Shown here: positions 1 to 64,000 of the stretch, piece by piece
Layout: every line of letters begins with the position of its first letter
How positions within the stretch are numbered: position 1 is the stretch's first letter
Assembly: GCF_001571345.1 (NCBI RefSeq)
Contig: NZ_BCTP01000007.1
Location: forward strand, 1-64,000
DNA length: 64,000 nt
DNA from: Komagataeibacter xylinus NBRC 15237
GTDB taxonomy: Bacteria > Pseudomonadota > Alphaproteobacteria > Acetobacterales > Acetobacteraceae
Direction: 5' to 3'
Program-made: the position numbers and the translations under genes
The notes under the pieces: model-generated
Seen by the model: only the letters and a program-made list of their open reading frames with translations
Told to the model about the DNA's origin: nothing
Database searches by the model: none

Positions 1-286
1 CCCCCGTTTTTGCTAAATCCACCCTCGGATACTGTCTGTCCCGAGCGGTGATGCACTGTCTCAGTGAAACATTCGTTCCACAAAAAGCAAATCCTGGATG
101 CCGATCGGATCTGAATCGCTGGACAGGTTCCATAACCCAAGCCCGTCTCACCCCAGAACTTTATTATGTTGTGAAAGAGGGGAAAATCCTCTATCCGCTA
201 TGGCTCGCAAAACACGACCTACCCTCTTGATAGTGTCTGTAGTGGCCGAACTGCCCATGATGTGATTTACTTGGATCTTATTGATT
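1..286. other. No gene recognised at the left edge
   Basis: This stretch before the first glycosyltransferase holds only short open frames with no recognisable family. It presumably contains the promoter of the gene starting at 287, but no clear -35/-10 pair stands out. Confidence 0.4.
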
Positions 287-1081
287 ATGCCAGTCTCTTC
301 TGCTTCTACATCGGACGATACACATGACGGGAATGGCACCCGTTCAGGGCCTGAATTCAGCATCATCATTCCGTGTTACAATGAACGTGGCAATGTGGAG
401 CCGCTGTTCCGTGCCGTCGAAAAGGCGATAACGCGCTACAGGTGGGAACTCATCTTCGTGGATGACAATTCCCCTGACGGCACCATAGATGAGGTCTGGC
501 GGCTGGCGCAGGCTGACTGTCGGGTGCGGGGGCTGTTGCGCGTCGGGCGCCGGGGGCTTTCATCCGCCGTGATCGAAGGCATTCTGTCCTCCTCGGCGCC
601 TGTCGTGGCCGTGATGGATGGCGATATGCAGCATGATGAAAGCCTGCTGCAGAAAATGGCCGATGCCATCATGCGTGATAACTATGATGTGGCGATTGGC
701 AGCCGTCATGTTGAAGGCGGCGATAACGCGGGCCTGGCCAATGCATGGCGCCTGTTCCTGTCCAATGCGGGCATTCACATCGCGCAGTACCTGTTGCCGG
801 TTAAGGTAAACGACCCGATGAGCGGCTTTTTTGCCGTGCGGCGGGAGATGTTTGTCCAGTCTGTCAGCAGGCTGTCCGGCAAGGGCTTCAAGATCCTGCT
901 CGACATGCTGATGGTGCAGGAAACCAAGCCCAGGGTAACTGAACTGCCATTTGTCTTCCGCTCCCGCCATGAGGGAGACAGCAAGATGGACAGCAAGGTG
1001 CTGCTGCAGTTTGCGCAGATGATCTTTTGCAATCTGCGCAACAGAACAAAAGCGGCTGGCGCAGCGAAAAAGTCCACGTAA
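287..1081 (+). CDS. DPM1-like family 2 glycosyltransferase (polyprenyl-phosphate sugar synthase type)
   Basis: Predicted 264-residue cytoplasmic GT-A enzyme. The start of the fold reads FSIIIPCYNERGN, followed by FVDDNSPDGT and the metal-binding VMDGDMQHD. This is the pattern of dolichol/polyprenyl-phosphate mannose (or glucose) synthases, which move a sugar from a nucleotide donor to a lipid phosphate. The protein ends in a basic tail without the C-terminal membrane helices found in longer relatives, as in DPM1. The ATG at 287 is preferred; a TTG six bases upstream is in frame and neither has a strong ribosome binding site. The donor sugar cannot be read from sequence. A lipid-linked mannose could feed GT-C enzymes such as the PIG-V-like gene at 17153, but that link is inference. 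Confidence 0.85.
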   Translation: MPVSSASTSDDTHDGNGTRSGPEFSIIIPCYNERGNVEPLFRAVEKAITRYRWELIFVDDNSPDGTIDEVWRLAQADCRVRGLLRVGRRGLSSAVIEGILSSSAPVVAVMDGDMQHDESLLQKMADAIMRDNYDVAIGSRHVEGGDNAGLANAWRLFLSNAGIHIAQYLLPVKVNDPMSGFFAVRREMFVQSVSRLSGKGFKILLDMLMVQETKPRVTELPFVFRSRHEGDSKMDSKVLLQFAQMIFCNLRNRTKAAGAAKKST

Positions 1082-1292
1082 GCACGCAGCCGGGTTCAGT
1101 TTATTGAACCGGGTGCGGGCTTGTATTTCACAGCCTCACCAACTGTGGGCAAGCCCCTGAGGGCAGTATTCCTGCCGGGGCCATAAGCCCCCGCATGCAG
1201 GCAGGCGCATTTTACGTGCGCGAAAAAGCGCCGTTAAGGAACCCTTTGCTTTCTTTCCCTACCCTTGGCCGGGTTGAGGGACAGAACATGCA
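1082..1292. other. Intergenic region with several hairpins
   Basis: Three inverted repeats are visible between the DPM1-like gene and the secretion cluster: GGTTCA/TGAACC at 1093-1110, GCCCC..GGCAG/CCTGCCGGGGC at about 1153-1181, and GCGCA/GTGCGC near 1206-1222. None is followed by a clear U-run, so termination is possible but not shown. A GAGGGA at 1275-1280 is a candidate ribosome binding site for the ABC transporter. Confidence 0.35.
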
Positions 1293-3542
1293 ATGCAAAG
1301 GGGTGCCGTGGCCCATCCAGACCAAGCAGGCGGCCCTGCCGGGCAGACACCGCCACGGCGCGCGCCGGAACTGATCCGCCTGCAGGCGGTGCTGCGTGCG
1401 GCGCGCTTTCATGGCATCGACCTTGATGTGCGTGACTTTGCCGGTGAGCCGGATGATCCCGCCCCCTCCATTCCCGCTCTGGCGCGCTGGGTGGAGGAAA
1501 ACGGCGGCACCGCAAGGGGCATGCGCCTGCAATGGCGCGAGCTTGTGCGCCTGCACGACGTGCCGCCGGTCGTGCTCATGTTTGCCGATGGCTCGGCGGG
1601 GCTCATGGTGGGTGCTGATGAAGCCGCCGGCGTGGTCTGGCTGGCCGATCCCTTCGCCAGCCCCGAGGCGCCTCCGGTCGCGATCGATGCCCTGCGGCTT
1701 GAAGCGGTCTGGACGGGCGACGTGCTGCTGGTGCGTGGCCAGCACGATAGCACGCGCCCCGAGCCGCCGGTTGATTTCGCATGGCTGCGCCGCCTGGTGC
1801 TGGGCGAGCGCAGGCTGCTGCGCGATGTGGTGCTGTCCTCCGTCGTGATCAGCGTGCTGGCCATCTTCCCGCCGCTCATCGTCATGCAGGTGATCGACCG
1901 GGTGGTGAACTTCCATTCCATGGCCACCCTTGTCTCGCTCACCGGGCTGGTCGTGGTCATGGCGGTGTATGAAATCCTGCTCACCCATGCGCGGCGCGAG
2001 ATCACGCTGGTGCTGACCACGCGGCTTGATACGCGTATCTCGCTGGCTGTGTTCGACCGGCTGCTGGCCCTGCCGCTGGAGTTTTTCGAGCGCGAGCAGG
2101 CGGGCAACATCATCGATCGCATCAGCGCCATCTACAAGGTGCGGCAGTTCATGACCGGCAAGCTGCTGGGCACTTTCCTTGACCTGTTCACCCTGCTGGT
2201 GGTGCTGCCTTTCCTGTTCTGGCTCAGCGCCACGCTGGCGTGGATGACCGTTGTGGGTGCTGCGCTGATTGGGGTCATCATCCTGCTGGCCATGCCCACC
2301 GTGGGGCGGCTGATCAACCGGCAGATCCGCGCCGAGATGGCCCGCAGCGCCGCATTGTATGAAACGGTGGCCGGCATCCGCACCGTCAAGACGCTGGCGC
2401 TGGAGCCGGTGCGCCGCGCGGTGTGGGATGAAAAAACGGCCGATGTCGTCACCGCCTCGCTTGATGCCGGGCGCATGGGCAACTGGGTGGGCACGGCGGT
2501 CATGCCGCTCGACCTGTTCATCAATCGCGGCATCATTCTCATCGGGGCGTATATGGCCATTACCTCCACGACCTCGGGCATGGAGGCGGGCGCGCTCATG
2601 GCGTTCATGATGCTGGGCGGCCGCGTGGCCGCGCCGCTGGTGAGCATGGCCCGGCTGATCGATGACCTCAACGAGGTGCGCGCCGCTCTGGCCGAGACCG
2701 GCTCCGTGCTCAACCGCCCGACCGAGACCCGCGCGCTCACCACCGGCCTGCGTCCGCCGCTGCACGGGGCGCTGTCATTTGCCAATGTGTGCTTTACCTA
2801 TCCCGGTGCTTCAGCCCCCGCGCTGGATGACATCACCTTCAGCGTGCCCGCGGGCACCATGCTGGGGCTGGTGGGGCGCAGCGGCTCGGGCAAGTCCACC
2901 ATCACGCGGCTGCTGCAGGGGGTGAGCCGCAATTATACCGGCCATCTGCGGCTTGATGGCATCGACCTGCGCGAGATCAACCTGACCTATCTGCGCCGCT
3001 CCTGTGGCGTGGTGTTGCAGGACAACTTCCTGTTTCGCGGCACCATCCGCGACAACATCATCGCGGGCCGGCCGGGCCTGACGCTGGAGGACGTGGTGCG
3101 CGCCGCCCGCCTTGCGGGGGCGGAGGAGTTCATCGAGCGCATGCCTGCGGGCTTCGATACCTGGATCGAGGAGGGCTCGACCAACATTTCCGGCGGCCAG
3201 CGCCAGCGCCTCGCCATCGCGCGCGCCGTGATTTCCGACCCGAAACTCATGATCCTCGATGAAGCCACCTCCGCCCTTGACCCCGAGAGCGAGGCGGTGG
3301 TCAACGCCAACCTGCGCCACCTTGCGCGCGGGCGCACCATGGTAATCGTGTCGCACCGGCTGGCCTCGCTGGTGGAATGTCACCAGATCTGCGTGCTCGA
3401 CCACGGGCAGGTGGTCGATATCGGCACGCATGCCGAACTGCTGGGGCGCTGCGCCATCTACCGCACGCTGTGGATGCAGCAGAACCGCCTGCCCGAAACC
3501 GGCGGCCCGCCGCTTGCCACCATGCAGGGTGATGCGGCATGA
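1293..3542 (+). CDS. Type I secretion ABC transporter (HlyB/LapB-like permease-ATPase)
   Basis: A 749-residue fusion of permease and ATPase that would sit in the inner membrane and drive one-step protein export. Residues about 1-150 form a C39-peptidase-like domain without any cysteine, so it is a HlyB-type recognition domain, not a leader protease. Residues about 170-450 form the six-helix ABC membrane domain. The ATPase follows with Walker A GRSGSGKST, signature ISGGQRQRLAIARA, Walker B LMILDEAT and H-loop VSHR. Its last four bases overlap the adaptor gene (ATGA), so both are translated together. No outer-membrane TolC partner or glycine-rich RTX substrate is in the window. The substrate is unknown. 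Confidence 0.92.
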   Translation: MQRGAVAHPDQAGGPAGQTPPRRAPELIRLQAVLRAARFHGIDLDVRDFAGEPDDPAPSIPALARWVEENGGTARGMRLQWRELVRLHDVPPVVLMFADGSAGLMVGADEAAGVVWLADPFASPEAPPVAIDALRLEAVWTGDVLLVRGQHDSTRPEPPVDFAWLRRLVLGERRLLRDVVLSSVVISVLAIFPPLIVMQVIDRVVNFHSMATLVSLTGLVVVMAVYEILLTHARREITLVLTTRLDTRISLAVFDRLLALPLEFFEREQAGNIIDRISAIYKVRQFMTGKLLGTFLDLFTLLVVLPFLFWLSATLAWMTVVGAALIGVIILLAMPTVGRLINRQIRAEMARSAALYETVAGIRTVKTLALEPVRRAVWDEKTADVVTASLDAGRMGNWVGTAVMPLDLFINRGIILIGAYMAITSTTSGMEAGALMAFMMLGGRVAAPLVSMARLIDDLNEVRAALAETGSVLNRPTETRALTTGLRPPLHGALSFANVCFTYPGASAPALDDITFSVPAGTMLGLVGRSGSGKSTITRLLQGVSRNYTGHLRLDGIDLREINLTYLRRSCGVVLQDNFLFRGTIRDNIIAGRPGLTLEDVVRAARLAGAEEFIERMPAGFDTWIEEGSTNISGGQRQRLAIARAVISDPKLMILDEATSALDPESEAVVNANLRHLARGRTMVIVSHRLASLVECHQICVLDHGQVVDIGTHAELLGRCAIYRTLWMQQNRLPETGGPPLATMQGDAA

Positions 3543-4993
3543 GCGGGCAGGCGCTCATCCCCCCGCCCGATACGCAGGGCGGCCCCGCGGAAGGGGCGAT
3601 CCTGTCCGTGCTGCCACCGCCCACGGCGGACGTGCCAACCGACCTGCCGCCCGCGCTGCTCTCCTTTTACTCGCCGAGTGCGGCCCTGGTCGGCCTGCCG
3701 CCATCGGACGCGGCGCGTTACGTGGTCTGGCTGATTGCGGCCCTTGCAGGGGCAGGGCTGCTGGTCATGACCTTCCTGCCGCTCGACCGGGTTGTGAGTG
3801 TCAATGGCAGGCTCACCCCGTTTGACGAGACGATGGTCATCCAGCCCCTCGAGACCGCGATCATCCGCTCGATCGACGTGCATGAGGGCGACACCGTGCG
3901 CAAGGGGCAGGTACTGGCCCGCCTCGATCCCACCATGACCGATGCGGATGTTACCAACCTGAGCCGTCAGGTCATGGCCTATCGCGCCGAGGTGGCCCGC
4001 CGCACCGCCGAGGCCGCGGGCCAGCCCTACAGGGCGGATGTGAATGACCCCGCGTCCGTGCAGGAAGCGGCGGCCTTTTTGCGGCGCGAGGCCGAATATA
4101 CTGCCCAGATGGCCAATTACGACCGTCAGGTCGCGGGGCTGAAAAGCGAGTTGCAGGGTTATGAGGCCAGTGCCGCGATGTATGCCGCCCGCGCTCGTGT
4201 AGCGCGTGACGTGCAGGACATGCGCATGCGCCTGCAGCACGAGCAGGTGGGCAGCAGGCTTTCCACGCTGGCGGCGCAGGATAGCCTGATGGAGGTGGTG
4301 CGCTCGCAGGTTTCCGCCCGGCACGAGGCGGACAGCACCCGCGCCCGCCTTGATGGCATGACGGCGCAGCGCGATGGCTATGCCAGCAACTGGCACGCCA
4401 CCGTGTATCAGGATCTGGCCCTGGCGCAGCACCGCCTGGCCGATGCCGAGGGCAGCTACAGCAAGGCCATGCTGCACCACGACCTTGTCATCATGCGCGC
4501 CGACCGCGATGCGGTGGTGCTGAGCATCGCCCATCTCTCCGCAGGCTCGGTCATTCAGGCCGCCAGCCCGCTCATGACACTGGTGCCCGCCGCCGCCCGG
4601 CTCGATGTCGAGGCCACGCTGCGCGGGGTGGATGCGGGCTATGCGCGCGCGGGCGATCACGCGCTGCTCAAATTCTCGGCCTTTCCCTACACGCAATATG
4701 GCGGGGGTGATGCCACGGTGCGTGTTATCAGCCCTGACGCGTTTACCGATGCATCAGGCCAGGCAGGCGGCAGTACTGCGCAGACGGGCGGGGAAGATGG
4801 CGACCCGATGAACGCTTTCTACCGCGTGCGCCTGTCCATCGACCGTTACACCCTGCATGGCGTGCCACCTTTCTTCCATCCGCAGCCGGGCATGCCGGTC
4901 GAGGCCGATATCCATATCGGGCGGCGCACCATGATGCAGTACCTGCTCAACCGCCTGCTGCCTGCCGTGACCGACGGCATGCGCGAACCCTGA
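3539..4993 (+). CDS. HlyD-family type I secretion adaptor (membrane fusion protein)
   Basis: A 484-residue periplasmic adaptor that would link the ABC transporter to an outer-membrane channel. A cytoplasmic proline-rich segment is followed by one membrane helix at about residues 60-80 (WLIAALAGAGLLVMTFL). Next come a biotinyl-lipoyl-like half (EGDTVRKGQVLARLDPTMTDAD), a long alanine/glutamate-rich coiled-coil hairpin at about 140-320, and a C-terminal beta-barrel with the HlyD-like ending PGMPVEADIHIGRRTMMQYLLNRLLP. It overlaps the transporter gene by 4 bp and lies 12 bp before the Sel1 gene, so it belongs to the same operon. Confidence 0.92.
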   Translation: MSGQALIPPPDTQGGPAEGAILSVLPPPTADVPTDLPPALLSFYSPSAALVGLPPSDAARYVVWLIAALAGAGLLVMTFLPLDRVVSVNGRLTPFDETMVIQPLETAIIRSIDVHEGDTVRKGQVLARLDPTMTDADVTNLSRQVMAYRAEVARRTAEAAGQPYRADVNDPASVQEAAAFLRREAEYTAQMANYDRQVAGLKSELQGYEASAAMYAARARVARDVQDMRMRLQHEQVGSRLSTLAAQDSLMEVVRSQVSARHEADSTRARLDGMTAQRDGYASNWHATVYQDLALAQHRLADAEGSYSKAMLHHDLVIMRADRDAVVLSIAHLSAGSVIQAASPLMTLVPAAARLDVEATLRGVDAGYARAGDHALLKFSAFPYTQYGGGDATVRVISPDAFTDASGQAGGSTAQTGGEDGDPMNAFYRVRLSIDRYTLHGVPPFFHPQPGMPVEADIHIGRRTMMQYLLNRLLPAVTDGMREP

Positions 4994-5005
4994 GCGGGGC
5001 GTAGG

Positions 5006-6751
5006 ATGTACAAACTGCTTTCGCGCTGGCGGGAGGGGTTCTCCGCGCAGGGGCGGCTGCAGCGCGCCATGGGCTGGCTGGAGCATGAAGGCCGTGCCCC
5101 GCAGGGTTTTGCCCTGCTGGGCAGGCTGGCGCAGGAGGGCATGGTGGCCGCGCAGTACCAGGTGGCCCGCGCCTATCTGGAAGGCTGGGGCGCACCCCGC
5201 AGCCCTGCCGAGGGCGTGCGCTGGATGCACCGCGCCGCAACCGCCAATCATGCCGAAGCCTGTTTTGCCATGGCGCTCATGCTGCTGGTTGATCCGCCCG
5301 ATGGCAAAGGGGCCGACGGCCTGCTGCCAGCAAGCCTGCCCGCGGGCATAGAACTCTGGCCCGACCCTGTTGCCGCCACCGGCTGGGCGCAGCGTGCGGC
5401 CAGCCTCGGCCTGCCCGATGCGCAGGCGCTGTATGGCTATCTGCTGGCCTGCGGGCCTGACAGCGTGCGCGACCCGGAGGCAGCGCGACAATGGTGCGCG
5501 CGCGCGGCACAGGCAGGGTGCCCACAGGGTGATCTGGGGCTGGCGGTGGCGCATCTTGCGGCGGAAGTGCCGGGAACTGACCCCGATGCGGTGGCCGCCC
5601 TGAACCGGGCGGCGCAAGGCGGCCTGCCCACCGCGCAGTACATGCTGGGCCTTTTGCATGAGCGCGGCTGGGGCACGGCGCGTGACACGGGTCAGGCCGC
5701 GTTGTGGTACGGGCGGGCGGCGGAACAGGGCGTGCGCCCCGCGCAGGCCCGCTATGGTGCGTTGCTGCTGCATGACCGGGCGGATGGTCCGCGCAATTTG
5801 CTGATGGCCGAGACATGGCTGCGCCGCGCGGCCCTTGGCGGCGACCGCGAGGCCGCCGCCCTGCTGGGCGACCTGCATGCACGCGGCGAGGCGGCCATTC
5901 CCGCCGATCATGAAGCGGTGGCGTGGTACCGCATGGCGGCAGGACACGGTCATGCGCTGGCCTGCCGCATGCTGGCCGTGCTGTATCAGCAGGGGCGCGG
6001 CGTGGCGGCTGATCCTGACCTGGCCCGCGCGTGGCTGGAACGCGCGGCGGAACTTGGTGATGTCACCGCCATGAGCGACCTCGCCGCAACCCTGCTGGCA
6101 GGCAGGGCGGAACAGGCCGCCACCCCGCCCGCACGGGTTGATTTTGAACCGGCGGCACAGGCGGGTGACCCGGTCGCCATGTTCAACCTTGCGGTCAGCC
6201 TGCATGAGGGCGTGGGCCGACCCGTGGACCGCGTGGCGGCCGCCATGTGGATGGAACGCGCCGCCCGCGCGGGCGTGGTCAATGCCGCTTACTGGCATGG
6301 CCGCATGCTGCTCGAAGGTGATGGCGTGGCGACTGACTCGGCGCAGGCGCGGCAGTGGCTGGAGCAGGCGGCCACGTTGGGCCTGCCCGAGGCCTGTCTT
6401 GCCGCGGCCCAACTCCGGCTGGAAGGGCAGGGCGGCCCGCGCGACCATGCGGGGGCGCTGGCCCTGTATCACAAGGCCGCCGCCGCTGGCCGGGCAGAGG
6501 CCATGTTCTCGCTGGGCGCGCTCTATGGTGGTGGCCACGACATCCCGCCCGACCGGGCGCAGGCCTTGCGCTGGTTCCTTCAGGCGGCTGAAGCAGGCCA
6601 CGCGCTGGCGCAGATGATGGCAGGGCGCTACCTGGCACGCGGGCTGGCCGGGCGCGTGGACGTGTCACAGGCCCGTCACTGGCTGGAACACGCACTTGCG
6701 CAGGGGCTTGAGGCCGCGCGGGCCGATTACGCGCAACTGGCGGGCGGATGA
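5006..6751 (+). CDS. Sel1-like repeat (SLR) protein
   Basis: 581 residues made almost entirely of Sel1-type tetratricopeptide-like repeats. Units resembling A-x-x-x-LG-x-L-Y/H-x-x-G-x-G-x-x-x-D-x-x-x-A-x-x-W recur about every 36 residues, for example AQYMLGLLHERGWG and AMFSLGALYGGGHD. There is no obvious signal peptide or membrane helix, so a cytoplasmic scaffold role is likely. SLR proteins usually act as adaptors in multi-protein assemblies. It is 12 bp downstream of the HlyD adaptor and overlaps the next glycosyltransferase by 4 bp, suggesting it organises export and glycosylation components. That role is inferred from context only. Confidence 0.85.
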   Translation: MYKLLSRWREGFSAQGRLQRAMGWLEHEGRAPQGFALLGRLAQEGMVAAQYQVARAYLEGWGAPRSPAEGVRWMHRAATANHAEACFAMALMLLVDPPDGKGADGLLPASLPAGIELWPDPVAATGWAQRAASLGLPDAQALYGYLLACGPDSVRDPEAARQWCARAAQAGCPQGDLGLAVAHLAAEVPGTDPDAVAALNRAAQGGLPTAQYMLGLLHERGWGTARDTGQAALWYGRAAEQGVRPAQARYGALLLHDRADGPRNLLMAETWLRRAALGGDREAAALLGDLHARGEAAIPADHEAVAWYRMAAGHGHALACRMLAVLYQQGRGVAADPDLARAWLERAAELGDVTAMSDLAATLLAGRAEQAATPPARVDFEPAAQAGDPVAMFNLAVSLHEGVGRPVDRVAAAMWMERAARAGVVNAAYWHGRMLLEGDGVATDSAQARQWLEQAATLGLPEACLAAAQLRLEGQGGPRDHAGALALYHKAAAAGRAEAMFSLGALYGGGHDIPPDRAQALRWFLQAAEAGHALAQMMAGRYLARGLAGRVDVSQARHWLEHALAQGLEAARADYAQLAGG

Positions 6752-9657
6752 ACGGCCAACCGCCCCATGCCATGCCGGAGAAAGAGGTTACCGCCGCCAT
6801 GCGGCAGGCATGGCGGCTGGCAGCAGCGGGCCAGCATGCGCAGGCCGTGGCGTGGATGGCGCGCGCCGCCCGCATGGCCGCGGGCGATGGGGCGGTCCGT
6901 TTCGCGCAGGCGGCGGTGCTGCTGGGTGCCGGGCAGGCACATGAGGCGGCGCGGGCGGTTGAACGGCTCATGGCCGGGCAGGAATTCCGCGCGGGGCTGA
7001 AACTGCTGGTGCTGGCGTTGTGCAATGGCGGCGCATGGCGCCGGGCCGAGGCGGCGCTCGAGCGCTTTTTTACCCGTTATGGTTTCGACCCCGACCTGTG
7101 CCGCGCGGCAACGCTCATGTGCCAGCGCACGGGGCAACCCGGCTGGTGCGCGCCTGACCCTGATGGCGTGCTGCACTGGGGTGGCCTGCCCGCGCGCGCC
7201 CGGCCTGAAATCCTGCTCGATGGCCAGCTTTGTCCAACGCAGCCGGGCGACAGTTTGCGGCTGCCCCCGCACTGGCGGCATGGGGGCGAGATCGTGGTGC
7301 GCCATGCGGGCGCCGTGCTGCTTGGCGGTCGCCCCGACCGCGCGGCCTTGTGCGCAACACTCGGCGCCATGTGGCCCGATGACCACGGGCTTGCAGGCTG
7401 GGCCTTCATGCCCGCCCGGCCCGATTGCCACCCCGTGCTGCACCTGATCGATGCCAAGGGCAGGCGGCCCCTCACGCTCACGCGTGGCAAGGTGGGCCGA
7501 CAGGACAGCGCGGCAGGCCCCGGCCTGCCGGTCTGGACGTTTCATGTGCCGTGGCGGGCCATGGCGACAGGTGGCAGCGTGCGGGTCGCGTGGCCTGACG
7601 GGCGGGATCTGACCGGCTCGCCGCTACCCATCGGGCTTCCTGCCGCCTGGCCCGTCTTTCCCGCCATGCGTGGCCGTGGCGTGGCGCCGGTGCGCGTGCC
7701 GCCCCACGCCGCGCGATGCCGGATCGTCATTCCCGTCTATGCCGACCGCGCGGGCACGCTGGCCTGTATCGACAGCGTGCTGGCCAGCCTTGTGGCCCCG
7801 ACGCAGGCCACGACCGAGATCATGGTGGTGGATGACGCCACGCCGGACCCTGACCTTGCCCGCGCGCTTGACGTGCTGGCAGGGCAGGGGCGTATCGTGC
7901 TGCGCCGCCATGCCCGTAACCGGGGCTATCCGGCTGCGGTGTGCACCGCACTGGCGGATGCGCAGGGCCGTGACGTGGTGCTGCTCAACAGCGATACGCT
8001 GGTGGCACCCGGCTGGCTGGAGGAAATGCGGCTTGTCGCCTATGCCCGCGCCGATACGGGCACCGTCTCGCCGCTTTCCAATGATGCGACCATCCTCACA
8101 TGGCCGGACCCTGCACGTCCCGCCCCGCTGACCGGCGGCCCTGCGGCGGTGCGGCGGCTGATGGACGCGGCAAGGCGGGCCAATGGCGGGCAGGATGTCG
8201 AGATTCCTACCGCGCACGGGTTCTGCATGTTCATCCGCCACGACTGCCTGCGCCAGACCGGCGGCTTCCGCCCCGACCTGTTTGGCCGGGGGTATGGGGA
8301 GGAAAATGATTTCTGCATGCGCGCGCGCCTGGGCGGCTGGCGGCACCGGGCGGCGGTGGGCGCGTTTGTGGGGCATGCGGGGGGCGTGTCGTTTGCCAGC
8401 GCGCGGGCTGACCTGCTGCGGCGCAATACCTGGATTCTGAACCGGCTGTTTCCCGGTTATGACGCGCTGGTGGCGGCCCATATCGCAGCCGATCCGCTAC
8501 GGGCGGCGCGGCACAGGCTGTCGGTTCTGGTGTGGTGCCGTGGCGTGGTGGCGGCAGGGCTGGAGGCGGCGGTGCTGCTGGTCAGCCACGGCGAAGGCGG
8601 CGGTGTGGCGCGCGTGGTGCGGGCGCGGGCGCGGCATGGGCTGGCGGCGGGGCGGTTGCCGGTCGTGCTCGACCCCACGCCCGAGGGGTTCGTGCTGCGC
8701 GATGGCAGGCCCGATGCCGACTGGCCGGAGCTGCATTTTGCCTGGCCCGCGCAGGAAGCAGCCCTTGTAACCCTGCTGCGCGCGCTGGGTGTTGCGCGGG
8801 TCGAGATCCATCATCAACTCGGCCACGACGGGCGCGCGCGGGCTTTGTGCCGCGTGCTGGCGCTGCCCTATGCGTATTACGTGCATGACTATGCCGGGCT
8901 GTGCCCGCGCGTCACATTGGTGGGGCCTGCGGGGCGGTATTGCGGCGAGCCGGATGCGGCAGGCTGCGCGGCCTGCGTGAGCGTGCTCGGCTCCGTAGTG
9001 GGCGAGCGGGATGTGACGCGCCTGCGCCGTGACACGGCCCGTGACCTTGCCGGTGCGCGGCGGGTGGTCGTGCCCTCGGCGGAGGTTGCGCTGCGGCTGG
9101 GCCGGTATTTTCCTCATGTCACGCCCCATGTGCATGCATTGGAGGATGATTGCCCCGCGCAGTCCCTGCCGCAATTTGCCGCCCGCGACACCACGCCTGC
9201 CGCCACCTTCCTGCCGCCCCGTAACGGGCGCTGCCGGGTGGTGATCGTGGGCGGAATCGGGCTGGAAAAAGGCCATGCCATCGTGCTTGCGGCGGCACGC
9301 GATGCGCGCGCGCGTGACCTGCCGCTGGAATTCGTGGTGGTGGGCCACACGGCGGATGATGCCGCCCTGCTGGAAACGGGCCGCGTGTTCGTGACCGGTC
9401 ATTATGATGAAGCGGATGGCCCGGCGCTGGTGCGCGGCTGCGCGGGCGATGTGGGCTTCATGCCTGCGCTGTGGCCCGAGACATGGTGCTTCACGCTCAC
9501 GCTGCTGTGGCGGGCGGGGTTGCGGGCCGTGGCGTTTGATATCGGCACCATCGCGCAGCGCATCCGCGTCACGGGGCGGGGCACGTGCGTGCCGCTGGGG
9601 CTGCCCGTTCACCAATTGAATACGTTTTTGCTGTCTTATTGCACGGATCGGGCATGA
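6748..9657 (+). CDS. Two-module glycosyltransferase (TPR-like, GT2, GT4)
   Basis: A 969-residue protein with two predicted catalytic modules. Residues about 1-110 are alanine-rich helices like TPR units, and about 130-310 are of unclear fold. A GT-A (family 2) domain begins near 323 (CRIVIPVYADRAG) with VVDDATPD, the DXD-like NSDT and the acid motif GYGEENDF. A GT-B domain resembling family 4 follows from about 590 to the end, with IVGGIGLEKGHAIVLAAA and PALWPETWCFTLTLLWRAG near the C-terminus. Such tandem enzymes can add two successive sugars. Four-base ATGA overlaps at both ends place it inside the secretion operon. Donor and acceptor are unknown. Confidence 0.85.
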   Translation: MNGQPPHAMPEKEVTAAMRQAWRLAAAGQHAQAVAWMARAARMAAGDGAVRFAQAAVLLGAGQAHEAARAVERLMAGQEFRAGLKLLVLALCNGGAWRRAEAALERFFTRYGFDPDLCRAATLMCQRTGQPGWCAPDPDGVLHWGGLPARARPEILLDGQLCPTQPGDSLRLPPHWRHGGEIVVRHAGAVLLGGRPDRAALCATLGAMWPDDHGLAGWAFMPARPDCHPVLHLIDAKGRRPLTLTRGKVGRQDSAAGPGLPVWTFHVPWRAMATGGSVRVAWPDGRDLTGSPLPIGLPAAWPVFPAMRGRGVAPVRVPPHAARCRIVIPVYADRAGTLACIDSVLASLVAPTQATTEIMVVDDATPDPDLARALDVLAGQGRIVLRRHARNRGYPAAVCTALADAQGRDVVLLNSDTLVAPGWLEEMRLVAYARADTGTVSPLSNDATILTWPDPARPAPLTGGPAAVRRLMDAARRANGGQDVEIPTAHGFCMFIRHDCLRQTGGFRPDLFGRGYGEENDFCMRARLGGWRHRAAVGAFVGHAGGVSFASARADLLRRNTWILNRLFPGYDALVAAHIAADPLRAARHRLSVLVWCRGVVAAGLEAAVLLVSHGEGGGVARVVRARARHGLAAGRLPVVLDPTPEGFVLRDGRPDADWPELHFAWPAQEAALVTLLRALGVARVEIHHQLGHDGRARALCRVLALPYAYYVHDYAGLCPRVTLVGPAGRYCGEPDAAGCAACVSVLGSVVGERDVTRLRRDTARDLAGARRVVVPSAEVALRLGRYFPHVTPHVHALEDDCPAQSLPQFAARDTTPAATFLPPRNGRCRVVIVGGIGLEKGHAIVLAAARDARARDLPLEFVVVGHTADDAALLETGRVFVTGHYDEADGPALVRGCAGDVGFMPALWPETWCFTLTLLWRAGLRAVAFDIGTIAQRIRVTGRGTCVPLGLPVHQLNTFLLSYCTDRA

Positions 9658-10885
9658 CGTTGCACGCCCGGCCTGTTCCTGACCCGTTGCAAGAGGCCCG
9701 CCTTGACCCATTCCGCCCCTGTCCGTGCGCCCGTGCCGTCCCCTTTCCGGGTAGGGCGGCCATGATGCAGACTGCAAGCGAACCCGCCTCCGTGGCAAAG
9801 CCCGATACCGTGCAGGCCACCGCACGGCTCATGCAGCTTGAAGCGGGTCTGTACTGCCTGTTTCATGCGGCCCTGTCCGCCCCCATGCACTTCGGGAAGT
9901 TGACGGGCATGCGCGTCAGCGCGCCGCCGGGCATGGATGGGGTGCGCGTCAGCACGTTTGATGCGCAGGGCTGGATCGGGGCGAGCACGGGGCAGCGTTG
10001 GTGGCGGTGCCCGCAGGTGGCGGTGCGGTGCTGGTCACCACCTATCGCGAGCCTGATGCGACCGGTGAACTGCCCGCCCTGCAGATTGTCCGCCTTGGCA
10101 GCCCGGCTGCGGCCCGGCCTGCCGCCGAACCGGCACGGGTGGCGCAGGCTGCACCGGCTCCGGTGGCGGGTGGCATGATTGCCCATATCCAGCGCCGTGG
10201 TGATGTGCGGGCAGAGCTTGGGGCATGGATGGGAAAGAGCGGGAGCGGCCACTGGCTGGAAGGATTCGCCATCCAGCCCGCCCCCGGCGTGGCCCCGGCC
10301 GATCTCGAATATCAGGCCATACTGGGGCAGGACTGGTTCTCGCCCTGGGTGAGCGGGGGCGCGTATTGTGGCAGCAGGGGCATGGCGCTGCCCCTGCTTG
10401 GCCTGCGCGTGCGGCTGAAGGGGGCGGCGGCCGAAGCCTGCGAATGCCAGGTGGAGGCCAGCTTTACCGATGGCAGCCGCATCGGCCCGGTAGCGGATGC
10501 GCCGGTCATGGCCGCAACACAGGCTCCGCTCGAGGCTTTTCGCGTGGTGGTGCGGCCCCGTATTCCGGTTCAACCGCCTGCCTTGGTGGGGGGCGATGCC
10601 AGCACGGAAGATCAGGTGCTCGCTGCGCTGGCCCCGCCCGTAGCCCCCGCGCCGCCTGTGGGGCGGGTGAGGCGGGGCAGGCGCGTGCCACCGCAGCACC
10701 GGCGGGAACCATCCGGCGTGGTAGAGGCCGGGCAGGACGATGCCCCGCCTGAAAAAACGAAGCGCAAGGCGCAGGCCAGCCCGGACCAGCCCGTGCCGTG
10801 GTGGCACCGCAAGCCCGGCGGCGCTGCCCCGCCCGCCAAGTCGGGCCGCCGTGGTGGGCAACGCCCCACAGGCCCGGCGTGCTGA
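9654..10885 (+). pseudogene. Frameshifted gene for an unrecognised protein with a ChW-like segment
   Basis: The ATG at 9654 overlaps the previous stop codon (ATGA); a second in-frame ATG lies at 9762. The frame encodes a helical N-terminal part up to GWIGASTG and then goes out of register at the G-run 9989-9992. The next frame continues in a coding style from about 9994 to the stop at 10885. Adding one G would give a continuous GWIGASTGAALVAVPAGGG, so a single-base loss joins both halves into a product of about 410 residues. A central piece (about 10300-10420, YQAILGQDW..WVSGG..CGSRGMALPLLGLRVRL) resembles clostridial hydrophobic-W (ChW) repeats. The tail is basic and proline-rich. Either a true mutation or a homopolymer sequencing error is possible. 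Its function is unknown. Confidence 0.6.
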
Positions 10886-10924
10886 GCGGTTCATGACCAC
10901 AGGCGGCAGGCGCGGAGGGCAGGC

Positions 10925-12172
10925 ATGAAATATCTGTTCGTGCACCAGAATTTTCCGGCCCAGTTCCTGCACCTGCTGCGCGACCTGCGGGGGCAGGGCG
11001 GCAACGAGATCATTTTCATCAGCGAATCAGGAACGTCGCACATGGCGGGCGTGCGCCGGGTATCCTACCGCCTGCCGCCTGCGCCCGAACTGGCGGCGCC
11101 GGGGCCGGTGGCGGAACTTGCCCGCGCCATGCAGCGCGCGGCGGCGGTAGCAAGGGCGGCCCGCACCCTGCGGGATCTGGGCTATGTGCCCGACATCATC
11201 ATCGGCCACCATGGCTGGGGCGAGATGCTGGACCTGCCCGATGTGTATCCCGGCGTGCCGCTGCTGGGCTATTATGAGTTTTTCTATCATCCCACCGGGC
11301 TGGATGTAGGATTTGACCCTGAATTCGCGCCTGCATCCGACGTGGCACCCCTCATTCGCGCTCGCAATACGCTCAACCTGCTCGCCCTTGCCCTGCCGGG
11401 GTGGGGGCATACGCCCACGCGTTTCCAGCATGCGACCTATCCCGACTGGGCGCGCCCGCGCCTGACCCTGCTGCCCGAAGGGGTGGACCTGCAAAAATGC
11501 GCCCCGGACCCGCAGGCCCGCCTGCGCCCCTTCACGCTGGGCCATGTGGTGGTGCAGCCCGGCGAGAAACTGGTCACCTATGTTGCGCGTGACCTTGAGC
11601 CGTATCGCGGGTTTCATGTGTTCATGCGCGCGCTGCCGCATATTTTGCGCGCGCGGCCTGATGCGCGGGTGGTGCTGGTGGGTGGCGATGGGGTCAGCTA
11701 TGGCGGCCCCGCGCCGGGTGGGCAGACATGGCGGCAGCACATGCTGGCCGAACTTGGCAGCGTGCTGGACATGCGGCGCGTGCATTTTGCCGGAAGGGTG
11801 GATTATGACGATTTCCGCCGCCTGCTGCAGCGATCGGACGTGCATGTCTACCTGACATACCCGTTTGTTGCGTCATGGTCCCTGCGTGAGGCCATGGCCT
11901 GCGGCTGCGCGATCGTGGGTAGCCAGACCGCGCCGGTCGAGGAATTCCTGCACGATGGCCGCACCGCGCGGCTTGTGCCCTTCCTCGCGCCATGGCGCAT
12001 TGCGCAGGGCGTGGTGGAACTGCTGGAGGATGAGGGGCTGGCGGCGCGACTGCGGGCCAATGTCCGTGCCCACGCCGTAAAAACGCTGGCCATGGAGGAC
12101 TATATGGCGGGCTACCATCAACTGATCGGGGAACTGACCCAAGGTGGCAGCAGGCTCATCAACGCGGCCTGA
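10925..12172 (+). CDS. Glycosyltransferase family 4
   Basis: A 415-residue GT-B enzyme. It begins MKYLFVHQNFPAQFLHLL, typical of the N-terminal Rossmann half. The C-terminal half has LLPEGVDLQK, VTYVARDLEPYRGFHVFMRA, and the donor-binding E-x7-E segment around LREAMACGCAIVGSQTAPVEE. It lies 39 bp after the frameshifted gene and is the last gene of the secretion/glycosylation cluster. A repeat element that could terminate transcription follows immediately. Acceptor and donor are unknown. Confidence 0.88.
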   Translation: MKYLFVHQNFPAQFLHLLRDLRGQGGNEIIFISESGTSHMAGVRRVSYRLPPAPELAAPGPVAELARAMQRAAAVARAARTLRDLGYVPDIIIGHHGWGEMLDLPDVYPGVPLLGYYEFFYHPTGLDVGFDPEFAPASDVAPLIRARNTLNLLALALPGWGHTPTRFQHATYPDWARPRLTLLPEGVDLQKCAPDPQARLRPFTLGHVVVQPGEKLVTYVARDLEPYRGFHVFMRALPHILRARPDARVVLVGGDGVSYGGPAPGGQTWRQHMLAELGSVLDMRRVHFAGRVDYDDFRRLLQRSDVHVYLTYPFVASWSLREAMACGCAIVGSQTAPVEEFLHDGRTARLVPFLAPWRIAQGVVELLEDEGLAARLRANVRAHAVKTLAMEDYMAGYHQLIGELTQGGSRLINAA

Positions 12173-12182
12173 CAAGGGAGAT

Positions 12183-12263
12183 AAAAGTTTTTGGGTGCCG
12201 CCTTTTTTCAAAAAGGCGGCGTTTTTTCAAAGCTTTTTGAAAAAAGCTTCACCAAAAACCTTT
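12183..12263 (+). repeat. Dispersed palindromic element, copy 1
   Basis: About 81 bp with inverted ends (ATAAAAGTTTTTGG and CCAAAAACCTTTAT). They enclose two hairpins: GCCGCCTTTTT/AAAAAGGCGGC, then AAGCTTTTT/AAAAAGCTT. It lies between two convergent genes (GT4 and ppa), where its U-rich stems could terminate from both sides. Confidence 0.85.
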
Positions 12264-12276
12264 ATCCGGTAGCGTC

Positions 12277-12804
12277 TTACTTGCCAGCGACGGCCTTGAC
12301 GGATTCAAGGATCACTTCGCCCGCGACCTTCTTGTCGGCCCAGCCTGCAACCTTGACCCACTTGCCCTTTTCCAGGTCCTTGTAGCGGGTGAAGAAGTGC
12401 TCGATCTCCTTGAGCACGATCTCGGGCAGGTCCTCGAGCTTTTCCACGTTGGAATAGTACGGGTGCACCTTGTCGTGCGGCACGCAGATGATCTTTTCGT
12501 CCTGGCCGCTCTCGTCTTCCATGCGCAGCACGCCGATGGGGCGCGCGCGCACCACAACGCCGGGCACCACGGCGGCGGGCATCAGCACCAGCGCATCGGT
12601 CGGGTCGCCATCGGCGGCCAGCGTGTTGGGAATGAAGCCATAGGCGGCCGGATAGACCATGGGCGTGAACAGGATGCGGTCCACCACCAGCGCGCCGCTA
12701 TCCTTGTCGATCTCGTACTTGACGCCTGAACCCTGCGGAATTTCGATCACGACGTTGATGTCGTTGGGTACGTCCTTGCCGGGGGAAATCTTCGATACGT
12801 CCAT
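12277..12804 (-). CDS. ppa: Inorganic pyrophosphatase
   Basis: A 175-residue family I soluble pyrophosphatase that hydrolyses diphosphate to two phosphates and pulls biosynthetic reactions forward. The signature region reads ADGDPTDALVL with the metal-binding aspartates. KYEIDKDSGALVVDR and YGFIPNT match the family core, and the length equals the bacterial norm. It is monocistronic, convergent with the glycosyltransferase gene, and separated from it by repeat copy 1. Confidence 0.97.
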   Translation of the reverse strand: MDVSKISPGKDVPNDINVVIEIPQGSGVKYEIDKDSGALVVDRILFTPMVYPAAYGFIPNTLAADGDPTDALVLMPAAVVPGVVVRARPIGVLRMEDESGQDEKIICVPHDKVHPYYSNVEKLEDLPEIVLKEIEHFFTRYKDLEKGKWVKVAGWADKKVAGEVILESVKAVAGK

Positions 12805-13067
12805 TGCTGTTCAGGCCTCCTGCTGCCTGTATGTGCCGTTAAGGGCCGCGCCAGAGTGTCGCGGCATGAATTAACGGGGGATGACGGTATATCTCCCCGC
12901 GTTTCCTGTGCAAGTCATGTTCCGTGGCAGGGCGGTCTACCATGAGCCAGATCATGAACGTGTTTTTTTTATGGCGATATCGCCTGTATCACCGAAAAAA
13001 TTACGCACAAAAAGCCACGTTGATCTTGCCAAAACCCGCGACATGCGCGAGATCAGGGGCTGCCTGC

Positions 13068-13141
13068 GCGCCCGTAGCTCAATTGGTTAGAGCGGGCCGC
13101 TCATAACGGCTTGGTTGCGGGTTCAAGTCCTGCCGGGCGCA
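13068..13141 (+). tRNA. tRNA with CAT anticodon, probably tRNA-Ile2 (lysidine type)
   Basis: A full cloverleaf can be drawn. The acceptor stem GCGCCCG/CGGGCGC is perfect, the D-stem is GCTC/GAGC, the anticodon loop is CTCATAA, and the T-stem GCGGG/CCTGC carries loop TTCAAGT. The discriminator is A and CCA is not encoded. CAT could be elongator Met or Ile2. The C4-G69 and C5-G68 pairs and the TTGG variable region match Ile2 as recognised by TilS, so Ile2 is favoured. It has no initiator-type features. Confidence 0.9.
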
Positions 13142-13239
13142 GGCTTTTCAGCATGCGGCGCGGCGGGCATGCCCCGGTGTAGCCCACGCCGCGCGGTGAC
13201 TTGACCATTTTCTCATCAGTTTATCAGGAGCCGACCGTC

Positions 13240-14919
13240 ATGGCCGCCACGCAATATGTCTATGTGATGAAGGACCTGACCAAGGCGTATCCGGGTGGGC
13301 GTGAGGTCTTCAAGGGCATTACCCTGTCCTTCCTGCCCGGCGTCAAGATTGGCGTGCTTGGCGTCAACGGCGCCGGTAAATCGACGCTGCTCAAGATCAT
13401 GGCTGGCGTGGAAAAGGAATTCGGCGGCGAGGCCTGGGCCGCCGAGGGCGCGCGCGTGGGCTACCTTGAGCAGGAACCCAAGCTCGACGAGAGCCTGACG
13501 GTGGGCGAGAACGTGGCGCTGGGCTTTGGCCCGCTGAAAAAGGCCGTGGACCGCTTCAACGAGATCTCGATGAAGTTCGCCGAACCCATGTCGGATGACG
13601 AGATGAACACCCTGCTGGCCGAACAGGCCGAACTGCAGGAAGTGATCGACGCGGGCGATGGCTGGGAACTGGACCGCAAGCTCGAGATCGCGCTCGAGGC
13701 CCTGCGCTGCCCGCCCGCTGACAGCCCCGTTGAAAAGCTCTCCGGTGGTGAGCGCCGCCGCGTGGCCCTGTGCCGCCTGCTGCTTGAAAAGCCCGACCTG
13801 CTGCTGCTCGATGAGCCGACCAACCACCTTGATGCGGAAAGCGTGTCCTGGCTGGAAAAGACGCTGCGTGACTATGAAGGCACCGTGATGGTCATTACCC
13901 ATGACCGTTACTTCCTCGATAACGTCACCAACTGGATTTTGGAACTCGAGCGTGGCCGTGGCTATCCGTTCGAGGGCAACTACTCCTCCTGGCTGACCCA
14001 GAAGCGCAAGCGCCTGGCGCAGGAGGAAAAGGAAGAGAGCGCACGCCAGCGCGCCCTTGCCGCCGAGCAGGAATGGATCGGCTCCTCGCCCAAGGCCCGT
14101 CAGGCCAAGAGCAAGTCGCGTATCGCGCGCTATGAGGAAATGCTGGCCCAGAATAACGAGAAGGCGAATGGCGTGGCCGACATCGTCATTCCGCCCGGCC
14201 CCCGCCTTGGCAGCACCGTGATCGAGGCCGAGGACCTGCGCAAGGGCTTTGGCAACCACCTGCTGATCGATGACCTGAACTTCAAGCTGCCGCCGGGCGG
14301 CATCGTGGGCGTGATCGGGCCGAACGGCGCGGGCAAGTCCACCCTGTTCAAGATGATCATGGGGCAGGAAACGCCCGATAGCGGCAAGCTGATCATTGGT
14401 GACACGGTCAAGCTCGGTTACGTGGACCAGTCGCGCTTCAGCCTTGATGATGACAAGACCGTATGGGAGGAAATCTCCGGCGGGACCGACGTGATCTACC
14501 TTGGCAAGCGCGCCGTGCCGTCGCGCGCCTATGTCGGCGCCTTCAACTTCAAGGGTGCTGACCAGCAGAAGAAGGTGGGCGTGCTCTCGGGTGGTGAGCG
14601 CAACCGCGTGCATCTGGCCAAGATGCTGCGGCAGGAAAGCAACGTGATCCTGCTTGATGAGCCGACCAACGACCTTGATGTCGATACGCTGCGCGCGCTG
14701 GAGGAGGCCCTGGCCGAATTCGCGGGCTGTGCTGTCATCATCAGCCATGATCGCTGGTTCCTTGACCGTCTGGCCACCCACATCCTGGCCTTTGAGGGTG
14801 ATAGCCACGTTGAGTGGTTCGAAGGCAACTTCCAGGCCTATGAGGAAGACAAGCGCCGCCGCCTTGGCCCGGACGCGACCGAGCCGAGCCGCATCAAGTA
14901 CCGCCCCATCGCGCGCTGA
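13240..14919 (+). CDS. ettA: Energy-dependent translational throttle EttA (ABC-F ATPase)
   Basis: A 559-residue ABC-F protein with two ATPase domains and no membrane part. EttA binds the ribosomal E site and gates the first elongation steps according to ATP/ADP ratio. Domain 1 has Walker A GVNGAGKST and LSGGERRRVALCRLLL with LLLLDEPTNHLD. The linker includes the charged arm QKRKRLAQEEKEESARQRAL. Domain 2 has GPNGAGKST and LSGGERNRVHLAKML with ILLDEPTNDLD. The start at 13240 (MAATQYVYVMKDL) matches the usual EttA N-terminus and has CAGGAG nine bases upstream; an upstream TTG is less likely. Confidence 0.95.
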   Translation: MAATQYVYVMKDLTKAYPGGREVFKGITLSFLPGVKIGVLGVNGAGKSTLLKIMAGVEKEFGGEAWAAEGARVGYLEQEPKLDESLTVGENVALGFGPLKKAVDRFNEISMKFAEPMSDDEMNTLLAEQAELQEVIDAGDGWELDRKLEIALEALRCPPADSPVEKLSGGERRRVALCRLLLEKPDLLLLDEPTNHLDAESVSWLEKTLRDYEGTVMVITHDRYFLDNVTNWILELERGRGYPFEGNYSSWLTQKRKRLAQEEKEESARQRALAAEQEWIGSSPKARQAKSKSRIARYEEMLAQNNEKANGVADIVIPPGPRLGSTVIEAEDLRKGFGNHLLIDDLNFKLPPGGIVGVIGPNGAGKSTLFKMIMGQETPDSGKLIIGDTVKLGYVDQSRFSLDDDKTVWEEISGGTDVIYLGKRAVPSRAYVGAFNFKGADQQKKVGVLSGGERNRVHLAKMLRQESNVILLDEPTNDLDVDTLRALEEALAEFAGCAVIISHDRWFLDRLATHILAFEGDSHVEWFEGNFQAYEEDKRRRLGPDATEPSRIKYRPIAR

Positions 14920-14995
14920 TTCCATTTGCCATCGGCTTCATTATCTGCCTTCAATAAAGGCCGGGTTTTACGCACCGGCCCTGGAGGAGGCAGTA

Positions 14996-15526
14996 ATGGG
15001 ATGTCGATATCGCATACAGACAGGCCACCTGCAGCTTGATCCGGTCTCATGGACCGACCTTGAGGATGTGGTGCGGCTCAAGGCCAGCGCTGGCGTGACC
15101 GGGCGGCTCGCGGGCGGCGTGTGCAACCGCGTGCTGAGCGAGCAGGACATGCTGACCGATCTCATGACCTGGGGCCGCGAGGGCGTGGGCATGTTTACCG
15201 TGCGCCAGCAGGGGCGGTTCATCGGGCTGGCAGGCGTGCAGCCTTCCACTACCGTGCCTGACTGCCATGAATTGCAGTTCACCATGGTCGCCGATGCGCG
15301 TGATACGGCGCTATCGCGTGAGGCAACAACCACGGCTCTGGCCTTTGCGCATGATGCAGGGGTGAGCCGGGTCATTGCCTATGTGCGCGCGCACGACATT
15401 GTGGCCCGGCAGGTTTTTGGCGGGGCGGGCATGAGCGTGTGCCCGGACCGGCCAGAACGATGTGGGCCGGATATTCTGCTCTATCATAGCCTGCGGGGCG
15501 CGCCTGCATGGGCCAGCCTGCATTAA
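14996..15526 (+). CDS. GNAT-family N-acetyltransferase
   Basis: A 176-residue protein of the GNAT fold used to acetylate small molecules or protein N-termini. The pattern is weak but consistent: an N-terminal helix-strand region, a central GRFIGLAGVQP strand, and ATTTALAFAHDAGVSRVIAYVRAHDIVARQVFGGAGM, which is typical of the CoA-binding and C-terminal parts of RimJ/RimL-like enzymes. The start is fixed by GGAGGAGG seven bases upstream. The substrate is unknown. Confidence 0.75.
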   Translation: MGCRYRIQTGHLQLDPVSWTDLEDVVRLKASAGVTGRLAGGVCNRVLSEQDMLTDLMTWGREGVGMFTVRQQGRFIGLAGVQPSTTVPDCHELQFTMVADARDTALSREATTTALAFAHDAGVSRVIAYVRAHDIVARQVFGGAGMSVCPDRPERCGPDILLYHSLRGAPAWASLH

Positions 15527-15561
15527 AGATTTTTTGAAAACAACTCATTGATAAAAAATGG

Positions 15562-15642
15562 TAAAAGTTTTCGGGTGTCGTCTTTTTTCAAAAAGATGGC
15601 GTTCCCTGAAGCTTTTTGAAAAAAGCTTCACCAAAAACTTTC
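15562..15642 (+). repeat. Dispersed palindromic element, copy 2
   Basis: Same layout as copy 1. Its first hairpin is GTCGTCTTTTT/AAAAAGATGGC, which still pairs throughout through G-U pairs and one compensated pair. The second hairpin GAAGCTTTTT/AAAAAGCTTC is intact. It lies between two genes pointing the same way. Confidence 0.85.
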
Positions 15643-15779
15643 TTATGATTCTGGATGTTTTCCGGGCTGAGTTTTCAGGCAGTCTCTCAATACGTGGCTG
15701 GTTGCGTACGGAAGAAATCGTTTCTTATTCGCATTATTTCTGTAAACTCCCTGCCGTGGTTCTCCGGGGAGATTGACGG

Positions 15780-16763
15780 GTGAAAATACTTTCTGCGGCG
15801 CTGGCCTGCCTGTTGTGTTCCGTGGCGGTGTCCGCCCACGCGGCCGAGCCGGTGCTGGTCATTCATGGTGGGGCGGGCGTGATCCGCAAGGACATGACGC
15901 CCGCGCGTGAAAAAGCGGTGACGGCCGCCCTCAAGCGCGCCTTACGCACCGGTTACAAAAAACTGAAAACCGGCGGCCCTGCGGTCGAGGCGGTTGAAGC
16001 CGCCGTGCAGGTGCTTGAGGATGACCCGGAATTCAACGCAGGCAAGGGGGCTGTTTTCACGCATGATGGCCATAACGAGATGGATGCCGCGATCATGGAT
16101 GGCGCAACCTTGCAGGCCGGGGCCATTGCGGGGGTGACGCATGTGCGTAACCCCATAACGCTGGCGGCGGCCGTAATGGCGCATTCACCCCATGTGTTCC
16201 TGATTGGCGATGGTGCGGAAGCTTTTGCCAGAACGCAGGGCGTGGCGCTGGTTGACCCCGCCTATTTCCGCACCGACCGGCGCTGGGCGCAATTGCAGGA
16301 GGCGCTGGAGAAAGACCGGCAGAAGCAGGAGAAAGAAGCGGACACCCATCATGGCACGGTGGGCGCCGTGGCCCTTGACCGTAACGGGCATCTGGCGGCA
16401 GCGACCTCCACAGGGGGGCTGACGGACAAGATGTGGGGCCGCGTGGGGGATTCGCCGCTGATCGGGGCAGGCACATACGCCAATGCGGGCTGCGCCATGT
16501 CAGGCACGGGGTGGGGCGAATATTACATTCGCACGGTCGCCGCCCACGAAATCTGCATGCGGGTGACGATGATGCACCAGCCTCTGGCGCAGGCAGCGGA
16601 TGACGTGATCAACCACGAGATTCCGGCGCTCGGCGGTGATGGCGGCGCGATCCTGCTCGATGCCAAGGGCAATATTGCCATGCCTTTCAACACCGATGGC
16701 ATGTACCGGGGCTGGATCACGCATGATGGCGTGGCCCATGTTGCCATTCTCAAGGGGACATGA
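15780..16763 (+). CDS. iaaA: Isoaspartyl peptidase / L-asparaginase (Ntn hydrolase), exported
   Basis: A 327-residue precursor read from a GTG start, with a Sec signal peptide (KILSAALACLLCSVAVSAHA, then AEP). It belongs to the threonine-type N-terminal nucleophile hydrolases that self-cleave into two subunits and hydrolyse isoaspartyl dipeptides or asparagine. The cleavage/nucleophile region is HHGTVGAVALD, where the Thr becomes the new N-terminus. The substrate loop is GDSPLIGAGTYA and the late motif is GGDGGAILLD. The signal peptide implies a periplasmic place. It is monocistronic and convergent with the AT-rich pair that follows. Confidence 0.92.
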   Translation: MKILSAALACLLCSVAVSAHAAEPVLVIHGGAGVIRKDMTPAREKAVTAALKRALRTGYKKLKTGGPAVEAVEAAVQVLEDDPEFNAGKGAVFTHDGHNEMDAAIMDGATLQAGAIAGVTHVRNPITLAAAVMAHSPHVFLIGDGAEAFARTQGVALVDPAYFRTDRRWAQLQEALEKDRQKQEKEADTHHGTVGAVALDRNGHLAAATSTGGLTDKMWGRVGDSPLIGAGTYANAGCAMSGTGWGEYYIRTVAAHEICMRVTMMHQPLAQAADDVINHEIPALGGDGGAILLDAKGNIAMPFNTDGMYRGWITHDGVAHVAILKGT

Positions 16764-16858
16764 ACCCTTGGGCTGGCAGCGTGCATGGCTCACCTGATTA
16801 TGGGGCAGGATACCATTTCACATAAGATGGTGTGTTGAGGGATGATGTTTCATTGCTG

Positions 16859-17134
16859 TTATTTTGATGAATTGACAGGATGGGGCAGGACGCACTCGCG
16901 CCCTTTGTCCTGGCATATGGCCCGGAACCGCCAGGTTTCCATATCGGGATTGGCTTCCCTCAATGCATCGTAATCGTAAAGCTCCCTGGAATTGTATTCT
17001 GTGGTCGATATGTTTTTCTTTATGAAATAGTTTATGTAGTTTTCACTTGCAGTCGGATGCATGGCCTTGGAGAGGACAAACATATCAAAAGCAGAAATGA
17101 TAATAAAAAAAGTAATTATCAATTTATTTGACAT
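16859..17134 (-). CDS. Small exported protein of unknown function
   Basis: 91 residues with a hydrophobic N-terminus (NKLIITFFIIISAFDMFVL) that would act as a signal peptide or anchor, then a polar domain with two cysteines near the end (ICQDKGRECVLP). The base composition is clearly AT-richer than the surrounding genome. It starts 18 bp downstream of the mannosyltransferase stop, with AAAGG before the start, so the two form an operon and were probably acquired together. No family was recognised. Confidence 0.6.
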   Translation of the reverse strand: MSNKLIITFFIIISAFDMFVLSKAMHPTASENYINYFIKKNISTTEYNSRELYDYDALREANPDMETWRFRAICQDKGRECVLPHPVNSSK

Positions 17135-17152
17135 ATTACTGTGCCTTTCTGC

Positions 17153-18235
17153 TCAAAAAAGGTAATGTGAGTCATTGAACCACATATATGCAGCAATGAT
17201 ACCAAGAATAGAAATTACTAAAATGGCATAGTTTTTTATTTTTGTGCTTGTATTATCAAAAAGGCGGCAGAAAATCATGACGAATAAAGGATTGCCCATG
17301 ATGAATCTGTGCAGGGACAGCACGCCGGAACTGAGGGCGAACAGGAATGTAACGGTCAGGATCGATGTTTCCAGATACATCCGCTTTTTGAAGCCGTAAT
17401 ACAGGAAAAACATGCTGATGAAGGTTGCGATCACCCCGTTGATCCGGCGGCCATGGGTAATGGCGTCAATGATCCATTTGCCAGGAAATCCGAACGCGCG
17501 CCCCCAACTGCTCTGCATATGGGAGAAGGCCAGCGCATCACCCGTCAGATAATAAAGATAGAGCATGTAAACGGACAGGCCCAGGCTGGCAGCCATAATG
17601 GGAAAACCGCCGTTTAAAAAGCCATTCAGGCTGCGTGTCCTGATGGCCTCGATCATGAGGTAGGCGCTGCATGTGCCAACCAGCAGGATGCCTGTGGGGC
17701 GTGTCAGGGTTTCGAGGAAGGAGCAGATGAAAAGGGGTACGTATTTTTTATCGCGTGTAAAATAAGCAATACACACCATCAATGCACCGTAGATGCATTC
17801 AGTATATTGTATCTTGTACCATAGGGAAAATGGGGACAGGCACAGCACTAATATGAACAGGACATATTTCTGGGTATCGATGAATTTCCTGTAATACAGT
17901 GCGGATATGGCGACGAGGAAGAAAAAGAGGGTCTGGTTCAGTAGCAGCGCCGCAGCTTCGGCACTCAGGCCGGTCAGGTACCTTATACCTGCGGCCAGAC
18001 CGGGGAAAAGCGGGAAAAACGGCCATGCCGCAAAGCCCATATGGCGAAGCGACAGATAGGTGTCGGACTGGTAGCCGTGCAGGATGATATCTCTGTACCA
18101 CAGGCAGTCCCATTTGCAGGTGCTGTATGTAAGGCCGCCAAAGGGTATGGTTTCGAGATCAAAAATAACAAGGGATAAAGCGGAAATAACAAACGAGAAA
18201 AAGAGAATTTTATTCGATTTCAGAATAGTTTTCAT
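17153..18235 (-). CDS. PIG-V/Gpi18-like membrane mannosyltransferase (GT-C fold)
   Basis: A 360-residue integral membrane protein with about nine to ten hydrophobic segments. Near the N-terminus it carries WDCLWYRDIILHGY, and shortly after comes PFFPLFPGL. These match the first loop of PIG-V/Gpi18-type GT-C enzymes, which take mannose from a lipid phosphate carrier on the outer face of the membrane. A further loop has TRPTGILLVG. The gene is AT-rich relative to its neighbours, suggesting horizontal origin. The acceptor is unknown. A polyprenyl-phosphate donor could come from the DPM1-like enzyme at 287, which is inference. Confidence 0.75.
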   Translation of the reverse strand: MKTILKSNKILFFSFVISALSLVIFDLETIPFGGLTYSTCKWDCLWYRDIILHGYQSDTYLSLRHMGFAAWPFFPLFPGLAAGIRYLTGLSAEAAALLLNQTLFFFLVAISALYYRKFIDTQKYVLFILVLCLSPFSLWYKIQYTECIYGALMVCIAYFTRDKKYVPLFICSFLETLTRPTGILLVGTCSAYLMIEAIRTRSLNGFLNGGFPIMAASLGLSVYMLYLYYLTGDALAFSHMQSSWGRAFGFPGKWIIDAITHGRRINGVIATFISMFFLYYGFKKRMYLETSILTVTFLFALSSGVLSLHRFIMGNPLFVMIFCRLFDNTSTKIKNYAILVISILGIIAAYMWFNDSHYLF

Positions 18236-18816
18236 TTTATGTTCTCTTTTTCTTGGTCATTATCCGAAATCTTACAATTTTACGTAGCGCTCAATTATGT
18301 ATAATGGGCATTCCGTTTTTTATCGAAGAAGCAACCAAGATATTCCTCAATAATGCCTGTTGCCACGAGATGCATGCCGCCGGGCATGGACCGTATCCAC
18401 ATCATGGCAGGCGTCGATGCGTTGGATCATGAGGTCAGGCACCGCCTGCGGGCTGGAATTGATGATGACCGCCACATTGATGCCCGGTGCGTGGCCCGGC
18501 TGATACTGGCCGTGTCATCGGGCGCGCTGTCATTGACACAGGCAATTTCCCCCACCCTGCCGGTCCGCTGCATGAGATGGGAAAGACGCAATTTTTCCCT
18601 TCCATTGTAACGCGGTAGTGAGGATTGTTGTGATGTCATGAAACGCGAGACGATATGGACATGAGGTTAATGACGCAGAGGTGCGATTTGAGCATATTTT
18701 GTGTGTTATCGCAAAAAACATCAGTGCGGAGCTTCCGTGCAGCGGACGCAGACAGCTTTCCCCACTGCGCCATGAGCTTTTAGCTGCCACAAAGCGCCAA
18801 GGTGACCATCAGCATT
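18236..18816. other. Intergenic region, partly AT-rich, with a possible decayed coding fragment
   Basis: The first 110 bp are AT-rich and probably hold the promoter of the mannosyltransferase. Between about 18350 and 18640 composition returns to GC-rich. The minus strand shows coding-like stretches in two frames (VGEIACVNDSAPDDT, then NVAVIINSSPQAVPDLMI), as expected for a frameshifted remnant. No family was recognised. Confidence 0.3.
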
Positions 18817-18846
18817 AAAAAAGCCGGTATGAAACCGGCTTTTTTA
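18817..18846 (-). terminator. Rho-independent terminator of the mla genes
   Basis: The stem AGCCGGT/ACCGGCT is flanked by A-run and T-run. On the minus strand it ends in six U, 37 bp after the mlaC stop. Confidence 0.85.
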
Positions 18847-18883
18847 TGTTTCCTGCCTGCCCCGCCACCGGCGGGGAAGGATT

Positions 18884-19498
18884 TCAGTGATGGTTGGCGA
18901 TCTGCTTGTCGAGCGCGCGCAGCAGGGCGTCCACATTGCCGCCATTGCGCGCGATGAAGGAGCCGTAATCCTGCCGCTGGGTCAGGCGCAGGCTTGCGCC
19001 TTCGCCCACCACGTCCACTACCTTGGGGCTGCCGCTGGTGGCGTTGATGATCCACTGCGTATCGGCCCCCGGCTGGCCGGGGCGGTTGATGACGGTGGAA
19101 ACAGCCGTGTCATCGCCCGAGGGCGCGCTTGAGCCCACCACGAAGGTCACGCCGCGATAGTCGCCGATCTTGTCGGTAATGGCGTTGACCAGCACCTGAT
19201 GGAACAGCTTGATGTAGCGGGTCTGCTGGTCGGGCGTGGCCGTGCGCCAGTAGCGGCCAAGGCAGTAGCGGCCGATGGCATCAACATCCACATACTGTTC
19301 GAGCAGGGGCAGGATGTCCTGCTTCTTCTTTTCCAGCGAGATGTCGCTGTTGACCACGCCAACGAGCTTGCTGCCAAACATGGTGACGAAGGAACGGGCC
19401 TGCGCGCCGGCATCAACCGCCCATGCTGAAGCAACAGGCATGGTGGCGAGTGCTGCCAGCAGGGCCAGTGCGTGGCGACGGGGGATGAATCTCTGCAT
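18884..19498 (-). CDS. mlaC: MlaC-type periplasmic phospholipid-binding protein
   Basis: A 204-residue secreted protein of the MlaC/Ttg2D family, which ferries phospholipids between the outer-membrane MlaA complex and the inner-membrane MlaFEDB transporter. A signal peptide (RRHALALLAALATMPVASAWA) precedes a helical domain and the family segments VDVDAIGRYCLGRYWRTAT and TSGSPKVVDVVGEGASL. It lies 20 bp downstream of mlaA, so the two periplasm/outer-membrane components form an operon. No mlaFED genes are present here. Confidence 0.93.
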   Translation of the reverse strand: MQRFIPRRHALALLAALATMPVASAWAVDAGAQARSFVTMFGSKLVGVVNSDISLEKKKQDILPLLEQYVDVDAIGRYCLGRYWRTATPDQQTRYIKLFHQVLVNAITDKIGDYRGVTFVVGSSAPSGDDTAVSTVINRPGQPGADTQWIINATSGSPKVVDVVGEGASLRLTQRQDYGSFIARNGGNVDALLRALDKQIANHH

Positions 19499-19518
19499 CG
19501 CTGTGTCCCTTTTTTTGG

Positions 19519-20337
19519 TTATTTCGTGTGGTACCAGTCAGGCACGGTGGCCCGATGGTCGTTCTTTATGGCTTCGGCCATCGCCTTGCGCTGCTGCTGG
19601 TAGGCGCTGCGGATGGTGGCGTAAGGGTCGAGCGAATCCTTCATCACCTGGTCAAGCGCATCGACATTGGTGGCCATGCCGTTGATGGTGCCCATGATGT
19701 TGTAGGCCCAGTTGAAGGTCAGCAGCCCGTAGCCGCGCGGCACGTAGTTCCATGGCGAGAGACCCACGTCGATACCGTAGCCGATGCCATCACGGAAAGA
19801 GGACGGGCCGAGCGCCGGCAGGAACAGGTACGGCCCCGAGGGCACGCCCCATGTGGCCAGGGTCAGGCCGGCATCGTTGTCATGATGCTTGTAGCCTGCA
19901 TAGTTCGCCACATCGATCAGCCCGCCAATGCCGACAGTCATGTTGATGCACCAGCGCACGAAGGCGTCACCCGCGCGGCGGGGCTTGCCTGCGCCCACGT
20001 CGTTGAAGAACACCACCGGCTCGTTCATGGTCTGGTACAGGCCGCCAAACGCATTGCGCAGCGGGCGCGGCACGGCCCAGATATAGGCCTTGGCCACCGG
20101 GCGCAGGGTGTATTTGTTGGCCCACATGGTCAGGCCGAAGGCCTTGCGGTTGAGCTTTTCGTAGCGGTCGTTGGCTTCCTTGTATTCAGCCAGGGCGTCC
20201 GGGTCGGTGGGCGGCGGGGCCGCGCATGAGGCAAGCCCCAGCAGGCCCAGCATCACCCCCACGACGCGCAGCGCCGGACGACGCGGGGACGGGAACGGGC
20301 GGGACGACCAAGAATTCGATCCTGTCTCTGCGCGCAT
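19519..20337 (-). CDS. mlaA: MlaA (VacJ-like) outer-membrane lipoprotein
   Basis: A 272-residue lipoprotein that removes misplaced phospholipids from the outer leaflet of the outer membrane. The lipobox is LASC within GVMLGLLGLASCAAPP. The mature part shows the family motifs DPLE-like entry (NDRYEKLNRKAFGLTMW), VVFFNDVGAGKPRRAGDAFVRWCINMTVGIGG and GPYLFLPALGPSSFRDG. The start at 20337 (MRAETGSN) has a purine-rich GAGGGAAG upstream; an in-frame ATG at 20376 is a weaker alternative. It is cotranscribed with mlaC. Confidence 0.93.
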   Translation of the reverse strand: MRAETGSNSWSSRPFPSPRRPALRVVGVMLGLLGLASCAAPPPTDPDALAEYKEANDRYEKLNRKAFGLTMWANKYTLRPVAKAYIWAVPRPLRNAFGGLYQTMNEPVVFFNDVGAGKPRRAGDAFVRWCINMTVGIGGLIDVANYAGYKHHDNDAGLTLATWGVPSGPYLFLPALGPSSFRDGIGYGIDVGLSPWNYVPRGYGLLTFNWAYNIMGTINGMATNVDALDQVMKDSLDPYATIRSAYQQQRKAMAEAIKNDHRATVPDWYHTK

Positions 20338-20672
20338 ACTCGTTTCCGCTTCCCTCTGTCTTTGCTTCACCGTCATGCTGGCATGGCGGGGTGGCCCAAT
20401 GTGTTTGCAAGAATCCTGAACCGGGCGATACCGCCCCTTTCTCGCGTCACTCTCTAGCATGGGATGGCTGTTGTGCAATCCGCTAGCCCGATGATGAGGG
20501 AAGATTGTGGCTGCCCTGCAGGGTGCACATGGGGCTGAACCCGGCCCGCATGGGCCTGGGGGAAGGGGATGCTGGCAGAATTGCCGCGTTGGGTGTGACG
20601 TAAAATCCACATCTCGACAACGCCACCGCAGGAACGCGGTGGCACCGGATCACGCTTTGTTGAACGCGCCCG
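20338..20672. other. Intergenic region between thyX and mlaA
   Basis: It holds a perfect 8-bp stem, GCCACCGC/GCGGTGGC at 20622-20643, just after thyX on the minus strand. This may end thyX transcription, although no U-run follows. The rest presumably contains the mlaA promoter. No gene was seen. Confidence 0.4.
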
Positions 20673-21629
20673 TCAGCCTTGGCGGACCAGCCGGGGCGCG
20701 ATTTCGGGGAACATCTCGGCAAGCTCGCGTGCTTCGCGCCGGCTCAGTCCGTGGGTTGCGGGGTCGATGTCCTGCCCGCCCATGGCCACGCGCAGCACGC
20801 GCAGCGCGGGGCCTGACAGCAGCACGGCGTCGCGCATGTAGTCGGTAAACGCCTCGTAGGTGAACGGCGCCCATTTTTCCACGATCTGCAGGATGGCGTC
20901 GGCATAGGCGCGGATTTCGTACTGGGCGTGGCTGTCGGCGCGCAGCCGCAGGAAGTGCAGCAGGTTCCACAGGTTAATCTGCCAGTAGAACTGGGTCATG
21001 ATGTTGACCGGCAGGTTCATGCGCGCAAGCTCGCGGGCGATGGCGGGGCGCGAGGGGTCGCGCTTCTCACCGTTTTCATCCTCGTTGAGCAGGTCGAGAT
21101 AGTGGTCATAGCAGCGCGAGGCGTCATTGCGCAGGATGTCGAGCACCTCGGCGGCCTGCTCGGGCGGCAGGGCATCGGCGCGGCCCTGCTTGTTATTGGT
21201 GGACTGGGCCGCGATATCCTCGGGGCGGGGGAAGTAGAATTCCTTCTCCAGCACCGAATAGCGCGCCGAATATTCATTGATGCTGGCGGTGCGGTGGCGG
21301 AACCACTGGCGCGTGACGAATATGGGCGCGCGCACATGCAGCTTGATCACGGCCAGCTCGAACGGGCTGGTGTGGCGGTGGCGCATGAGGTAGCGGATCA
21401 GGCCCCGGTCATCGGACGTGCTGCGCGTGCCCTTGCCGTAGGAGACGCGCGCACCCTGCACGATGCCGCTATCGCCGCCCATGTAGTCCACCGCGCGCAC
21501 GAAGCCGGTCTCGAGCACGGGAATGGGTGAATACAGCACGTCTTCCACCGCGGGCACGACCAGGCGGCGGGTCTGGGCCCATCCGGCGCGGGCTGCCTCG
21601 ATTGCCGATTTCTGCTCGCTGGAAAACAT
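20673..21629 (-). CDS. thyX: Flavin-dependent thymidylate synthase ThyX
   Basis: A 318-residue FAD enzyme that makes dTMP from dUMP with methylene-tetrahydrofolate and NADPH. The ThyX motif RHR-x5-NE-x-SAR is present as RHRTASINEYSARY, preceded by SPFELAVIKLHVRAPIFVTRQW. IARELARMNLPVNIMTQFYWQINLWNL matches the flavin/dUMP-binding helices. The start at 21629 (MFSSEQKSAIE) has TAGGA nearby; in-frame ATGs at 21650 and further upstream are less convincing. Confidence 0.95.
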   Translation of the reverse strand: MFSSEQKSAIEAARAGWAQTRRLVVPAVEDVLYSPIPVLETGFVRAVDYMGGDSGIVQGARVSYGKGTRSTSDDRGLIRYLMRHRHTSPFELAVIKLHVRAPIFVTRQWFRHRTASINEYSARYSVLEKEFYFPRPEDIAAQSTNNKQGRADALPPEQAAEVLDILRNDASRCYDHYLDLLNEDENGEKRDPSRPAIARELARMNLPVNIMTQFYWQINLWNLLHFLRLRADSHAQYEIRAYADAILQIVEKWAPFTYEAFTDYMRDAVLLSGPALRVLRVAMGGQDIDPATHGLSRREARELAEMFPEIAPRLVRQG

Positions 21630-21994
21630 GTGTCCTACCGCCTCGTTCATATGCATCACCACAAGGACGCGGGCCATACCATATGGGCCAGACCATATAA
21701 AGCGGCACGTCGGTCCAGCAGCCCGCATGACCTGCCGCAACCATGTGGCTCTGACCCGGTTTTACGGCGGCATCATGGCGCATGCTCACGCCTGGGGGCA
21801 ATCAAATCCATGCTCGGGCAGGGCCTGTAACCGCCAGTCAGCGGCATTGCCATGGCTGTTATGGCGGGCAGGCACAAAATTTCCCCCCCCTCGCGCGTGG
21901 ATGGAATTGTGGCTGGCGGGTCGCGTGCCCTGGCATGCGTATCCCCTTGCCAGATGCGGGGCGAACACCTATGTTGGAAAGTGCAGGAGGGGCT

Positions 21995-22275
21995 TGCCCC
22001 TTGGCTATGGCGATAAACGGCGCGTGGAATAAGTGTTGTGGACCCGGGGGCGGTACCCGGCGTCTCCACCAGTTTCCCTCCCAGGTGGGGGATATGGGGA
22101 CGAAACAGGCTCGACACGCATGGTAAAGACCCGCCTTTTGCCCGGCATTGTACCACCGTTATCGGGCTAAATCACAAGTGCCAACGATAACTCAGAGGTG
22201 CTCGCTGTCGCTGCATAAGCGATAAGCGCGGTTCGGGAGGGCACCGGGCAACAGAAGCCCTCCCACCTTTTCTTC
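21995..22275 (+). ncRNA. ssrA: Circularly permuted two-piece tmRNA
   Basis: The acceptor half comes first in the DNA and ends in the tRNA-like GGAC-CCGGG-loop-CCCGG-CGTCTCCACCA at 22040-22071. After about 24 bp the coding half begins at 22096 with GGGGACGAAACAGGCTCGAC. GGGGAC pairs with GTCTCC of the acceptor end, and GGCTCGAC matches the conserved tmRNA 5' segment. The tag frame at 22180-22218 reads ANDNSEVLAVAA followed by TAA. A stem GGGAGGGC/GCCCTCCC (22235-22264) and TTTTCTT close the gene. This order is the known alphaproteobacterial permutation, in which the loop is excised to give two RNAs. The 5' boundary of the acceptor piece is approximate. Confidence 0.93.
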
Positions 22276-22459
22276 TGCTCATGTTAGGTTGATGACGCGG
22301 TATCCGCTTCGTGAAGGGATGCCGCGCGCCCGTGGCTTGCCATGCCATGAAGTTTGACGCACAGCTTGGTGCTGTGGCACGGCGTGGTCCGAACCCGCAT
22401 GTCTGCAAAAATCCGTTCCGGGTCAGCATTGCCCGGGCGGATGTACGGAGAAGTCCGAA

Positions 22460-23044
22460 ATGTCCGATGATCACGACGAGGAAAACGGTTTCGATGCCGC
22501 CATCCCCGACAGCCTCATGCCCTATGATTCCTGGATCGAGGATTCATACCGCCATGTCATGCTGCGCGCGCTTGATTACGCCGCAGCCCACGGCCTGCCC
22601 GGCGATCATCATTTCTACCTGACATTCAGGACCGACTGGCCAGGCGTTGAAATGCCCGACCGCCTGCGCGCGCAGTACCCTCACGAGATCACGATCGTGC
22701 TCCAGCACCAGTTCTGGGATCTCAAGATCGACCGCGCGCGCCAGATTGTCTCGGTCGGGCTGTCATTTGGCGGCGTTCCCTCCACGCTGGTGATTCCGAT
22801 GGCCGCCATCTCAGCCTTTGCCGATCCGCATATCCGCCTTGCCCTGCGCTTCAGCGTGCCCGAGCAGCCGCCCGTTCCTGCCGCCCCCGAGGGCGAGAAC
22901 GTGGTGCCGGTACAGCCCGCGGCCGCAGCACAGCCTGCCGCACCCGCAGCACAGGAAGGCAAGGGCGCAAAGGAGAAGGGCGACGGCTCGCAGGTTGTAA
23001 GTCTTGCCGCCTTCCGCAAGCGCGGACCGGGCGGGCCGGGCTGA
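22460..23044 (+). CDS. sspB: SspB-like ClpXP adaptor
   Basis: A 194-residue protein of the alphaproteobacterial SspB family, which binds ssrA-tagged proteins and delivers them to ClpXP. The folded part (about residues 20-135) contains MLRALDYAAAHGLPGDHHFYLTF, PHEITIVLQHQFWDLKI and VSVGLSFGGVPSTLVIPMAAI. A proline/alanine-rich linker leads to the terminal peptide VVSLAAFRKR, the expected ClpX-docking tail. It lies about 185 bp after the tmRNA gene in the same direction, so tag and tag-reader are neighbours. Confidence 0.9.
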   Translation: MSDDHDEENGFDAAIPDSLMPYDSWIEDSYRHVMLRALDYAAAHGLPGDHHFYLTFRTDWPGVEMPDRLRAQYPHEITIVLQHQFWDLKIDRARQIVSVGLSFGGVPSTLVIPMAAISAFADPHIRLALRFSVPEQPPVPAAPEGENVVPVQPAAAAQPAAPAAQEGKGAKEKGDGSQVVSLAAFRKRGPGGPG

Positions 23045-23148
23045 GCCACATCAACCATCCGGGTGCGCCGGATGCACCGGACGCGCCCTGATTCCATAAC
23101 GCCGCCACCCGGAACCAATCCGGGGGAAAAGGCAGAGGAGAGTGTCCG

Positions 23149-24801
23149 TTGAACGTATCCGCACCCGCGCGCAAGCCATTCGTGTATGGCCCGCTCTTTC
23201 CGTTGCATGATGATGACACACCGTGGAAGAAGCTTGAGATCGAGGGCATCACCACCTCGGTCCTCGCGGGCCGCACGGTGGTCCATATCCGCCCCGATGC
23301 GCTGACGGCACTCGCCGCCCGCGCCTTCAATGACGTGGCGCACCTGCTGCGGCCGGGCCATCTCGCGCAGCTTGCCAAAATCCTCAAAGACCCCGAGGCG
23401 TCGGAGAACGACCGCTTCGTGGCGATGGACCTGCTCAAGAACGCCTGCATCGCGGCAGGCGGTGTGCTGCCCATGTGCCAGGATACCGGCACCGCCATCG
23501 TGTATGGCAAGAAGGGCCAGCGCGTGTGGGTGGATGGCAATGAGGAGGAAGCCTTCTCGCGCGGGGTGTATGATACCTATACCGGCACGGCGCTGCGCTA
23601 TTCGCAGATGGCCCCGGTCTCCATGTTCGAGGAAGTGAACACCGGCACCAACCTGCCGGTGCAGTTCCATATCTCGGCCACACCGGGCGACTACCATGCC
23701 GAGCAGATGGACCTGATGTTCATCGCCAAGGGCGGCGGGTCGGCCAACAAGACCTTCCTGTTCCAGGAGACGCGGGCACTCCTGTCCAACAAGGAAAACC
23801 TGCTGAAATGGCTCGATGGCAAGATCCGCACGCTGGGCACCTCCGCCTGCCCGCCCTACCATCTTGCCGTGGTGATTGGCGGCATGTCGGCCGAGCAGAA
23901 CCTCGAGACCGTCAAGCTCGCCTCGACCCGCTGGCTCGACAGCCTGCCCACCGAGGGCAGCGTGCACGGCCATGCCTTCCGTGATCTTGAGATGGAAGGG
24001 GAAATTCACAAGCTGACCCAGCGCCTCGGCATTGGCGCGCAGTTTGGCGGCAAGTATTTCTGCCACGACGTGCGCGTGGTGCGCCTGCCGCGCCATGGCG
24101 CGTCGCTGCCGGTGGGAATCGGGGTGTCGTGCTCGGCTGACCGGCAGGTCAAGGCGCGGATCACGGGCGATGGCGTGTTCCTTGAACAGCTCGAGACCGA
24201 TCCCGCCCGCTTCCTGCCCGAGACCACGGATGACGACCTCGAGGGTGAGGCGGTGCAGATTGACCTCAACCAGCCGATGGACAAGATCCGCCGCAAGCTC
24301 TCGCAATACCCCGTGCGCACGCGCCTGTCGCTGACCGGCACGATGGTGGTGGCGCGCGACATCGCCCATGCCAAGTTCCGCGAACGGCTGGAGAAGGGCG
24401 AGGGCCTGCCGCAATACCTCAAGGACCACCCCGTCTATTACGCTGGCCCTGCCAAGACGCCAGAGGGCATGCCCACCGGCGCGTTCGGCCCCACCACGGC
24501 TGGCCGCATGGACAGCTATGTTGCCATGTTGCAAAAGGCAGGCGGCTCCTATGTCATGCTGGCCAAGGGCAACCGCTCCAAGGCGGTGCGCACGGCGTGC
24601 CATGAATATGGCGGCTTCTATCTCGGCTCCGTCGGCGGCCCTGCCGCCCGCCTTGCGCAGGACTGCATCCGCAAGGTCGAGGTGCTGGAATACCCCGAAC
24701 TGGGCATGGAAGCGGTGTGGAAGATCGAGGTCGAGAATTTTCCGGCCTTTATCGTGATCGACGACAAGGGTAATGATTTTTATGATGGCCTGACCGGCTG
24801 A
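23149..24801 (+). CDS. fumA: Class I fumarate hydratase (4Fe-4S)
   Basis: 550 residues, the usual size of FumA/FumB-type enzymes that interconvert fumarate and malate in the TCA cycle. Cysteines expected to hold the oxygen-sensitive 4Fe-4S cluster occur in [28 protein letters not shown] and [14 protein letters not shown]. The C-terminal beta half has [15 protein letters not shown] and [28 protein letters not shown]. Translation appears to start at a TTG with GAGGAG eight bases upstream. The gene is probably transcribed alone or with the VOC gene that follows. Confidence 0.95.
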
Positions 24802-24819
24802 GACGTCATCCTATGGGGC

Positions 24820-24844
24820 GTCCGGCCTGCCCGTCGGGCCGGAC
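24820..24844 (+). other. Hairpin after the fumarase gene
   Basis: The arms GTCCGGCC and GGCCGGAC form a perfect 8-bp stem in the 64-bp gap before the VOC gene. There is no U-run, so it may stabilise the upstream mRNA end or attenuate; which one is not decidable from sequence. Confidence 0.5.
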
Positions 24845-24865
24845 AACCGAAGGTTAGGGAGCGCC

Positions 24866-25258
24866 ATGCGTTTTACCGTCGATCGTCTTGACCACCTTGT
24901 GGTGAGTGTGCGGGACCTTGAGGTCTCGGCCTCGTGGTACCAGCGCGTGCTGGGCATGGAGCGCGAGGAATACGGGCGCAACAACCGTACGGCGCTGAAA
25001 TTCGGCGGCCAGAAGATCAACCTCCGCCCGCATGGGGCCGAGGGCTGGGTCACGGCGGAAGATGCACTGCCCGGCACCAATGACCTGTGTTTTACCACAG
25101 CACTCAACAGCGTGGATGTAATTGAACACCTGGAAAAATGCGGCGTGCGCGTAACCGAGGGGCCTGTGGCCCGCCTGGGCGCACTCGGGCCGGTCACCTC
25201 GGTCTACTGCCATGACCCGGATGGCAACCTGATCGAGATCGCCTCATATCAGGGGTAG
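24866..25258 (+). CDS. VOC (glyoxalase/dioxygenase superfamily) protein
   Basis: 130 residues with two beta-alpha-beta-beta-beta units. The first metal ligand is probably His in VDRLDHLVVSVRDLEVSASWY, and the closing Glu is in CHDPDGNLIEIASY. This layout is shared by glyoxalase-like, fosfomycin-resistance-like and dioxygenase-like VOC proteins, so the substrate is not defined. It lies close behind fumA, and repeat copy 3 follows its stop. Confidence 0.85.
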   Translation: MRFTVDRLDHLVVSVRDLEVSASWYQRVLGMEREEYGRNNRTALKFGGQKINLRPHGAEGWVTAEDALPGTNDLCFTTALNSVDVIEHLEKCGVRVTEGPVARLGALGPVTSVYCHDPDGNLIEIASYQG

Positions 25259-25266
25259 TATCGGAT

Positions 25267-25349
25267 AAAAGTTTTTGGGTGCCGCCTTTTCTCAAAAAGG
25301 CGGCATTTTTTCGAAGCTTTTTTGAAAAAAGCTTCACCCAAAACTTTTG
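25267..25349 (+). repeat. Dispersed palindromic element, copy 3
   Basis: Inverted ends AAAAGTTTTTGGGTG and CACCCAAAACTTTTG enclose GCCGCCTTTT/AAAAGGCGGC and GAAGCTTTTTT/AAAAAAGCTTC. It fills almost the whole gap between the convergent VOC and PEBP genes. Confidence 0.88.
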
Positions 25350-25844
25350 TTATTTAGGCTTCTTGCCATAAACGGCAGTCAGCCTGGCCGAGCCAAGGCT
25401 GTGCTGGTTGATCACGAATCCCACCATCGCGCCGGAGGCATCGTTCGGCAGTTCGACCTGCGCGATGTCAAGCGCGTGGATGGTGAAGATGTAGTGATGC
25501 TCCGGCCCCGGCGGGGGGGCTGCGCCGCCATACACGTTGCCGCCAAAGTCGGTGCGCGTCATCTCGGCATGTTCCGGCAGGCTGTTGTCGCCCGAGCCAG
25601 CGCCCGCGGGCAGCGAGGTGACATCGGCAGGGATGTTGATGACAACCCAGTGCCACCAGCCCGAGCCGGTGGGCGCATCGGGGTCATACATGGTGATGGC
25701 GAAGCTCTTGGTGCCCGCGGGCGGGTCCTGCCATGCCAGCGGCGGCGAGATGTTGCCGCCGCAATAGCCCATGCCTTCAAACACCTGGGCTTCAGGCAGG
25801 CGGTCGCCATCGTTGAAGGAGCGGCTGGTCAGTGTAAACGTCAT
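25350..25844 (-). CDS. YbhB/YbcL-family PEBP protein
   Basis: A 164-residue phosphatidylethanolamine-binding-protein-like protein. The ligand pocket motifs are present as YDPDAPTGSGWWHWVV and GGAAPPPGPEHHYIFTIHAL. The N-terminal SRSFNDGDRLPEAQVFEGMGYCGGNISPPL is typical of bacterial YbhB. The cellular role of these proteins is poorly defined; the fold binds phosphate or carboxylate ligands. There is no signal peptide. Confidence 0.92.
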   Translation of the reverse strand: MTFTLTSRSFNDGDRLPEAQVFEGMGYCGGNISPPLAWQDPPAGTKSFAITMYDPDAPTGSGWWHWVVINIPADVTSLPAGAGSGDNSLPEHAEMTRTDFGGNVYGGAAPPPGPEHHYIFTIHALDIAQVELPNDASGAMVGFVINQHSLGSARLTAVYGKKPK

Positions 25845-25907
25845 GTGATTTTCCTGCTTTTCGTGCCGTGGCTGGCGCGAATAGGGGGAGGGTAATGGCG
25901 CCGGGAA

Positions 25908-26135
25908 TTACCAGTTCTGGCTGATGAGCCAGAATTCTTCCGAGGTCAGGGTAATGACCTGATCGTTGTTCTTGCTCTCGGCAGCGGCGCGGGCCAGGGC
26001 CTCGATGCGCTGGATCATGATGGTCTTGCGCTGGTGGGCCTCGCTGCGGTCCTTTTCTTCCACCGTTTCGAGCACATGCAGCGCGGTCTTGCAGGCGCGG
26101 GCAATACGGACGGCATCAAGGGCGGCGTAGGACAT
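25908..26135 (-). CDS. Small hypothetical protein
   Basis: 75 residues starting MSYAALDAVRIARACKTALHVLETVEEKD, mostly helical and charged and ending SEEFWLISQNW. The start is chosen because GGAG lies nine bases upstream. The same frame stays open further 5' but there runs through repeat copy 4 and is unlikely to be coding. No family was recognised. It is 63 bp upstream of the PEBP gene in the same direction, so the two may be cotranscribed. Confidence 0.65.
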   Translation of the reverse strand: MSYAALDAVRIARACKTALHVLETVEEKDRSEAHQRKTIMIQRIEALARAAAESKNNDQVITLTSEEFWLISQNW

Positions 26136-26287
26136 GGCATAACTCCATAAATTTCGCGGCATCCGGCTGCGCCGGGTGCGGGCGGGAACATTCCCGTGCG
26201 GGAATCGCTGCCGCATTGTGGCTTTCCCGGCTGCGTCTGTCCAACACCGCCATGCGGCAGACGCACGAAGCGTATTGAAAAACGGAA

Positions 26288-26369
26288 TGAAAGTTTCCGG
26301 GTGCCGCCTTTTTTCAAAAAGGCGGCGTTCCCTGAAGCTTTTTGAAAAAAGCTTCACCAAAAACTTTTC
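26288..26369 (+). repeat. Dispersed palindromic element, copy 4
   Basis: TGAAAGTTTCCGGGTG and CACCAAAAACTTTTCCA form the ends. The inner stems are GCCGCCTTTTT/AAAAAGGCGGC and GAAGCTTTTT/AAAAAGCTTC. This is the only copy between divergent gene starts (25908 gene and queA), so it cannot serve simply as a shared terminator. Confidence 0.88.
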
Positions 26370-26476
26370 CATGATTTGCGGCATATGCCGTGATCAGGCG
26401 TTTTCAGCAGTTTCTTTGTAAGGGCCATGAGAGTTCATGCTGGCAACCGGGGTGCGGATTCCGTAAAGGGAGCCGC

Positions 26477-27535
26477 ATGACGGATCTGGTTTCTGATTTC
26501 GACTTCACCCTCCCGCCCGCGCGCATCGCCGACCACCCGGCCCGCCCGCGTGACAGCGCGCGCCTGCTTGAGGTGCCCGCGGCAGGCCCCTTTCTCGACC
26601 GCCACGTGCGCGACCTGCCGGGCTGCCTGCGGGCAGGCGATATTCTGGTGGCCAATGACACGGCGGTGATCCCGGCCCAGCTTGCCGCCATGCGCGGCGA
26701 GGCGAAGATCGGCATTACACTCGACCGCATCCTGCCCGATGGGTCATGGCATGTGCTTGCCCGCAACGCCCGCCGCCTGCGCCCGGGTGATACGCTCACC
26801 TTTGGCCGCAGCGCGGTGACGGCGGAGGTCATCAGCCGGGGCGACGCGGGCGACGTGACCCTGCGCTTCAGCGCCGAGGGTGCTGCATTCGACCAGTTCC
26901 TGCACGATGCAGGCAGGCTGGCCCTGCCGCCTTACATCGCCCGCCCCGATGGCCCGACCGAGGCAGACCGCAAGGACTACAGTACCATCTTCGCCCAGCA
27001 TCGCGGGGCCGTGGCCGCCCCCACGGCGGGGCTGCACTTTACGCCTGACCTGCTGGCCGCCCTCGACAGGGCAGGCGTAATCCGCCAGACCCTGACGCTG
27101 CATGTGGGCGCGGGTACCTTCCTGCCCATGCGCAGCGACCAGATTTCCGCCCATCGCATGCATGCCGAGCGTGGCACCATCTCGCCGCATGCGGCCCAGC
27201 GCATCAATGCCGCGCGGGCTGCGGGCGGGCGGATCGTGGCCGTGGGCACCACCTCGCTGCGCCTTTTGGAAAGTGCGACGGATGAAAACGGCATCGTCCA
27301 TCCCTTTCATGGCGAAACGGCCATCTTCATCAGGCCCGGCTACCGCTTCCGCGCGGTGGACATGCTGCTGACCAATTTCCACCTACCGCGCTCGACCCTG
27401 TTCATGCTGGTCTGCGCCTTTGGCGGCTACCACCGCATGCAGGCGGCCTATGCGCATGCCATTGCCAGCGGCTACCGCTTCTATTCCTATGGCGATGCCT
27501 GCCTGCTGCACCGCACCGAGGGAGACCTGCCATGA
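26477..27535 (+). CDS. queA: S-adenosylmethionine:tRNA ribosyltransferase-isomerase QueA
   Basis: 352 residues. QueA moves the ribosyl part of SAM onto preQ1 in tRNA to give epoxyqueuosine. Family signatures include [43 protein letters not shown] and the C-terminal [28 protein letters not shown] upstream of the ATG at 26477 fixes the start. It overlaps tgt by 4 bp and opens the queuosine operon, out of biochemical order (Tgt acts before QueA). Confidence 0.97.
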
Positions 27536-28692
27536 CCACTTTCCGCTGGCGGCCCGAAGCGCGCTCCGGCCACGCGCGCGCGGGCTGGCTCGATACCGCG
27601 CATGGCACGGTCGCCACCCCCACCTTCATGCCCGTGGGCACGGTGGGCACGGTCAAGGCCATGACGATGGATAGCGTGCGTTCTACGGGCGCGGGCATCG
27701 TGCTGGGCAACACCTATCACCTCATGCTCCGCCCTGGCGCCGAGCGGGTGCGCCAGCTTGGTGGCCTGCACCGCTTCATGGACTGGCCGGGGCCGATCCT
27801 GACCGATTCGGGCGGGTTTCAGGTCATGTCGCTTGGCCCGCTGCGCAAGCTGGACCAGGACGGCGTGACCTTCCGCTCGCATATCGATGGCTCGAAGCAC
27901 CGCCTCACCCCCGAGCGCTCGACCGACATCCAGCATGCGCTCGATGCCACCATCAGCATGTGCTTTGACGAATGCCCCGCCCTGCCCGCAGCGCCGGAAG
28001 TCATTGCCCAGTCCATGCGCATGTCGATGCGCTGGGCCGAGCGGTGCCGCACGGCCTTCGTGCAGCGGCCCGGTTATGCGCAGTACGGCATCATCCAGGG
28101 TGGCACCGAGCCGGAACTGAGGGCCGAGAGCGTGAAGGCGCTGACCGGCATCGGCTTTGAAGGTTACGCCATTGGTGGCCTTGCGGTGGGCGAGGGGCAG
28201 GAACTGATGTTCTCCACCCTCGATTCCACCGTGTCGCTCATCCCCGATGGCAGCCCGCGCTACCTGATGGGCGTCGGCACGCCCGATGACCTGCTCGGCG
28301 CGGTGGAGCGCGGGGTGGACATGTTCGACTGCGTCATGCCCACGCGGGCGGGGCGCACTGCACGCGCCTATACCGAGCGCGGCACGCTCAACATGCGCAA
28401 TGCCCGGCACGCCAGCGATTCGCGGCCCATCTCGCCGCATTGCGACTGCCTGGCCTGTTCGCGCCACAGCCGCGCTTACCTGCACCACCTGTTCCGCGCC
28501 AACGAGATGCTCGGCCCCATGCTGCTGACATGGCACAACATCGCCTATTACCAGCGGCTCATGCGCGGCATGCGGGCGGCCATTGTCGATGGCACGTTCG
28601 AGGCCCACGCCGCCCACCTGCGCGCTGAGTGGGAAATGGATGACTGGAGTGGGGATGAAATGCCCTTTCCCGACATTCCGCCCGTGCCCTGA
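27532..28692 (+). CDS. tgt: Queuine/preQ1 tRNA-guanine transglycosylase
   Basis: 386 residues. It exchanges guanine 34 of GUN-anticodon tRNAs for preQ1. The catalytic base region [11 protein letters not shown], the substrate-pocket SMCFDECPA and [14 protein letters not shown] are present. The zinc site [17 protein letters not shown] lies near the C-terminus. It overlaps queA by 4 bp (ATGA) and queG by 1 bp, indicating coupled translation. Confidence 0.97.
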
Positions 28693-29759
28693 TGGCACAG
28701 GCATTGCCTGATCCGGCCCGCCTTGCGGCCCGCATTGCCGAACATGCGCGCGCGCTGGGCTTTGACGGCGTGGGCTTTGCGCCCGCCCGGCTTGATGAGG
28801 CGACGCGCGCCCGCCTTGCGGCCTTCGTGGAGAACGGATTTGCGGGCAGCATGGGCTGGATGGCCGAGCGCATGGCCCAGCGCGGCGACCCGGCGACCCT
28901 GTGGCCCGAGGTGCGCAGCGTCATCGCGCTGGGGCTGAACTACGCGCCACAGGGCGACGCGCTGGCCACCACGCGGGTGCCTGATGCGGGCAATATTTCC
29001 GTCTATGCCCGCAACCGCGACTATCATGACGTGGTCAAGGGCATGCTCAAGCATCTGGCGCAGTTCGTGGTCAACGAGGGCAGGCGGGCGGCCTGTGATG
29101 CGCAGGTCAAGGTGTTTGTCGATACCGCCCCGGTCATGGAAAAGCCGCTGGCGCAGAATGCGGGGCTGGGCTGGCAGGGCAAGCATACCTCGCTGGTGTC
29201 GCGCCAGCACGGGAGCTGGCTGTTCCTGGGCGAGGTCTATACCACGCTCGACCTGCCGCAATCCGCCCCCTCGGGCGGGGGGTGCGGCACCTGCACCCGC
29301 TGCCTCGATGCCTGCCCGACCAATGCCTTTCCCGCCCCCGGCGTGATGGATGCGCGGCGGTGCATCTCCTACCTTACCATCGAGAACCGCGACCCGATTC
29401 CCGAGGCCCTGCGCCCGGCCATGGGCAACCGCATCTATGGCTGCGATGACTGCCTTGCCGTGTGCCCGTGGAACCGGTTCGCGCAGGCGACGGGCCACAT
29501 GAAGCTTGCCGCGCGCGATGACCTGCGCGCCCCCGCGCTGCGCGAACTGGCGGCGTTGGATGATGCAGGGTTCAGGGCGCGTTTTTCCGGCTCGCCCATC
29601 AAGCGCATTGGCCGCAACCGGTTCGTGCGCAACGTGGCGGTGGCCATTGGCAATAGCGGGCAGGCTTCCCTGCGCCCGGCAGTCGCCCGCCTGTGCAATG
29701 ACCCCGACCCCGTGGTGGCCGAGGCCGCGCGGTGGGCCACCCTGCGGCTGCCCGCATGA
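28692..29759 (+). CDS. queG: Epoxyqueuosine reductase QueG
   Basis: A 355-residue cobalamin and iron-sulfur enzyme performing the last queuosine step, reduction of epoxyqueuosine. Two 4Fe-4S motifs are visible: [16 protein letters not shown] and [30 protein letters not shown] and the HEAT-like end ([24 protein letters not shown]) agree with the family. Its ATG uses the A of the tgt stop TGA. The queA-tgt-queG set gives the three late steps; no preQ1 synthesis genes are in this window. Confidence 0.96.
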
Positions 29760-30055
29760 GCGCGCCGCCCGCCATGCCGCTGCCCGCCCAGCGGGGTGCC
29801 AGGATGCTGCACAAGCGCAGCCTCAACCTGTCGGGCCACCGCACCTCCGTGGCGCTGGAGCCGGAGTTCTGGCATGCGCTGCACCTCATTGCCCACGCAC
29901 GCGGGCTGGCGCTTGCAGCCCTTGTGGGGCAGGTCGATGCCGCACGCCCCCCAGACCGGCCCCTGGCGTCCGCCCTGCGGGTGGAGGCATTGCGCGAATG
30001 GATGCCAGCCCTGCCCGAAATGGCTGGTACCGACAGGCAAGATCAGTTGGGTTGA
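29756..30055 (+). CDS. Ribbon-helix-helix domain protein
   Basis: 99 residues, starting by 4-bp overlap with queG. The segment [20 protein letters not shown] followed by [21 protein letters not shown] fits the alphaproteobacterial RHH_4-type domain: one beta strand for DNA contact and two helices for dimerisation. It may regulate transcription of its own operon or simply be a passenger. No toxin partner is adjacent. Confidence 0.8.
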
Positions 30056-30081
30056 CCAGGCAATCGTGCTAGCATCGGGGC

Positions 30082-30897
30082 ATGGCGATCTGGGGCAAGA
30101 TTTTTGGTGGCGTTGCGGGGTTCGCGGTTGGCGGCCCCATGGGCGCGGTCGTGGGCACGGCGCTCGGGCACGCGGCGGATAACGGCTCGTTGCTGGAAAC
30201 CCCGGCAGGCGGCTGGACCGATCGCTGGGGCCCGCGCCTCAATGCCGACCCCAACGGGGCGGCCACCTTCATGGCCGCCAAGATGGCGGCCGCCATGGGC
30301 AAGCGCGACCAGTTATACGGGCTGGTCATCATCATCCTGTCCGCCAAGGTGGCCAAGTGCGACGGCCCGGTGAACCGCGCCGAGATCGACGCCTTCAAGC
30401 GCCGCTTCCATCTCCCGCCCGAGAACATGAAGGAAGTGGGCCGCCTGTTCGATAGCGCCCGCCAGCGCACCGATGACTACAAGGCTTTCGCCTCCGAACT
30501 CGGCCGCGCCTTTGCCAACAAGACCGACATGCTTGAAGAAGCACTGGCGGCGCTGTTTGTCATTGCCCGCGCTGATGGCGAGGTGAACATGCGCGAGGAA
30601 GCCTTCCTGCACGGCGTGCACAGGGCCTTCAACCTCAGCCCCGGTGCGTGGGACCGCGCGCGCGAAGGGGGGGCCCGCCCCGGCGTGAGCGAAATCGACG
30701 CCTATGAGGTGCTGGGCGTTTCACGCGATGCCAGCAATGACGAAGTGCGCGTGGTCTGGCGCCGCCTCGTGCGCGAGCATCACCCCGATGTGCTGTCCGC
30801 ACGCGGGGCGAGTGAGGCCATGCGCGCGCAGGGCGAGGCCCGCATTGCCCAGATCAACGCAGCGTGGGACCGGATCAAGCGCGATCGCAAGTTGTAG
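30082..30897 (+). CDS. TerB-like plus J-domain protein (DjlA-like)
   Basis: 271 residues. A glycine-rich N-terminal hydrophobic stretch (GKIFGGVAGFAVGGPMGAVVGTALG) may insert in the membrane. A TerB/DjlA-like helical domain spans about 75-190. A C-terminal J-domain has the HPD tripeptide in VREHHPDVLSARG and DAYEVLGVSRDASNDEVR. J-domain proteins stimulate DnaK ATPase, and DjlA-type proteins are membrane-linked co-chaperones. It is 26 bp after the RHH gene. Confidence 0.9.
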   Translation: MAIWGKIFGGVAGFAVGGPMGAVVGTALGHAADNGSLLETPAGGWTDRWGPRLNADPNGAATFMAAKMAAAMGKRDQLYGLVIIILSAKVAKCDGPVNRAEIDAFKRRFHLPPENMKEVGRLFDSARQRTDDYKAFASELGRAFANKTDMLEEALAALFVIARADGEVNMREEAFLHGVHRAFNLSPGAWDRAREGGARPGVSEIDAYEVLGVSRDASNDEVRVVWRRLVREHHPDVLSARGASEAMRAQGEARIAQINAAWDRIKRDRKL

Positions 30898-30914
30898 GAT
30901 TTCGATGGCAAAGC

Positions 30915-30940
30915 GGTTCTTTTTTGTAAAAAAAAGAACC
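30915..30940. other. A/T-rich hairpin
   Basis: GGTTCTTTTTT and AAAAAAGAACC form an 11-bp stem 17 bp after the J-domain gene stop. Together with repeat copy 5 it sits between convergent genes and may help termination on either strand. Confidence 0.55.
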
Positions 30941-30965
30941 AAAAAAATTCTGACTTTTAAAAATA

Positions 30966-31036
30966 GAAGTTTTTGGTGAAGCTTTTTTCAAAAAGCTTCA
31001 AGAAGGGCCGCCCCTGAAATAAAGGCGGCGCCAGGG
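30966..31036 (-). repeat. Dispersed palindromic element, copy 5 (degenerate)
   Basis: Reverse orientation. GAAGTTTTTGGTG is followed by GAAGCTTTTTT/AAAAAGCTTC, then GGCCGCC/GGCGGC with an enlarged loop, and a diverged right end. It lies between the J-domain gene and convergent mrp. Confidence 0.75.
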
Positions 31037-31038
31037 TT

Positions 31039-32169
31039 TCATTTCTTTTTGTCCAGCAGGCGGCGCAGCGTAGCCCCCACCGTATGGGCCAGCGCGCGAT
31101 AGGCCTGGCCTGCCGGGCTGTCGGGGGCCGCGATGACAATGGGCGCGCCCTCATCGGCGCTGGCGCGGATATTAGCGAGCAGCGGGATCTCGCCCAGAAA
31201 GGGCACGCCCGTTTTTTCGGCTTCCGCCCGTGCCCCACCGTGGCCGAACAGTTCGGTGCGGTGGTTGCAGTTGGGGCAGCAGAAATAGGACATGTTCTCG
31301 ACAATGCCCAGCACCGGCACGTTCATCTTCTCGAACATGGCAACACCGCGCCGGGCATCGAGCAGGGCAATGTCCTGCGGGGTGGAGACGATAATGGCTC
31401 CGGCCAGCGCGGTTTTCTGCGCCAGGGTCAGTTGCGCATCGCCCGTGCCGGGCGGCATGTCCACCACCAGCACGTCAAGCGCGCCCCATTCCACATCGCC
31501 AAGCAACTGGCCAATGGCGCCCATCACCATCGGCCCGCGCCAGATCATGGCCTTGTCCTCTTCCACCAGCATGCCGATCGACATGGCGGAAATACCCCAT
31601 TTATGCGGCGGGATCAGGCGGCCATCGCGCACTTCGGGCTGGCCGTTTACACCCATCATGCGTGGCAGGGAGGGGCCATGCACGTCGGCATCCATCAGCC
31701 CTACCTTCAGCCCTTCCAGCCCCAGCCCCACGGCAAGGTTGACCGCCGTGGTGGACTTGCCAACGCCCCCCTTGCCCGAGGCCACGGCAATCACCACGCC
31801 CACACCGGCGGGCAGCGGGCCGGTGGGCGCTTTCCTGCCCGCCTTGCCACCACCAAGGTTGAGCGGGCGGTGACCACCGCCTGCCGCTGGTGCAGGGGCA
31901 GCGGGCGCCGGGGCCGGGCGGTGCGCGGTCAGGATGACACTGGCCCCCGTGCTGCCGGGAACCGCACCAACAAGGGCGCGTTCGAGTGCGGGTAGCAGGG
32001 ATTGCAGGCGTTCGGCCCGCGCGCGGTCGGTCGCAATGGCTACGTGGAGCACGCCGTCACGCATCATGAAGGCATCAAGGCTGCCCAGTTCCGCAACGCT
32101 TGCGGCCCTGTCGTCCGTGCGCACCTGTCGCAGCACGGTTTCTATGGTTGCCCGGTCGGGACTGGTCAT
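31039..32169 (-). CDS. mrp: Mrp/ApbC-family iron-sulfur cluster carrier ATPase
   Basis: A 376-residue soluble P-loop protein that carries or inserts iron-sulfur clusters. An N-terminal MIP18-like domain (about 1-90) is followed by a proline/alanine linker and a deviant Walker A, ASGKGGVGKSTTAVNLAV. LMDADVHGPSLPRMMG, VVDMPPGTGDAQLTL and the cluster-binding CCPNCNH (CxxC) complete the family pattern. It is transcribed alone, convergent with the J-domain gene. Confidence 0.95.
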   Translation of the reverse strand: MTSPDRATIETVLRQVRTDDRAASVAELGSLDAFMMRDGVLHVAIATDRARAERLQSLLPALERALVGAVPGSTGASVILTAHRPAPAPAAPAPAAGGGHRPLNLGGGKAGRKAPTGPLPAGVGVVIAVASGKGGVGKSTTAVNLAVGLGLEGLKVGLMDADVHGPSLPRMMGVNGQPEVRDGRLIPPHKWGISAMSIGMLVEEDKAMIWRGPMVMGAIGQLLGDVEWGALDVLVVDMPPGTGDAQLTLAQKTALAGAIIVSTPQDIALLDARRGVAMFEKMNVPVLGIVENMSYFCCPNCNHRTELFGHGGARAEAEKTGVPFLGEIPLLANIRASADEGAPIVIAAPDSPAGQAYRALAHTVGATLRRLLDKKK

Positions 32170-32392
32170 GGTTGCGCTCCCTGCTCTCTCGCCCGTGCGG
32201 GTATAGAAGGGGCGGGGCAGGGTGGTCGAGTCATGAAACGGTGCGCGGGCGGCATTGGCGCGCCATGACAGTGCTGCGGGGCATCCCTGCCATGATGAGA
32301 ATGGCTTGCGATCCGATTTGCTGCTTTACGCTCATTGGGGCGCCGCCGGGTCATGGTCCGGGCGCATCGTGTTGAGGCAGGCAGGGAGCATC

Positions 32393-33544
32393 ATGGGCAT
32401 TTCCAGCGAGCGGGCGCAGGCCCCGCACCGGCGCGACCACCGTATCGACGCCCTGCGGGGTGCTGCACTCCTCATGATGTGCATCGACCATATCCCCCAG
32501 AACTGGCTCAACCGCTTTACCATGCGCAATATCGGCTTTGCCGATGCGGCGGAGGTCTTCGTGCTGCTTGCGGGCTATGCCTCGTGGCTGGCCTACGGGC
32601 GGGCCTTTGCCAAAAAGCCGGTGGTCGCGGTTCTGGCCCGCATCGGGCGGCGGTGCTGGCAGCTTTACGTGTTCCAGATCGTGATGGTGGTGGTGTGTAT
32701 CGCGACCATCCGCATCTGGCGGCATTTCTGGCCGGTGCCGGTCGATTTCCTGGAGCCGGAACTGGCGCATGGGCTGGATTCGGCGTGGCGGGTGCTCTCG
32801 CTCGTGGCGTTGCCGGGCAATCTCAACATCCTGCCGCTCTATATCGTGCTGCTGCTGGGTTTTGCCCCGCTTTACGCATTGTTGCGCGGGGTGGGCACGC
32901 CGGTGGTGCTGGGGCTGAGTGCGGCGGTGTGGCTGGGGGTCAATTACGACCCGCGGCTGAACTTTCCCAACTGGCTCGACCCTGATGGCTGGTATTTCGA
33001 CCCGCTGGCCTGGCAGTTCCTGTTTGTGCTCGGCGTGTGCGCGGCCCGGGTCGCGGGCCGGCATGATGGCAGCCTGCCGCGCTCGCGGCTGCTTGCGGGC
33101 CTGTGCGCGCTCTACCTGATGTTTTCCGCCGTGCAGTCCTTTCCGTGGACGGACTGGGGCTTTGCCGATCTCAGGCCCGTGGTCATGGCGCTGCCGGACA
33201 AGATGATCCTCTCGCCGTGGCGGCTGGTTGATGTGCTGGCGCTGTTCTACCTCGTGCAGTCCTCGCCACGCGCCACCGTGTGGGCCAGTACGCGCTTTGG
33301 CCAGCTCATGGCGCTGTTTGGCCGCCACTCGCTGGAAATTTTCACCGCAGGTACGCTGGTCGACCTGTACGGGCGGCTGGTGCTGACCAGTTTTGGCACC
33401 GGGTGGGTGATGCAGGTGGTGGTGAACGTGGCGGGATTTTACGTGCTGCTGGCCGTGGCGAGGGTGAAGGAACGCCAGCGCGTGGCGGCAAGGCAGGGCA
33501 GGGCGGCATCCGTGCCCGCGGGCGCCCCGCTGTGCCGGGGCTGA
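32393..33544 (+). CDS. OpgC-like membrane protein
   Basis: A 383-residue integral membrane protein with about ten helices. The N-terminus RRDHRIDALRGAALLMMCIDHIPQNWLN, then FADAAEVFVLLAGYASWLAYG, matches the OpgC family of acyltransferase-like proteins that succinylate osmoregulated periplasmic glucans. AGGGAG upstream supports the ATG at 32393. The glucan synthesis genes opgG and opgH lie 5 kb downstream, which strengthens the assignment. The acyl donor is not visible from sequence. Confidence 0.85.
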   Translation: MGISSERAQAPHRRDHRIDALRGAALLMMCIDHIPQNWLNRFTMRNIGFADAAEVFVLLAGYASWLAYGRAFAKKPVVAVLARIGRRCWQLYVFQIVMVVVCIATIRIWRHFWPVPVDFLEPELAHGLDSAWRVLSLVALPGNLNILPLYIVLLLGFAPLYALLRGVGTPVVLGLSAAVWLGVNYDPRLNFPNWLDPDGWYFDPLAWQFLFVLGVCAARVAGRHDGSLPRSRLLAGLCALYLMFSAVQSFPWTDWGFADLRPVVMALPDKMILSPWRLVDVLALFYLVQSSPRATVWASTRFGQLMALFGRHSLEIFTAGTLVDLYGRLVLTSFGTGWVMQVVVNVAGFYVLLAVARVKERQRVAARQGRAASVPAGAPLCRG

Positions 33545-33624
33545 AGCCGTGGTTTCCGCCCCCGTGAAGGGCGTGATATAGGTGCCCGTCCGATCGATCC
33601 CGTTCAGCAGGATGTAAGAGCCCC

Positions 33625-35206
33625 ATGTCCTTTCGCGCCGCAGTCTTTTCCCGATCCTGCCTTGCCATGGGGCTGGTCACGGCCCTTGGGGGCCAGGCCG
33701 CCCGCGCGGCTGATCCCGCGCCTGCGTCAACGCCCGCCCCTGCCACGCCGCCTGCGCCGGCCGCTCCCCTGCGCCTGCCCGGCGAGGGGCGCAACATGCC
33801 CGACAGCTTCGCCGACCTCGCGGCCCGGCTGCTGCCCGCCGTGGTGAACGTGTCCACCACCGAGATGGTCCGCCCCGGCGAGGACGATGACGACGGCGAT
33901 GATGGCGACAGCACGCCGCAGGTGCCCAACTTCCCCGAAGGCTCGCCGTTCGAGAAATTCTTCCACGACTTCATGAACCGCCAGGACAGCCCCAACGCGC
34001 CGCCGCGCAAGATGCAGGCGCTGGGCTCGGGCTTCATCATCGACCCCTCCGGCGTGGTCGTGACCAACAAACCACGTCGTGCGCCATGCCGACCAGATCA
34101 CCATCACGCTGCAGGATAATACCGTGCTCAAGGCGCGGCTGCTCGGCCATGATGACCGCACCGACCTTGCCGTGCTGAAGGTGGACAGCCCCAAGCCTCT
34201 GCCCGCCGTGCCGTTTGGTGATAGCGACCATGCCCGCGTGGGCGACTGGGTGCTGGCGATCGGCAACCCGTTCGGCCTGTCGGGCACGGTGACGGCGGGC
34301 ATCGTGTCCTCGCGCGGGCGCAATATCGAGCAGGGGCCGTATGATGACTTCATCCAGACCGATGCGCCCATCAACAAGGGCAATTCCGGTGGCCCGCTGT
34401 TCAACCTGCGCGGCGAGGTGATCGGCATCAATACCGCCATCTACTCGCCTTCGGGCGGGTCGATCGGCATTGGCTTCTCCATCCCGTCCGCCGAAGCGCA
34501 GGGCATTATCGAACAGCTGCGCCATCATGGCCGGGTCACGCGTGGGTGGATTGGCGTACGCATCCAGGACGTGACGCAGGAAATTGCCGATGGGCTGGGC
34601 CTGCAAAGCCCCCACGGTGCGCTGATCGCGGGTGTCGAGCCCAAGGGGCCTGCGGCGGTGGCGCATCTGCAGACGGGCGACGTGATCCAGAGCCTGAACG
34701 GCAAGGACATTGATGGCCGTGCCCTGCCGCGCCTCGTGGCCGAGCTTGCGGGGGGCAGTGTCGCGCATCTGGGCATCTGGCGTAAGGGCCAGCAGATGAA
34801 CGTGGCCATTACCATCGGCGCCCTGCCCGAGGAAAAGACCGACAAGGCCGACAGCAAGCCCGCCAGCAAGAACCCCGCCCAGGGCAGCAGCCTGGCCATT
34901 GCGGGCATGGGCTTTACGGTTGGCGAGATCGACGATATCGCACGCCAGAAATACAACATGGCCGAAGGGCAGAAAGGCGTTCTGGTCACGGGTGTTACCG
35001 ATGACAGCGCCGCCGCCGAGCGCGGCCTGCGCCCCGGCGATGTCGTGACCGAGGTGCAGCAGTCGGCCGTGAACACGCCCGCCGACCTGCGCCGCCAGAT
35101 CGACGCCGCCCGCGCCCAGCACCGCAAGACCGTGCTGTTCCTGGTGCAGAACGCCGATGGCCTGCGCTGGGTGCCGTTCCCGCTGCCTGAAGGGGGCGGG
35201 CACTGA
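33625..35206 (+). pseudogene. HtrA/DegP-type periplasmic serine protease, frameshifted at the catalytic His
   Basis: A signal peptide (AMGLVTALGGQAARA) precedes the trypsin-like domain. The frame reads [15 protein letters not shown] and then breaks at an AAA run (34069-34071). Removing one A restores [11 protein letters not shown], which contains the catalytic His. The downstream frame carries the Asp ([12 protein letters not shown]), the Ser ([11 protein letters not shown]) and two PDZ domains to the stop at 35206. As written, translation from 33625 stops at 34119 without Asp or Ser, so the gene is inactive unless the extra A is a sequencing error. HtrA proteases degrade misfolded envelope proteins. 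Confidence 0.85.
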
Positions 35207-35211
35207 TCTGC

Positions 35212-36357
35212 ATGCCTGAACGCCTGAAGAACCTGTTCTATTCCATCATGGGGCGGGGTACGTGGCGGCAGGTCGTGCGGATGAATGTCTCGCTCATCCT
35301 GTCCGGCATTGTCGCCACCGTCATCCATCTCGATGAGCCGGTCTGGGCGCTGATCACCTCGGTCATCGTCATTACCCAAAGCCGCCTGACGCAGACACTC
35401 TCGACAGGGCGCGAGCAGATCGTGGGCACGCTGATCGGGGCGGCAGCGGGCATGTCCGCCATTGCGCTCGAGCAGTATACCTCGCTCTCGGTGGGCATGG
35501 TGTTCTGGGTCATGCTCATGCCGCTTGCCGTGCTGGTGGCGCTGCGGCCCAAGATGCGGGTGGCCATTGTCACGCTCATGGTGGTGCTGCTGTTCCCTGC
35601 CACGGGCGAGCCGTTCTCGCGGCCGCTGCAGCGCATCGCCTCGATCATGACCGGGGTTGTGGTATCGTTCGCGGTGTCGTTCTTCGTGCTGCGCGGCGAG
35701 GCGCGGCGCGAGGTGCTGGGCAATGCCGCAAGCCTGCTGCGCCGGCTGTCGGACCTGCTTTCGGGGGCGTTGCACAACCACCCCGACCACGATGCGCTGG
35801 CCACCATCGACACGATGTGCCGCTCCCTGCTGCAGGACATGAATGACGGCGTGCAGGAGGCGGAGGTGGAGCACCCGTCCTCGCTGGCGAAGCACGACCC
35901 GCTGGTGCTGCGCCTGCCGGGGCTTTTGCGCCGCATCCGCTCGGATGCCATTTTCATCGCGCGCGCGGGCACCGAGGGCGAAACCGCCCATACGGGTGAT
36001 ATCCTGGCCCATGAGCGTGACATGCTGGTCGATGTGCTGGGCCAGATGGCCGCGCGGTGCGACCGGCTGGCCGCGACCCGGCGGGGCCACACCCTGCCCG
36101 ATGATGACATGCGCCCCCTGCTTGACCGGCTGGAACAGCAGGATGGGGAACATTGGACCCCTGTCATGCGTTTCGCTATTGGCCTGCTGCATGCCGACAT
36201 GCGGCTGGCCGTGCGGAATATCTGGTCGGACGGGCGCACGGATGATGGTCCGTTCCCGCTTGATGGCCACCCGCTGGTGGCCGAGGCCGGATTCGAGCCC
36301 GAGGGCAAGGCTGCGTCCGTTCCCATGCCGGAGGGGCGTGGCCACCCCTCATCATAG
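35212..36357 (+). CDS. FUSC-family inner-membrane protein (aromatic acid exporter-like)
   Basis: 381 residues. The N-terminal half has about five to six membrane segments (VSLILSGIVATVIHLDEPVWALITSVIVITQSRL is characteristic of the FUSC/ArAE family). The C-terminal half is a soluble helical domain. The family exports aromatic acids or other organic anions, often with a membrane fusion protein, which is absent here. It starts 5 bp after htrA and is probably cotranscribed with it. Confidence 0.8.
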   Translation: MPERLKNLFYSIMGRGTWRQVVRMNVSLILSGIVATVIHLDEPVWALITSVIVITQSRLTQTLSTGREQIVGTLIGAAAGMSAIALEQYTSLSVGMVFWVMLMPLAVLVALRPKMRVAIVTLMVVLLFPATGEPFSRPLQRIASIMTGVVVSFAVSFFVLRGEARREVLGNAASLLRRLSDLLSGALHNHPDHDALATIDTMCRSLLQDMNDGVQEAEVEHPSSLAKHDPLVLRLPGLLRRIRSDAIFIARAGTEGETAHTGDILAHERDMLVDVLGQMAARCDRLAATRRGHTLPDDDMRPLLDRLEQQDGEHWTPVMRFAIGLLHADMRLAVRNIWSDGRTDDGPFPLDGHPLVAEAGFEPEGKAASVPMPEGRGHPSS

Positions 36358-36375
36358 AAGGAGCGCAGAAACACC

Positions 36376-37842
36376 ATGCTGAACGAAACAACCCTCACCA
36401 CCCTTCCCGCTGGCGTGCAGGCGCTGGCCTACAGGCGTGAGGCGGTGGGGCGAGGGATCGTTCATTTTGGCGTGGGTAATTTCTTTCGCGCGCATGAGGC
36501 CTGGTACGTCAACCAGTGCCTCGGCCTGCCGGGGCAGTCGCAATGGGGCATCGTGGGCGTAGGGCTGAACGGTGGCCCGCGCGGGGAGGCCAAGGCGCGG
36601 CAGTTCCAGCAGCAGGACTGCCTGTATTCCCTGACCGAGGTGGCGGCCGATGGCGCGCGCACCATCTCGATGATCGGGGCATTGCGTGAATACCTGCTCG
36701 CCCCAGCCGACCCCGAGGCCGTGCTGGCCCGCCTGGCCTCACCCGAGACCCGCATCGTCAGCATGACGATTACCGAAGGCGGCTACAATATTGAAGAGGA
36801 GACCGGGCTTTTCCGCCTTGATGAGGCCGGTGTGAGCGCGGACCTTGCCCATCCGCGCAACCCGGCCACCGTGTTCGGTTACGTGGTGGAGGGGCTGCGC
36901 CGCAGGCGCGAGGCGGGCACGCCGCCCTTTACCGTGCTTTCATGCGATAACCTGCGCAGCAATGGCCATGTCGCGCATGCGGCCTTTGTGGGCTATGCCC
37001 GCGCGGTTGACCCCGATCTGGCCGACTGGATCGAGGCCAATGTGACCTTTCCATGCTCCATGGTTGACCGCATCACGCCCGGCGTGGATCGGACCACGCG
37101 CCAGGCGCTGAACGAGGCCAGCGGACTGGACGACGACCTGCCCGTGCTGGCGGAGGATTTCAGCCAGTGGGTGCTGGAGGATAATTTCTGCAATGGCCGC
37201 CCCGCGCTGGAAAAGGCAGGCGTGCAGTTTGTGGATGACGTGGCGGGCTATGAGCAGGTGAAGGTGCGCATGCTCAATGCCGGGCACATCCTGCTCGGTG
37301 CCGCGGGGCTTCTGCTGGGCTACCGCTACGCGCATGAAACCGTGGCGGATGCCGACCTCGAGCGCCTGGCCAACGCCTACTGGATGTGTGACGCCATGCC
37401 CCAGATCGATGCGCCCGCTGATTTTGATCTTGATGTCTATCGCAGGCGTCTGCTCAGTCGTTTCTCCAACCAGGCGGTGGCCGATACGCTTTTGCGGATC
37501 TGTAGCGACGGAGCCTCGAAAGTGCGGGTGTTCTGGACCGATACGGTGCGCCGCTCGCTGGAGAGCGGGCATGATCTGGGCCGCATCGCCTTTGGCATTG
37601 CCGCCTATCTGGAAATGCTGCGCGGCCGTGACGAGAAGGGCGAGAGCTACGCCCCGCTCGAACCCACGCTCGATGCCGATGACATGGCGCTGGTCAATGA
37701 GGCCAATCTTGCGGCAGCCCTTGCCCTGCCTGCCTTTGATGGCTGGCGCGACATGGATTCGATCGCGCTCGATGCCGCCGTGGTCAAAACGCGCCATGCC
37801 ATTCGTGAACGCGGCGTGCGGGCGGTGATGCAGGCGCTGTAA
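36376..37842 (+). CDS. Mannitol dehydrogenase-family polyol oxidoreductase
   Basis: A 488-residue long-chain polyol dehydrogenase. The Rossmann entry is IVHFGVGNFFRAHEAWY. The catalytic pattern K-x4-N-x2-H appears as KVRMLNAGHILLG, with SCDNLRSNGHVAHAAF and TPGVDRTT in between. Members are mannitol 2-dehydrogenase, fructuronate reductase and arabinitol dehydrogenase. Mannitol/fructose interconversion is the most likely reaction in an acetic acid bacterium, but specificity is not certain. Its TAA stop lies at the edge of repeat copy 6. Confidence 0.9.
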   Translation: MLNETTLTTLPAGVQALAYRREAVGRGIVHFGVGNFFRAHEAWYVNQCLGLPGQSQWGIVGVGLNGGPRGEAKARQFQQQDCLYSLTEVAADGARTISMIGALREYLLAPADPEAVLARLASPETRIVSMTITEGGYNIEEETGLFRLDEAGVSADLAHPRNPATVFGYVVEGLRRRREAGTPPFTVLSCDNLRSNGHVAHAAFVGYARAVDPDLADWIEANVTFPCSMVDRITPGVDRTTRQALNEASGLDDDLPVLAEDFSQWVLEDNFCNGRPALEKAGVQFVDDVAGYEQVKVRMLNAGHILLGAAGLLLGYRYAHETVADADLERLANAYWMCDAMPQIDAPADFDLDVYRRRLLSRFSNQAVADTLLRICSDGASKVRVFWTDTVRRSLESGHDLGRIAFGIAAYLEMLRGRDEKGESYAPLEPTLDADDMALVNEANLAAALALPAFDGWRDMDSIALDAAVVKTRHAIRERGVRAVMQAL

Positions 37843-37882
37843 AAGGTTTTTGCCGAAGCTTGTTTCAAAAAGCTTCGGCGCC
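37840..37882 (-). repeat. Dispersed palindromic element, copy 6 (truncated)
   Basis: Only one end (TAAAAGGTTTTTGCC) and the GAAGCTTGTTTC/AAAAAGCTTC hairpin remain. It spans the 22-bp gap between convergent stop codons and extends into the 3' end of the GNAT gene. Confidence 0.75.
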
Positions 37883-38425
37883 TGTATTGTTTTGAAATAT
37901 ATCCAGTGCCCGGCGCATGGGGCAGGCATCCGCGCCATAGCTTGTGGTAATGGCGGCGGGCACGTCTGGTATTGGCGCAAATCCCAGATGCGCCCACAGC
38001 GCGCGTGCCCCTTCCGCCGCCATCAGGGCCAGCCATTTCACGCCCTGCAGGCGTGCCTGCGCGTTGAGATGGCGCAGCGCCGCATGGGCATGGCCCTGAC
38101 CGCGCAGGGCGGGATCGATGGCAATATCATGCAGATACCAGCAATCGGGACGGTGCGGCAGGTGGCCAAGATGGGTATCGAGCAGGGGCGGGTGGCTCAT
38201 GCGCCACGGGTGGCTCAGCATGTAGCCGCCGACCTGCCCGTTTTCCCCCAGCAACACCCGGCAGCCCGCAGGGCACAGCCTGCGGCGTTCATCAAGCACG
38301 TCCGCCCGTTCGGGGCAGCCGGGGTGCAGGCGGGCGGCAAGCGCCACCACTGCGGGCAGGTGGCCCGGCTGCATCGGCGCCCATGAAGCCGAAGGTCGCC
38401 CCGATGGAAGGACAGGTTGGCGCAT
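37865..38425 (-). CDS. GNAT-family N-acetyltransferase
   Basis: 186 residues. The acetyl-CoA site is seen in WYLHDIAIDPALRGQGHAHAALRHL (R/Q-x-x-G-x-A), followed by GVKWLALMAAEGARALWAHLGF. The last five codons (A-E-A-F-stop) are supplied by the truncated repeat at 37865-37882. The start at 38425 is the first ATG that fits the domain, but there is no strong ribosome binding site. The substrate is unknown. Confidence 0.8.
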   Translation of the reverse strand: MRQPVLPSGRPSASWAPMQPGHLPAVVALAARLHPGCPERADVLDERRRLCPAGCRVLLGENGQVGGYMLSHPWRMSHPPLLDTHLGHLPHRPDCWYLHDIAIDPALRGQGHAHAALRHLNAQARLQGVKWLALMAAEGARALWAHLGFAPIPDVPAAITTSYGADACPMRRALDIFQNNTGAEAF

Positions 38426-38506
38426 GATGGGAAAAATCCATTCCAGATAAGGATATTTCAGGTAGAAGAGGCCATTATCATAGCGGCTGTCGGGAGTATG
38501 GAAAAC

Positions 38507-38851
38507 ATGACACAGATGCGCCTGACCTTGCGGCTCGACGCGAATGGCACGCCCCTGCTCGGGCATGGCAAGATCCGCCTGCTCGAACAGATTGGCGAGA
38601 CCGGCTCGATCTCTGCTGCGGCGCGGGCCATGGGCATGTCCTACCGGCGGGCCTGGCTGCTGGTCGAGGCGATGAATACCACCTTTGCCCGGCCGCTGGT
38701 CAGCGCGCGACCGGGCGGGGGTGGCGGGGCCGGTCTTTCGGCGGAGGGCGAGGCGGTGCTGCGCCTGTACCGTGAAATCGAGCAGGCCGCGCGCGAGGCC
38801 GTACGAGGCCCCCTTGAAACATTGGCAGGTATGTGTTCATCCACGCCGTGA
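38507..38851 (+). CDS. ModE N-terminal-like winged-helix regulator
   Basis: 114 residues resembling the N-terminal DNA-binding domain of ModE: GKIRLLEQIGETGSISAAARAMGMSYRRAWLLVEAMN, then FARPLVSARPGGGGGAGLSAEGEAVL. It has no molybdate-binding TOBE domains. Such single-domain proteins often regulate molybdenum uptake or other genes without sensing molybdate themselves. GGGAG ten bases before the ATG at 38507 supports that start. It is divergent from the GNAT gene. Confidence 0.88.
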   Translation: MTQMRLTLRLDANGTPLLGHGKIRLLEQIGETGSISAAARAMGMSYRRAWLLVEAMNTTFARPLVSARPGGGGGAGLSAEGEAVLRLYREIEQAAREAVRGPLETLAGMCSSTP

Positions 38852-38969
38852 AAAAGCCATCAGTACTGTTGATCACAGTTTGTGGCATAAGTGTCTTTGC
38901 CCAGTGGTAAAAAATAAAGAATAGTGTGTCAGCACTTCTTAAAAGAAGAACGGACTGGAGTTGAATTAG

Positions 38970-40493
38970 GTGTTACGACGTAATTTCATGAAAGCGGGTA
39001 CGGCCCTGTCCGCCCTGTCGGTCGTGGGGTTTGCCGCGCCACGCGCAGCCAGGGCAACCCAGAGCAGCAATTTTGATTCCAACACGGTTCGCACGCTGGC
39101 TCATCAATTGTCGCAGCAGGCTTACCAGCCGCCTTCCCAGTCATTGCCCACGCCCCTACGCAACCTGAATTTCGATCAGTACAATTCCATGACCTACCGC
39201 CCCGAGCAGGCCTTGTGGCATGGCGAGAACCTCGGTTTCGAGGTCGAGTTCTTTCCCCGTGGCTATCTGTACGCGCCACGGATCGACATGAACGAGGTGG
39301 TTGACGGCCAGAGCCATCCTATTGCCTTCAACCCTGACATGTTTACCTATAACGATCCCGCCCTGCGGGTGAATGATGATATCGGCTTTGCCGGGCTGCG
39401 CCTGCGCGCGCCCATCAATACGCCGGGCGTGATGGAGGAGTTCTGCGTCTTCCTCGGCGCATCCTATTTCCGTGCCGTGGCCAAGGGGCAGACCTATGGC
39501 CTGTCCGCTCGTGGCTTCGCCAATGGCACCGGCGACCCGACGGGCGAGGAATTCGCCCTGTTCCGCGCCTTCTGGCTGGAAAAGCCCAAGGCGGGCGTGG
39601 ATAGCGTGGTGCTGCATGCGCTGCTCGACAGCCCCTCGCTCACCGGCGCGTTCCGCTTTACCATCCGCCCCGGCGAGACCACGGTGTTTGACGTGCAGTC
39701 CTCGCTTTACCCGCGCAAGGCGATTGCCGAATCCGGCATCGCCCCGCTCACCGGCATGTTCTATTTTGATGCCAATGACCGCTCGCGCGTGGATGACTGG
39801 CGCCCCGCCGCCCATGACAGCGAAGGTCTTTCCATGTGGACCGGCAGCGGGCAGCAGTTGTGGCGGCCGCTGCGCAACCCGCGCGACCTGCAGTTCTCCG
39901 CCTTTACCGATGTGCGGCCGCATGGCTTTGGCCTGATGCAGCGCAAGCGCGCCTTTACCGATTTCGAGGACGTGGCGCTGAATTATGAAAAGCGCCCCTC
40001 GCTGTGGATCGAGCCGATCGGGGACTGGGCGGCAGGCGCTGTTGACCTGGTGGAAATCCCCACCCCCAACGAGGTTAATGACAACATCGTCTCGTTCTGG
40101 CGCCCGCAGGAGGCGCTCGCCGCTGGCCGGGAATATGTGTTCACCTACCGCATGTACTGGGGGTGGGATACGCCGTGGCCCACGAAGCTTGCGCGTATCG
40201 CCGCAACCCGCGTGGGGGACGCGACCGATGATTCGCATACGCGCTTCTTCGATCTCGATTTTGTCGGCACGCCCTTCGACAAGCTGCCTGATAACCCGCA
40301 TTTCCACCTGCAATGCCGCACTTCGGCGGGGGAGATCCGCAATGTGGTGGTCGAGCCGGTCGAGCCGATCCACGGCTGGCGCAGCACGTTCGAGTTCGCG
40401 CCCGGCGATGCCAAGGTGGCGGAACTGAACTGTGTGCTGGCCGATGACAATGGCCCCGTATCGGAAGAATGGGTCTATCGATGGACGCCGTAG
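38970..40493 (+). CDS. opgG: Periplasmic glucan biosynthesis protein OpgG/OpgD
   Basis: A 507-residue precursor read from a GTG. The N-terminus LRRNFMKAGTALSALSVVGFAAP looks like a twin-arginine signal. The MdoG domain follows, with YRPEQALWHGENLGFEVEFFPRGYLYAPRI, GASYFRAVAKGQTYGLSARG, FYFDANDRSRVDDWRPAAHDSEG and FWRPQEALAAGREYVFTYRMYWG. OpgG shapes or releases the glucan backbone in the periplasm. The gene overlaps opgH by 25 bp. The Tat-like signal is more typical of E. coli OpgD than OpgG. Confidence 0.93.
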   Translation: MLRRNFMKAGTALSALSVVGFAAPRAARATQSSNFDSNTVRTLAHQLSQQAYQPPSQSLPTPLRNLNFDQYNSMTYRPEQALWHGENLGFEVEFFPRGYLYAPRIDMNEVVDGQSHPIAFNPDMFTYNDPALRVNDDIGFAGLRLRAPINTPGVMEEFCVFLGASYFRAVAKGQTYGLSARGFANGTGDPTGEEFALFRAFWLEKPKAGVDSVVLHALLDSPSLTGAFRFTIRPGETTVFDVQSSLYPRKAIAESGIAPLTGMFYFDANDRSRVDDWRPAAHDSEGLSMWTGSGQQLWRPLRNPRDLQFSAFTDVRPHGFGLMQRKRAFTDFEDVALNYEKRPSLWIEPIGDWAAGAVDLVEIPTPNEVNDNIVSFWRPQEALAAGREYVFTYRMYWGWDTPWPTKLARIAATRVGDATDDSHTRFFDLDFVGTPFDKLPDNPHFHLQCRTSAGEIRNVVVEPVEPIHGWRSTFEFAPGDAKVAELNCVLADDNGPVSEEWVYRWTP

Positions 40494-42655
40494 GGGCGCC
40501 ACCGCGCCCGGCCCAGCCGGTGCCGCCCGCCAGCCTGCTGCCGCAGGGCTGGGCCGCCCTGCCGCCCGATGCCCCGCTCGACATGCCCGTGCGCGCGCTC
40601 GAAGCCGAGCCCGACCGGCATGGCCGCCCCCCGGTGCCCACTACCCAATGGCGGCTGATCGGGTTGCGGCGGCTTGCCGTCATTGGCGGTGCCGTGGCCA
40701 TGACCGGCATGGCCGGTTACGAGATGGACCTTGTGTTCAATGCCGTGCAGCGCTCGGTGGCGGGCATGGTCATGCTGCTGCTGTTCGTCATGCTGTTTTT
40801 ATGGATCGCGCTGGCCTTTACCTCGGCGCTGGCGGGTTTTGCCTCCATGCTGGCGCATGGCGGGCTGGGGCTTGGCATCAAGCGCAGCGGCGCGCTGCCG
40901 CGGGTCACCACCCGCACGGCGCTGCTCATGCCCACCTATAATGAAGATCCGGGCCGCGTCATGGCCGGGCTGCGCGCCACCATCGACAGTCTGGGCGCCA
41001 CGCGCCAGGAGCGCGCGTTTGACGTGTTCATCCTGTCCGACACGACTGACCCCGACATATGGGTGGCGGAGGAGGCCGCCTATATGGCCCTGTGCCGCGC
41101 CACGGGCTGGGGCGGCCGGCTGTTCTACCGCAGGCGCGCGGTCAATACCGACCGCAAGGCCGGTAATATTGGCGAATGGGTGCGCAATTATGGCGCGGCC
41201 TACCAGCAGATGATCACGCTCGATGCCGACAGCGTCATGTCGGGCGACGTGATCGTGCGCCTGACCGCGGCCATGGAAAACAACCCCGGCGTGGCCCTGA
41301 TCCAGTCCCTGCCGGTGATCGTGAACGGGAGCACGCTGTTTGCGCGCATGCAGCAGTTCGCAGGCCGCGTGTATGGCCCGCTGATTGCCCACGGCATTGC
41401 CTGGTGGCATGGCGCGGAGGGCAATTACTGGGGGCATAACGCGGTGATCCGCACGGCAGCCTTTGCCGAGCAGGCGGGCATGCCGCACCTGCCGGGCCGC
41501 AAGCCTTTTGGCGGGGCGATCCTGAGCCATGACTTTGTCGAGGCGGCCCTCATGCGCCGTGGCGGCTGGGCCATTCACATGGTGCCCGCCCTGATGGGCT
41601 CCTATGAGGAAAGCCCGCCCTCGCTGACCGATATCGCCATCCGCGACCGGCGCTGGTGCCAGGGCAACCTGCAGCACGCCAAGGTGCTGCCCGCGCGGGG
41701 GCTGCACTGGGTCAGCCGCATGCACATGCTCATGGGCATCGGCTCCTATGTCACGGCGCCGCTATGGCTGATCTTCCTGCTCGTGGGCATTTTGGTCTCG
41801 TTGCAGAACCGCTTCTACAAGCCGGAATATTTTGGCGATACCAAGCTGCTTTACCCGCACTGGCCGCATGTTGACCCCGTGCAGGCGGAATACATGTTCA
41901 TCGGCACCATGATCGTGCTGCTCGCTCCCAAGATCCTGGCCTACATGCTGCTGCTCATTGATGGCCCGCTGCGCCGGGGCTGCGGCGGCGCAATCATGGC
42001 GGCGGCCTCCATTCTGGTCGAGACGCTGATCGGCGGCCTGATCGCGCCGATTGCCATGATGATCCAGACGGCGGGCGTGCTGTCCATCCTGCTCGGCCGT
42101 GATTCCGGCTGGAATGCGCAGCGGCGTGATGCGGGCGGGTTGCAGATCATGCAGAACGTGCGGCTGTACTGGGTGCATACGGTGCTGGGCATTGTGCTGG
42201 CCGGGGCGGCATGGAGCGTGTCGCTGCCACTGTTTTTGTGGATGCTGCCGGTTACGCTGGGGCTGGTCTGCGCCATTCCGCTTGCCGCCCTGACCGGCAG
42301 TGAAGCGGCAGGCCAGGCCCTGCGCCGCGCGCGCCTGCTGCTCATCCCCGAGGAGACGGACCCGCCGCCGGTGCTGCATGAGGCCGTGGCCTATATGGGC
42401 CAGATGGCGGGCCACCCCATACAGGAGGCCATTGCGGCCCTGCGCGCCCGCGCGGGGCTTTTGCGGGTGCATGAGATCATGCTGCCGGCACCGCGCAGGC
42501 GGGGCGACCCGATCAACCCGGCCCTGCTGGTGGGGCTGCTCAAGCTGCGCGAGGCACCTGACCTGGCCACGGCGGTGCGCGAACTCAACCGGGCGGAAAA
42601 ATCCGCCGTGCTGGGCAGCGCCGAAGGGCTGCACCTGCTGGCGCAACTGCCATGA
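40469..42655 (+). CDS. opgH: Glucan glucosyltransferase OpgH (GT2)
   Basis: A 728-residue inner-membrane glucosyltransferase that polymerises and exports osmoregulated periplasmic glucan from UDP-glucose. Two N-terminal membrane segments precede a GT2 domain with LLMPTYNEDPGRV, ITLDADSVMSGD, LSHDFVEAALMRRGGW and the processive motif RRWCQGNLQH. Five or more C-terminal membrane segments follow (for example LWLIFLLVGILVSL). It may start at 40469 or 40481. It is translationally coupled to opgG, and repeat copy 7 follows its stop. Confidence 0.95.
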   Translation: MGLSMDAVGAPPRPAQPVPPASLLPQGWAALPPDAPLDMPVRALEAEPDRHGRPPVPTTQWRLIGLRRLAVIGGAVAMTGMAGYEMDLVFNAVQRSVAGMVMLLLFVMLFLWIALAFTSALAGFASMLAHGGLGLGIKRSGALPRVTTRTALLMPTYNEDPGRVMAGLRATIDSLGATRQERAFDVFILSDTTDPDIWVAEEAAYMALCRATGWGGRLFYRRRAVNTDRKAGNIGEWVRNYGAAYQQMITLDADSVMSGDVIVRLTAAMENNPGVALIQSLPVIVNGSTLFARMQQFAGRVYGPLIAHGIAWWHGAEGNYWGHNAVIRTAAFAEQAGMPHLPGRKPFGGAILSHDFVEAALMRRGGWAIHMVPALMGSYEESPPSLTDIAIRDRRWCQGNLQHAKVLPARGLHWVSRMHMLMGIGSYVTAPLWLIFLLVGILVSLQNRFYKPEYFGDTKLLYPHWPHVDPVQAEYMFIGTMIVLLAPKILAYMLLLIDGPLRRGCGGAIMAAASILVETLIGGLIAPIAMMIQTAGVLSILLGRDSGWNAQRRDAGGLQIMQNVRLYWVHTVLGIVLAGAAWSVSLPLFLWMLPVTLGLVCAIPLAALTGSEAAGQALRRARLLLIPEETDPPPVLHEAVAYMGQMAGHPIQEAIAALRARAGLLRVHEIMLPAPRRRGDPINPALLVGLLKLREAPDLATAVRELNRAEKSAVLGSAEGLHLLAQLP

Positions 42656-42659
42656 AATG

Positions 42660-42741
42660 ATGAAAGCTTCCGGGTGCCGCCTTTTGTCAGAAAGGCGGCA
42701 TTTTCCTGAAGCTTTTTGGGAAGAGATTCACCAGAAACGTC
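42660..42741 (+). repeat. Dispersed palindromic element, copy 7 (degenerate)
   Basis: GCCGCCTTT/AAAGGCGGC is intact, but the second hairpin (GAAGCTTTTTGGG..GATTC) and the right end have decayed. It lies between opgH and a convergent gene. Confidence 0.75.
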
Positions 42742-42771
42742 TATGGTTTCAGGGGAATGGCTGAAGGCCGG

Positions 42772-43227
42772 TCAGTCCGATGATGTGCCCTGCGGGGCGG
42801 AGACGGCTTCATCGCCTTCATCCGATCCATCAACCGACATGATCGCATCGAGCGAATCACACAGTTTCTTCTGGTTGGCGCTGGCAAGCGATCCGGGCTT
42901 GGCGCACAGCTTGGAGGCGTCGGGCACGCAGGATTCGGTGGCGTCCTCGTAGTCGGATTCCATCACGTCATGCGCCAGTGACAGGTTGGGATTGTGCGCG
43001 CTCTCGCCCGCCTCCTCAATCACCTTTTCCATCTTGTGCAGGTCATCAAGCTTGTCGAGGCATGCCTTGCTGGCCAGGTCGGGCTTGAGGCGCAGTACGT
43101 CCATGGCGCGCTGCACCTTCTGCGTGGCCAGGCTCTGCCCATGCGCCAGCGTGCTCAGGCCCGCAGGGGCAAGCAGCAATGCAACCGGCAGCGCGGCGAG
43201 GCGTAAAGACAGCTTGATGTTCACCAT
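42772..43227 (-). CDS. Secreted hypothetical protein
   Basis: 151 residues with a Sec signal peptide (RLAALPVALLLAPAGLSTLAHG). The mature chain is acidic and helical with three cysteines (SKACLDK, TESCVPD, KLCAKPG plus a fourth in KKLCDSL), which could form disulfides in the periplasm. An acidic low-complexity end follows. No family was recognised. It is transcribed alone and convergent with opgH. Confidence 0.7.
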   Translation of the reverse strand: MVNIKLSLRLAALPVALLLAPAGLSTLAHGQSLATQKVQRAMDVLRLKPDLASKACLDKLDDLHKMEKVIEEAGESAHNPNLSLAHDVMESDYEDATESCVPDASKLCAKPGSLASANQKKLCDSLDAIMSVDGSDEGDEAVSAPQGTSSD

Positions 43228-43952
43228 GACCGTTCCGTTCGTCCTGTCCCGGCAGCATTAAGGTGCAGCGCGGGCGCATCTGCCCCACCGGGGCGCGGTC
43301 CCGACTATGGCAGGAACCCACCCGGTGCGAAAGATGGGGGCAGTGGGCGATGCATGCAGTCCATGCATAAAAATATCATCTGAAAGTTATAGATATAATA
43401 AGAAAGAAATCAGAATCGTGTCAAAAATTTGAAAATTCCCTTACATTCACGAGACTTTTTTAGTATAGATTATCCCCACTGAATATATTTTTCGTGTTTT
43501 GGCGGAGGTCAGAAACTATCCTGTCACTGTGAAATCGTTCGATACTGAAACGATTTTGTATATCTGGCCAATTCATGGTCTTTCCGGCGCTGGGAAATCA
43601 CAGCATCGTGCGCGTTTTTCGGTGCGATTTGTGTGTCTTTTCATCGTATTGTTATGAAAGCCGTGCCGCCTGGCGCGTTTTCCTGCCGGATTGACGACTT
43701 TACGGCTGGTCATTCGCATGAACAGCAGGTCTGCCAGGCATGATGCGCTGGCGTTTTGGCGCTTGTGCCGCCTGCCTGTCCCTCATGGTCGTGACCCGCA
43801 CGGGTGGTTGCACGCCCGACTTGTGAAACTGAGTTCCGCACTGGTGTTTCCGGAAAGCCGGACTGTGCGGACGCAGCCTGCATCGACGCTCCGCAATGAG
43901 GCGGGGCCGCTCGTTTTCGTGTCGGCTGCCTGTGAAAGAGGAGACTCTCCCC
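43228..43952. other. Long, partly AT-rich leader region before the polyol transporter
   Basis: No convincing gene is present in 725 bp. The part 43360-43660 is markedly AT-rich (for example TTTTTTAGTATAGATTAT near 43450), unlike the rest of the window, and likely carries promoters and regulator sites for the transporter. The ribosome binding site AGAGGAG at 43937-43943 belongs to the transporter. Confidence 0.4.
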
Positions 43953-45269
43953 TTGAAACAGACAGACAATCTGTCCGAATCAACGTCCCTGGCCGATCGG
44001 CTTGGCATTCCGGCCCCCCTGTTCTGGGGGTTCGTCGGTCTGCTGTTCTTCATGATCGGTGATGGTGTCGAGGCTGGCTACCTGGCGCCCTATCTTGAGG
44101 GGCAGGGCATTTCATCGCGCGATACGGCGCTTTTGTTCACCATCTATGGCGTGACCGTGTCCCTGTCCTCCTGGGCTTCGGGGCCGCTGTCCGACCTGTG
44201 GGGCCCCAAGCGGGTCATGTGGATCGGCCTTGCCATCTGGGGTGTGTTCGAGGTCCTGTTCCTGACCTTTGGCGTGGCCGTCAACAGCTATCCCATCATG
44301 CTGGCCGCCTACACCATGCGCGGCTTTGGCTACCCGCTGTTCACCTATGGCTTCCTGGTCTGGATTGCAGCCGCCACCCCGCCGCGCCAGCTTGGCTCGG
44401 CTGCTGGCTGGTTCTGGTTCGCGTTCTCGGGTGGGCTGCCCACGCTGGGTTCGCTGTTCGCCAGCTTCTCCATTCCGCTGATTGGCGAGATGGCGACGTT
44501 CTGGTCCTCGCTGGGTCTGGTCATGTTCGGTGGCCTGCTGGCCCTGCTCATGACGCGTGAGCCCATCGGCTCGCGCCGCCTGGCCCCCGTGGGTACCAAG
44601 CCGGGCACGATCTTCTTCAGTTCGATCAGCATCCTGTGGCGTGAGCCCAAGACGTTTGTCGCCATGATCGTGCGCACCATCAACACGTCGTCGGAATATG
44701 CGTTCCTGGTGATCATGCCAGCGTTCTTCACCAAGGTCATCGGCTTCTCGCTGTCGCAGTGGCTGCAGCTCCTGTCGATCATCTTCCTGTCGAACATCCT
44801 GGTGAACCTTGTGTCCGGTATCACGGCGGACCGTCTGGGCCACCGCACCGTTGTCGCCCTGTTCGGCTGCGTTGGCGCTGCAATCACGGTGCCGCTGTTC
44901 TACTACGTGCCGCAGATGTTCCCCGGCAACTTCGCCATCGCCGCCGCGATGGGCGCGCTGTATGGCGCAACCATCGCAGCCTTCGTGCCGCTGTCCGGCC
45001 TGGTGCCGCAGATCTGCCCGAAGGAAAAGGCCGCCGCCCTGTCCGCCCTGGGTCTGGGTGCGGGTGCAAGCACCTGGGTTGGCCCGGCCATCGTGACGTG
45101 GTTCGAAAGCTGGCACGGCATTGAGGGGATTATCTGGATCTTCTGTGGCCTGTATGTGGCCTCGGCCGCGCTGACGCTGGTGCTGACGGTCTCGCCCGAA
45201 GCGCGTCGCCATATCGATGAAGCCGCAGCACGCGGTGACGTGGCGGAAGAAGTGACCCTGGGTCACTGA
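43953..45269 (+). CDS. MFS polyol transporter (RbtT/DalT-like)
   Basis: A 438-residue major facilitator protein with twelve predicted membrane segments. After the second helix it has GPLSDLWGPKRVMWIGLA, the family A-motif, and MRGFGYPLFTYGFLVWI. The long middle loop (EPIGSRRLAPVGTKPGTIFF) and GASTWVGPAIVTWFESWHG resemble ribitol/arabitol transporters. The likely role is polyol uptake by proton symport. A TTG at 43953 with AGAGGAG upstream is preferred over an ATG 57 bp earlier. Substrate identity is inferred. Confidence 0.85.
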   Translation: MKQTDNLSESTSLADRLGIPAPLFWGFVGLLFFMIGDGVEAGYLAPYLEGQGISSRDTALLFTIYGVTVSLSSWASGPLSDLWGPKRVMWIGLAIWGVFEVLFLTFGVAVNSYPIMLAAYTMRGFGYPLFTYGFLVWIAAATPPRQLGSAAGWFWFAFSGGLPTLGSLFASFSIPLIGEMATFWSSLGLVMFGGLLALLMTREPIGSRRLAPVGTKPGTIFFSSISILWREPKTFVAMIVRTINTSSEYAFLVIMPAFFTKVIGFSLSQWLQLLSIIFLSNILVNLVSGITADRLGHRTVVALFGCVGAAITVPLFYYVPQMFPGNFAIAAAMGALYGATIAAFVPLSGLVPQICPKEKAAALSALGLGAGASTWVGPAIVTWFESWHGIEGIIWIFCGLYVASAALTLVLTVSPEARRHIDEAAARGDVAEEVTLGH

Positions 45270-45320
45270 CCCTTCCACTTTTCCTGCCCCACAGGCTCCT
45301 TCAGGGACCTGTGGATGAAG

Positions 45321-45356
45321 CGGGCCTGCCCCTATAAAGGGCAGGCCCGTTTTTTA
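45321..45356 (+). terminator. Rho-independent terminator of the MFS gene
   Basis: The strong stem CGGGCCTGCCC/GGGCAGGCCCG has a short CTATAAA loop and six T. Confidence 0.95.
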
Positions 45357-45371
45357 TGGCATGTCGTAAAA

Positions 45372-45458
45372 ATCAAAAGTTTTTGGTGAAGCTTTTTTCA
45401 AAAAGCTTCCGAAGAACGTCGCCTTTTTGCAAACAGGCGGCGCCCAAAAACTTTTGAT
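45372..45458 (-). repeat. Dispersed palindromic element, copy 8
   Basis: The cleanest ends of the family: ATCAAAAGTTTTTGG and its exact reverse complement. They enclose GAAGCTTTTTT/AAAAAGCTTC and GTCGCCTTTTT/AGGCGGC. It lies between convergent genes that already have their own terminators on both sides. Confidence 0.9.
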
Positions 45459-45492
45459 TTCTGGAGCCCCAGGGCCCCGGTGTCATGACATA

Positions 45493-45525
45493 AAAAAGGC
45501 CGGAACCCCGTGGGCTCCGGCCTTT
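45493..45525 (-). terminator. Rho-independent terminator of the small minus-strand gene
   Basis: AAAGGCCGGA/TCCGGCCTTT with a U-run on the minus strand, 13 bp past the stop at 45538. Confidence 0.9.
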
Positions 45526-45537
45526 ATCCTATATGGG

Positions 45538-45819
45538 TCAGATGCTGCGTTCAGGCCGTCTGCGCGGGGTGCGGGGGCGGTCGGTTCCACCCGGTGCCGC
45601 CTGTGTGCCGCGTCGGTCGGCTGCCTTGAGGGCGGGGGCGGCGGTCACTTCGCTTTCAAGCTGGCGGATGCGCTTCTGCACGCTTTCGCGCAGGGCGGGT
45701 GCGGTATGCGATTTCATGGAGGCCAGCGTCTCGCGCAGGTCGCGCAACTGCTTCTGCTTTTCGGCAAGGGTGCGACGGATCGGCTGGTTATCGGACATCT
45801 GTCCGTGGAATGCGCGCAT
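45538..45819 (-). CDS. Small coiled-coil hypothetical protein
   Basis: About 93 residues from the ATG at 45819 (MRAFHGQMSDNQ); an ATG at 45798 is an alternative. The middle is a charged helix likely to form a coiled coil (TLAEKQKQLRDLRETLASMK, ESVQKRIRQLESEV). The tail is arginine/proline-rich and disordered. The gene has its own terminator, which argues that it is real. Function is unknown; nucleic-acid binding through the basic tail is possible. Confidence 0.65.
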   Translation of the reverse strand: MRAFHGQMSDNQPIRRTLAEKQKQLRDLRETLASMKSHTAPALRESVQKRIRQLESEVTAAPALKAADRRGTQAAPGGTDRPRTPRRRPERSI

Positions 45820-45952
45820 GATAAGGATCCTGTGGACCTGTGGTCCAGGAAATGAGTTGTTAACCGTATTATGGAAAGAGGCGCAGCACGCACCCACGCC
45901 CACCTGGCCCGGAGGGCAGGGCGGCGGCGCGATGCATGATGAACCGGGGGGC

Positions 45953-47023
45953 TTACCCCTCGTTCAGCGCAAGCACGTCGGCCAGTCCGTGTAACAGGGC
46001 CTGGCATTCGGCATCCGTACCAATGGTGATGCGGAGCCACTGTGCAATGCGCGGGGTCCGGAAATGACGCACGATGATCGCCCGCGCCCGCAGGGCTGCG
46101 GCAAGCTGTGCGCCGTCACGGTCCGGATGCCGGGCGAATACGAAATTCGCCCGTGATGGCAGGACCTCGAACCCCATCTTCCCCAGGCTGTCTGTCAGCC
46201 TGTCGCGTGAGCTTATGATCCTGGCGCTTGTATTTGCAAGCCATTCCCGATCTTCAATCGCGGCAATGGCGCCTGCCTGCGCCAGGCGGTCAAGCGGATA
46301 GGAGTTGAAACTGTCCTTGATGCGGGTCAGAGCTGCGATCAGGTCAGGCTGGCCAATGGCATAGCCCACCCGCAGCCCGGCCAGCGCACTCGATTTGGAG
46401 AGCGTGCGCACCACGAGCAGGTTGGGGTGCGCGGCTACGAGCGGTATGGCCGTCTCGGCTCCAAAATCCACATAGGCTTCATCCACCACCACCACCGCAT
46501 CAGGGTGGTCGTGCAGCAGGGCGCGGATGGCATCAAGGCCGAGGGCCATGCCGGTGGGCGCATTGGGGTTGGGCAGGATGATGCCGCCACACGGCCTGCG
46601 ATAGGCCGCAATGTCGATGCCCATCGCCGCGTCAAGCGGCACGGTCTCGTGGCGTATGCCGTACAGCCCGCAATAGACGGGGTAGAAGCTGTAGGTGATA
46701 TCGGGGAAGAGCAGGGGTGCTTCATGGTTGAGCAGCCCCTGAAAGGCATGGGCAAGCACCTCGTCCGAGCCATTGCCCACGAACACATGGTCCACCGGCA
46801 CGTCATGCGCGGTGGCAATTGCCGTGCACAGGCCGTGGGCCGTGGGGTCGGGGTAGAGGCGCAGCGTGTCGTTGGTCGCCGCCCTGATGGCCTCGATCAC
46901 CCTGGGCGAGGGACCGTACGGGCACTCGTTGGTATTCAGCTTGATCAGGTTGGCCATCCTGGGCTGCTCGCCCGGCACATACGGGGTCAGGCTGTGTACG
47001 ATCGGGCTCCAGAAACGGCTCAT
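45953..47023 (-). CDS. hisC: Histidinol-phosphate aminotransferase
   Basis: A 356-residue PLP class II aminotransferase. [15 protein letters not shown] is the N-terminal HisC signature, [15 protein letters not shown] binds the cofactor, [13 protein letters not shown] holds the PLP-pyridine Asp, and [15 protein letters not shown] carries the PLP lysine. It converts imidazole-acetol phosphate to histidinol phosphate, or a related aromatic amino acid reaction. The start at 47023 gives the usual N-terminus. No other his gene is adjacent. Confidence 0.93.
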
Positions 47024-47118
47024 CAGGGTAAATTCCACAAGGTCATGAACATGAAGGCCGCGCCACGGCAACGCAGGCCGTGGCGGCGGGACAGGGGATG
47101 AAAAAAGGGGCGGGCGGT

Positions 47119-47670
47119 TCAGCCCTGCGGGGCGGGGGCCGTGTGCTTCATGGCAGCGAGCAGGGCAGTATTGCCCTGCCGGGTGGCGAACAGGCGCGCG
47201 CTGATGCCCTCGCCATCGCGCAGGTCGGGGTTGGCGCCGTGTTCAAGCAGGAAGGTGACCATGGGGTCGCGGTTGAACATCACCGCGAAGATCAGCGGCG
47301 TGCGCCCCACGAAGTTGGGCACGTCAATGCCCGCGCCATGTGCCACAAGCACGCGCGCGCACGGCAGGTCGCCCTTGAAGGCCACGCCCGCGAGTGCCGT
47401 TGCCCCCTTGGCATCCTGCAGGTCGGGGCTGGCGCCGCCCTCGAGCAGGGCGCGCACGGTGGGTTCATGGCCGTTATAGGCGGCCAGGATCAGCGCGGTG
47501 TAGCCCTTGTCGTTGCGGGTATCGGGGTTGATGCCCGCCTTGAGGAATTCGGTAACGAGATCCGTCTGCCCATCCCGTGCCGCGGAGAGGAACAGGGTGT
47601 CGATTTCCGCGTTGCTGAAGGATTCGGGTGCGTCGGCGGCGGGGTCGCCGTTGGCGATTGTCTTGCTCAT
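47119..47670 (-). CDS. Ankyrin-repeat protein
   Basis: 183 residues with about four ankyrin repeats between residues 30 and 165: [56 protein letters not shown] and [14 protein letters not shown]. There is no signal peptide. It probably mediates protein contacts in the cytoplasm; the partner is unknown. It lies between hisC and the metallo-hydrolase, all on the minus strand. Confidence 0.9.
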
Positions 47671-47772
47671 GTGCCTGCCTGGCTGGTCGGATTGCGCGAA
47701 ACGGGGGCCGGGGCCGGTCCCGTCATGAACGGGCGATCATAGGACGCTTTGGCTGAAAAGAACATCGGGCAA

Positions 47773-48798
47773 TCATGCATCACCGGGCTGATCCCACGCA
47801 ATGTCGCGGCACGCGCCATGGGCCATGATGCCCATCGTATCGGGCGGCATGCCCGCGTCGCGCACGGCTTTGGCAAGGCGCGTGACCGGCTCGTCCATGG
47901 GTTCATCCGTCAGGCGGAAGGTGCCGAAATGCATGCCAATCCCGTGTCGCGCCCCAAGCTGGCGCAGGCCGGACAGGGCCTCCTCCGGCGTGGTGTGCAC
48001 GCGTTCCATCAGGGCGCGGGGCTCGTATGCGCCAATGGGCAGGAGCGCAATATCGGGCGCGCCAAGGCGCTGGCGGATCAGGCGCCAGTGGCGGCCATCG
48101 GCGGTGTCGCCTGCAAAGAAAAGCTGGTGGCCCGCCTCGTCTTGCAACATGAAGCCGCCCCACAGGCTGGTATTGTGGTCAAAGGGCGTGCGGGCCGCGC
48201 CGTGGCGGGCAGGCGTGCAGGTGATGTGGATGCCGCCGGTGGCCACCGCCTGCCACCAGTCCAGTTCCATGATGCGTCTGAGCCCGGTCCTGCGCATGAA
48301 GCGGGCATTGGCGAGCGGGGTAACCACCAGCGGGTTGTCGCCGCGCCGGGCGATGGCGCGCAGGCTGGGCAGGTCCATGTGGTCGTAATGCGCGTGCGAG
48401 ACCAGCACGATATCAATGCGCGGCAGGTCAGCCAGCCTGCGGCCGGGCGCGCGCACCCGCTTTGGCCCGATAAAGGGTAGCGGGGAGCAGCGTTGCGAAA
48501 AGATCGGGTCGGTCAGGATGGTGAGCGCCGTGCCATCGGGGCGCGGCAGGCGGATGAGAAAGGTGCTGTGGCCAATAAAGGTCAGTTGCACCGTGTCGGG
48601 CGCGGGCAGGGCCTGCGGGTCGCCGGTGGGGGTGGGGTTTTCAATCCAGGCCGGCCAGTCCGATTTCGGGCGGTTCCACTGCCATTTCAGGATGGCGAGG
48701 CGCCGCAGGCGCGCGGGCTGCGTGCCTTCGGGGCAGATGGCGGGCGGGTTGAAAAAACGCGTGCCATCCGTGTGGTCGCTGGCGGGTGGCTGGGGCAT
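47773..48798 (-). CDS. Metallo-beta-lactamase-fold hydrolase (UlaG/NAPE-PLD-like)
   Basis: 341 residues. The fold entry is VQLTFIGHSTFLIRL, the zinc motif is SHAHYDHMD, and further ligands occur in CTPARHGAAR and FFAGDTADG. The pattern fits NAPE-PLD/UlaG-like enzymes that hydrolyse phosphodiesters or lactones. The N-terminal FFNPPAICPEGTQPARLRRLAILKWQW is common in bacterial NAPE-PLD-like proteins. The start at 48798 has GGAG upstream. The substrate is not known. Confidence 0.88.
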   Translation of the reverse strand: MPQPPASDHTDGTRFFNPPAICPEGTQPARLRRLAILKWQWNRPKSDWPAWIENPTPTGDPQALPAPDTVQLTFIGHSTFLIRLPRPDGTALTILTDPIFSQRCSPLPFIGPKRVRAPGRRLADLPRIDIVLVSHAHYDHMDLPSLRAIARRGDNPLVVTPLANARFMRRTGLRRIMELDWWQAVATGGIHITCTPARHGAARTPFDHNTSLWGGFMLQDEAGHQLFFAGDTADGRHWRLIRQRLGAPDIALLPIGAYEPRALMERVHTTPEEALSGLRQLGARHGIGMHFGTFRLTDEPMDEPVTRLAKAVRDAGMPPDTMGIMAHGACRDIAWDQPGDA

Positions 48799-49203
48799 GC
48801 GTGGGTCTCCATCTGCCGGCGTATCCTGGGGCAACAGGTGAACGGGCGGGTGGCCCCGTGTCAAATTCGTGGCCCGCGGGCACGGTCGGGCGGAACTGGT
48901 GGCGGGCGCATGCGCTGGCACCTATGGCGTGTATTGGATAACGGCTTGATGAGATGGCTTGTTCCGTCCCGAAGGTCGTGAGAAGGTACGTGCCGTGAAA
49001 AGCCTTTATCCCCGCGCCCTCCCGCTGCCCGCGCATGCGGGCCGGGCGGGCACGGGCGCGTGGAAAGAATAACAAGAAAGGGTTGTCGGCTTCCGGCACG
49101 CGGCCCGGTTTGGTCGGAGCAACAACCATGGCTGTAAGGAGGCCGGTCCCTCATGCGTTCCTTGTACACATCCCCCCTCATGGCTCCTGAAGGAGGTGGC
49201 GGC
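48799..49203 (+). promoter_or_regulatory. Leader region of the pentose-phosphate operon
   Basis: No gene is seen. A long GC-rich imperfect stem occupies about 49012-49064 (CGCGCCC pairs with GGGCGCG, and CCCGC/GCGGG lies inside). GGTTGT/ACAACC encloses a further structure at 49081-49127. AAGGAGGTGG at 49190-49199 is a near-perfect ribosome binding site for tkt. The structures suggest a folded 5' leader, but no known riboswitch was recognised. Confidence 0.4.
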
Positions 49204-51264
49204 ATGCCCACCAATATCGATACGCTGTGCATCAACACGATTCGCACGCTATCCATGGACGCGGTGCAGAAAGCGAATTCCGGCCATCCCGGCACGCCCA
49301 TGGCGCTCGCACCCGTAGGCTACGCGCTGTGGCGCGACGTGCTGAACTATGACCCGGCCGAACCGCTATGGCCCAACCGCGACCGCTTCGTGCTGTCGGT
49401 CGGCCATGCGTCGATGCTGCTCTATTCGCTCATCTACCTTGCCGGCATCCGCGACGTGCGCCCCGGCGGGGTCACGCATGACCGCCCGGCGCTCACGCTT
49501 GAGGACCTCGAGCAGTTCCGCCAGCTTGATTCGCTCACCCCCGGCCACCCGGAATATCACCATACCGCAGGCGTCGAGACCACGACCGGCCCGCTTGGCC
49601 AGGGCTGCGGCAATTCCGTCGGCATGGCGATGGCGGAAAAATGGCTGGCCGAGCACTATAACCGCCCCGGCTTCAAGCTGTTCGACCACCACGTCTATAC
49701 GCTGTGCGGCGATGGCGACAACATGGAAGGCGTTGCCAGCGAGGCCGCTTCCATCGCAGGGCACCTCAGGCTGGGCAACCTGACATGGATCTATGACAGC
49801 AATCATATTTCCATCGAGGGCTCGACCAACATCGCCTTTACCGAGAGCGTGCACAAGCGCTTCGAGGCCTATGGCTGGCACGTGCTTGAACTCAAGGACG
49901 CCAACGACACCGGCGACCTGCGCCGCCTGCTGGCCGAGGCAAAGGCCGAGACTTCACGCCCCACGCTGATCATCGTGCATTCCATCATTGGCTGGGGCGC
50001 GCCGCACCTTGCCGGCACGGCGGAAGCCCACGGCTCGCCGCTTGGCGTTGAGGAAATCCGCGAGACCAAGAAATTCTATGGCTGGCCGGAAGACAAGAGC
50101 TTCTATGTGCCCGATGGCGTGACCGAGCATTTCCGCGCGGGCATCGCCACGCGGGGGGCTGCGGCAAGCAAGGCATGGAACGAACTGTTTGCGGCCTACC
50201 GCGCCAAATACCCCGACGAGGCAAAGCAGCTTGACCACATCTTCGCGGGCACCCTGCCCGAAGGGTGGGACAAGGACATCCCGGTCTTTGATGCCGATGC
50301 CAAGGGCGTTGCCTCGCGCGCAAGCTCGGGCAAGGTGCTCAACACCATTGCCAAAAACTATCCGTGGATGATCGGCGGCTCGGCCGACCTGTCGCCATCC
50401 ACCAAGACGCACCTCACCTTCGAGGGCGCAGGTGACTTCCAGCCGCCGCAATGGGGCGGCACCTATAGCGGGCGCAACCTGCATTTTGGCGTGCGCGAGC
50501 ATGCCATGGGTTCCATCAGCAACGGTCTCGCGCTGTATGGCATCCGGGCCTACTGCTCGGGCTTCCTGCTTTTCTCCGATTACATGAAGCCGCCCATCCG
50601 CCTGTCTTCGCTGATGAAGCTGCCGGTGACCTATATCTTCACCCATGACTCGATCGGCGTGGGCGAGGACGGGCCAACCCACCAGCCCATCGAGCAGCTT
50701 GCCCAGCTTCGCGCCACGCCCGGCGTGACCGTGCTGCGCCCCGCTGACGCCAACGAGGTGGCCGAAGCGTGGCGCACGCTGGTGCAGATGACCGACCGCC
50801 CCAGCGTGCTGGCTTTAAGCCGCCAGAACCTGCCCACCATCTGCCGCAAGACCTATGCGCCTGCATCAGGGCTGGCCAAAGGGGCCTATGTCCTTGCAGA
50901 TGCGCAGGGTCGTCCCGATGTGATCCTTATGGCGACAGGCAGCGAAGTGGGACTGATCATCAAGGCGGCAGAAAAGCTGAAGGCGGAGGGCATCAAGGTG
51001 CGCCTCGTCTCCATGCCGTCATGGGATCTGTTCGAGGCCCAGCCCAGGACCTACCGCGACAGCGTGCTGCCGCCCGACATCACGGCGCGCGTGGCGGTCG
51101 AGCAGGCGGCACAGCTTGGCTGGGACCGTTATACCGGCCTTGCGGGCGAGACGATTGTCATGCACGGTTTTGGCGCTTCAGCCCCGGCGGGCGAACTGGA
51201 AGTGAAATTTGGTTTCACGGTGGATGCCGTGGTGGCCGCGGCCCGCAGGCAGGCCGGAAAATAA
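49204..51264 (+). CDS. tkt: Transketolase
   Basis: A 686-residue thiamine-diphosphate enzyme moving two-carbon units between pentose, tetrose, hexose and triose phosphates. Present are ANSGHPGTPMALAPVGYALW, the ThDP motif GDGDNMEGVASEAASIAGHL ending in a conserved Asn a little further on, FTHDSIGVGEDGPTHQPIEQLA and SMPSWDLFEAQ. The start is fixed by AGGAGGTGG five bases upstream. It is the first gene of the pentose-phosphate cluster and has its own terminator. Confidence 0.97.
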   Translation: MPTNIDTLCINTIRTLSMDAVQKANSGHPGTPMALAPVGYALWRDVLNYDPAEPLWPNRDRFVLSVGHASMLLYSLIYLAGIRDVRPGGVTHDRPALTLEDLEQFRQLDSLTPGHPEYHHTAGVETTTGPLGQGCGNSVGMAMAEKWLAEHYNRPGFKLFDHHVYTLCGDGDNMEGVASEAASIAGHLRLGNLTWIYDSNHISIEGSTNIAFTESVHKRFEAYGWHVLELKDANDTGDLRRLLAEAKAETSRPTLIIVHSIIGWGAPHLAGTAEAHGSPLGVEEIRETKKFYGWPEDKSFYVPDGVTEHFRAGIATRGAAASKAWNELFAAYRAKYPDEAKQLDHIFAGTLPEGWDKDIPVFDADAKGVASRASSGKVLNTIAKNYPWMIGGSADLSPSTKTHLTFEGAGDFQPPQWGGTYSGRNLHFGVREHAMGSISNGLALYGIRAYCSGFLLFSDYMKPPIRLSSLMKLPVTYIFTHDSIGVGEDGPTHQPIEQLAQLRATPGVTVLRPADANEVAEAWRTLVQMTDRPSVLALSRQNLPTICRKTYAPASGLAKGAYVLADAQGRPDVILMATGSEVGLIIKAAEKLKAEGIKVRLVSMPSWDLFEAQPRTYRDSVLPPDITARVAVEQAAQLGWDRYTGLAGETIVMHGFGASAPAGELEVKFGFTVDAVVAAARRQAGK

Positions 51265-51269
51265 AAGAA

Positions 51270-51312
51270 CACGCAGGCAGGCAGGACATTCAGTCCTGCC
51301 TGTCGTGTTTTT
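51270..51312 (+). terminator. Terminator after tkt
   Basis: CAGGCAGGAC/GTCCTGCCTG stem, extended by CACG/CGTG and followed by TTTTT. It probably reduces readthrough into tal-pgi. Confidence 0.88.
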
Positions 51313-51375
51313 GAGCAAAGTAGTATTGGCAGTGCGGGTTTGCCGTATTGCTGAAAAATAAAGGAAGCACAGTCA

Positions 51376-54234
51376 ATGAGTGCGCGTGAATCTGGTGATG
51401 CAAACCCATTAAAGGAACTGGCGCGTCTGGGTCAGTCCCCCTGGCTGGACTTCATCCAGCGCTCCTATACCGAAAATGGCAGCCTGAAGAAGCTGGTCGA
51501 GGAAGATGGCCTCAAGGGTGTGACCTCCAACCCCGCCATCTTCCAGAAGGCAATGGGCCAGGGCACCGATTACGATGCCCAGATCCGCTCCGTGCTCGAA
51601 CATCATGTGGTTGACGCGGGCGCATTGTACGAACTGCTCGCCATTGATGACATCCGGGCCGCGGCCAAGGTGCTCTACCCGGTCTATGAACAGACGAAAG
51701 GGCTGGACGGTTATGTCAGCCTTGAGGTCTCGCCCTATCTGGCGCGTGACACCAAGGGCACGTTGCACGAGGCGCTGCGCCTGTGGAAAGCGGTCGATGC
51801 CCGCAACCTCATGATCAAGATTCCCGGCACGGAGGAAGGCGTTCCCGCCATCCGCGCCGCCATCGCCGAAGGGCTGAGCATCAACGTCACGCTGCTCTTC
51901 TCCATCGATGCGTATAAAAAGGTGCTCGAAGCCTACATCACCGGGCTAGAAGACCGCCTGGGCCGTGGCGAGAGCGTGAAGGGCATCGCCTCGGTCGCGT
52001 CCTTCTTCGTCAGCCGCATCGACGTCAAGATCGACAAGGAAATCGATGCCCGCGTGGCCGCAGGCGACAAGCATTCGGCTGAACTCAAGGCCCTGCGCGG
52101 CAAGGTCGCCATCGCCAACGCCAAGGCGGCGTATGAATACTGGCGCGAAGTCACCGCAAGCCAGCGCTGGAAAAAGCTGGCCGAGGCGGGTGCCAACCCG
52201 CAGCGCCTGCTGTGGGCCAGCACCGGCACCAAGGACAAGACCTATAGCGACGTGGTATATGTCGATGGCCTGATCGGCTCCGACACGGTCAACACCATTC
52301 CGCCCGCAACATTCGATGCCTTCCGTGACCACGGCAAGGTGGCTGATACGCTGACGCAGGACGTGGCGGGCGCGCTGCGGGTGCTCGATGAGGCAAAGAG
52401 CCTTGGCCTCGACCTTGATGGCGTGACGCGCAAGCTGGTTGATGAAGGCGTTGCCTCCTTTGCCGATGCGTTTGACGACCTGCTCGGCTCGGTTGCAGCC
52501 AAGCAGGCGGCGTTTTTGGGCAAGAAAGTCACCTCCACCGCGCTGAAGCTGCCTGCCGACCTGCAAAAGGCGGTCGATGCGGAGCTGGAAGCCTGGCGCA
52601 AGGATGGCACCGTGCGCCGCGTGTGGGACAAGGACGCCACCGTCTGGACCGGCAAGGACGAGGCAAGCTGGCTGAAATGGCTCGACATCACCGATGACCA
52701 GGTGGCGGCCCTTTCCAAGTTCGAGGATTTCCAGGCCGAGTTGAAGGCGCGCGGCTTCCGCGATGCGCTTTTGCTGGGCATGGGCGGCTCCAGCCTCGGG
52801 CCGGAAGTGCTGGCAAACACCTTTGGCAAGCGTGAGGGCTTTCCGCACCTTTACGTGCTCGACAGCACGGACCCGCAGCAGGTGCGCGATTTCGAGAAAA
52901 AGATCGATATCAGCAAGACGCTGTTCATTGTCTCGTCCAAGTCCGGCGGCACGCTCGAGCCCAACATCCTGAAGGCCTATTTCTTCGATCAGGCCAAAAA
53001 GGTGCTCGGCGACAAGGTCGGCTCGCACTTCATCACCGTAACCGATCCCGGCTCGCACATGGAAGACGTGGCGAAGAAGGACGGCTTCTGGAAAATCTTC
53101 TACGGCGAGAAGCAGATCGGTGGTCGCTACTCCGTGCTGTCCGATTTCGGCATGGTGCCCGCCGCCGTGGCGGGCCTGCCGCTCAAGCTGCTGCTCGAAT
53201 CCGCCCAGCGCGGCGAGAAGTCATGTGCCGCCTCCGTGCCGCCCGCGCAGAACCCCGGCGTGGTGCTCGGCGCCGTGCTTGGCGTGGCCGCGCGTGATTT
53301 TGGCCGCGACAAGGTGACCATCATCGCATCGCCCGGCATTTACGACATGGGTGCGTGGCTTGAGCAGCTCATTGCGGAATCGACCGGCAAGGACGGGCGT
53401 GGCCTGATCCCCATCGATGACGAGACGATCGGCAAGCCGGGCGTATATGGCAAGGACCGCGTGTTCACCTATCTGCGCCTGGCTGAAGACCCGTGCCCGA
53501 AGCAGGATGCCGCTTTCGCCGCCCTCGTCGCGGCAGGCGAGCCGGTGGTGACCATCGAGTTGCATGAGCGCCGCCAGGTGCTTGAGGAGTTCTTCCGCTG
53601 GGAGTTCGCGACCGCGGTGGCCGGTGCGGTGATCGGGATCAACCCGTTCAACCAGCCCGATGTCGAGGAATCGAAGATCGAGACCAAGAAGATCACCACC
53701 GCCTATAACGAGACCGGCAAGCTCCCGCCGTACGAGCCGTTCGCCAAGGATGGCCCGTTTACCTTCTATGCCGACCCCAAGAACGCGCAGGCGCTTGGCG
53801 GGGCCAAGACGGCGGAGACCATCCTCAAGGCGCATTTCGCTCGTGCGAAGGCCGGTGATTACGTGGCCCTGCTGGCCTATATCGACCGTGACACCTTCAC
53901 GCGTGAATGGATCCAGAAGGCGCGGCTCGGCCTGCGTGACGGCCTGAAGCTGGCAACGGCGGCCGAATTCGGCCCCCGCTTCCAGCATTCCACGGGGCAG
54001 GCCTACAAGGGCGGGCCTGACACGGGCGTGTTCGTGCAGATCACCTGCGATGATGAGGTGAACCTGCCAGTGCCGGGCGAGAAATATACCTTCAGCATCG
54101 TGAAGGAAGCCCAGGCGCGGGGCGACATGGAGGTGCTGGCCGAACGTGGCCGCCGCGTGCTGCGGGTGCACATTCATGGCGACCTGAAAGCCGGACTTGA
54201 AAAACTCGGGCTTGATATCGCCCACGCGGTCTGA
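51376..54234 (+). CDS. tal-pgi: Bifunctional transaldolase / glucose-6-phosphate isomerase
   Basis: 952 residues combining two enzymes. Residues about 1-365 are transaldolase, with GVTSNPAIFQKAMG and the Schiff-base lysine near 147 in LMIKIPGTEEG. Residues about 400-950 are a glucose-6-phosphate isomerase with LGMGGSSLGPEVL, VSSKSGGTLEPN, GGRYSVLSDFG and FFRWEFATAVAG. It links fructose-6-phosphate made by the pentose pathway back to glucose-6-phosphate. Such fusions are known from acetic acid bacteria and some other taxa. It lies between tkt and gnd. Confidence 0.95.
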   Translation: MSARESGDANPLKELARLGQSPWLDFIQRSYTENGSLKKLVEEDGLKGVTSNPAIFQKAMGQGTDYDAQIRSVLEHHVVDAGALYELLAIDDIRAAAKVLYPVYEQTKGLDGYVSLEVSPYLARDTKGTLHEALRLWKAVDARNLMIKIPGTEEGVPAIRAAIAEGLSINVTLLFSIDAYKKVLEAYITGLEDRLGRGESVKGIASVASFFVSRIDVKIDKEIDARVAAGDKHSAELKALRGKVAIANAKAAYEYWREVTASQRWKKLAEAGANPQRLLWASTGTKDKTYSDVVYVDGLIGSDTVNTIPPATFDAFRDHGKVADTLTQDVAGALRVLDEAKSLGLDLDGVTRKLVDEGVASFADAFDDLLGSVAAKQAAFLGKKVTSTALKLPADLQKAVDAELEAWRKDGTVRRVWDKDATVWTGKDEASWLKWLDITDDQVAALSKFEDFQAELKARGFRDALLLGMGGSSLGPEVLANTFGKREGFPHLYVLDSTDPQQVRDFEKKIDISKTLFIVSSKSGGTLEPNILKAYFFDQAKKVLGDKVGSHFITVTDPGSHMEDVAKKDGFWKIFYGEKQIGGRYSVLSDFGMVPAAVAGLPLKLLLESAQRGEKSCAASVPPAQNPGVVLGAVLGVAARDFGRDKVTIIASPGIYDMGAWLEQLIAESTGKDGRGLIPIDDETIGKPGVYGKDRVFTYLRLAEDPCPKQDAAFAALVAAGEPVVTIELHERRQVLEEFFRWEFATAVAGAVIGINPFNQPDVEESKIETKKITTAYNETGKLPPYEPFAKDGPFTFYADPKNAQALGGAKTAETILKAHFARAKAGDYVALLAYIDRDTFTREWIQKARLGLRDGLKLATAAEFGPRFQHSTGQAYKGGPDTGVFVQITCDDEVNLPVPGEKYTFSIVKEAQARGDMEVLAERGRRVLRVHIHGDLKAGLEKLGLDIAHAV

Positions 54235-54245
54235 ACCGCACATTG

Positions 54246-54278
54246 ACCCGCCCCTTTAACCACAGGGGCGGGTTTTTT
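54246..54278 (+). terminator. Terminator after tal-pgi
   Basis: ACCCGCCCC/GGGGCGGGT stem followed by TTTTTT. Confidence 0.95.
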
Positions 54279-54352
54279 GATGGGGGTCATTGGGAAATGG
54301 CCCCCAAGGCGATAGGACTACGGACCTATCCCGCTTCCAGGAGTGTTAGATC

Positions 54353-55351
54353 ATGCAAATCGGTATTGTTGGCCTTGGCAAGATGGGCGGCAACATTTCC
54401 ATCCGCCTGACCCGCCACGGCCATGATGTGGTGGCCTTCGACCGTGACCCCGCCGTTACCGCCAAGGTGTGCGCGCAGGCCGAAGGGGGCCGCGCCACCG
54501 CCGCCACCGGGCTTGCGGACATGGTGGGCAAGCTCACGGGCCGCAAGATCATCTGGCTCATGCTGCCCGCGGGTGAAGTGACCGAGCAGGCGGTGCAGGA
54601 ACTCGGCGGCCTGATGGGCAAGGGCGACATCGTGATCGATGGCGGCAATTCCTTCTACAAGGATGACATCCGCCGCGCGGCCGAACTGGTCACGAAGGGC
54701 ATTGACTATGTCGATGTCGGCACCTCGGGCGGCGTGTGGGGGCTGGAGCGCGGCTACTGCATGATGTACGGCGGCACCAAGGACGCCACCGATCATATCG
54801 ACCCCATCCTGTCGGCACTCGCACCGGGCATTGGCGATATCCCCCGCACGCCGAACCGCGACAAATCCGGTTTCGACCCGCGTGCCGAGCAGGGCTACCT
54901 GCATTGCGGCCCGGCGGGTTCGGGCCACTTCGTGAAGATGGTCCATAACGGGATCGAATACGGCATCATGCAGGCCTTCGCCGAAGGGTTTGACGTGATG
55001 CGGTCCAAGAACAGCGATGCCCTGCCCGAGAACCAGCGTTTCGACCTGAACATGGCCGATATTGCCGAGGTATGGCGGCGCGGCAGCGTGGTCTCGTCGT
55101 GGCTGCTCGACCTTTCGGCAAGCGCGCTGGCGGGCAACCCGGACCTGTCGAACTACAAGGGCGACGTGGCCGATTCCGGCGAGGGGCGCTGGACCATCGA
55201 GGCCGCGATCGAGGAGGCGGTGCCCGTGCCCGTCATCACCGCCTCGCTGTTCACGCGCTTCCGCTCGCGCACCGGCAACAACTTTGCCGAGAAGATGCTG
55301 TCTGCCATGCGTTTTGGTTTTGGCGGTCACATTGAAGGTACGAATAACTGA
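54353..55351 (+). CDS. gnd: 6-phosphogluconate dehydrogenase, short NAD-type
   Basis: 332 residues, the length of the short tetrameric Gnd class rather than the 470-residue NADP enzymes. The Rossmann motif GLGKMGGN is followed by VVAFDRDP. An acidic residue at the strand end usually marks NAD preference. Substrate and catalytic motifs are [14 protein letters not shown] and [19 protein letters not shown]. It oxidises and decarboxylates 6-phosphogluconate to ribulose-5-phosphate. It is followed by a hairpin and zwf. Confidence 0.94.
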
Positions 55352-55374
55352 CCCGACGCCGGGCCGGTAACTGA

Positions 55375-55409
55375 CAGCCTGCCCGGATGCTAGGCATCTG
55401 GGCAGGCTC
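55375..55409 (+). other. Hairpin between gnd and zwf
   Basis: AGCCTGCCC/GGGCAGGCT, extended by GATGC/GCATC, forms a long stem with a two-base loop. No U-run follows, so it may be an attenuator or mRNA-stabilising element rather than a full terminator. Confidence 0.7.
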
Positions 55410-55502
55410 TGGCTGTTCCCCATGAAATGACAGCGCTTAATGACTGCAACCGGAACAGCCGGGGGAGGATTATAGCGAATACAGTTCAGGGACAGCAGCA
55501 CA

Positions 55503-57032
55503 ATGGAAAACATTATTGCCTCGGCAGTCTCGCAGGTGGGCGACACGCACCATGAAGCCGCCCCCCGGCGCAGCCCGCCGGGTTCGTTCGTCATCTTTGG
55601 CGGCGGCGGCGACCTGACCCGCCGCCTTCTGCTGCCTGCCATATACAACCTGGCCTGCGCCGGGCTGCTTGATGATGGCTTTGGCATCGTGGCGGTTGAC
55701 CGCGCGGACCTGACCGATGAACAGTTGCGCGACAACGTGCGCGCGGCCCTTGAGGATTTTACCGCCCGCCGGGGGGCCGAGGCCGTCAGCCTGCGCGAGG
55801 ATGTCTGGGCATGGATGCTGCCGCGCATCCGCTACGTGCAGGGCGACTTTGAATCCGTGCAGACCTATCAGGCCGTAGCCGATGTCACGGCAGGGCAGAA
55901 CTGCATCTTCTATCTTGCCGTGGCGGCCCGCTTCTTCGGCCCGATCGTGGACCGGCTGGGCGAGGCAGGGCTGGTGCGTGAAGGGCCGGATGCCTTTCGC
56001 CGCGTGATCGTGGAAAAACCCTTCGGCCATGACCTGCAATCGGCCATCGCACTCAATACAAGGCTGCTCAACACGCTTGAGGAGCAGCAGATCTACCGCA
56101 TCGACCACTACCTGGGTAAGGAGACGGTGCAGAACATCCTCGCCCTGCGCTTTTCCAACGGGTTTTTCGAGCCGCTGTGGAACCGCCAGAACATCGACCA
56201 CGTCCAGATCACCGCCGCCGAGACCGTGGGCGTGGAACAGCGGGCCAAATTCTATGAAGGCACCGGCGCATTGCGCGACATGGTGCCCAACCACGTCATG
56301 CAGCTCCTGGCCATGACGGCGATGGAAGCCCCGATCTCGTTCGATGCCGATGCCGTGCGCAACGAAAAGACCAAGGTGCTCGACGCCATCCATCCCCTTG
56401 TTCCCGCCGATGTGGTGCGCGGGCAGTACGCGCCGGGCACGGTGGGGGCGAAGGCCGTGCCGGGTTACCGGCAGGAGCCGGGCGTTGACCCCCATTCCCT
56501 GACCGAGACGTATGTGGCCATGAAATTCGGCATCGATAACTGGCGCTGGGCCGGGGTGCCGTTTTACGTGCGCACCGGCAAGCGGCTGGCCGCGCGCAAG
56601 ACCGAGATCGCCATCCACTTCAAATCCGCCCCCTATGCTCTGTTCCGTGACACGCCGGTGGACAAGCTGGCCCCCAACATCATGGTCATCCACATCCAGC
56701 CGACCGAGGGGGTGACCATGCAGTTCTCGGCCAAGATTCCCGGCCCCTCGGTCAGGCTGGGCGGCGTGCGCATGAAGTTCGATTACGCCGAATGGTTCAG
56801 CGAAGGGCCGAGCACGGGGTATGAGACCCTGATCTATGACTGCATGATCGGCGATGCCACGCTGTTCCAGCGCGCCGACAATATCGAGGCAGGCTGGCGC
56901 GCCGTGCAGCCGGTGCTGGACTGGGGGCAGGATGCCCGCAGCCTCGCCTTTTACGCCGCCGACAGCGAAGGGCCGGAAGCCGCCGATGCCCTGCTGGCCC
57001 GCGACCACCGCCACTGGCTTAAGATTGGATGA
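55503..57032 (+). CDS. zwf: Glucose-6-phosphate dehydrogenase
   Basis: 509 residues of the standard family. The N-terminal coenzyme motif is IFGGGGDLTRRLLLPAIYNL; the usual GASGDL is altered to GGGGDL. The catalytic signature RIDHYLGKE lies near residue 198 with VIVEKPFG before it. ETYVAMKFGIDNWRWAGVPF and RTGKRL follow. It opens the oxidative pentose pathway by making 6-phosphogluconolactone. It overlaps the next HAD gene by 4 bp. Confidence 0.96.
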   Translation: MENIIASAVSQVGDTHHEAAPRRSPPGSFVIFGGGGDLTRRLLLPAIYNLACAGLLDDGFGIVAVDRADLTDEQLRDNVRAALEDFTARRGAEAVSLREDVWAWMLPRIRYVQGDFESVQTYQAVADVTAGQNCIFYLAVAARFFGPIVDRLGEAGLVREGPDAFRRVIVEKPFGHDLQSAIALNTRLLNTLEEQQIYRIDHYLGKETVQNILALRFSNGFFEPLWNRQNIDHVQITAAETVGVEQRAKFYEGTGALRDMVPNHVMQLLAMTAMEAPISFDADAVRNEKTKVLDAIHPLVPADVVRGQYAPGTVGAKAVPGYRQEPGVDPHSLTETYVAMKFGIDNWRWAGVPFYVRTGKRLAARKTEIAIHFKSAPYALFRDTPVDKLAPNIMVIHIQPTEGVTMQFSAKIPGPSVRLGGVRMKFDYAEWFSEGPSTGYETLIYDCMIGDATLFQRADNIEAGWRAVQPVLDWGQDARSLAFYAADSEGPEAADALLARDHRHWLKIG

Positions 57033-57865
57033 TGCCCATGACCGCACCCGTCTCCCGCCCGCATGCCGTCAGGCTTGTGGTGTCCGATATCGATGGCACC
57101 CTTATTACGCCCGAGCGCGAACTCACCCCCGCTGCCCACAAGGCGGCGGCTGACCTGCGGGCGGCAGGCATAAAACTCAGCCTGATCAGCAGCCGCGCCC
57201 CACGCGGCATGATGCAGTTCGTGCGCGCGCTTGATATCCATGAGCCGATCGCGGGGCTGAATGGCGGGCTGATCTGTGATCCTGACGGCACCATCCGTGA
57301 GCGCCTGTCGCTTGCGCCTGCGGTTGCGAAACAGGCGGTTGAATTCCTCATCAGCCACGGGGTCGAGCCGTGGCTGTTCATTGGCCATGACTGGCTGGTG
57401 CGCCGTGATGACACGCCGCAGGTCGCCCATGAGCGCGAGGTGGTGCAGACCACGCCCGTGCGGGTGGATGACTTCGCGGGCCATTATGAAAACGTGGGCA
57501 AGATCATGGGCGTGGCCAGTGACCCGGCGGCCCTGCCGGGCGTGGAACGCGACCTTGCAAACTTGCTTGGGGGCAAGGCGAGCGTACACCAGTCATCACC
57601 CATTTACCTTGATATTACGCACCCGCAGGCGAACAAGGGCTATGCGGCAAAAGAACTGGCCAAATTGCTGGATATTGATATCCGGGATACGGCATGCATC
57701 GGGGATATGAACAACGACATTCCCATGCTGAAGGAAGCGGGGGTCAGCATCGCGATGGGCAACGCGCTTGATAACGTCAAGGCCCATGCCCGTTTCGTGA
57801 CCCGGCCCAACACCAATGATGGCTGGGCCTACGCGATCGAAAACTTTGTCCTGCCCCGCCCCTGA
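57029..57865 (+). CDS. HAD superfamily (Cof-type) sugar-phosphate phosphatase 1
   Basis: A 278-residue type IIB HAD hydrolase. Motif I is VVSDIDGTLITPE, motif II is LISSRAPRG, the cap is in the middle, and motifs III/IV appear in NKGYAAKELAKLL and CIGDMNNDIPMLKEAGVSIAMG. Members dephosphorylate sugar phosphates or flavin intermediates. Translational coupling to zwf (ATGA) and a second paralogue next door tie it to pentose-phosphate metabolism. The substrate is unknown. Confidence 0.9.
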   Translation: MMPMTAPVSRPHAVRLVVSDIDGTLITPERELTPAAHKAAADLRAAGIKLSLISSRAPRGMMQFVRALDIHEPIAGLNGGLICDPDGTIRERLSLAPAVAKQAVEFLISHGVEPWLFIGHDWLVRRDDTPQVAHEREVVQTTPVRVDDFAGHYENVGKIMGVASDPAALPGVERDLANLLGGKASVHQSSPIYLDITHPQANKGYAAKELAKLLDIDIRDTACIGDMNNDIPMLKEAGVSIAMGNALDNVKAHARFVTRPNTNDGWAYAIENFVLPRP

Positions 57866-57893
57866 GGCGCGCGGCACAGAAGGGAGAGGCAAC

Positions 57894-58724
57894 ATGCCCC
57901 ACGACGCAGCCGCAACGCCAGCAGGCCAGATCAGGCTGGTACTGGCCGATGTGGATGGCACACTGGTCACGAAGGACAAGATCCTGACCCCACGCGCCAT
58001 CCGCGCGGTCGAGCGCCTGCGCGAGCGGGGCATCCTTTTCACCATCACCAGTGGCCGCCCGCCCAAGGGCATGAAGATGGTGATCGACCCGCTGAAAATT
58101 TCCGAGCCGATTGCAGGCTTCAATGGCGGCATGATGGTCAAGCCCGATTTTACCGTGATCGAGGCCCGCACCCTGCCAACTGACACCGCGCGCAAGGTGA
58201 TCGGCATCATCCGCGACCACAGGGCCGACCCATGGGTGTATAACGGCAATGACTGGATCGTCTCGAAACTCGATGCGCCGCATGTGGCGCGCGAGCAGTG
58301 GACGGTCAAGTTTCCGCCCGTGGTGGGCGATGTGGACGCGAAGCTGGACCAGGTGGTCAAGATCACCGGGGTGAGCGATGACCTTGAACTGATGAAGCGC
58401 CTTGAGCACGACCTGCAGCAGGCGCTGGGCGATACGGCATCCGCCGCGCTGTCACAGCCGTACTATGTGGATGTGACCAATAAAGACGCGAACAAGGGCG
58501 GCGTGGTGATGACGCTCGAGCGCCTGCTGGGCATTCCCGCCAGCCAGATGGTGACGCTGGGCGACCAGCCCAATGATGTGCTGATGTTCCGCAAGAGCGG
58601 CATGTCCATCGCCATGGGCCAGGCCAGCCCGGAGGTGCAGAAGCAGGCGACCCATGTTTCCACCTCGTGCGAGGAGGAAGGATTCGCCAATGGAATCGAG
58701 AAATTCGTGCTGGGGGATGCGTGA
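57894..58724 (+). CDS. HAD superfamily (Cof-type) sugar-phosphate phosphatase 2
   Basis: A 276-residue paralogue of the preceding gene: VLADVDGTLVTKDK, FTITSGRPPKGMKMV, EPIAGFNGGMM and MVTLGDQPNDVLMFRKSGMSIAMG. In motif IV the usual GDxxND-type acids appear as GDQPND. AGGGAGAGG supports the ATG at 57894. It almost touches pgl. The pair probably arose by tandem duplication and may clear side products of the pathway; this is inference. Confidence 0.9.
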   Translation: MPHDAAATPAGQIRLVLADVDGTLVTKDKILTPRAIRAVERLRERGILFTITSGRPPKGMKMVIDPLKISEPIAGFNGGMMVKPDFTVIEARTLPTDTARKVIGIIRDHRADPWVYNGNDWIVSKLDAPHVAREQWTVKFPPVVGDVDAKLDQVVKITGVSDDLELMKRLEHDLQQALGDTASAALSQPYYVDVTNKDANKGGVVMTLERLLGIPASQMVTLGDQPNDVLMFRKSGMSIAMGQASPEVQKQATHVSTSCEEEGFANGIEKFVLGDA

Positions 58725-58725
58725 G

Positions 58726-59466
58726 ATGACCGGTGGACATGATGTGAAAACGGGCGCGATGGTTGTCCTGCCCGATGCCGAGGCCATTGCCCAGCACATG
58801 GCGAAATGGCTGACGGAACAGGCGCTGGCGAAAAAGGGGAGGCCGTTCGTAATCGCCCTTTCGGGCGGGTCCACGCCAAAGCGGCTGTACCAGATCCTGG
58901 CCTCCGCTGAATATCGCGACCGCTTTCCGTGGGCGAACACGCAGTTCTTCTTTGGCGATGAGCGTTTCGTGCCCGAGAGCGATGCGGCCAGCAATTACAA
59001 CATGGTCGAGACCGAGATGCTGGCGCACGTAAAGGTGCCGCCCGCCAACGTGCACCCCATGCTCACATCGGGCGACCCGGCGCAGGCGGCGGCAAAGTAT
59101 CAGGCGGAACTCGAAGCGGTTTATGGTGGCAAGACGCTGGAACCCGGCCGCCCGCTCTTCGATGTGGTGATGCTGGGGCTGGGTGATAACGGGCATACCG
59201 CATCTCTCTTTCCGCGCCAGCCGGTGCTGGAGGAGAAAAAGCTCTGGGTCTCGACCTGCGTGCCCGATGATGCGCCGCATACGCGCCTCACGCTGACCTA
59301 TCCCGCCATCCATTCCAGCCGCCATGTGGTGTTCATGCTGGCGGGTGCAGGCAAGCGTGAAGCTTTCGCCAGGGTGCGCGCGGGCGACCCGGCGGAGCCT
59401 GCCAGCCATATCACCAGCGAGGGTGAACTCATCTGGCTTATGGACAAGGCGGCGGCGGGGCAATAA
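58726..59466 (+). CDS. pgl: 6-phosphogluconolactonase
   Basis: A 246-residue enzyme of the DevB/Pgl family that hydrolyses 6-phosphogluconolactone, the product of Zwf. FVIALSGGSTPKRLYQIL, QFFFGDERFVPESDAASNYNM and VMLGLGDNGHTASLFP are family hallmarks. The ATG at 58726, just after the HAD stop and with GGGGGA upstream, is preferred; an ATG at 58717 would overlap. Confidence 0.94.
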   Translation: MTGGHDVKTGAMVVLPDAEAIAQHMAKWLTEQALAKKGRPFVIALSGGSTPKRLYQILASAEYRDRFPWANTQFFFGDERFVPESDAASNYNMVETEMLAHVKVPPANVHPMLTSGDPAQAAAKYQAELEAVYGGKTLEPGRPLFDVVMLGLGDNGHTASLFPRQPVLEEKKLWVSTCVPDDAPHTRLTLTYPAIHSSRHVVFMLAGAGKREAFARVRAGDPAEPASHITSEGELIWLMDKAAAGQ

Positions 59467-59564
59467 GTGCGTGGCGTATCGTATCGGCGTGATACGATAC
59501 AGGGCCAAATAAAAACGACGGGGCACCCATGGCCGGGATGCCCCGCAGGAAGAGGAAGCAGCGC

Positions 59565-60269
59565 ATGTCCACCCAGAACGCGGACCCACGGGCAGAACTG
59601 AAGCGGCAGGCCGCGATCGAAGCCGCCGACATGGTCAAGGACGGCATGGTGGTCGGCCTTGGCTCGGGCAGCACGTCGGCCTTCATGATCGAGGAGCTTG
59701 GCCGCCGCTGGGCGGATGGCCTGCGCTTTAGTGCCATTCCCACATCCGAGCGCTCGGCCGAGCAGGCGCGCTCGCACGGCATCAGGCTGGTCACCTTCGC
59801 CACCCATCCGCAGATCGATATCGACATCGATGGCGCCGATGAGGTCGAGCGGGGCTCGCTCAACCTGATCAAGGGGCTGGGCGGCGCGCTGTTCCGCGAG
59901 AAGATCGTGGCCGCCGCCGCGCGTAAATTCGTGGTGGTGGTGGACGACAGCAAGCTCGTCGACCGCCTTGGCGCGCGCGTGCCCGTGCCGGTGGAAGTCG
60001 CCAATTTCGGCTGGACCAGCACCGCCCGCCAGCTTGAAGCGCTTGGTGCCAAGATTACCCAGCGGCTGGACCGGGGCGGCAATGTGTTCGTGACCGATGG
60101 CGGTAACATGATCCTTGACTGCCACTTTGGCCCGATTGCCGATTCTGCCTCCCTGCAGCGCCAGCTTGAGCAGATCGTGGGCGTGATCGAGACCGGGCTG
60201 TTCATTGGCCGCACGTCGGAGGTGATCGTGGCCACCGCCGATGGCCTGCAGCGGCTGGGCGTGGCATGA
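59565..60269 (+). CDS. rpiA: Ribose-5-phosphate isomerase A
   Basis: A 234-residue enzyme interconverting ribulose-5-phosphate and ribose-5-phosphate. Family motifs are GMVVGLGSGSTSAFMIEELG, DIDIDGADEVERGSLNLIKG, GGALFREKIVA and TDGGNMILDCHFGPI. AGGAAGAGGAAG precedes the ATG at 59565. It overlaps gntK by 4 bp. Confidence 0.95.
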   Translation: MSTQNADPRAELKRQAAIEAADMVKDGMVVGLGSGSTSAFMIEELGRRWADGLRFSAIPTSERSAEQARSHGIRLVTFATHPQIDIDIDGADEVERGSLNLIKGLGGALFREKIVAAAARKFVVVVDDSKLVDRLGARVPVPVEVANFGWTSTARQLEALGAKITQRLDRGGNVFVTDGGNMILDCHFGPIADSASLQRQLEQIVGVIETGLFIGRTSEVIVATADGLQRLGVA

Positions 60270-60826
60270 CCGGCCGCGCCTTGCAGGACCAGGGCATCAG
60301 GCCGCTGGTCTTGGTCATCATGGGGGTTTCGGGCTGTGGCAAGACCACGCTGGCCGAAGGGCTGCACAACGTGCTGGGCTGGCCCTATCAGGAAGGCGAC
60401 CTGCTGCACCCGGCCGCCAATGTGGAAAAAATGGCCGCGGGCATTCCCCTGACCGATGCCGACCGCCTGCCCTGGCTTGAGCAATGCCATAAATGGCTGC
60501 TGGGGCGCGTGGCGTCGGGGCAGGGGGGCATCCTGACCTGCTCGGCGCTCAAGCGCTCCTACCGTGATCTGCTGCGCGCGGACGGGGCGGCGGATATCGT
60601 GTTCATCTACCTCGAAATTCCCGAGGACACGCTCTACGACCGCCTCAGGCGCAGGCGCGGGCATTACATGCCGCCCAGCCTGCTGCCCAGCCAGCTTGCC
60701 ACACTCGAGCCGCCCACGGCGGATGAGCACCCCATCGTGGTGCATCTTGAGGAAACGCCCGCCGCCCTCATTGCCGAGACGCTGGGAATTCTGGCGCAGA
60801 AATTCCCTGAACGCAAAGGGGGCTAG
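60266..60826 (+). CDS. gntK: Gluconokinase
   Basis: A 186-residue P-loop kinase that phosphorylates gluconate to 6-phosphogluconate. Walker A is GVSGCGKTT. GDLLHPAANVEKMAAGIPLTD is the gluconate-kinase substrate signature, followed by CSALKRSYRDLLR. It allows gluconate, abundant in acetic acid bacteria, to enter the oxidative pathway at Gnd. Its stop is directly followed by the phosphatase start. Confidence 0.96.
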   Translation: MTGRALQDQGIRPLVLVIMGVSGCGKTTLAEGLHNVLGWPYQEGDLLHPAANVEKMAAGIPLTDADRLPWLEQCHKWLLGRVASGQGGILTCSALKRSYRDLLRADGAADIVFIYLEIPEDTLYDRLRRRRGHYMPPSLLPSQLATLEPPTADEHPIVVHLEETPAALIAETLGILAQKFPERKGG

Positions 60827-61300
60827 ATGACCGCCCGCCCTGCCGTTCTGTTCGTGTGCATGGGCAATATCTGCCGCTCGCCGCTGGCCGAGGCTGCCTT
60901 CAGGCAGGCCGCCGGCGCGGCAGGGCTGGAGGTGGTGGTCGATTCGGCGGGCACGGGCAACTGGCATGCCGGCTCGCCACCCGACCGGCGGGCCCGTGCC
61001 GTGGCGCGCCAGCATGGCATCGACATGGGCCGTTACCGTGCCCGGGTGGTCGCGCCTTCCGATTTTACCCGCTTTACCCACATCATCGCCCTCGATCACG
61101 CCAACCTTGCGCATCTGCGTGCCATGCGGCCAGAGGGGGCGCGTGCCGAACTGTCCCTGCTGCTCGATCACGTGCCCGGCAGGCAGGGGGAGGCGGTGGC
61201 CGATCCGTATTATGGCGATGCCAGCGGCTTCGAGACCACATGGCGCGATGTCAGCGCCGGGGCGCAGGCGCTGGTCAGGCGCCTGCTGGCCCGGCCATGA
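60827..61300 (+). CDS. Low-molecular-weight protein-tyrosine-phosphatase family enzyme
   Basis: 157 residues. The P-loop C-x5-R-S is FVCMGNICRSPLAEA, and the general acid motif is VADPYYGDASGF (DPY-type). The family includes tyrosine phosphatases and also protein-ribulosamine/fructosamine phosphatases. It starts directly after the gntK stop and overlaps a fructosamine-kinase-like gene by 4 bp. This pairing favours a deglycation role over capsule regulation; no tyrosine kinase (Wzc-like) gene is near. Confidence 0.92.
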   Translation: MTARPAVLFVCMGNICRSPLAEAAFRQAAGAAGLEVVVDSAGTGNWHAGSPPDRRARAVARQHGIDMGRYRARVVAPSDFTRFTHIIALDHANLAHLRAMRPEGARAELSLLLDHVPGRQGEAVADPYYGDASGFETTWRDVSAGAQALVRRLLARP

Positions 61301-62118
61301 GCCGCCTCGCCCGCCATGCCGCCACGCTGCTGGGCTCAGGGCTGTGGAACTGGCATCCGCTTCAGGGCGGCGACATTGCCCAGACCCTGCTGGTCTACCT
61401 CAATGACGGGCGCACGGTGGTGGCCAAGAGTGGCCCTGACCCGCTGGCCGAGGCCGCCATGCTGCGCGCCATGGGCGAAACCGGTGCGCCGGTGCCCGCT
61501 GTGCTGGCCGTGGATGCGGATGCATTGGTGATGGAATACCGGCCCATGGAGGGCACGCTGGCTACCTGCTGGGGCGATCTGGGCCGCGTGCTGGCGCAGG
61601 TGCATGAAGCCCGCCCCGAAGGTGGCATGATCCGCTATGGCTGGGCGGGGGATTACGCCCTTGGCGCGGTCAGCGTATGCAATACATGGGCCGATCGCTG
61701 GCCTGAATTCTGGGCCGCGTACCGCCTGGGCGTACATCTGGCGCATGTGCCCATTGACGTGGCCCGCCGCCTTGAACAGCTCATGCGCCGCCTGCCCGAC
61801 CTGCTGCCGGCAACGCCCGCGCCCGCCCTGCTGCATGGCGATCTGTGGAGTGGCAACGTGCTGGTGGCGCATCGGAGCGTGACCGGCCTGATCGACCCGT
61901 GCTGCTATTACGGGCATGTGGAGGTGGATCTGGCAACCGTGGGCGTGTTCTCGCAGCCGCCAGCGGCGTTCTACATGGCCGGGGGCCCGCTGGAGGCAGG
62001 GTATGCGGTGCGTTTTGCCATTTACCGGCTGTGGATCGCGCTAGTGCACCTGCGCCTGTTTGGCGCGACATACCGGCCCATGGTGGCGCAGTATCTGGAT
62101 GATGCCGGGGCAGGTTGA
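61297..62118 (+). CDS. Fructosamine/ribulosamine 3-kinase-family protein
   Basis: 273 residues. The N-terminal lobe has GGDIAQTLLVYLNDGRTVVAK. The catalytic lobe has PALLHGDLWSGNVLVAH (HGDLWSGN, typical of the FN3K family) and LIDPCCYYGHVEVDLATV (metal-binding Asp). These kinases phosphorylate sugar amines on glycated proteins so that the adduct decomposes. It is last in the pentose-phosphate operon and coupled to the LMW phosphatase. Repeat copy 9 follows. Confidence 0.92.
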   Translation: MSRLARHAATLLGSGLWNWHPLQGGDIAQTLLVYLNDGRTVVAKSGPDPLAEAAMLRAMGETGAPVPAVLAVDADALVMEYRPMEGTLATCWGDLGRVLAQVHEARPEGGMIRYGWAGDYALGAVSVCNTWADRWPEFWAAYRLGVHLAHVPIDVARRLEQLMRRLPDLLPATPAPALLHGDLWSGNVLVAHRSVTGLIDPCCYYGHVEVDLATVGVFSQPPAAFYMAGGPLEAGYAVRFAIYRLWIALVHLRLFGATYRPMVAQYLDDAGAG

Positions 62119-62128
62119 GGCTAAAAAG

Positions 62129-62211
62129 CAAAGGCTTCCGGGTGCCGGCTTTTTTCAAGAAGGCGGCGTTCTTCTGAAGCTTTTTGAAAAAAGCTTCACC
62201 AAAAACTTTTT
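62129..62211 (+). repeat. Dispersed palindromic element, copy 9
   Basis: GCCGGCTTTTTT/GAAGGCGGC with one mismatch, then GAAGCTTTTT/AAAAAGCTTC, then CACCAAAAACTTTTT. The left end has decayed. It lies between the kinase gene and convergent tRNA-Asp. Confidence 0.82.
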
Positions 62212-62262
62212 CTACTTAATCTCTGATAGAGACAGTTTTGATTTTGGGAGGGCACCATAAAG

Positions 62263-62339
<77 letters not shown>

Positions 62340-62427
62340 ATCCGCTGCAACCCCGTGGGGTGGCAACCATTCGGTGAAAGGGCAAATAACAGGCTGGCCC
62401 CGCCATGGCAACAGGGCAGGCGAAAAA

Positions 62428-62463
62428 AAAACGCCATGATCTTCCGATTCATGGCGTTTTTCA
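62428..62463 (-). terminator. Terminator of the ahp operon
   Basis: AACGCCATGA/TCATGGCGTT stem with A-run on the left and T-run on the right. It lies just after the ahpD stop on the minus strand and reads as a U-run in that direction. Confidence 0.88.
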
Positions 62464-62478
62464 GGGGCGGGGCTGTAA

Positions 62479-63006
62479 TCAGGCAGGAATTTCCACGCCT
62501 TCGAGCGCAACGGCCAGGCCGCTTACGGTTGCGGCAATGCGCACGGCGGTCTGGATCTGCTCGGTGCTCATGCCTGCCGCGCGGAGCTGCTGCTCATGGC
62601 TTTCCATGCACATGCCGCAGCCATTGATGGCCGAGACCGCCATGGACCACAGCTCGAAATCGGCCTTCTCCACGCCGGGCCGCGCAATGATGTTCATGCG
62701 CAGGCGTGCAGGCATCTTGGCATAATCGCCGCCCACAAGGTGCACGAAGCGGTAATAGACGTTGTTCATGCCCATGATGGCCGCCGCCGCCCGGGCGGCT
62801 TCCAGCGCCTCGGGGGTGAGCTTGGGGCCATACTCGGCCACGAGCGCATGGGTCAGCGCCGTGTTGCGCGTGGCAATGGCGGAGGCGACGAACGTGCCGC
62901 CAAGCTGCTGGGGCGTAAGTGTTATGTCATTGGCCAGCGAACTCAGGTTGAGCTTGAGGTCCTTGGCGTAATCGGGCAGCGCGGCCTTGATGGAGTCGAT
63001 CGACAT
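62479..63006 (-). CDS. ahpD: Alkylhydroperoxidase AhpD
   Basis: 175 residues, full length for AhpD. The redox centre is [15 protein letters not shown] (CxxC plus His), and [16 protein letters not shown] is the upstream proton-relay helix. AhpD reduces AhpC, or peroxides directly, drawing electrons from a lipoamide/dihydrolipoamide dehydrogenase chain. It is downstream of ahpC, so the pair forms a peroxide-defence operon. Confidence 0.95.
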
Positions 63007-63147
63007 GGGGGTTCTCCATGGATGTCAGGGGATATGAGGGGGCATGGCCCCGCTTGTCCCCACGCCTGCGCGCGGCAGGGGTCGGGGCAGGCGGCGCGGG
63101 CTGCCGCGCGGGCCATGACCCGCGCGGAAACCCGGACTGGAAAGGGA

Positions 63148-63690
63148 TCAGGCCTTGATGAAGGCGTCGCCCTTGTTCCAGTTGCACGGGCACAGCTCGT
63201 CGCTCTGCAGCCCGTCGAGGATGCGCAGCACCTCCTGCGGGTTGCGGCCAACCGACAGGTCATTGACGCTGACATGGCGGATGATGCCCTCGGGGTCGAC
63301 AATGAAGGTGGCGCGCAGCGCGGCACCGGCCTGCTGGGCCATCACGCCGCAGCTTTCGATCAGCTCGCGCTTGATGTCGGCGAGCATCGGGATCTCGAGG
63401 GTCTTGAGGTCCTCGTGGTTCAGGCGCCAGTTCAGGTGCACGAAGGCGCTGTCGATCGACACGCCATACACCACGGCGTCACGGTCCTTGAACTCGCCGT
63501 TGAGCTTGCCAAACGCCACGATCTCGGTCGGGCAGACGAAGGTGAAGTCGAGCGGCCAGAAGAACACGACCTTCCACTTGCCTTCGTTGCATGCGTCCGT
63601 GATCTGCACGAACTCGCCCTTGAGCCCTTCAGGCCCGCCGGGAACGGCGGTCAGGTTGAAGGCGGGAAACTTGTCACCGACTGTCAGCAT
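63148..63690 (-). CDS. ahpC: Peroxiredoxin AhpC
   Basis: A 180-residue 2-Cys peroxiredoxin. The peroxidatic cysteine is in PLDFTFVCPTEI and the resolving cysteine in DELCPCNW. It reduces hydrogen peroxide, organic peroxides and peroxynitrite. The start at 63690 (MLTVGDKFPAFNL) has CAGGAG eight bases upstream. It is followed 140 bp later by ahpD and is divergent from an OxyR-type gene. Confidence 0.96.
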   Translation of the reverse strand: MLTVGDKFPAFNLTAVPGGPEGLKGEFVQITDACNEGKWKVVFFWPLDFTFVCPTEIVAFGKLNGEFKDRDAVVYGVSIDSAFVHLNWRLNHEDLKTLEIPMLADIKRELIESCGVMAQQAGAALRATFIVDPEGIIRHVSVNDLSVGRNPQEVLRILDGLQSDELCPCNWNKGDAFIKA

Positions 63691-63817
63691 CAGGAAATCT
63701 CCTGTTTGGGTTAAAATATGGAACGGATTGGTATTGCAATCCGGCAAGTGTATCTATGGCGGGGATGCTGCTATCATGCCAGTGAATAATTCATGGATAT
63801 ATTGATCGGCGTCATCG
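63691..63817. promoter_or_regulatory. Divergent promoter region of ahpC and the OxyR-type gene
   Basis: 127 bp separate the two start codons. It is moderately AT-rich around 63715-63800, as expected for back-to-back promoters with an OxyR operator. No exact operator half-sites can be assigned by eye. Confidence 0.5.
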
Positions 63818-64000
63818 ATGCTTCCAATGCCCTCCGCCCAGCAGCTCCGTTATTTGGTCTCGCTGGCCGAACTGCGTCATTTTGGCCGCGCGGCCAAGGC
63901 CTGCGCCGTAACCCAGTCCACGCTTTCCGCCGGTATCCTGGCCCTCGAGCGCCAGATGGATGTGCAACTGCTCGACCGTGAGGTGGGCAAGAAAGTCGTG
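63818..64000 (+). CDS. oxyR: OxyR-like LysR-family regulator (N-terminal part, runs off the window)
   Basis: The first 61 codons are present. The helix-turn-helix region reads LRYLVSLAELRHFGRAAKAC, then AVTQSTLSAGILALERQMDV, and QLLDREVGKK follows, closely matching OxyR. Starts at 63818 or 63827 are in frame. OxyR senses peroxide and activates peroxide-defence genes, and the divergent ahpC-ahpD operon is its expected target. The sensing cysteines lie beyond the window. Confidence 0.85.
   Translation, partial: MLPMPSAQQLRYLVSLAELRHFGRAAKACAVTQSTLSAGILALERQMDVQLLDREVGKKVV

Follow-up and report, generated by a model that had tools for sequence, protein, structure and literature searches.

The question raised by this locus is whether short palindromic sequences recurring between genes of Komagataeibacter xylinus NBRC 15237 form one repeat family, how such a family could have spread, and what it could do at the gene ends where it lies. 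The sequence analysed was a window of 64,000 nt, in which an earlier note had pointed to nine copies of the element. All nine were confirmed at their positions, in both orientations, and independent gene calls agreed on a convergent context for seven of them, the copy at 15562 being tandem and that at 26288 lying between divergent starts. The core, of ~100 nt, consists of an outer helix P1 (AAAAGTTTTTGG..CCAAAAACTTTT) around two hairpins, both of which were present in eight of the nine copies, while 37840 proved to be half a copy. The claim that all copies sit outside genes stood for the others but not for this one, which overlaps the neighbouring gene ends by ~3 and 12 nt when its borders are set at 37840-37876, and by more with the borders of the covariance model. 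The features were the following:

12183..12263, + strand: full core with both P1 arms and hairpins 1 and 2, in the convergent junction 12172/12277
15525..15687 (core 15562-15642), + strand: copy with recognisable outer MITE arms in the form of degenerate terminal inverted repeats, tandem junction
25267..25348, + strand: full core in a convergent junction; inverted in relative genomes G008 and G015
26288..26368, + strand: full core in a divergent junction, upstream of queA
30915..30940, no strand assigned: second-hairpin-type remnant (GGTTC..GAACC) in the same junction as the 30966 copy, of a type found in other Acetobacteraceae genera
30966..31046, - strand: copy in a convergent junction, its left P1 arm degraded
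37840..37876, - strand: half copy retaining hairpin 2 and a single P1 arm, reaching into the ends of both neighbouring genes
42660..42742, + strand: full core bearing mismatches, in a convergent junction
45375..45456, - strand: full core copy, convergent junction; orientation opposite in relative genomes G003 and G018
62129..62211, + strand: full core copy between a + strand gene and a - strand tRNA-Asp (62263-62339)

Outside P1, one side of the core is A-rich and the opposite side T-rich, so that the RNA of either strand finishes in a U-rich tract. The T count in the terminal 12 nt, made up of four bases of P1 and eight beyond it, was 7.3 and 7.6 on the two strands, with a background of 2.5 (n=120), and 3.9 and 4.1 of 8 beyond P1 alone. 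The proposed three-way fold was the minimum-energy fold in five of the eight window copies folded on the canonical strand (numbered 12178, 15557, 25262, 26283 and 45370 in the folding run), but not in the other three. For seven of the eight, the fold was more stable than that of any of 200 dinucleotide shuffles (z -3.7 to -6.9); copy 62124 of that run was the exception (z -1.7). Most copies had strong folds on both strands. Both strands thus combine a stable fold with a U-rich tract behind it, as expected of a bidirectional terminator. Moreover, on an alignment fitted to the covariance model, 27 cells had both sides of a pair changed, compared with 5.5 in shuffles, and the hairpin arms diverge between genera with their pairing kept. 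The three-way fold described in the earlier note holds for Komagataeibacter. In other genera, all 15 aligned copies of the first kind adopted it on at least one strand, while only five copies among 15 of the CTTC/GTTC kind did so, the rest forming one long hairpin. A universal three-way junction was rejected, since the minimum-energy fold of distant copies was often one long hairpin.

A covariance model built from the window copies found at least 150 copies in the K. xylinus NBRC 15237 genome, and the hairpin-2 pattern with up to two mismatches gave 205 genome matches, compared with 0 for the reversed control. The elements were neither confined to the window nor alike merely as generic terminators lacking conserved spacing, two possibilities that the earlier note had raised. 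The family was present in all 18 Komagataeibacter genomes examined; it is a family of the Acetobacteraceae, with hundreds of copies at gene ends in Komagataeibacter. The Rfam search of the window returned tmRNA and tRNA only, and that of five element loci gave sub-threshold neighbours but no match above the gathering score. Furthermore, no match to the element was found in plasmid and phage collections, which may lack close records, nor any description of it in the literature searched.

A total of 52 copies were placed in 461 kb of the K. xylinus genome, comprising 33 convergent, 16 tandem and two divergent copies and one at a contig edge, and none of the 52 lay wholly within a called gene. 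With a zone of 0 to 150 bases ahead of each start closed to copies, 4.4 to 12.2 convergent copies would be expected, compared with the 33 seen among 51 placed; convergent occupancy is therefore higher than insertion and promoter purging predict. In the same 461 kb, 32 of 52 convergent junctions were occupied, and nine of the 20 empty ones had less than 20 nt of room. In tandem pairs, 15 of 16 copies were closer to the 3′ end of the upstream gene. Distant genera showed no position bias, with two convergent copies out of 31, although gene calls there were rough.

In four close relatives, the occupancy of junctions was largely conserved. Comparisons were usable in 312 of 380 cases (95 junctions, four relatives), the others lacking a flanking gene match or being rearranged or far apart. 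For junctions that carry an element, the relative had a copy as well in 45 of 57 comparisons; for junctions free of it, this was so in 0 of 255. Several apparent losses were degraded copies under the detection threshold. Base-exact empty sites for core-only copies were not found, the sole near-clean empty site being that of a full-length copy (contig C7, 101472-101622) in relative G004. Orientation differed in 10 of 43 single-copy pairs, and the copy at 25261 had an inverted core, with flanks of 0.90 and 0.93 similarity on its two sides. The core was more alike than its own flanks in 26 of 35 pairs, while element-free intergenic DNA, with a mean conservation of 0.886 vs. 0.86 for the element, was not less conserved. 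Moreover, orthologous copies were often no closer than paralogues, ranking first in 7 of the 31 pairs that share an orientation and in 0 of the 9 that are flipped.

Among the eight fuller window copies, outer MITE arms were recognisable only in that at 15525..15687. In the wider set, 24 distinct full-length copies of 150-165 bp were found, with both ends within four mismatches of GAGACTGTTTGAAAA. Identical 3-nt flanks bordered 13 of the 24 (12 TNA and one TTG), and 39 of their 48 flanks were TNA. Seven of the 24 were exactly adjacent to a gene stop codon (p 0.015), a tally that leaves out the row L340, whose right end is spurious; with it, the count is 8 of 25 (p 0.005). When a second L292 row, a duplicate of one copy, was also left out, 11 of the 21 placed full-length copies were convergent. 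Some copies are thus complete MITEs, with ends and a TNA duplication that are the signature of IS1031-group transposons (IS5 family), an aspect newly seen here. The earlier description as MITE-like suits this subset, with its inverted ends and TNA duplications, but not every copy of the family, as 94 of 120 showed neither arm.

The ends of IS1031-group elements begin with GAG, and IS1031 itself measures 930 bp. In Komagataeibacter there is an IS of 930 bp that codes for an IS5-type transposase of 278 aa and has a TNA duplication, and the MITE shares with it and its group ends beginning GAG and the 3-bp TNA duplication, the latter being described as a trait of the group (PMC12016507). However, the ends of that IS (GAGCCTGATCCGAAAGT) agree with those of the MITE (GAGACTGTTTGAAAAGT) at 12 of 17 places only. 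Like IS1031-group MITEs the element has no coding capacity, but unlike them most of its copies show the core alone. To judge from this anatomy, the element was probably spread in part by an IS1031-like transposase, which would have acted in trans. An autonomous IS with two MITE ends was found neither at the end sites examined in G000, G003 and G018 (most of the own genome's 36 end sites being covered) nor at 30 PF13340 loci or at a set of 33 loci. On the own contig C62, a single MITE end lies ~1.05 kb beyond a PF13340 transposase, with no second end within four mismatches at that locus.

On the other hand, a classical REP/BIME family mobilised by a RAYT tyrosine transposase has a negligible probability. 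The element resembles REPs in being palindromic, extragenic and mostly downstream of genes, with short palindromes in hundreds of copies, and REPs elsewhere are likewise described as preferring convergent and tandem sites (PMC3733652). However, it is longer, with two hairpins within an outer helix; RAYT (PF01797, Y1_Tnp) was detected in none of 17 genomes rich in the element, an absence that could also reflect loss, compared with 5 of 14 named genomes in a control search, and neither a GTAG nor a CGTC tag showed up in the end logos, which were drawn from 120 and 31 copies. Lacking a RAYT-type transposase in those genomes, this is not a classical REP system, and the earlier REP label fails in the strict sense.

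Overall, the element is somewhat more probably than not a MITE-linked palindromic repeat retained at the ends of genes, where it would stop transcription in both directions. MITE units of the IS1031 type would fairly often insert exactly at a stop codon, which the TNA duplication would restore, leaving the gene unharmed. Copies at gene ends, mainly between convergent genes, would then be retained because either strand, once transcribed, gives an RNA that folds strongly and then runs into a U-rich tract. The core would act as a bidirectional intrinsic terminator, and since both strands would be functional, the orientation of a copy may flip. The bidirectional intrinsic terminators known between convergent genes, of which Ju et al. 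2019 reportedly gave the E. coli case, likewise have a stable fold bordered by an A tract and a U tract. In contrast to those, the supposed terminators here are copies of one dispersed repeat family. In Zymomonas mobilis, terminators are described as over-represented at convergent gene pairs and as having A tracts on their upstream side (PMC7566282). SPRITE, another set of small dispersed intergenic repeats, is described as terminator-like (PMC10969869), but its host belongs to another phylum, and the present element differs from it, as described, in its two-hairpin core and its measured share of sampled convergent junctions.

Position and anatomy fit well the earlier proposal of a two-way terminator or mRNA 3′ stabiliser, two roles that the sequence does not separate. 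It is rather unlikely that the core is only a 3′-end protector, with Rho or other factors terminating downstream and exonucleases trimming back to a fold that blocks them in either orientation. Such a role agrees with the strong both-strand folds of most copies, with their location just behind stop codons and with their poor match to a stricter detector of a GC stem plus T run, which fired on 15 canonical and three other strands of 44 copies; the A-rich and T-rich tracts that border the core on either strand, however, are required by a bidirectional intrinsic terminator but not by a mere block. Against the terminator reading, the same detector found ordinary terminators no less often beside the element, at 10 of 60 convergent 3′ ends with it vs. 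4 of 24 without. Its few hits on the copies themselves, the missing strand signal in tandem copies, the lack of position bias in distant genera, the undiminished conservation of element-free intergenic DNA and the failure to find an autonomous IS at the loci examined likewise count against the main reading.

A purely selfish repeat, whose functionless copies enter by IS1031-type insertion at TNA, stop codons included, and are purged from genes and promoters, is comparably improbable. Stop-codon adjacency and the missing convergent bias in distant genera speak for it, as do the full-length, presumably younger, copies, which are already so often convergent that part of the position bias may stem from entry. 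Nevertheless, the convergent excess persists with 150 nt upstream of starts barred (33 vs. 12.2), the core is well kept in copies without any trace of MITE arms, and it covaries and resembles itself more than its flanks do. Less probable again is template switching at near-palindromes during replication, which would produce apparent covariation and inversions without RNA selection. It would account for the inverted core at 25261 and for the low ranks of orthologues, but leaves gene-end placement and conserved occupancy unexplained.

In a wider and more doubtful version of the terminator reading, one domesticated repeat family would be the general convergent-gene terminator of the genus, junctions keeping a copy by selection while the copy itself turns over and flips, since the symmetric fold and tracts would matter, and not orientation or ancestry. 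If the terminator reading is right, about three fifths of the sampled convergent gene pairs in a cellulose-producing bacterium would be closed by one repeat, an unusually clear example of a mobile element become a standard genome part. The filled, flipped and empty junction pairs are ready material on selection for bidirectional terminators, and the element is relevant to strain builders siting genes beside junctions that bear it.

Finally, the comparison of G.U with A.C pairs on the sense strand of tandem copies gave no strand signal (39 vs. 34). By the same pairs, P1 and hairpin 2 lean one way and hairpin 1 the opposite way.

The nine intergenic copies of about 80 bp that the earlier note had listed were all found in the window, and a covariance model built from eight of them (R1) gave at least 150 copies in the own genome, where the hairpin pattern alone occurred 205 times, compared to 0 for the control. 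The two hairpins attributed to full copies, enclosed by an outer helix (P1) of inverted end arms, were present in eight of them, the one at 37840 being a half copy, and the 30966 copy was without one end arm. The three-way junction was the minimum-energy fold on the canonical strand in five of these eight copies and not in the other three, while seven of eight were stabler than 200 out of 200 shuffles. Moreover, a remnant hairpin (GGTTC..GAACC) of a type known from other genera of the family was detected beside a standard copy at 30915-30940, and appeared also in genomes G003, G004 and G006.

The element was present in all 18 Komagataeibacter relatives searched. Using stricter filters (E 0.001), it was found in 44 out of 299 genomes and 21 out of 102 genera of an Acetobacteraceae sample in which the own genome was counted; outside the family, a single match (E 0.009) was obtained in 24 other alphaproteobacterial genomes. 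The pyrophosphatase encoded in the window is 100% identical to its counterpart in K. xylinus CGMCC 21569, and copies at E 1e-4 were present in eight of 80 named loci surrounding this gene, namely four from Komagataeibacter, two from Novacetimonas and two from Acetobacter. No Rfam family was matched above the gathering score, and no description of the element was found in a literature search largely restricted to journals available without subscription. CGTC repeats are absent from Acetobacteraceae according to a REP survey (PMC3733652).

The element is mostly positioned at gene ends. A total of 52 distinct copies (E 0.01, half copies counted) were considered in 461 kb of the own genome (the window and loci L142-L161), with 401 genes called by a home-made coding model; 33 were convergent, 16 tandem, 2 divergent and 1 at an edge, and none lay entirely within a called gene. 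With the 0, 60, 100 or 150 nt preceding gene starts barred, the expected number of convergent copies was only 4.4, 7.0, 9.2 or 12.2, respectively, out of 51. Counted by junction, the element occupied 32 of the 52 convergent ones but only 16 of 295 between tandem genes and 2 of 51 between divergent genes, and 9 of the 20 element-free convergent junctions had less than 20 nt of room. In tandem pairs, the copy was closer to the end of the upstream gene in 15 of 16 cases. A larger set of 122 copies, some mutually orthologous (61 from the own genome, 60 from other genus members and 1 from the neighbouring genus g97), comprised 82 convergent, 30 tandem and 7 divergent copies among the 119 placed.

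When flanks were compared, a further inverted repeat emerged outside the core at a constant spacing, delimiting full-length units of 150-165 bp (GAGACTGTTTGAAAA..TTTTCAAACAGTCTC), and from this anatomy such units were read as mobile MITEs. After one spurious row was dropped, 24 distinct full-length copies remained, 13 of which had identical 3-nt flanks, and TNA was found at 39 of their 48 flanks. TNA with a 3-bp repeat is common to these copies and the IS1031 group, where it is the rule (PMC12016507) and which is known from K. xylinus (PMC6559022). In 7 of the 24 copies, the TNA coincided exactly with the stop codon of a neighbour (p 0.015), the share among free TNA sites being 11%. A 930-bp IS with TNA duplication was found at five loci, the one read through its frame (L369) encoding an IS5-type transposase; since its ends were like those of the MITE in only 12 of 17 places, it was not taken as the true partner. 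On contig C62 of the own genome (L332 / L317), a MITE-type end with one mismatch follows a PF13340 transposase frame at a distance of about 1.05 kb; no second end matching it was found there, and the locus is possibly a remnant of the partner IS. MITE-like ends were also observed in a single-inner-hairpin unit of genome G012 (L340, about 434-550) and in an internally deleted unit of the own genome (L318, contig C19).

Either MITE arm was recognisable in only 26 of 120 copies, and the outer arm was visible in one of the eight window copies tested (15525-15687). In the relative G004, the counterpart of junction 15526-15822 of the window, which holds a MITE copy in the own genome, contains an insert of about 1 kb resembling an IS. 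In genomes of distant genera, G062 and G160 among them, the unit consisted of only the core (ends CAAAYGGATRAAAG..CTTTYATCCRTTTG), and a bias to convergent junctions was absent among 31 copies (18 tandem, 6 divergent, 5 within called genes and 2 convergent); therefore, the core would predate the MITE carrying it in Komagataeibacter.

Orthologous junctions of the own genome and four close relatives (G003, G004, G008 and G018) were compared over 104 kb. Where the own genome carries the element, the relative did so too in 45 of 57 usable comparisons, versus 0 of 255 for element-free junctions, and some of the 12 'absent' comparisons were degraded copies scoring below threshold. The 45 shared pairs included 33 in the same orientation, 10 flipped and 2 double sites in reversed order; the flanks were 0.90 and 0.93 alike across the flip at 25261, and alike on neither side at 15557. 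Orthologous copies were often no closer than paralogues, ranking first in 7 of 31 same-orientation pairs and 0 of 9 flipped pairs. Core likeness exceeded flank likeness in 26 of 35 pairs (10 of 14 loci), although the mean likeness of element-free intergenic DNA was 0.886. Furthermore, some element junctions of the close clade were without it in distant species; at 12183, the gap measured 46 to 78 nt in 9 of the 11 distant species aligned, and 180 and 197 nt in the other two.

Outside P1, the left ~10 nt were A-rich and the right ~8 nt T-rich in 120 copies, which results in a T-rich 12-nt end on each strand (four P1 bases plus eight outside), with 7.3 and 7.6 T compared to 2.5 in other non-coding DNA; the eight outer bases alone had 3.9 and 4.1 T. 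Both sides had changed in 13 of 31 pairs compared to 3.2 in shuffles, although this covariation is inflated by related sequences and an alignment fitted to the structure. Between genera, the hairpin arms differed in sequence and kept their pairing. A three-way minimum-energy fold was obtained on at least one strand in 20 of 30 cross-genus copies, covering each of the 15 similar in type to the window copies and only 5 of the 15 with CTTC/GTTC-type hairpins, the remainder of which preferred one long hairpin. In genome G226, a version of ~137 nt with an extra insert between the two usual hairpins was observed (L111, L191), and a 112-nt unit with MITE-like ends adjoins a copy at L191.

Transposition would have brought copies to stop codons and gene ends, and those able to stop transcription in both directions would have been retained. 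A review of MITEs (PMC10969869) considers that they may act as terminators and cites SPRITE. Some tests spoke against this reading or yielded no signal: no depletion of ordinary terminators beside the element was found, G.U wobble pairs gave no strand signal, and the distant genera were without convergent bias. Protection of 3' ends, or a neutral origin, may instead explain the element.

The copy at 26288 is located within a stretch (26136-26476, between 25908-26135 (-) and queA) with genus-wide conserved blocks (GGGAATCGC.., TCTGTCCAA and GATTCCGTAAAGG), which gave nothing above threshold in Rfam and is perhaps an unannotated small RNA or leader. Finally, window 21943-22309 (+) corresponds to the alphaproteobacterial permuted tmRNA.
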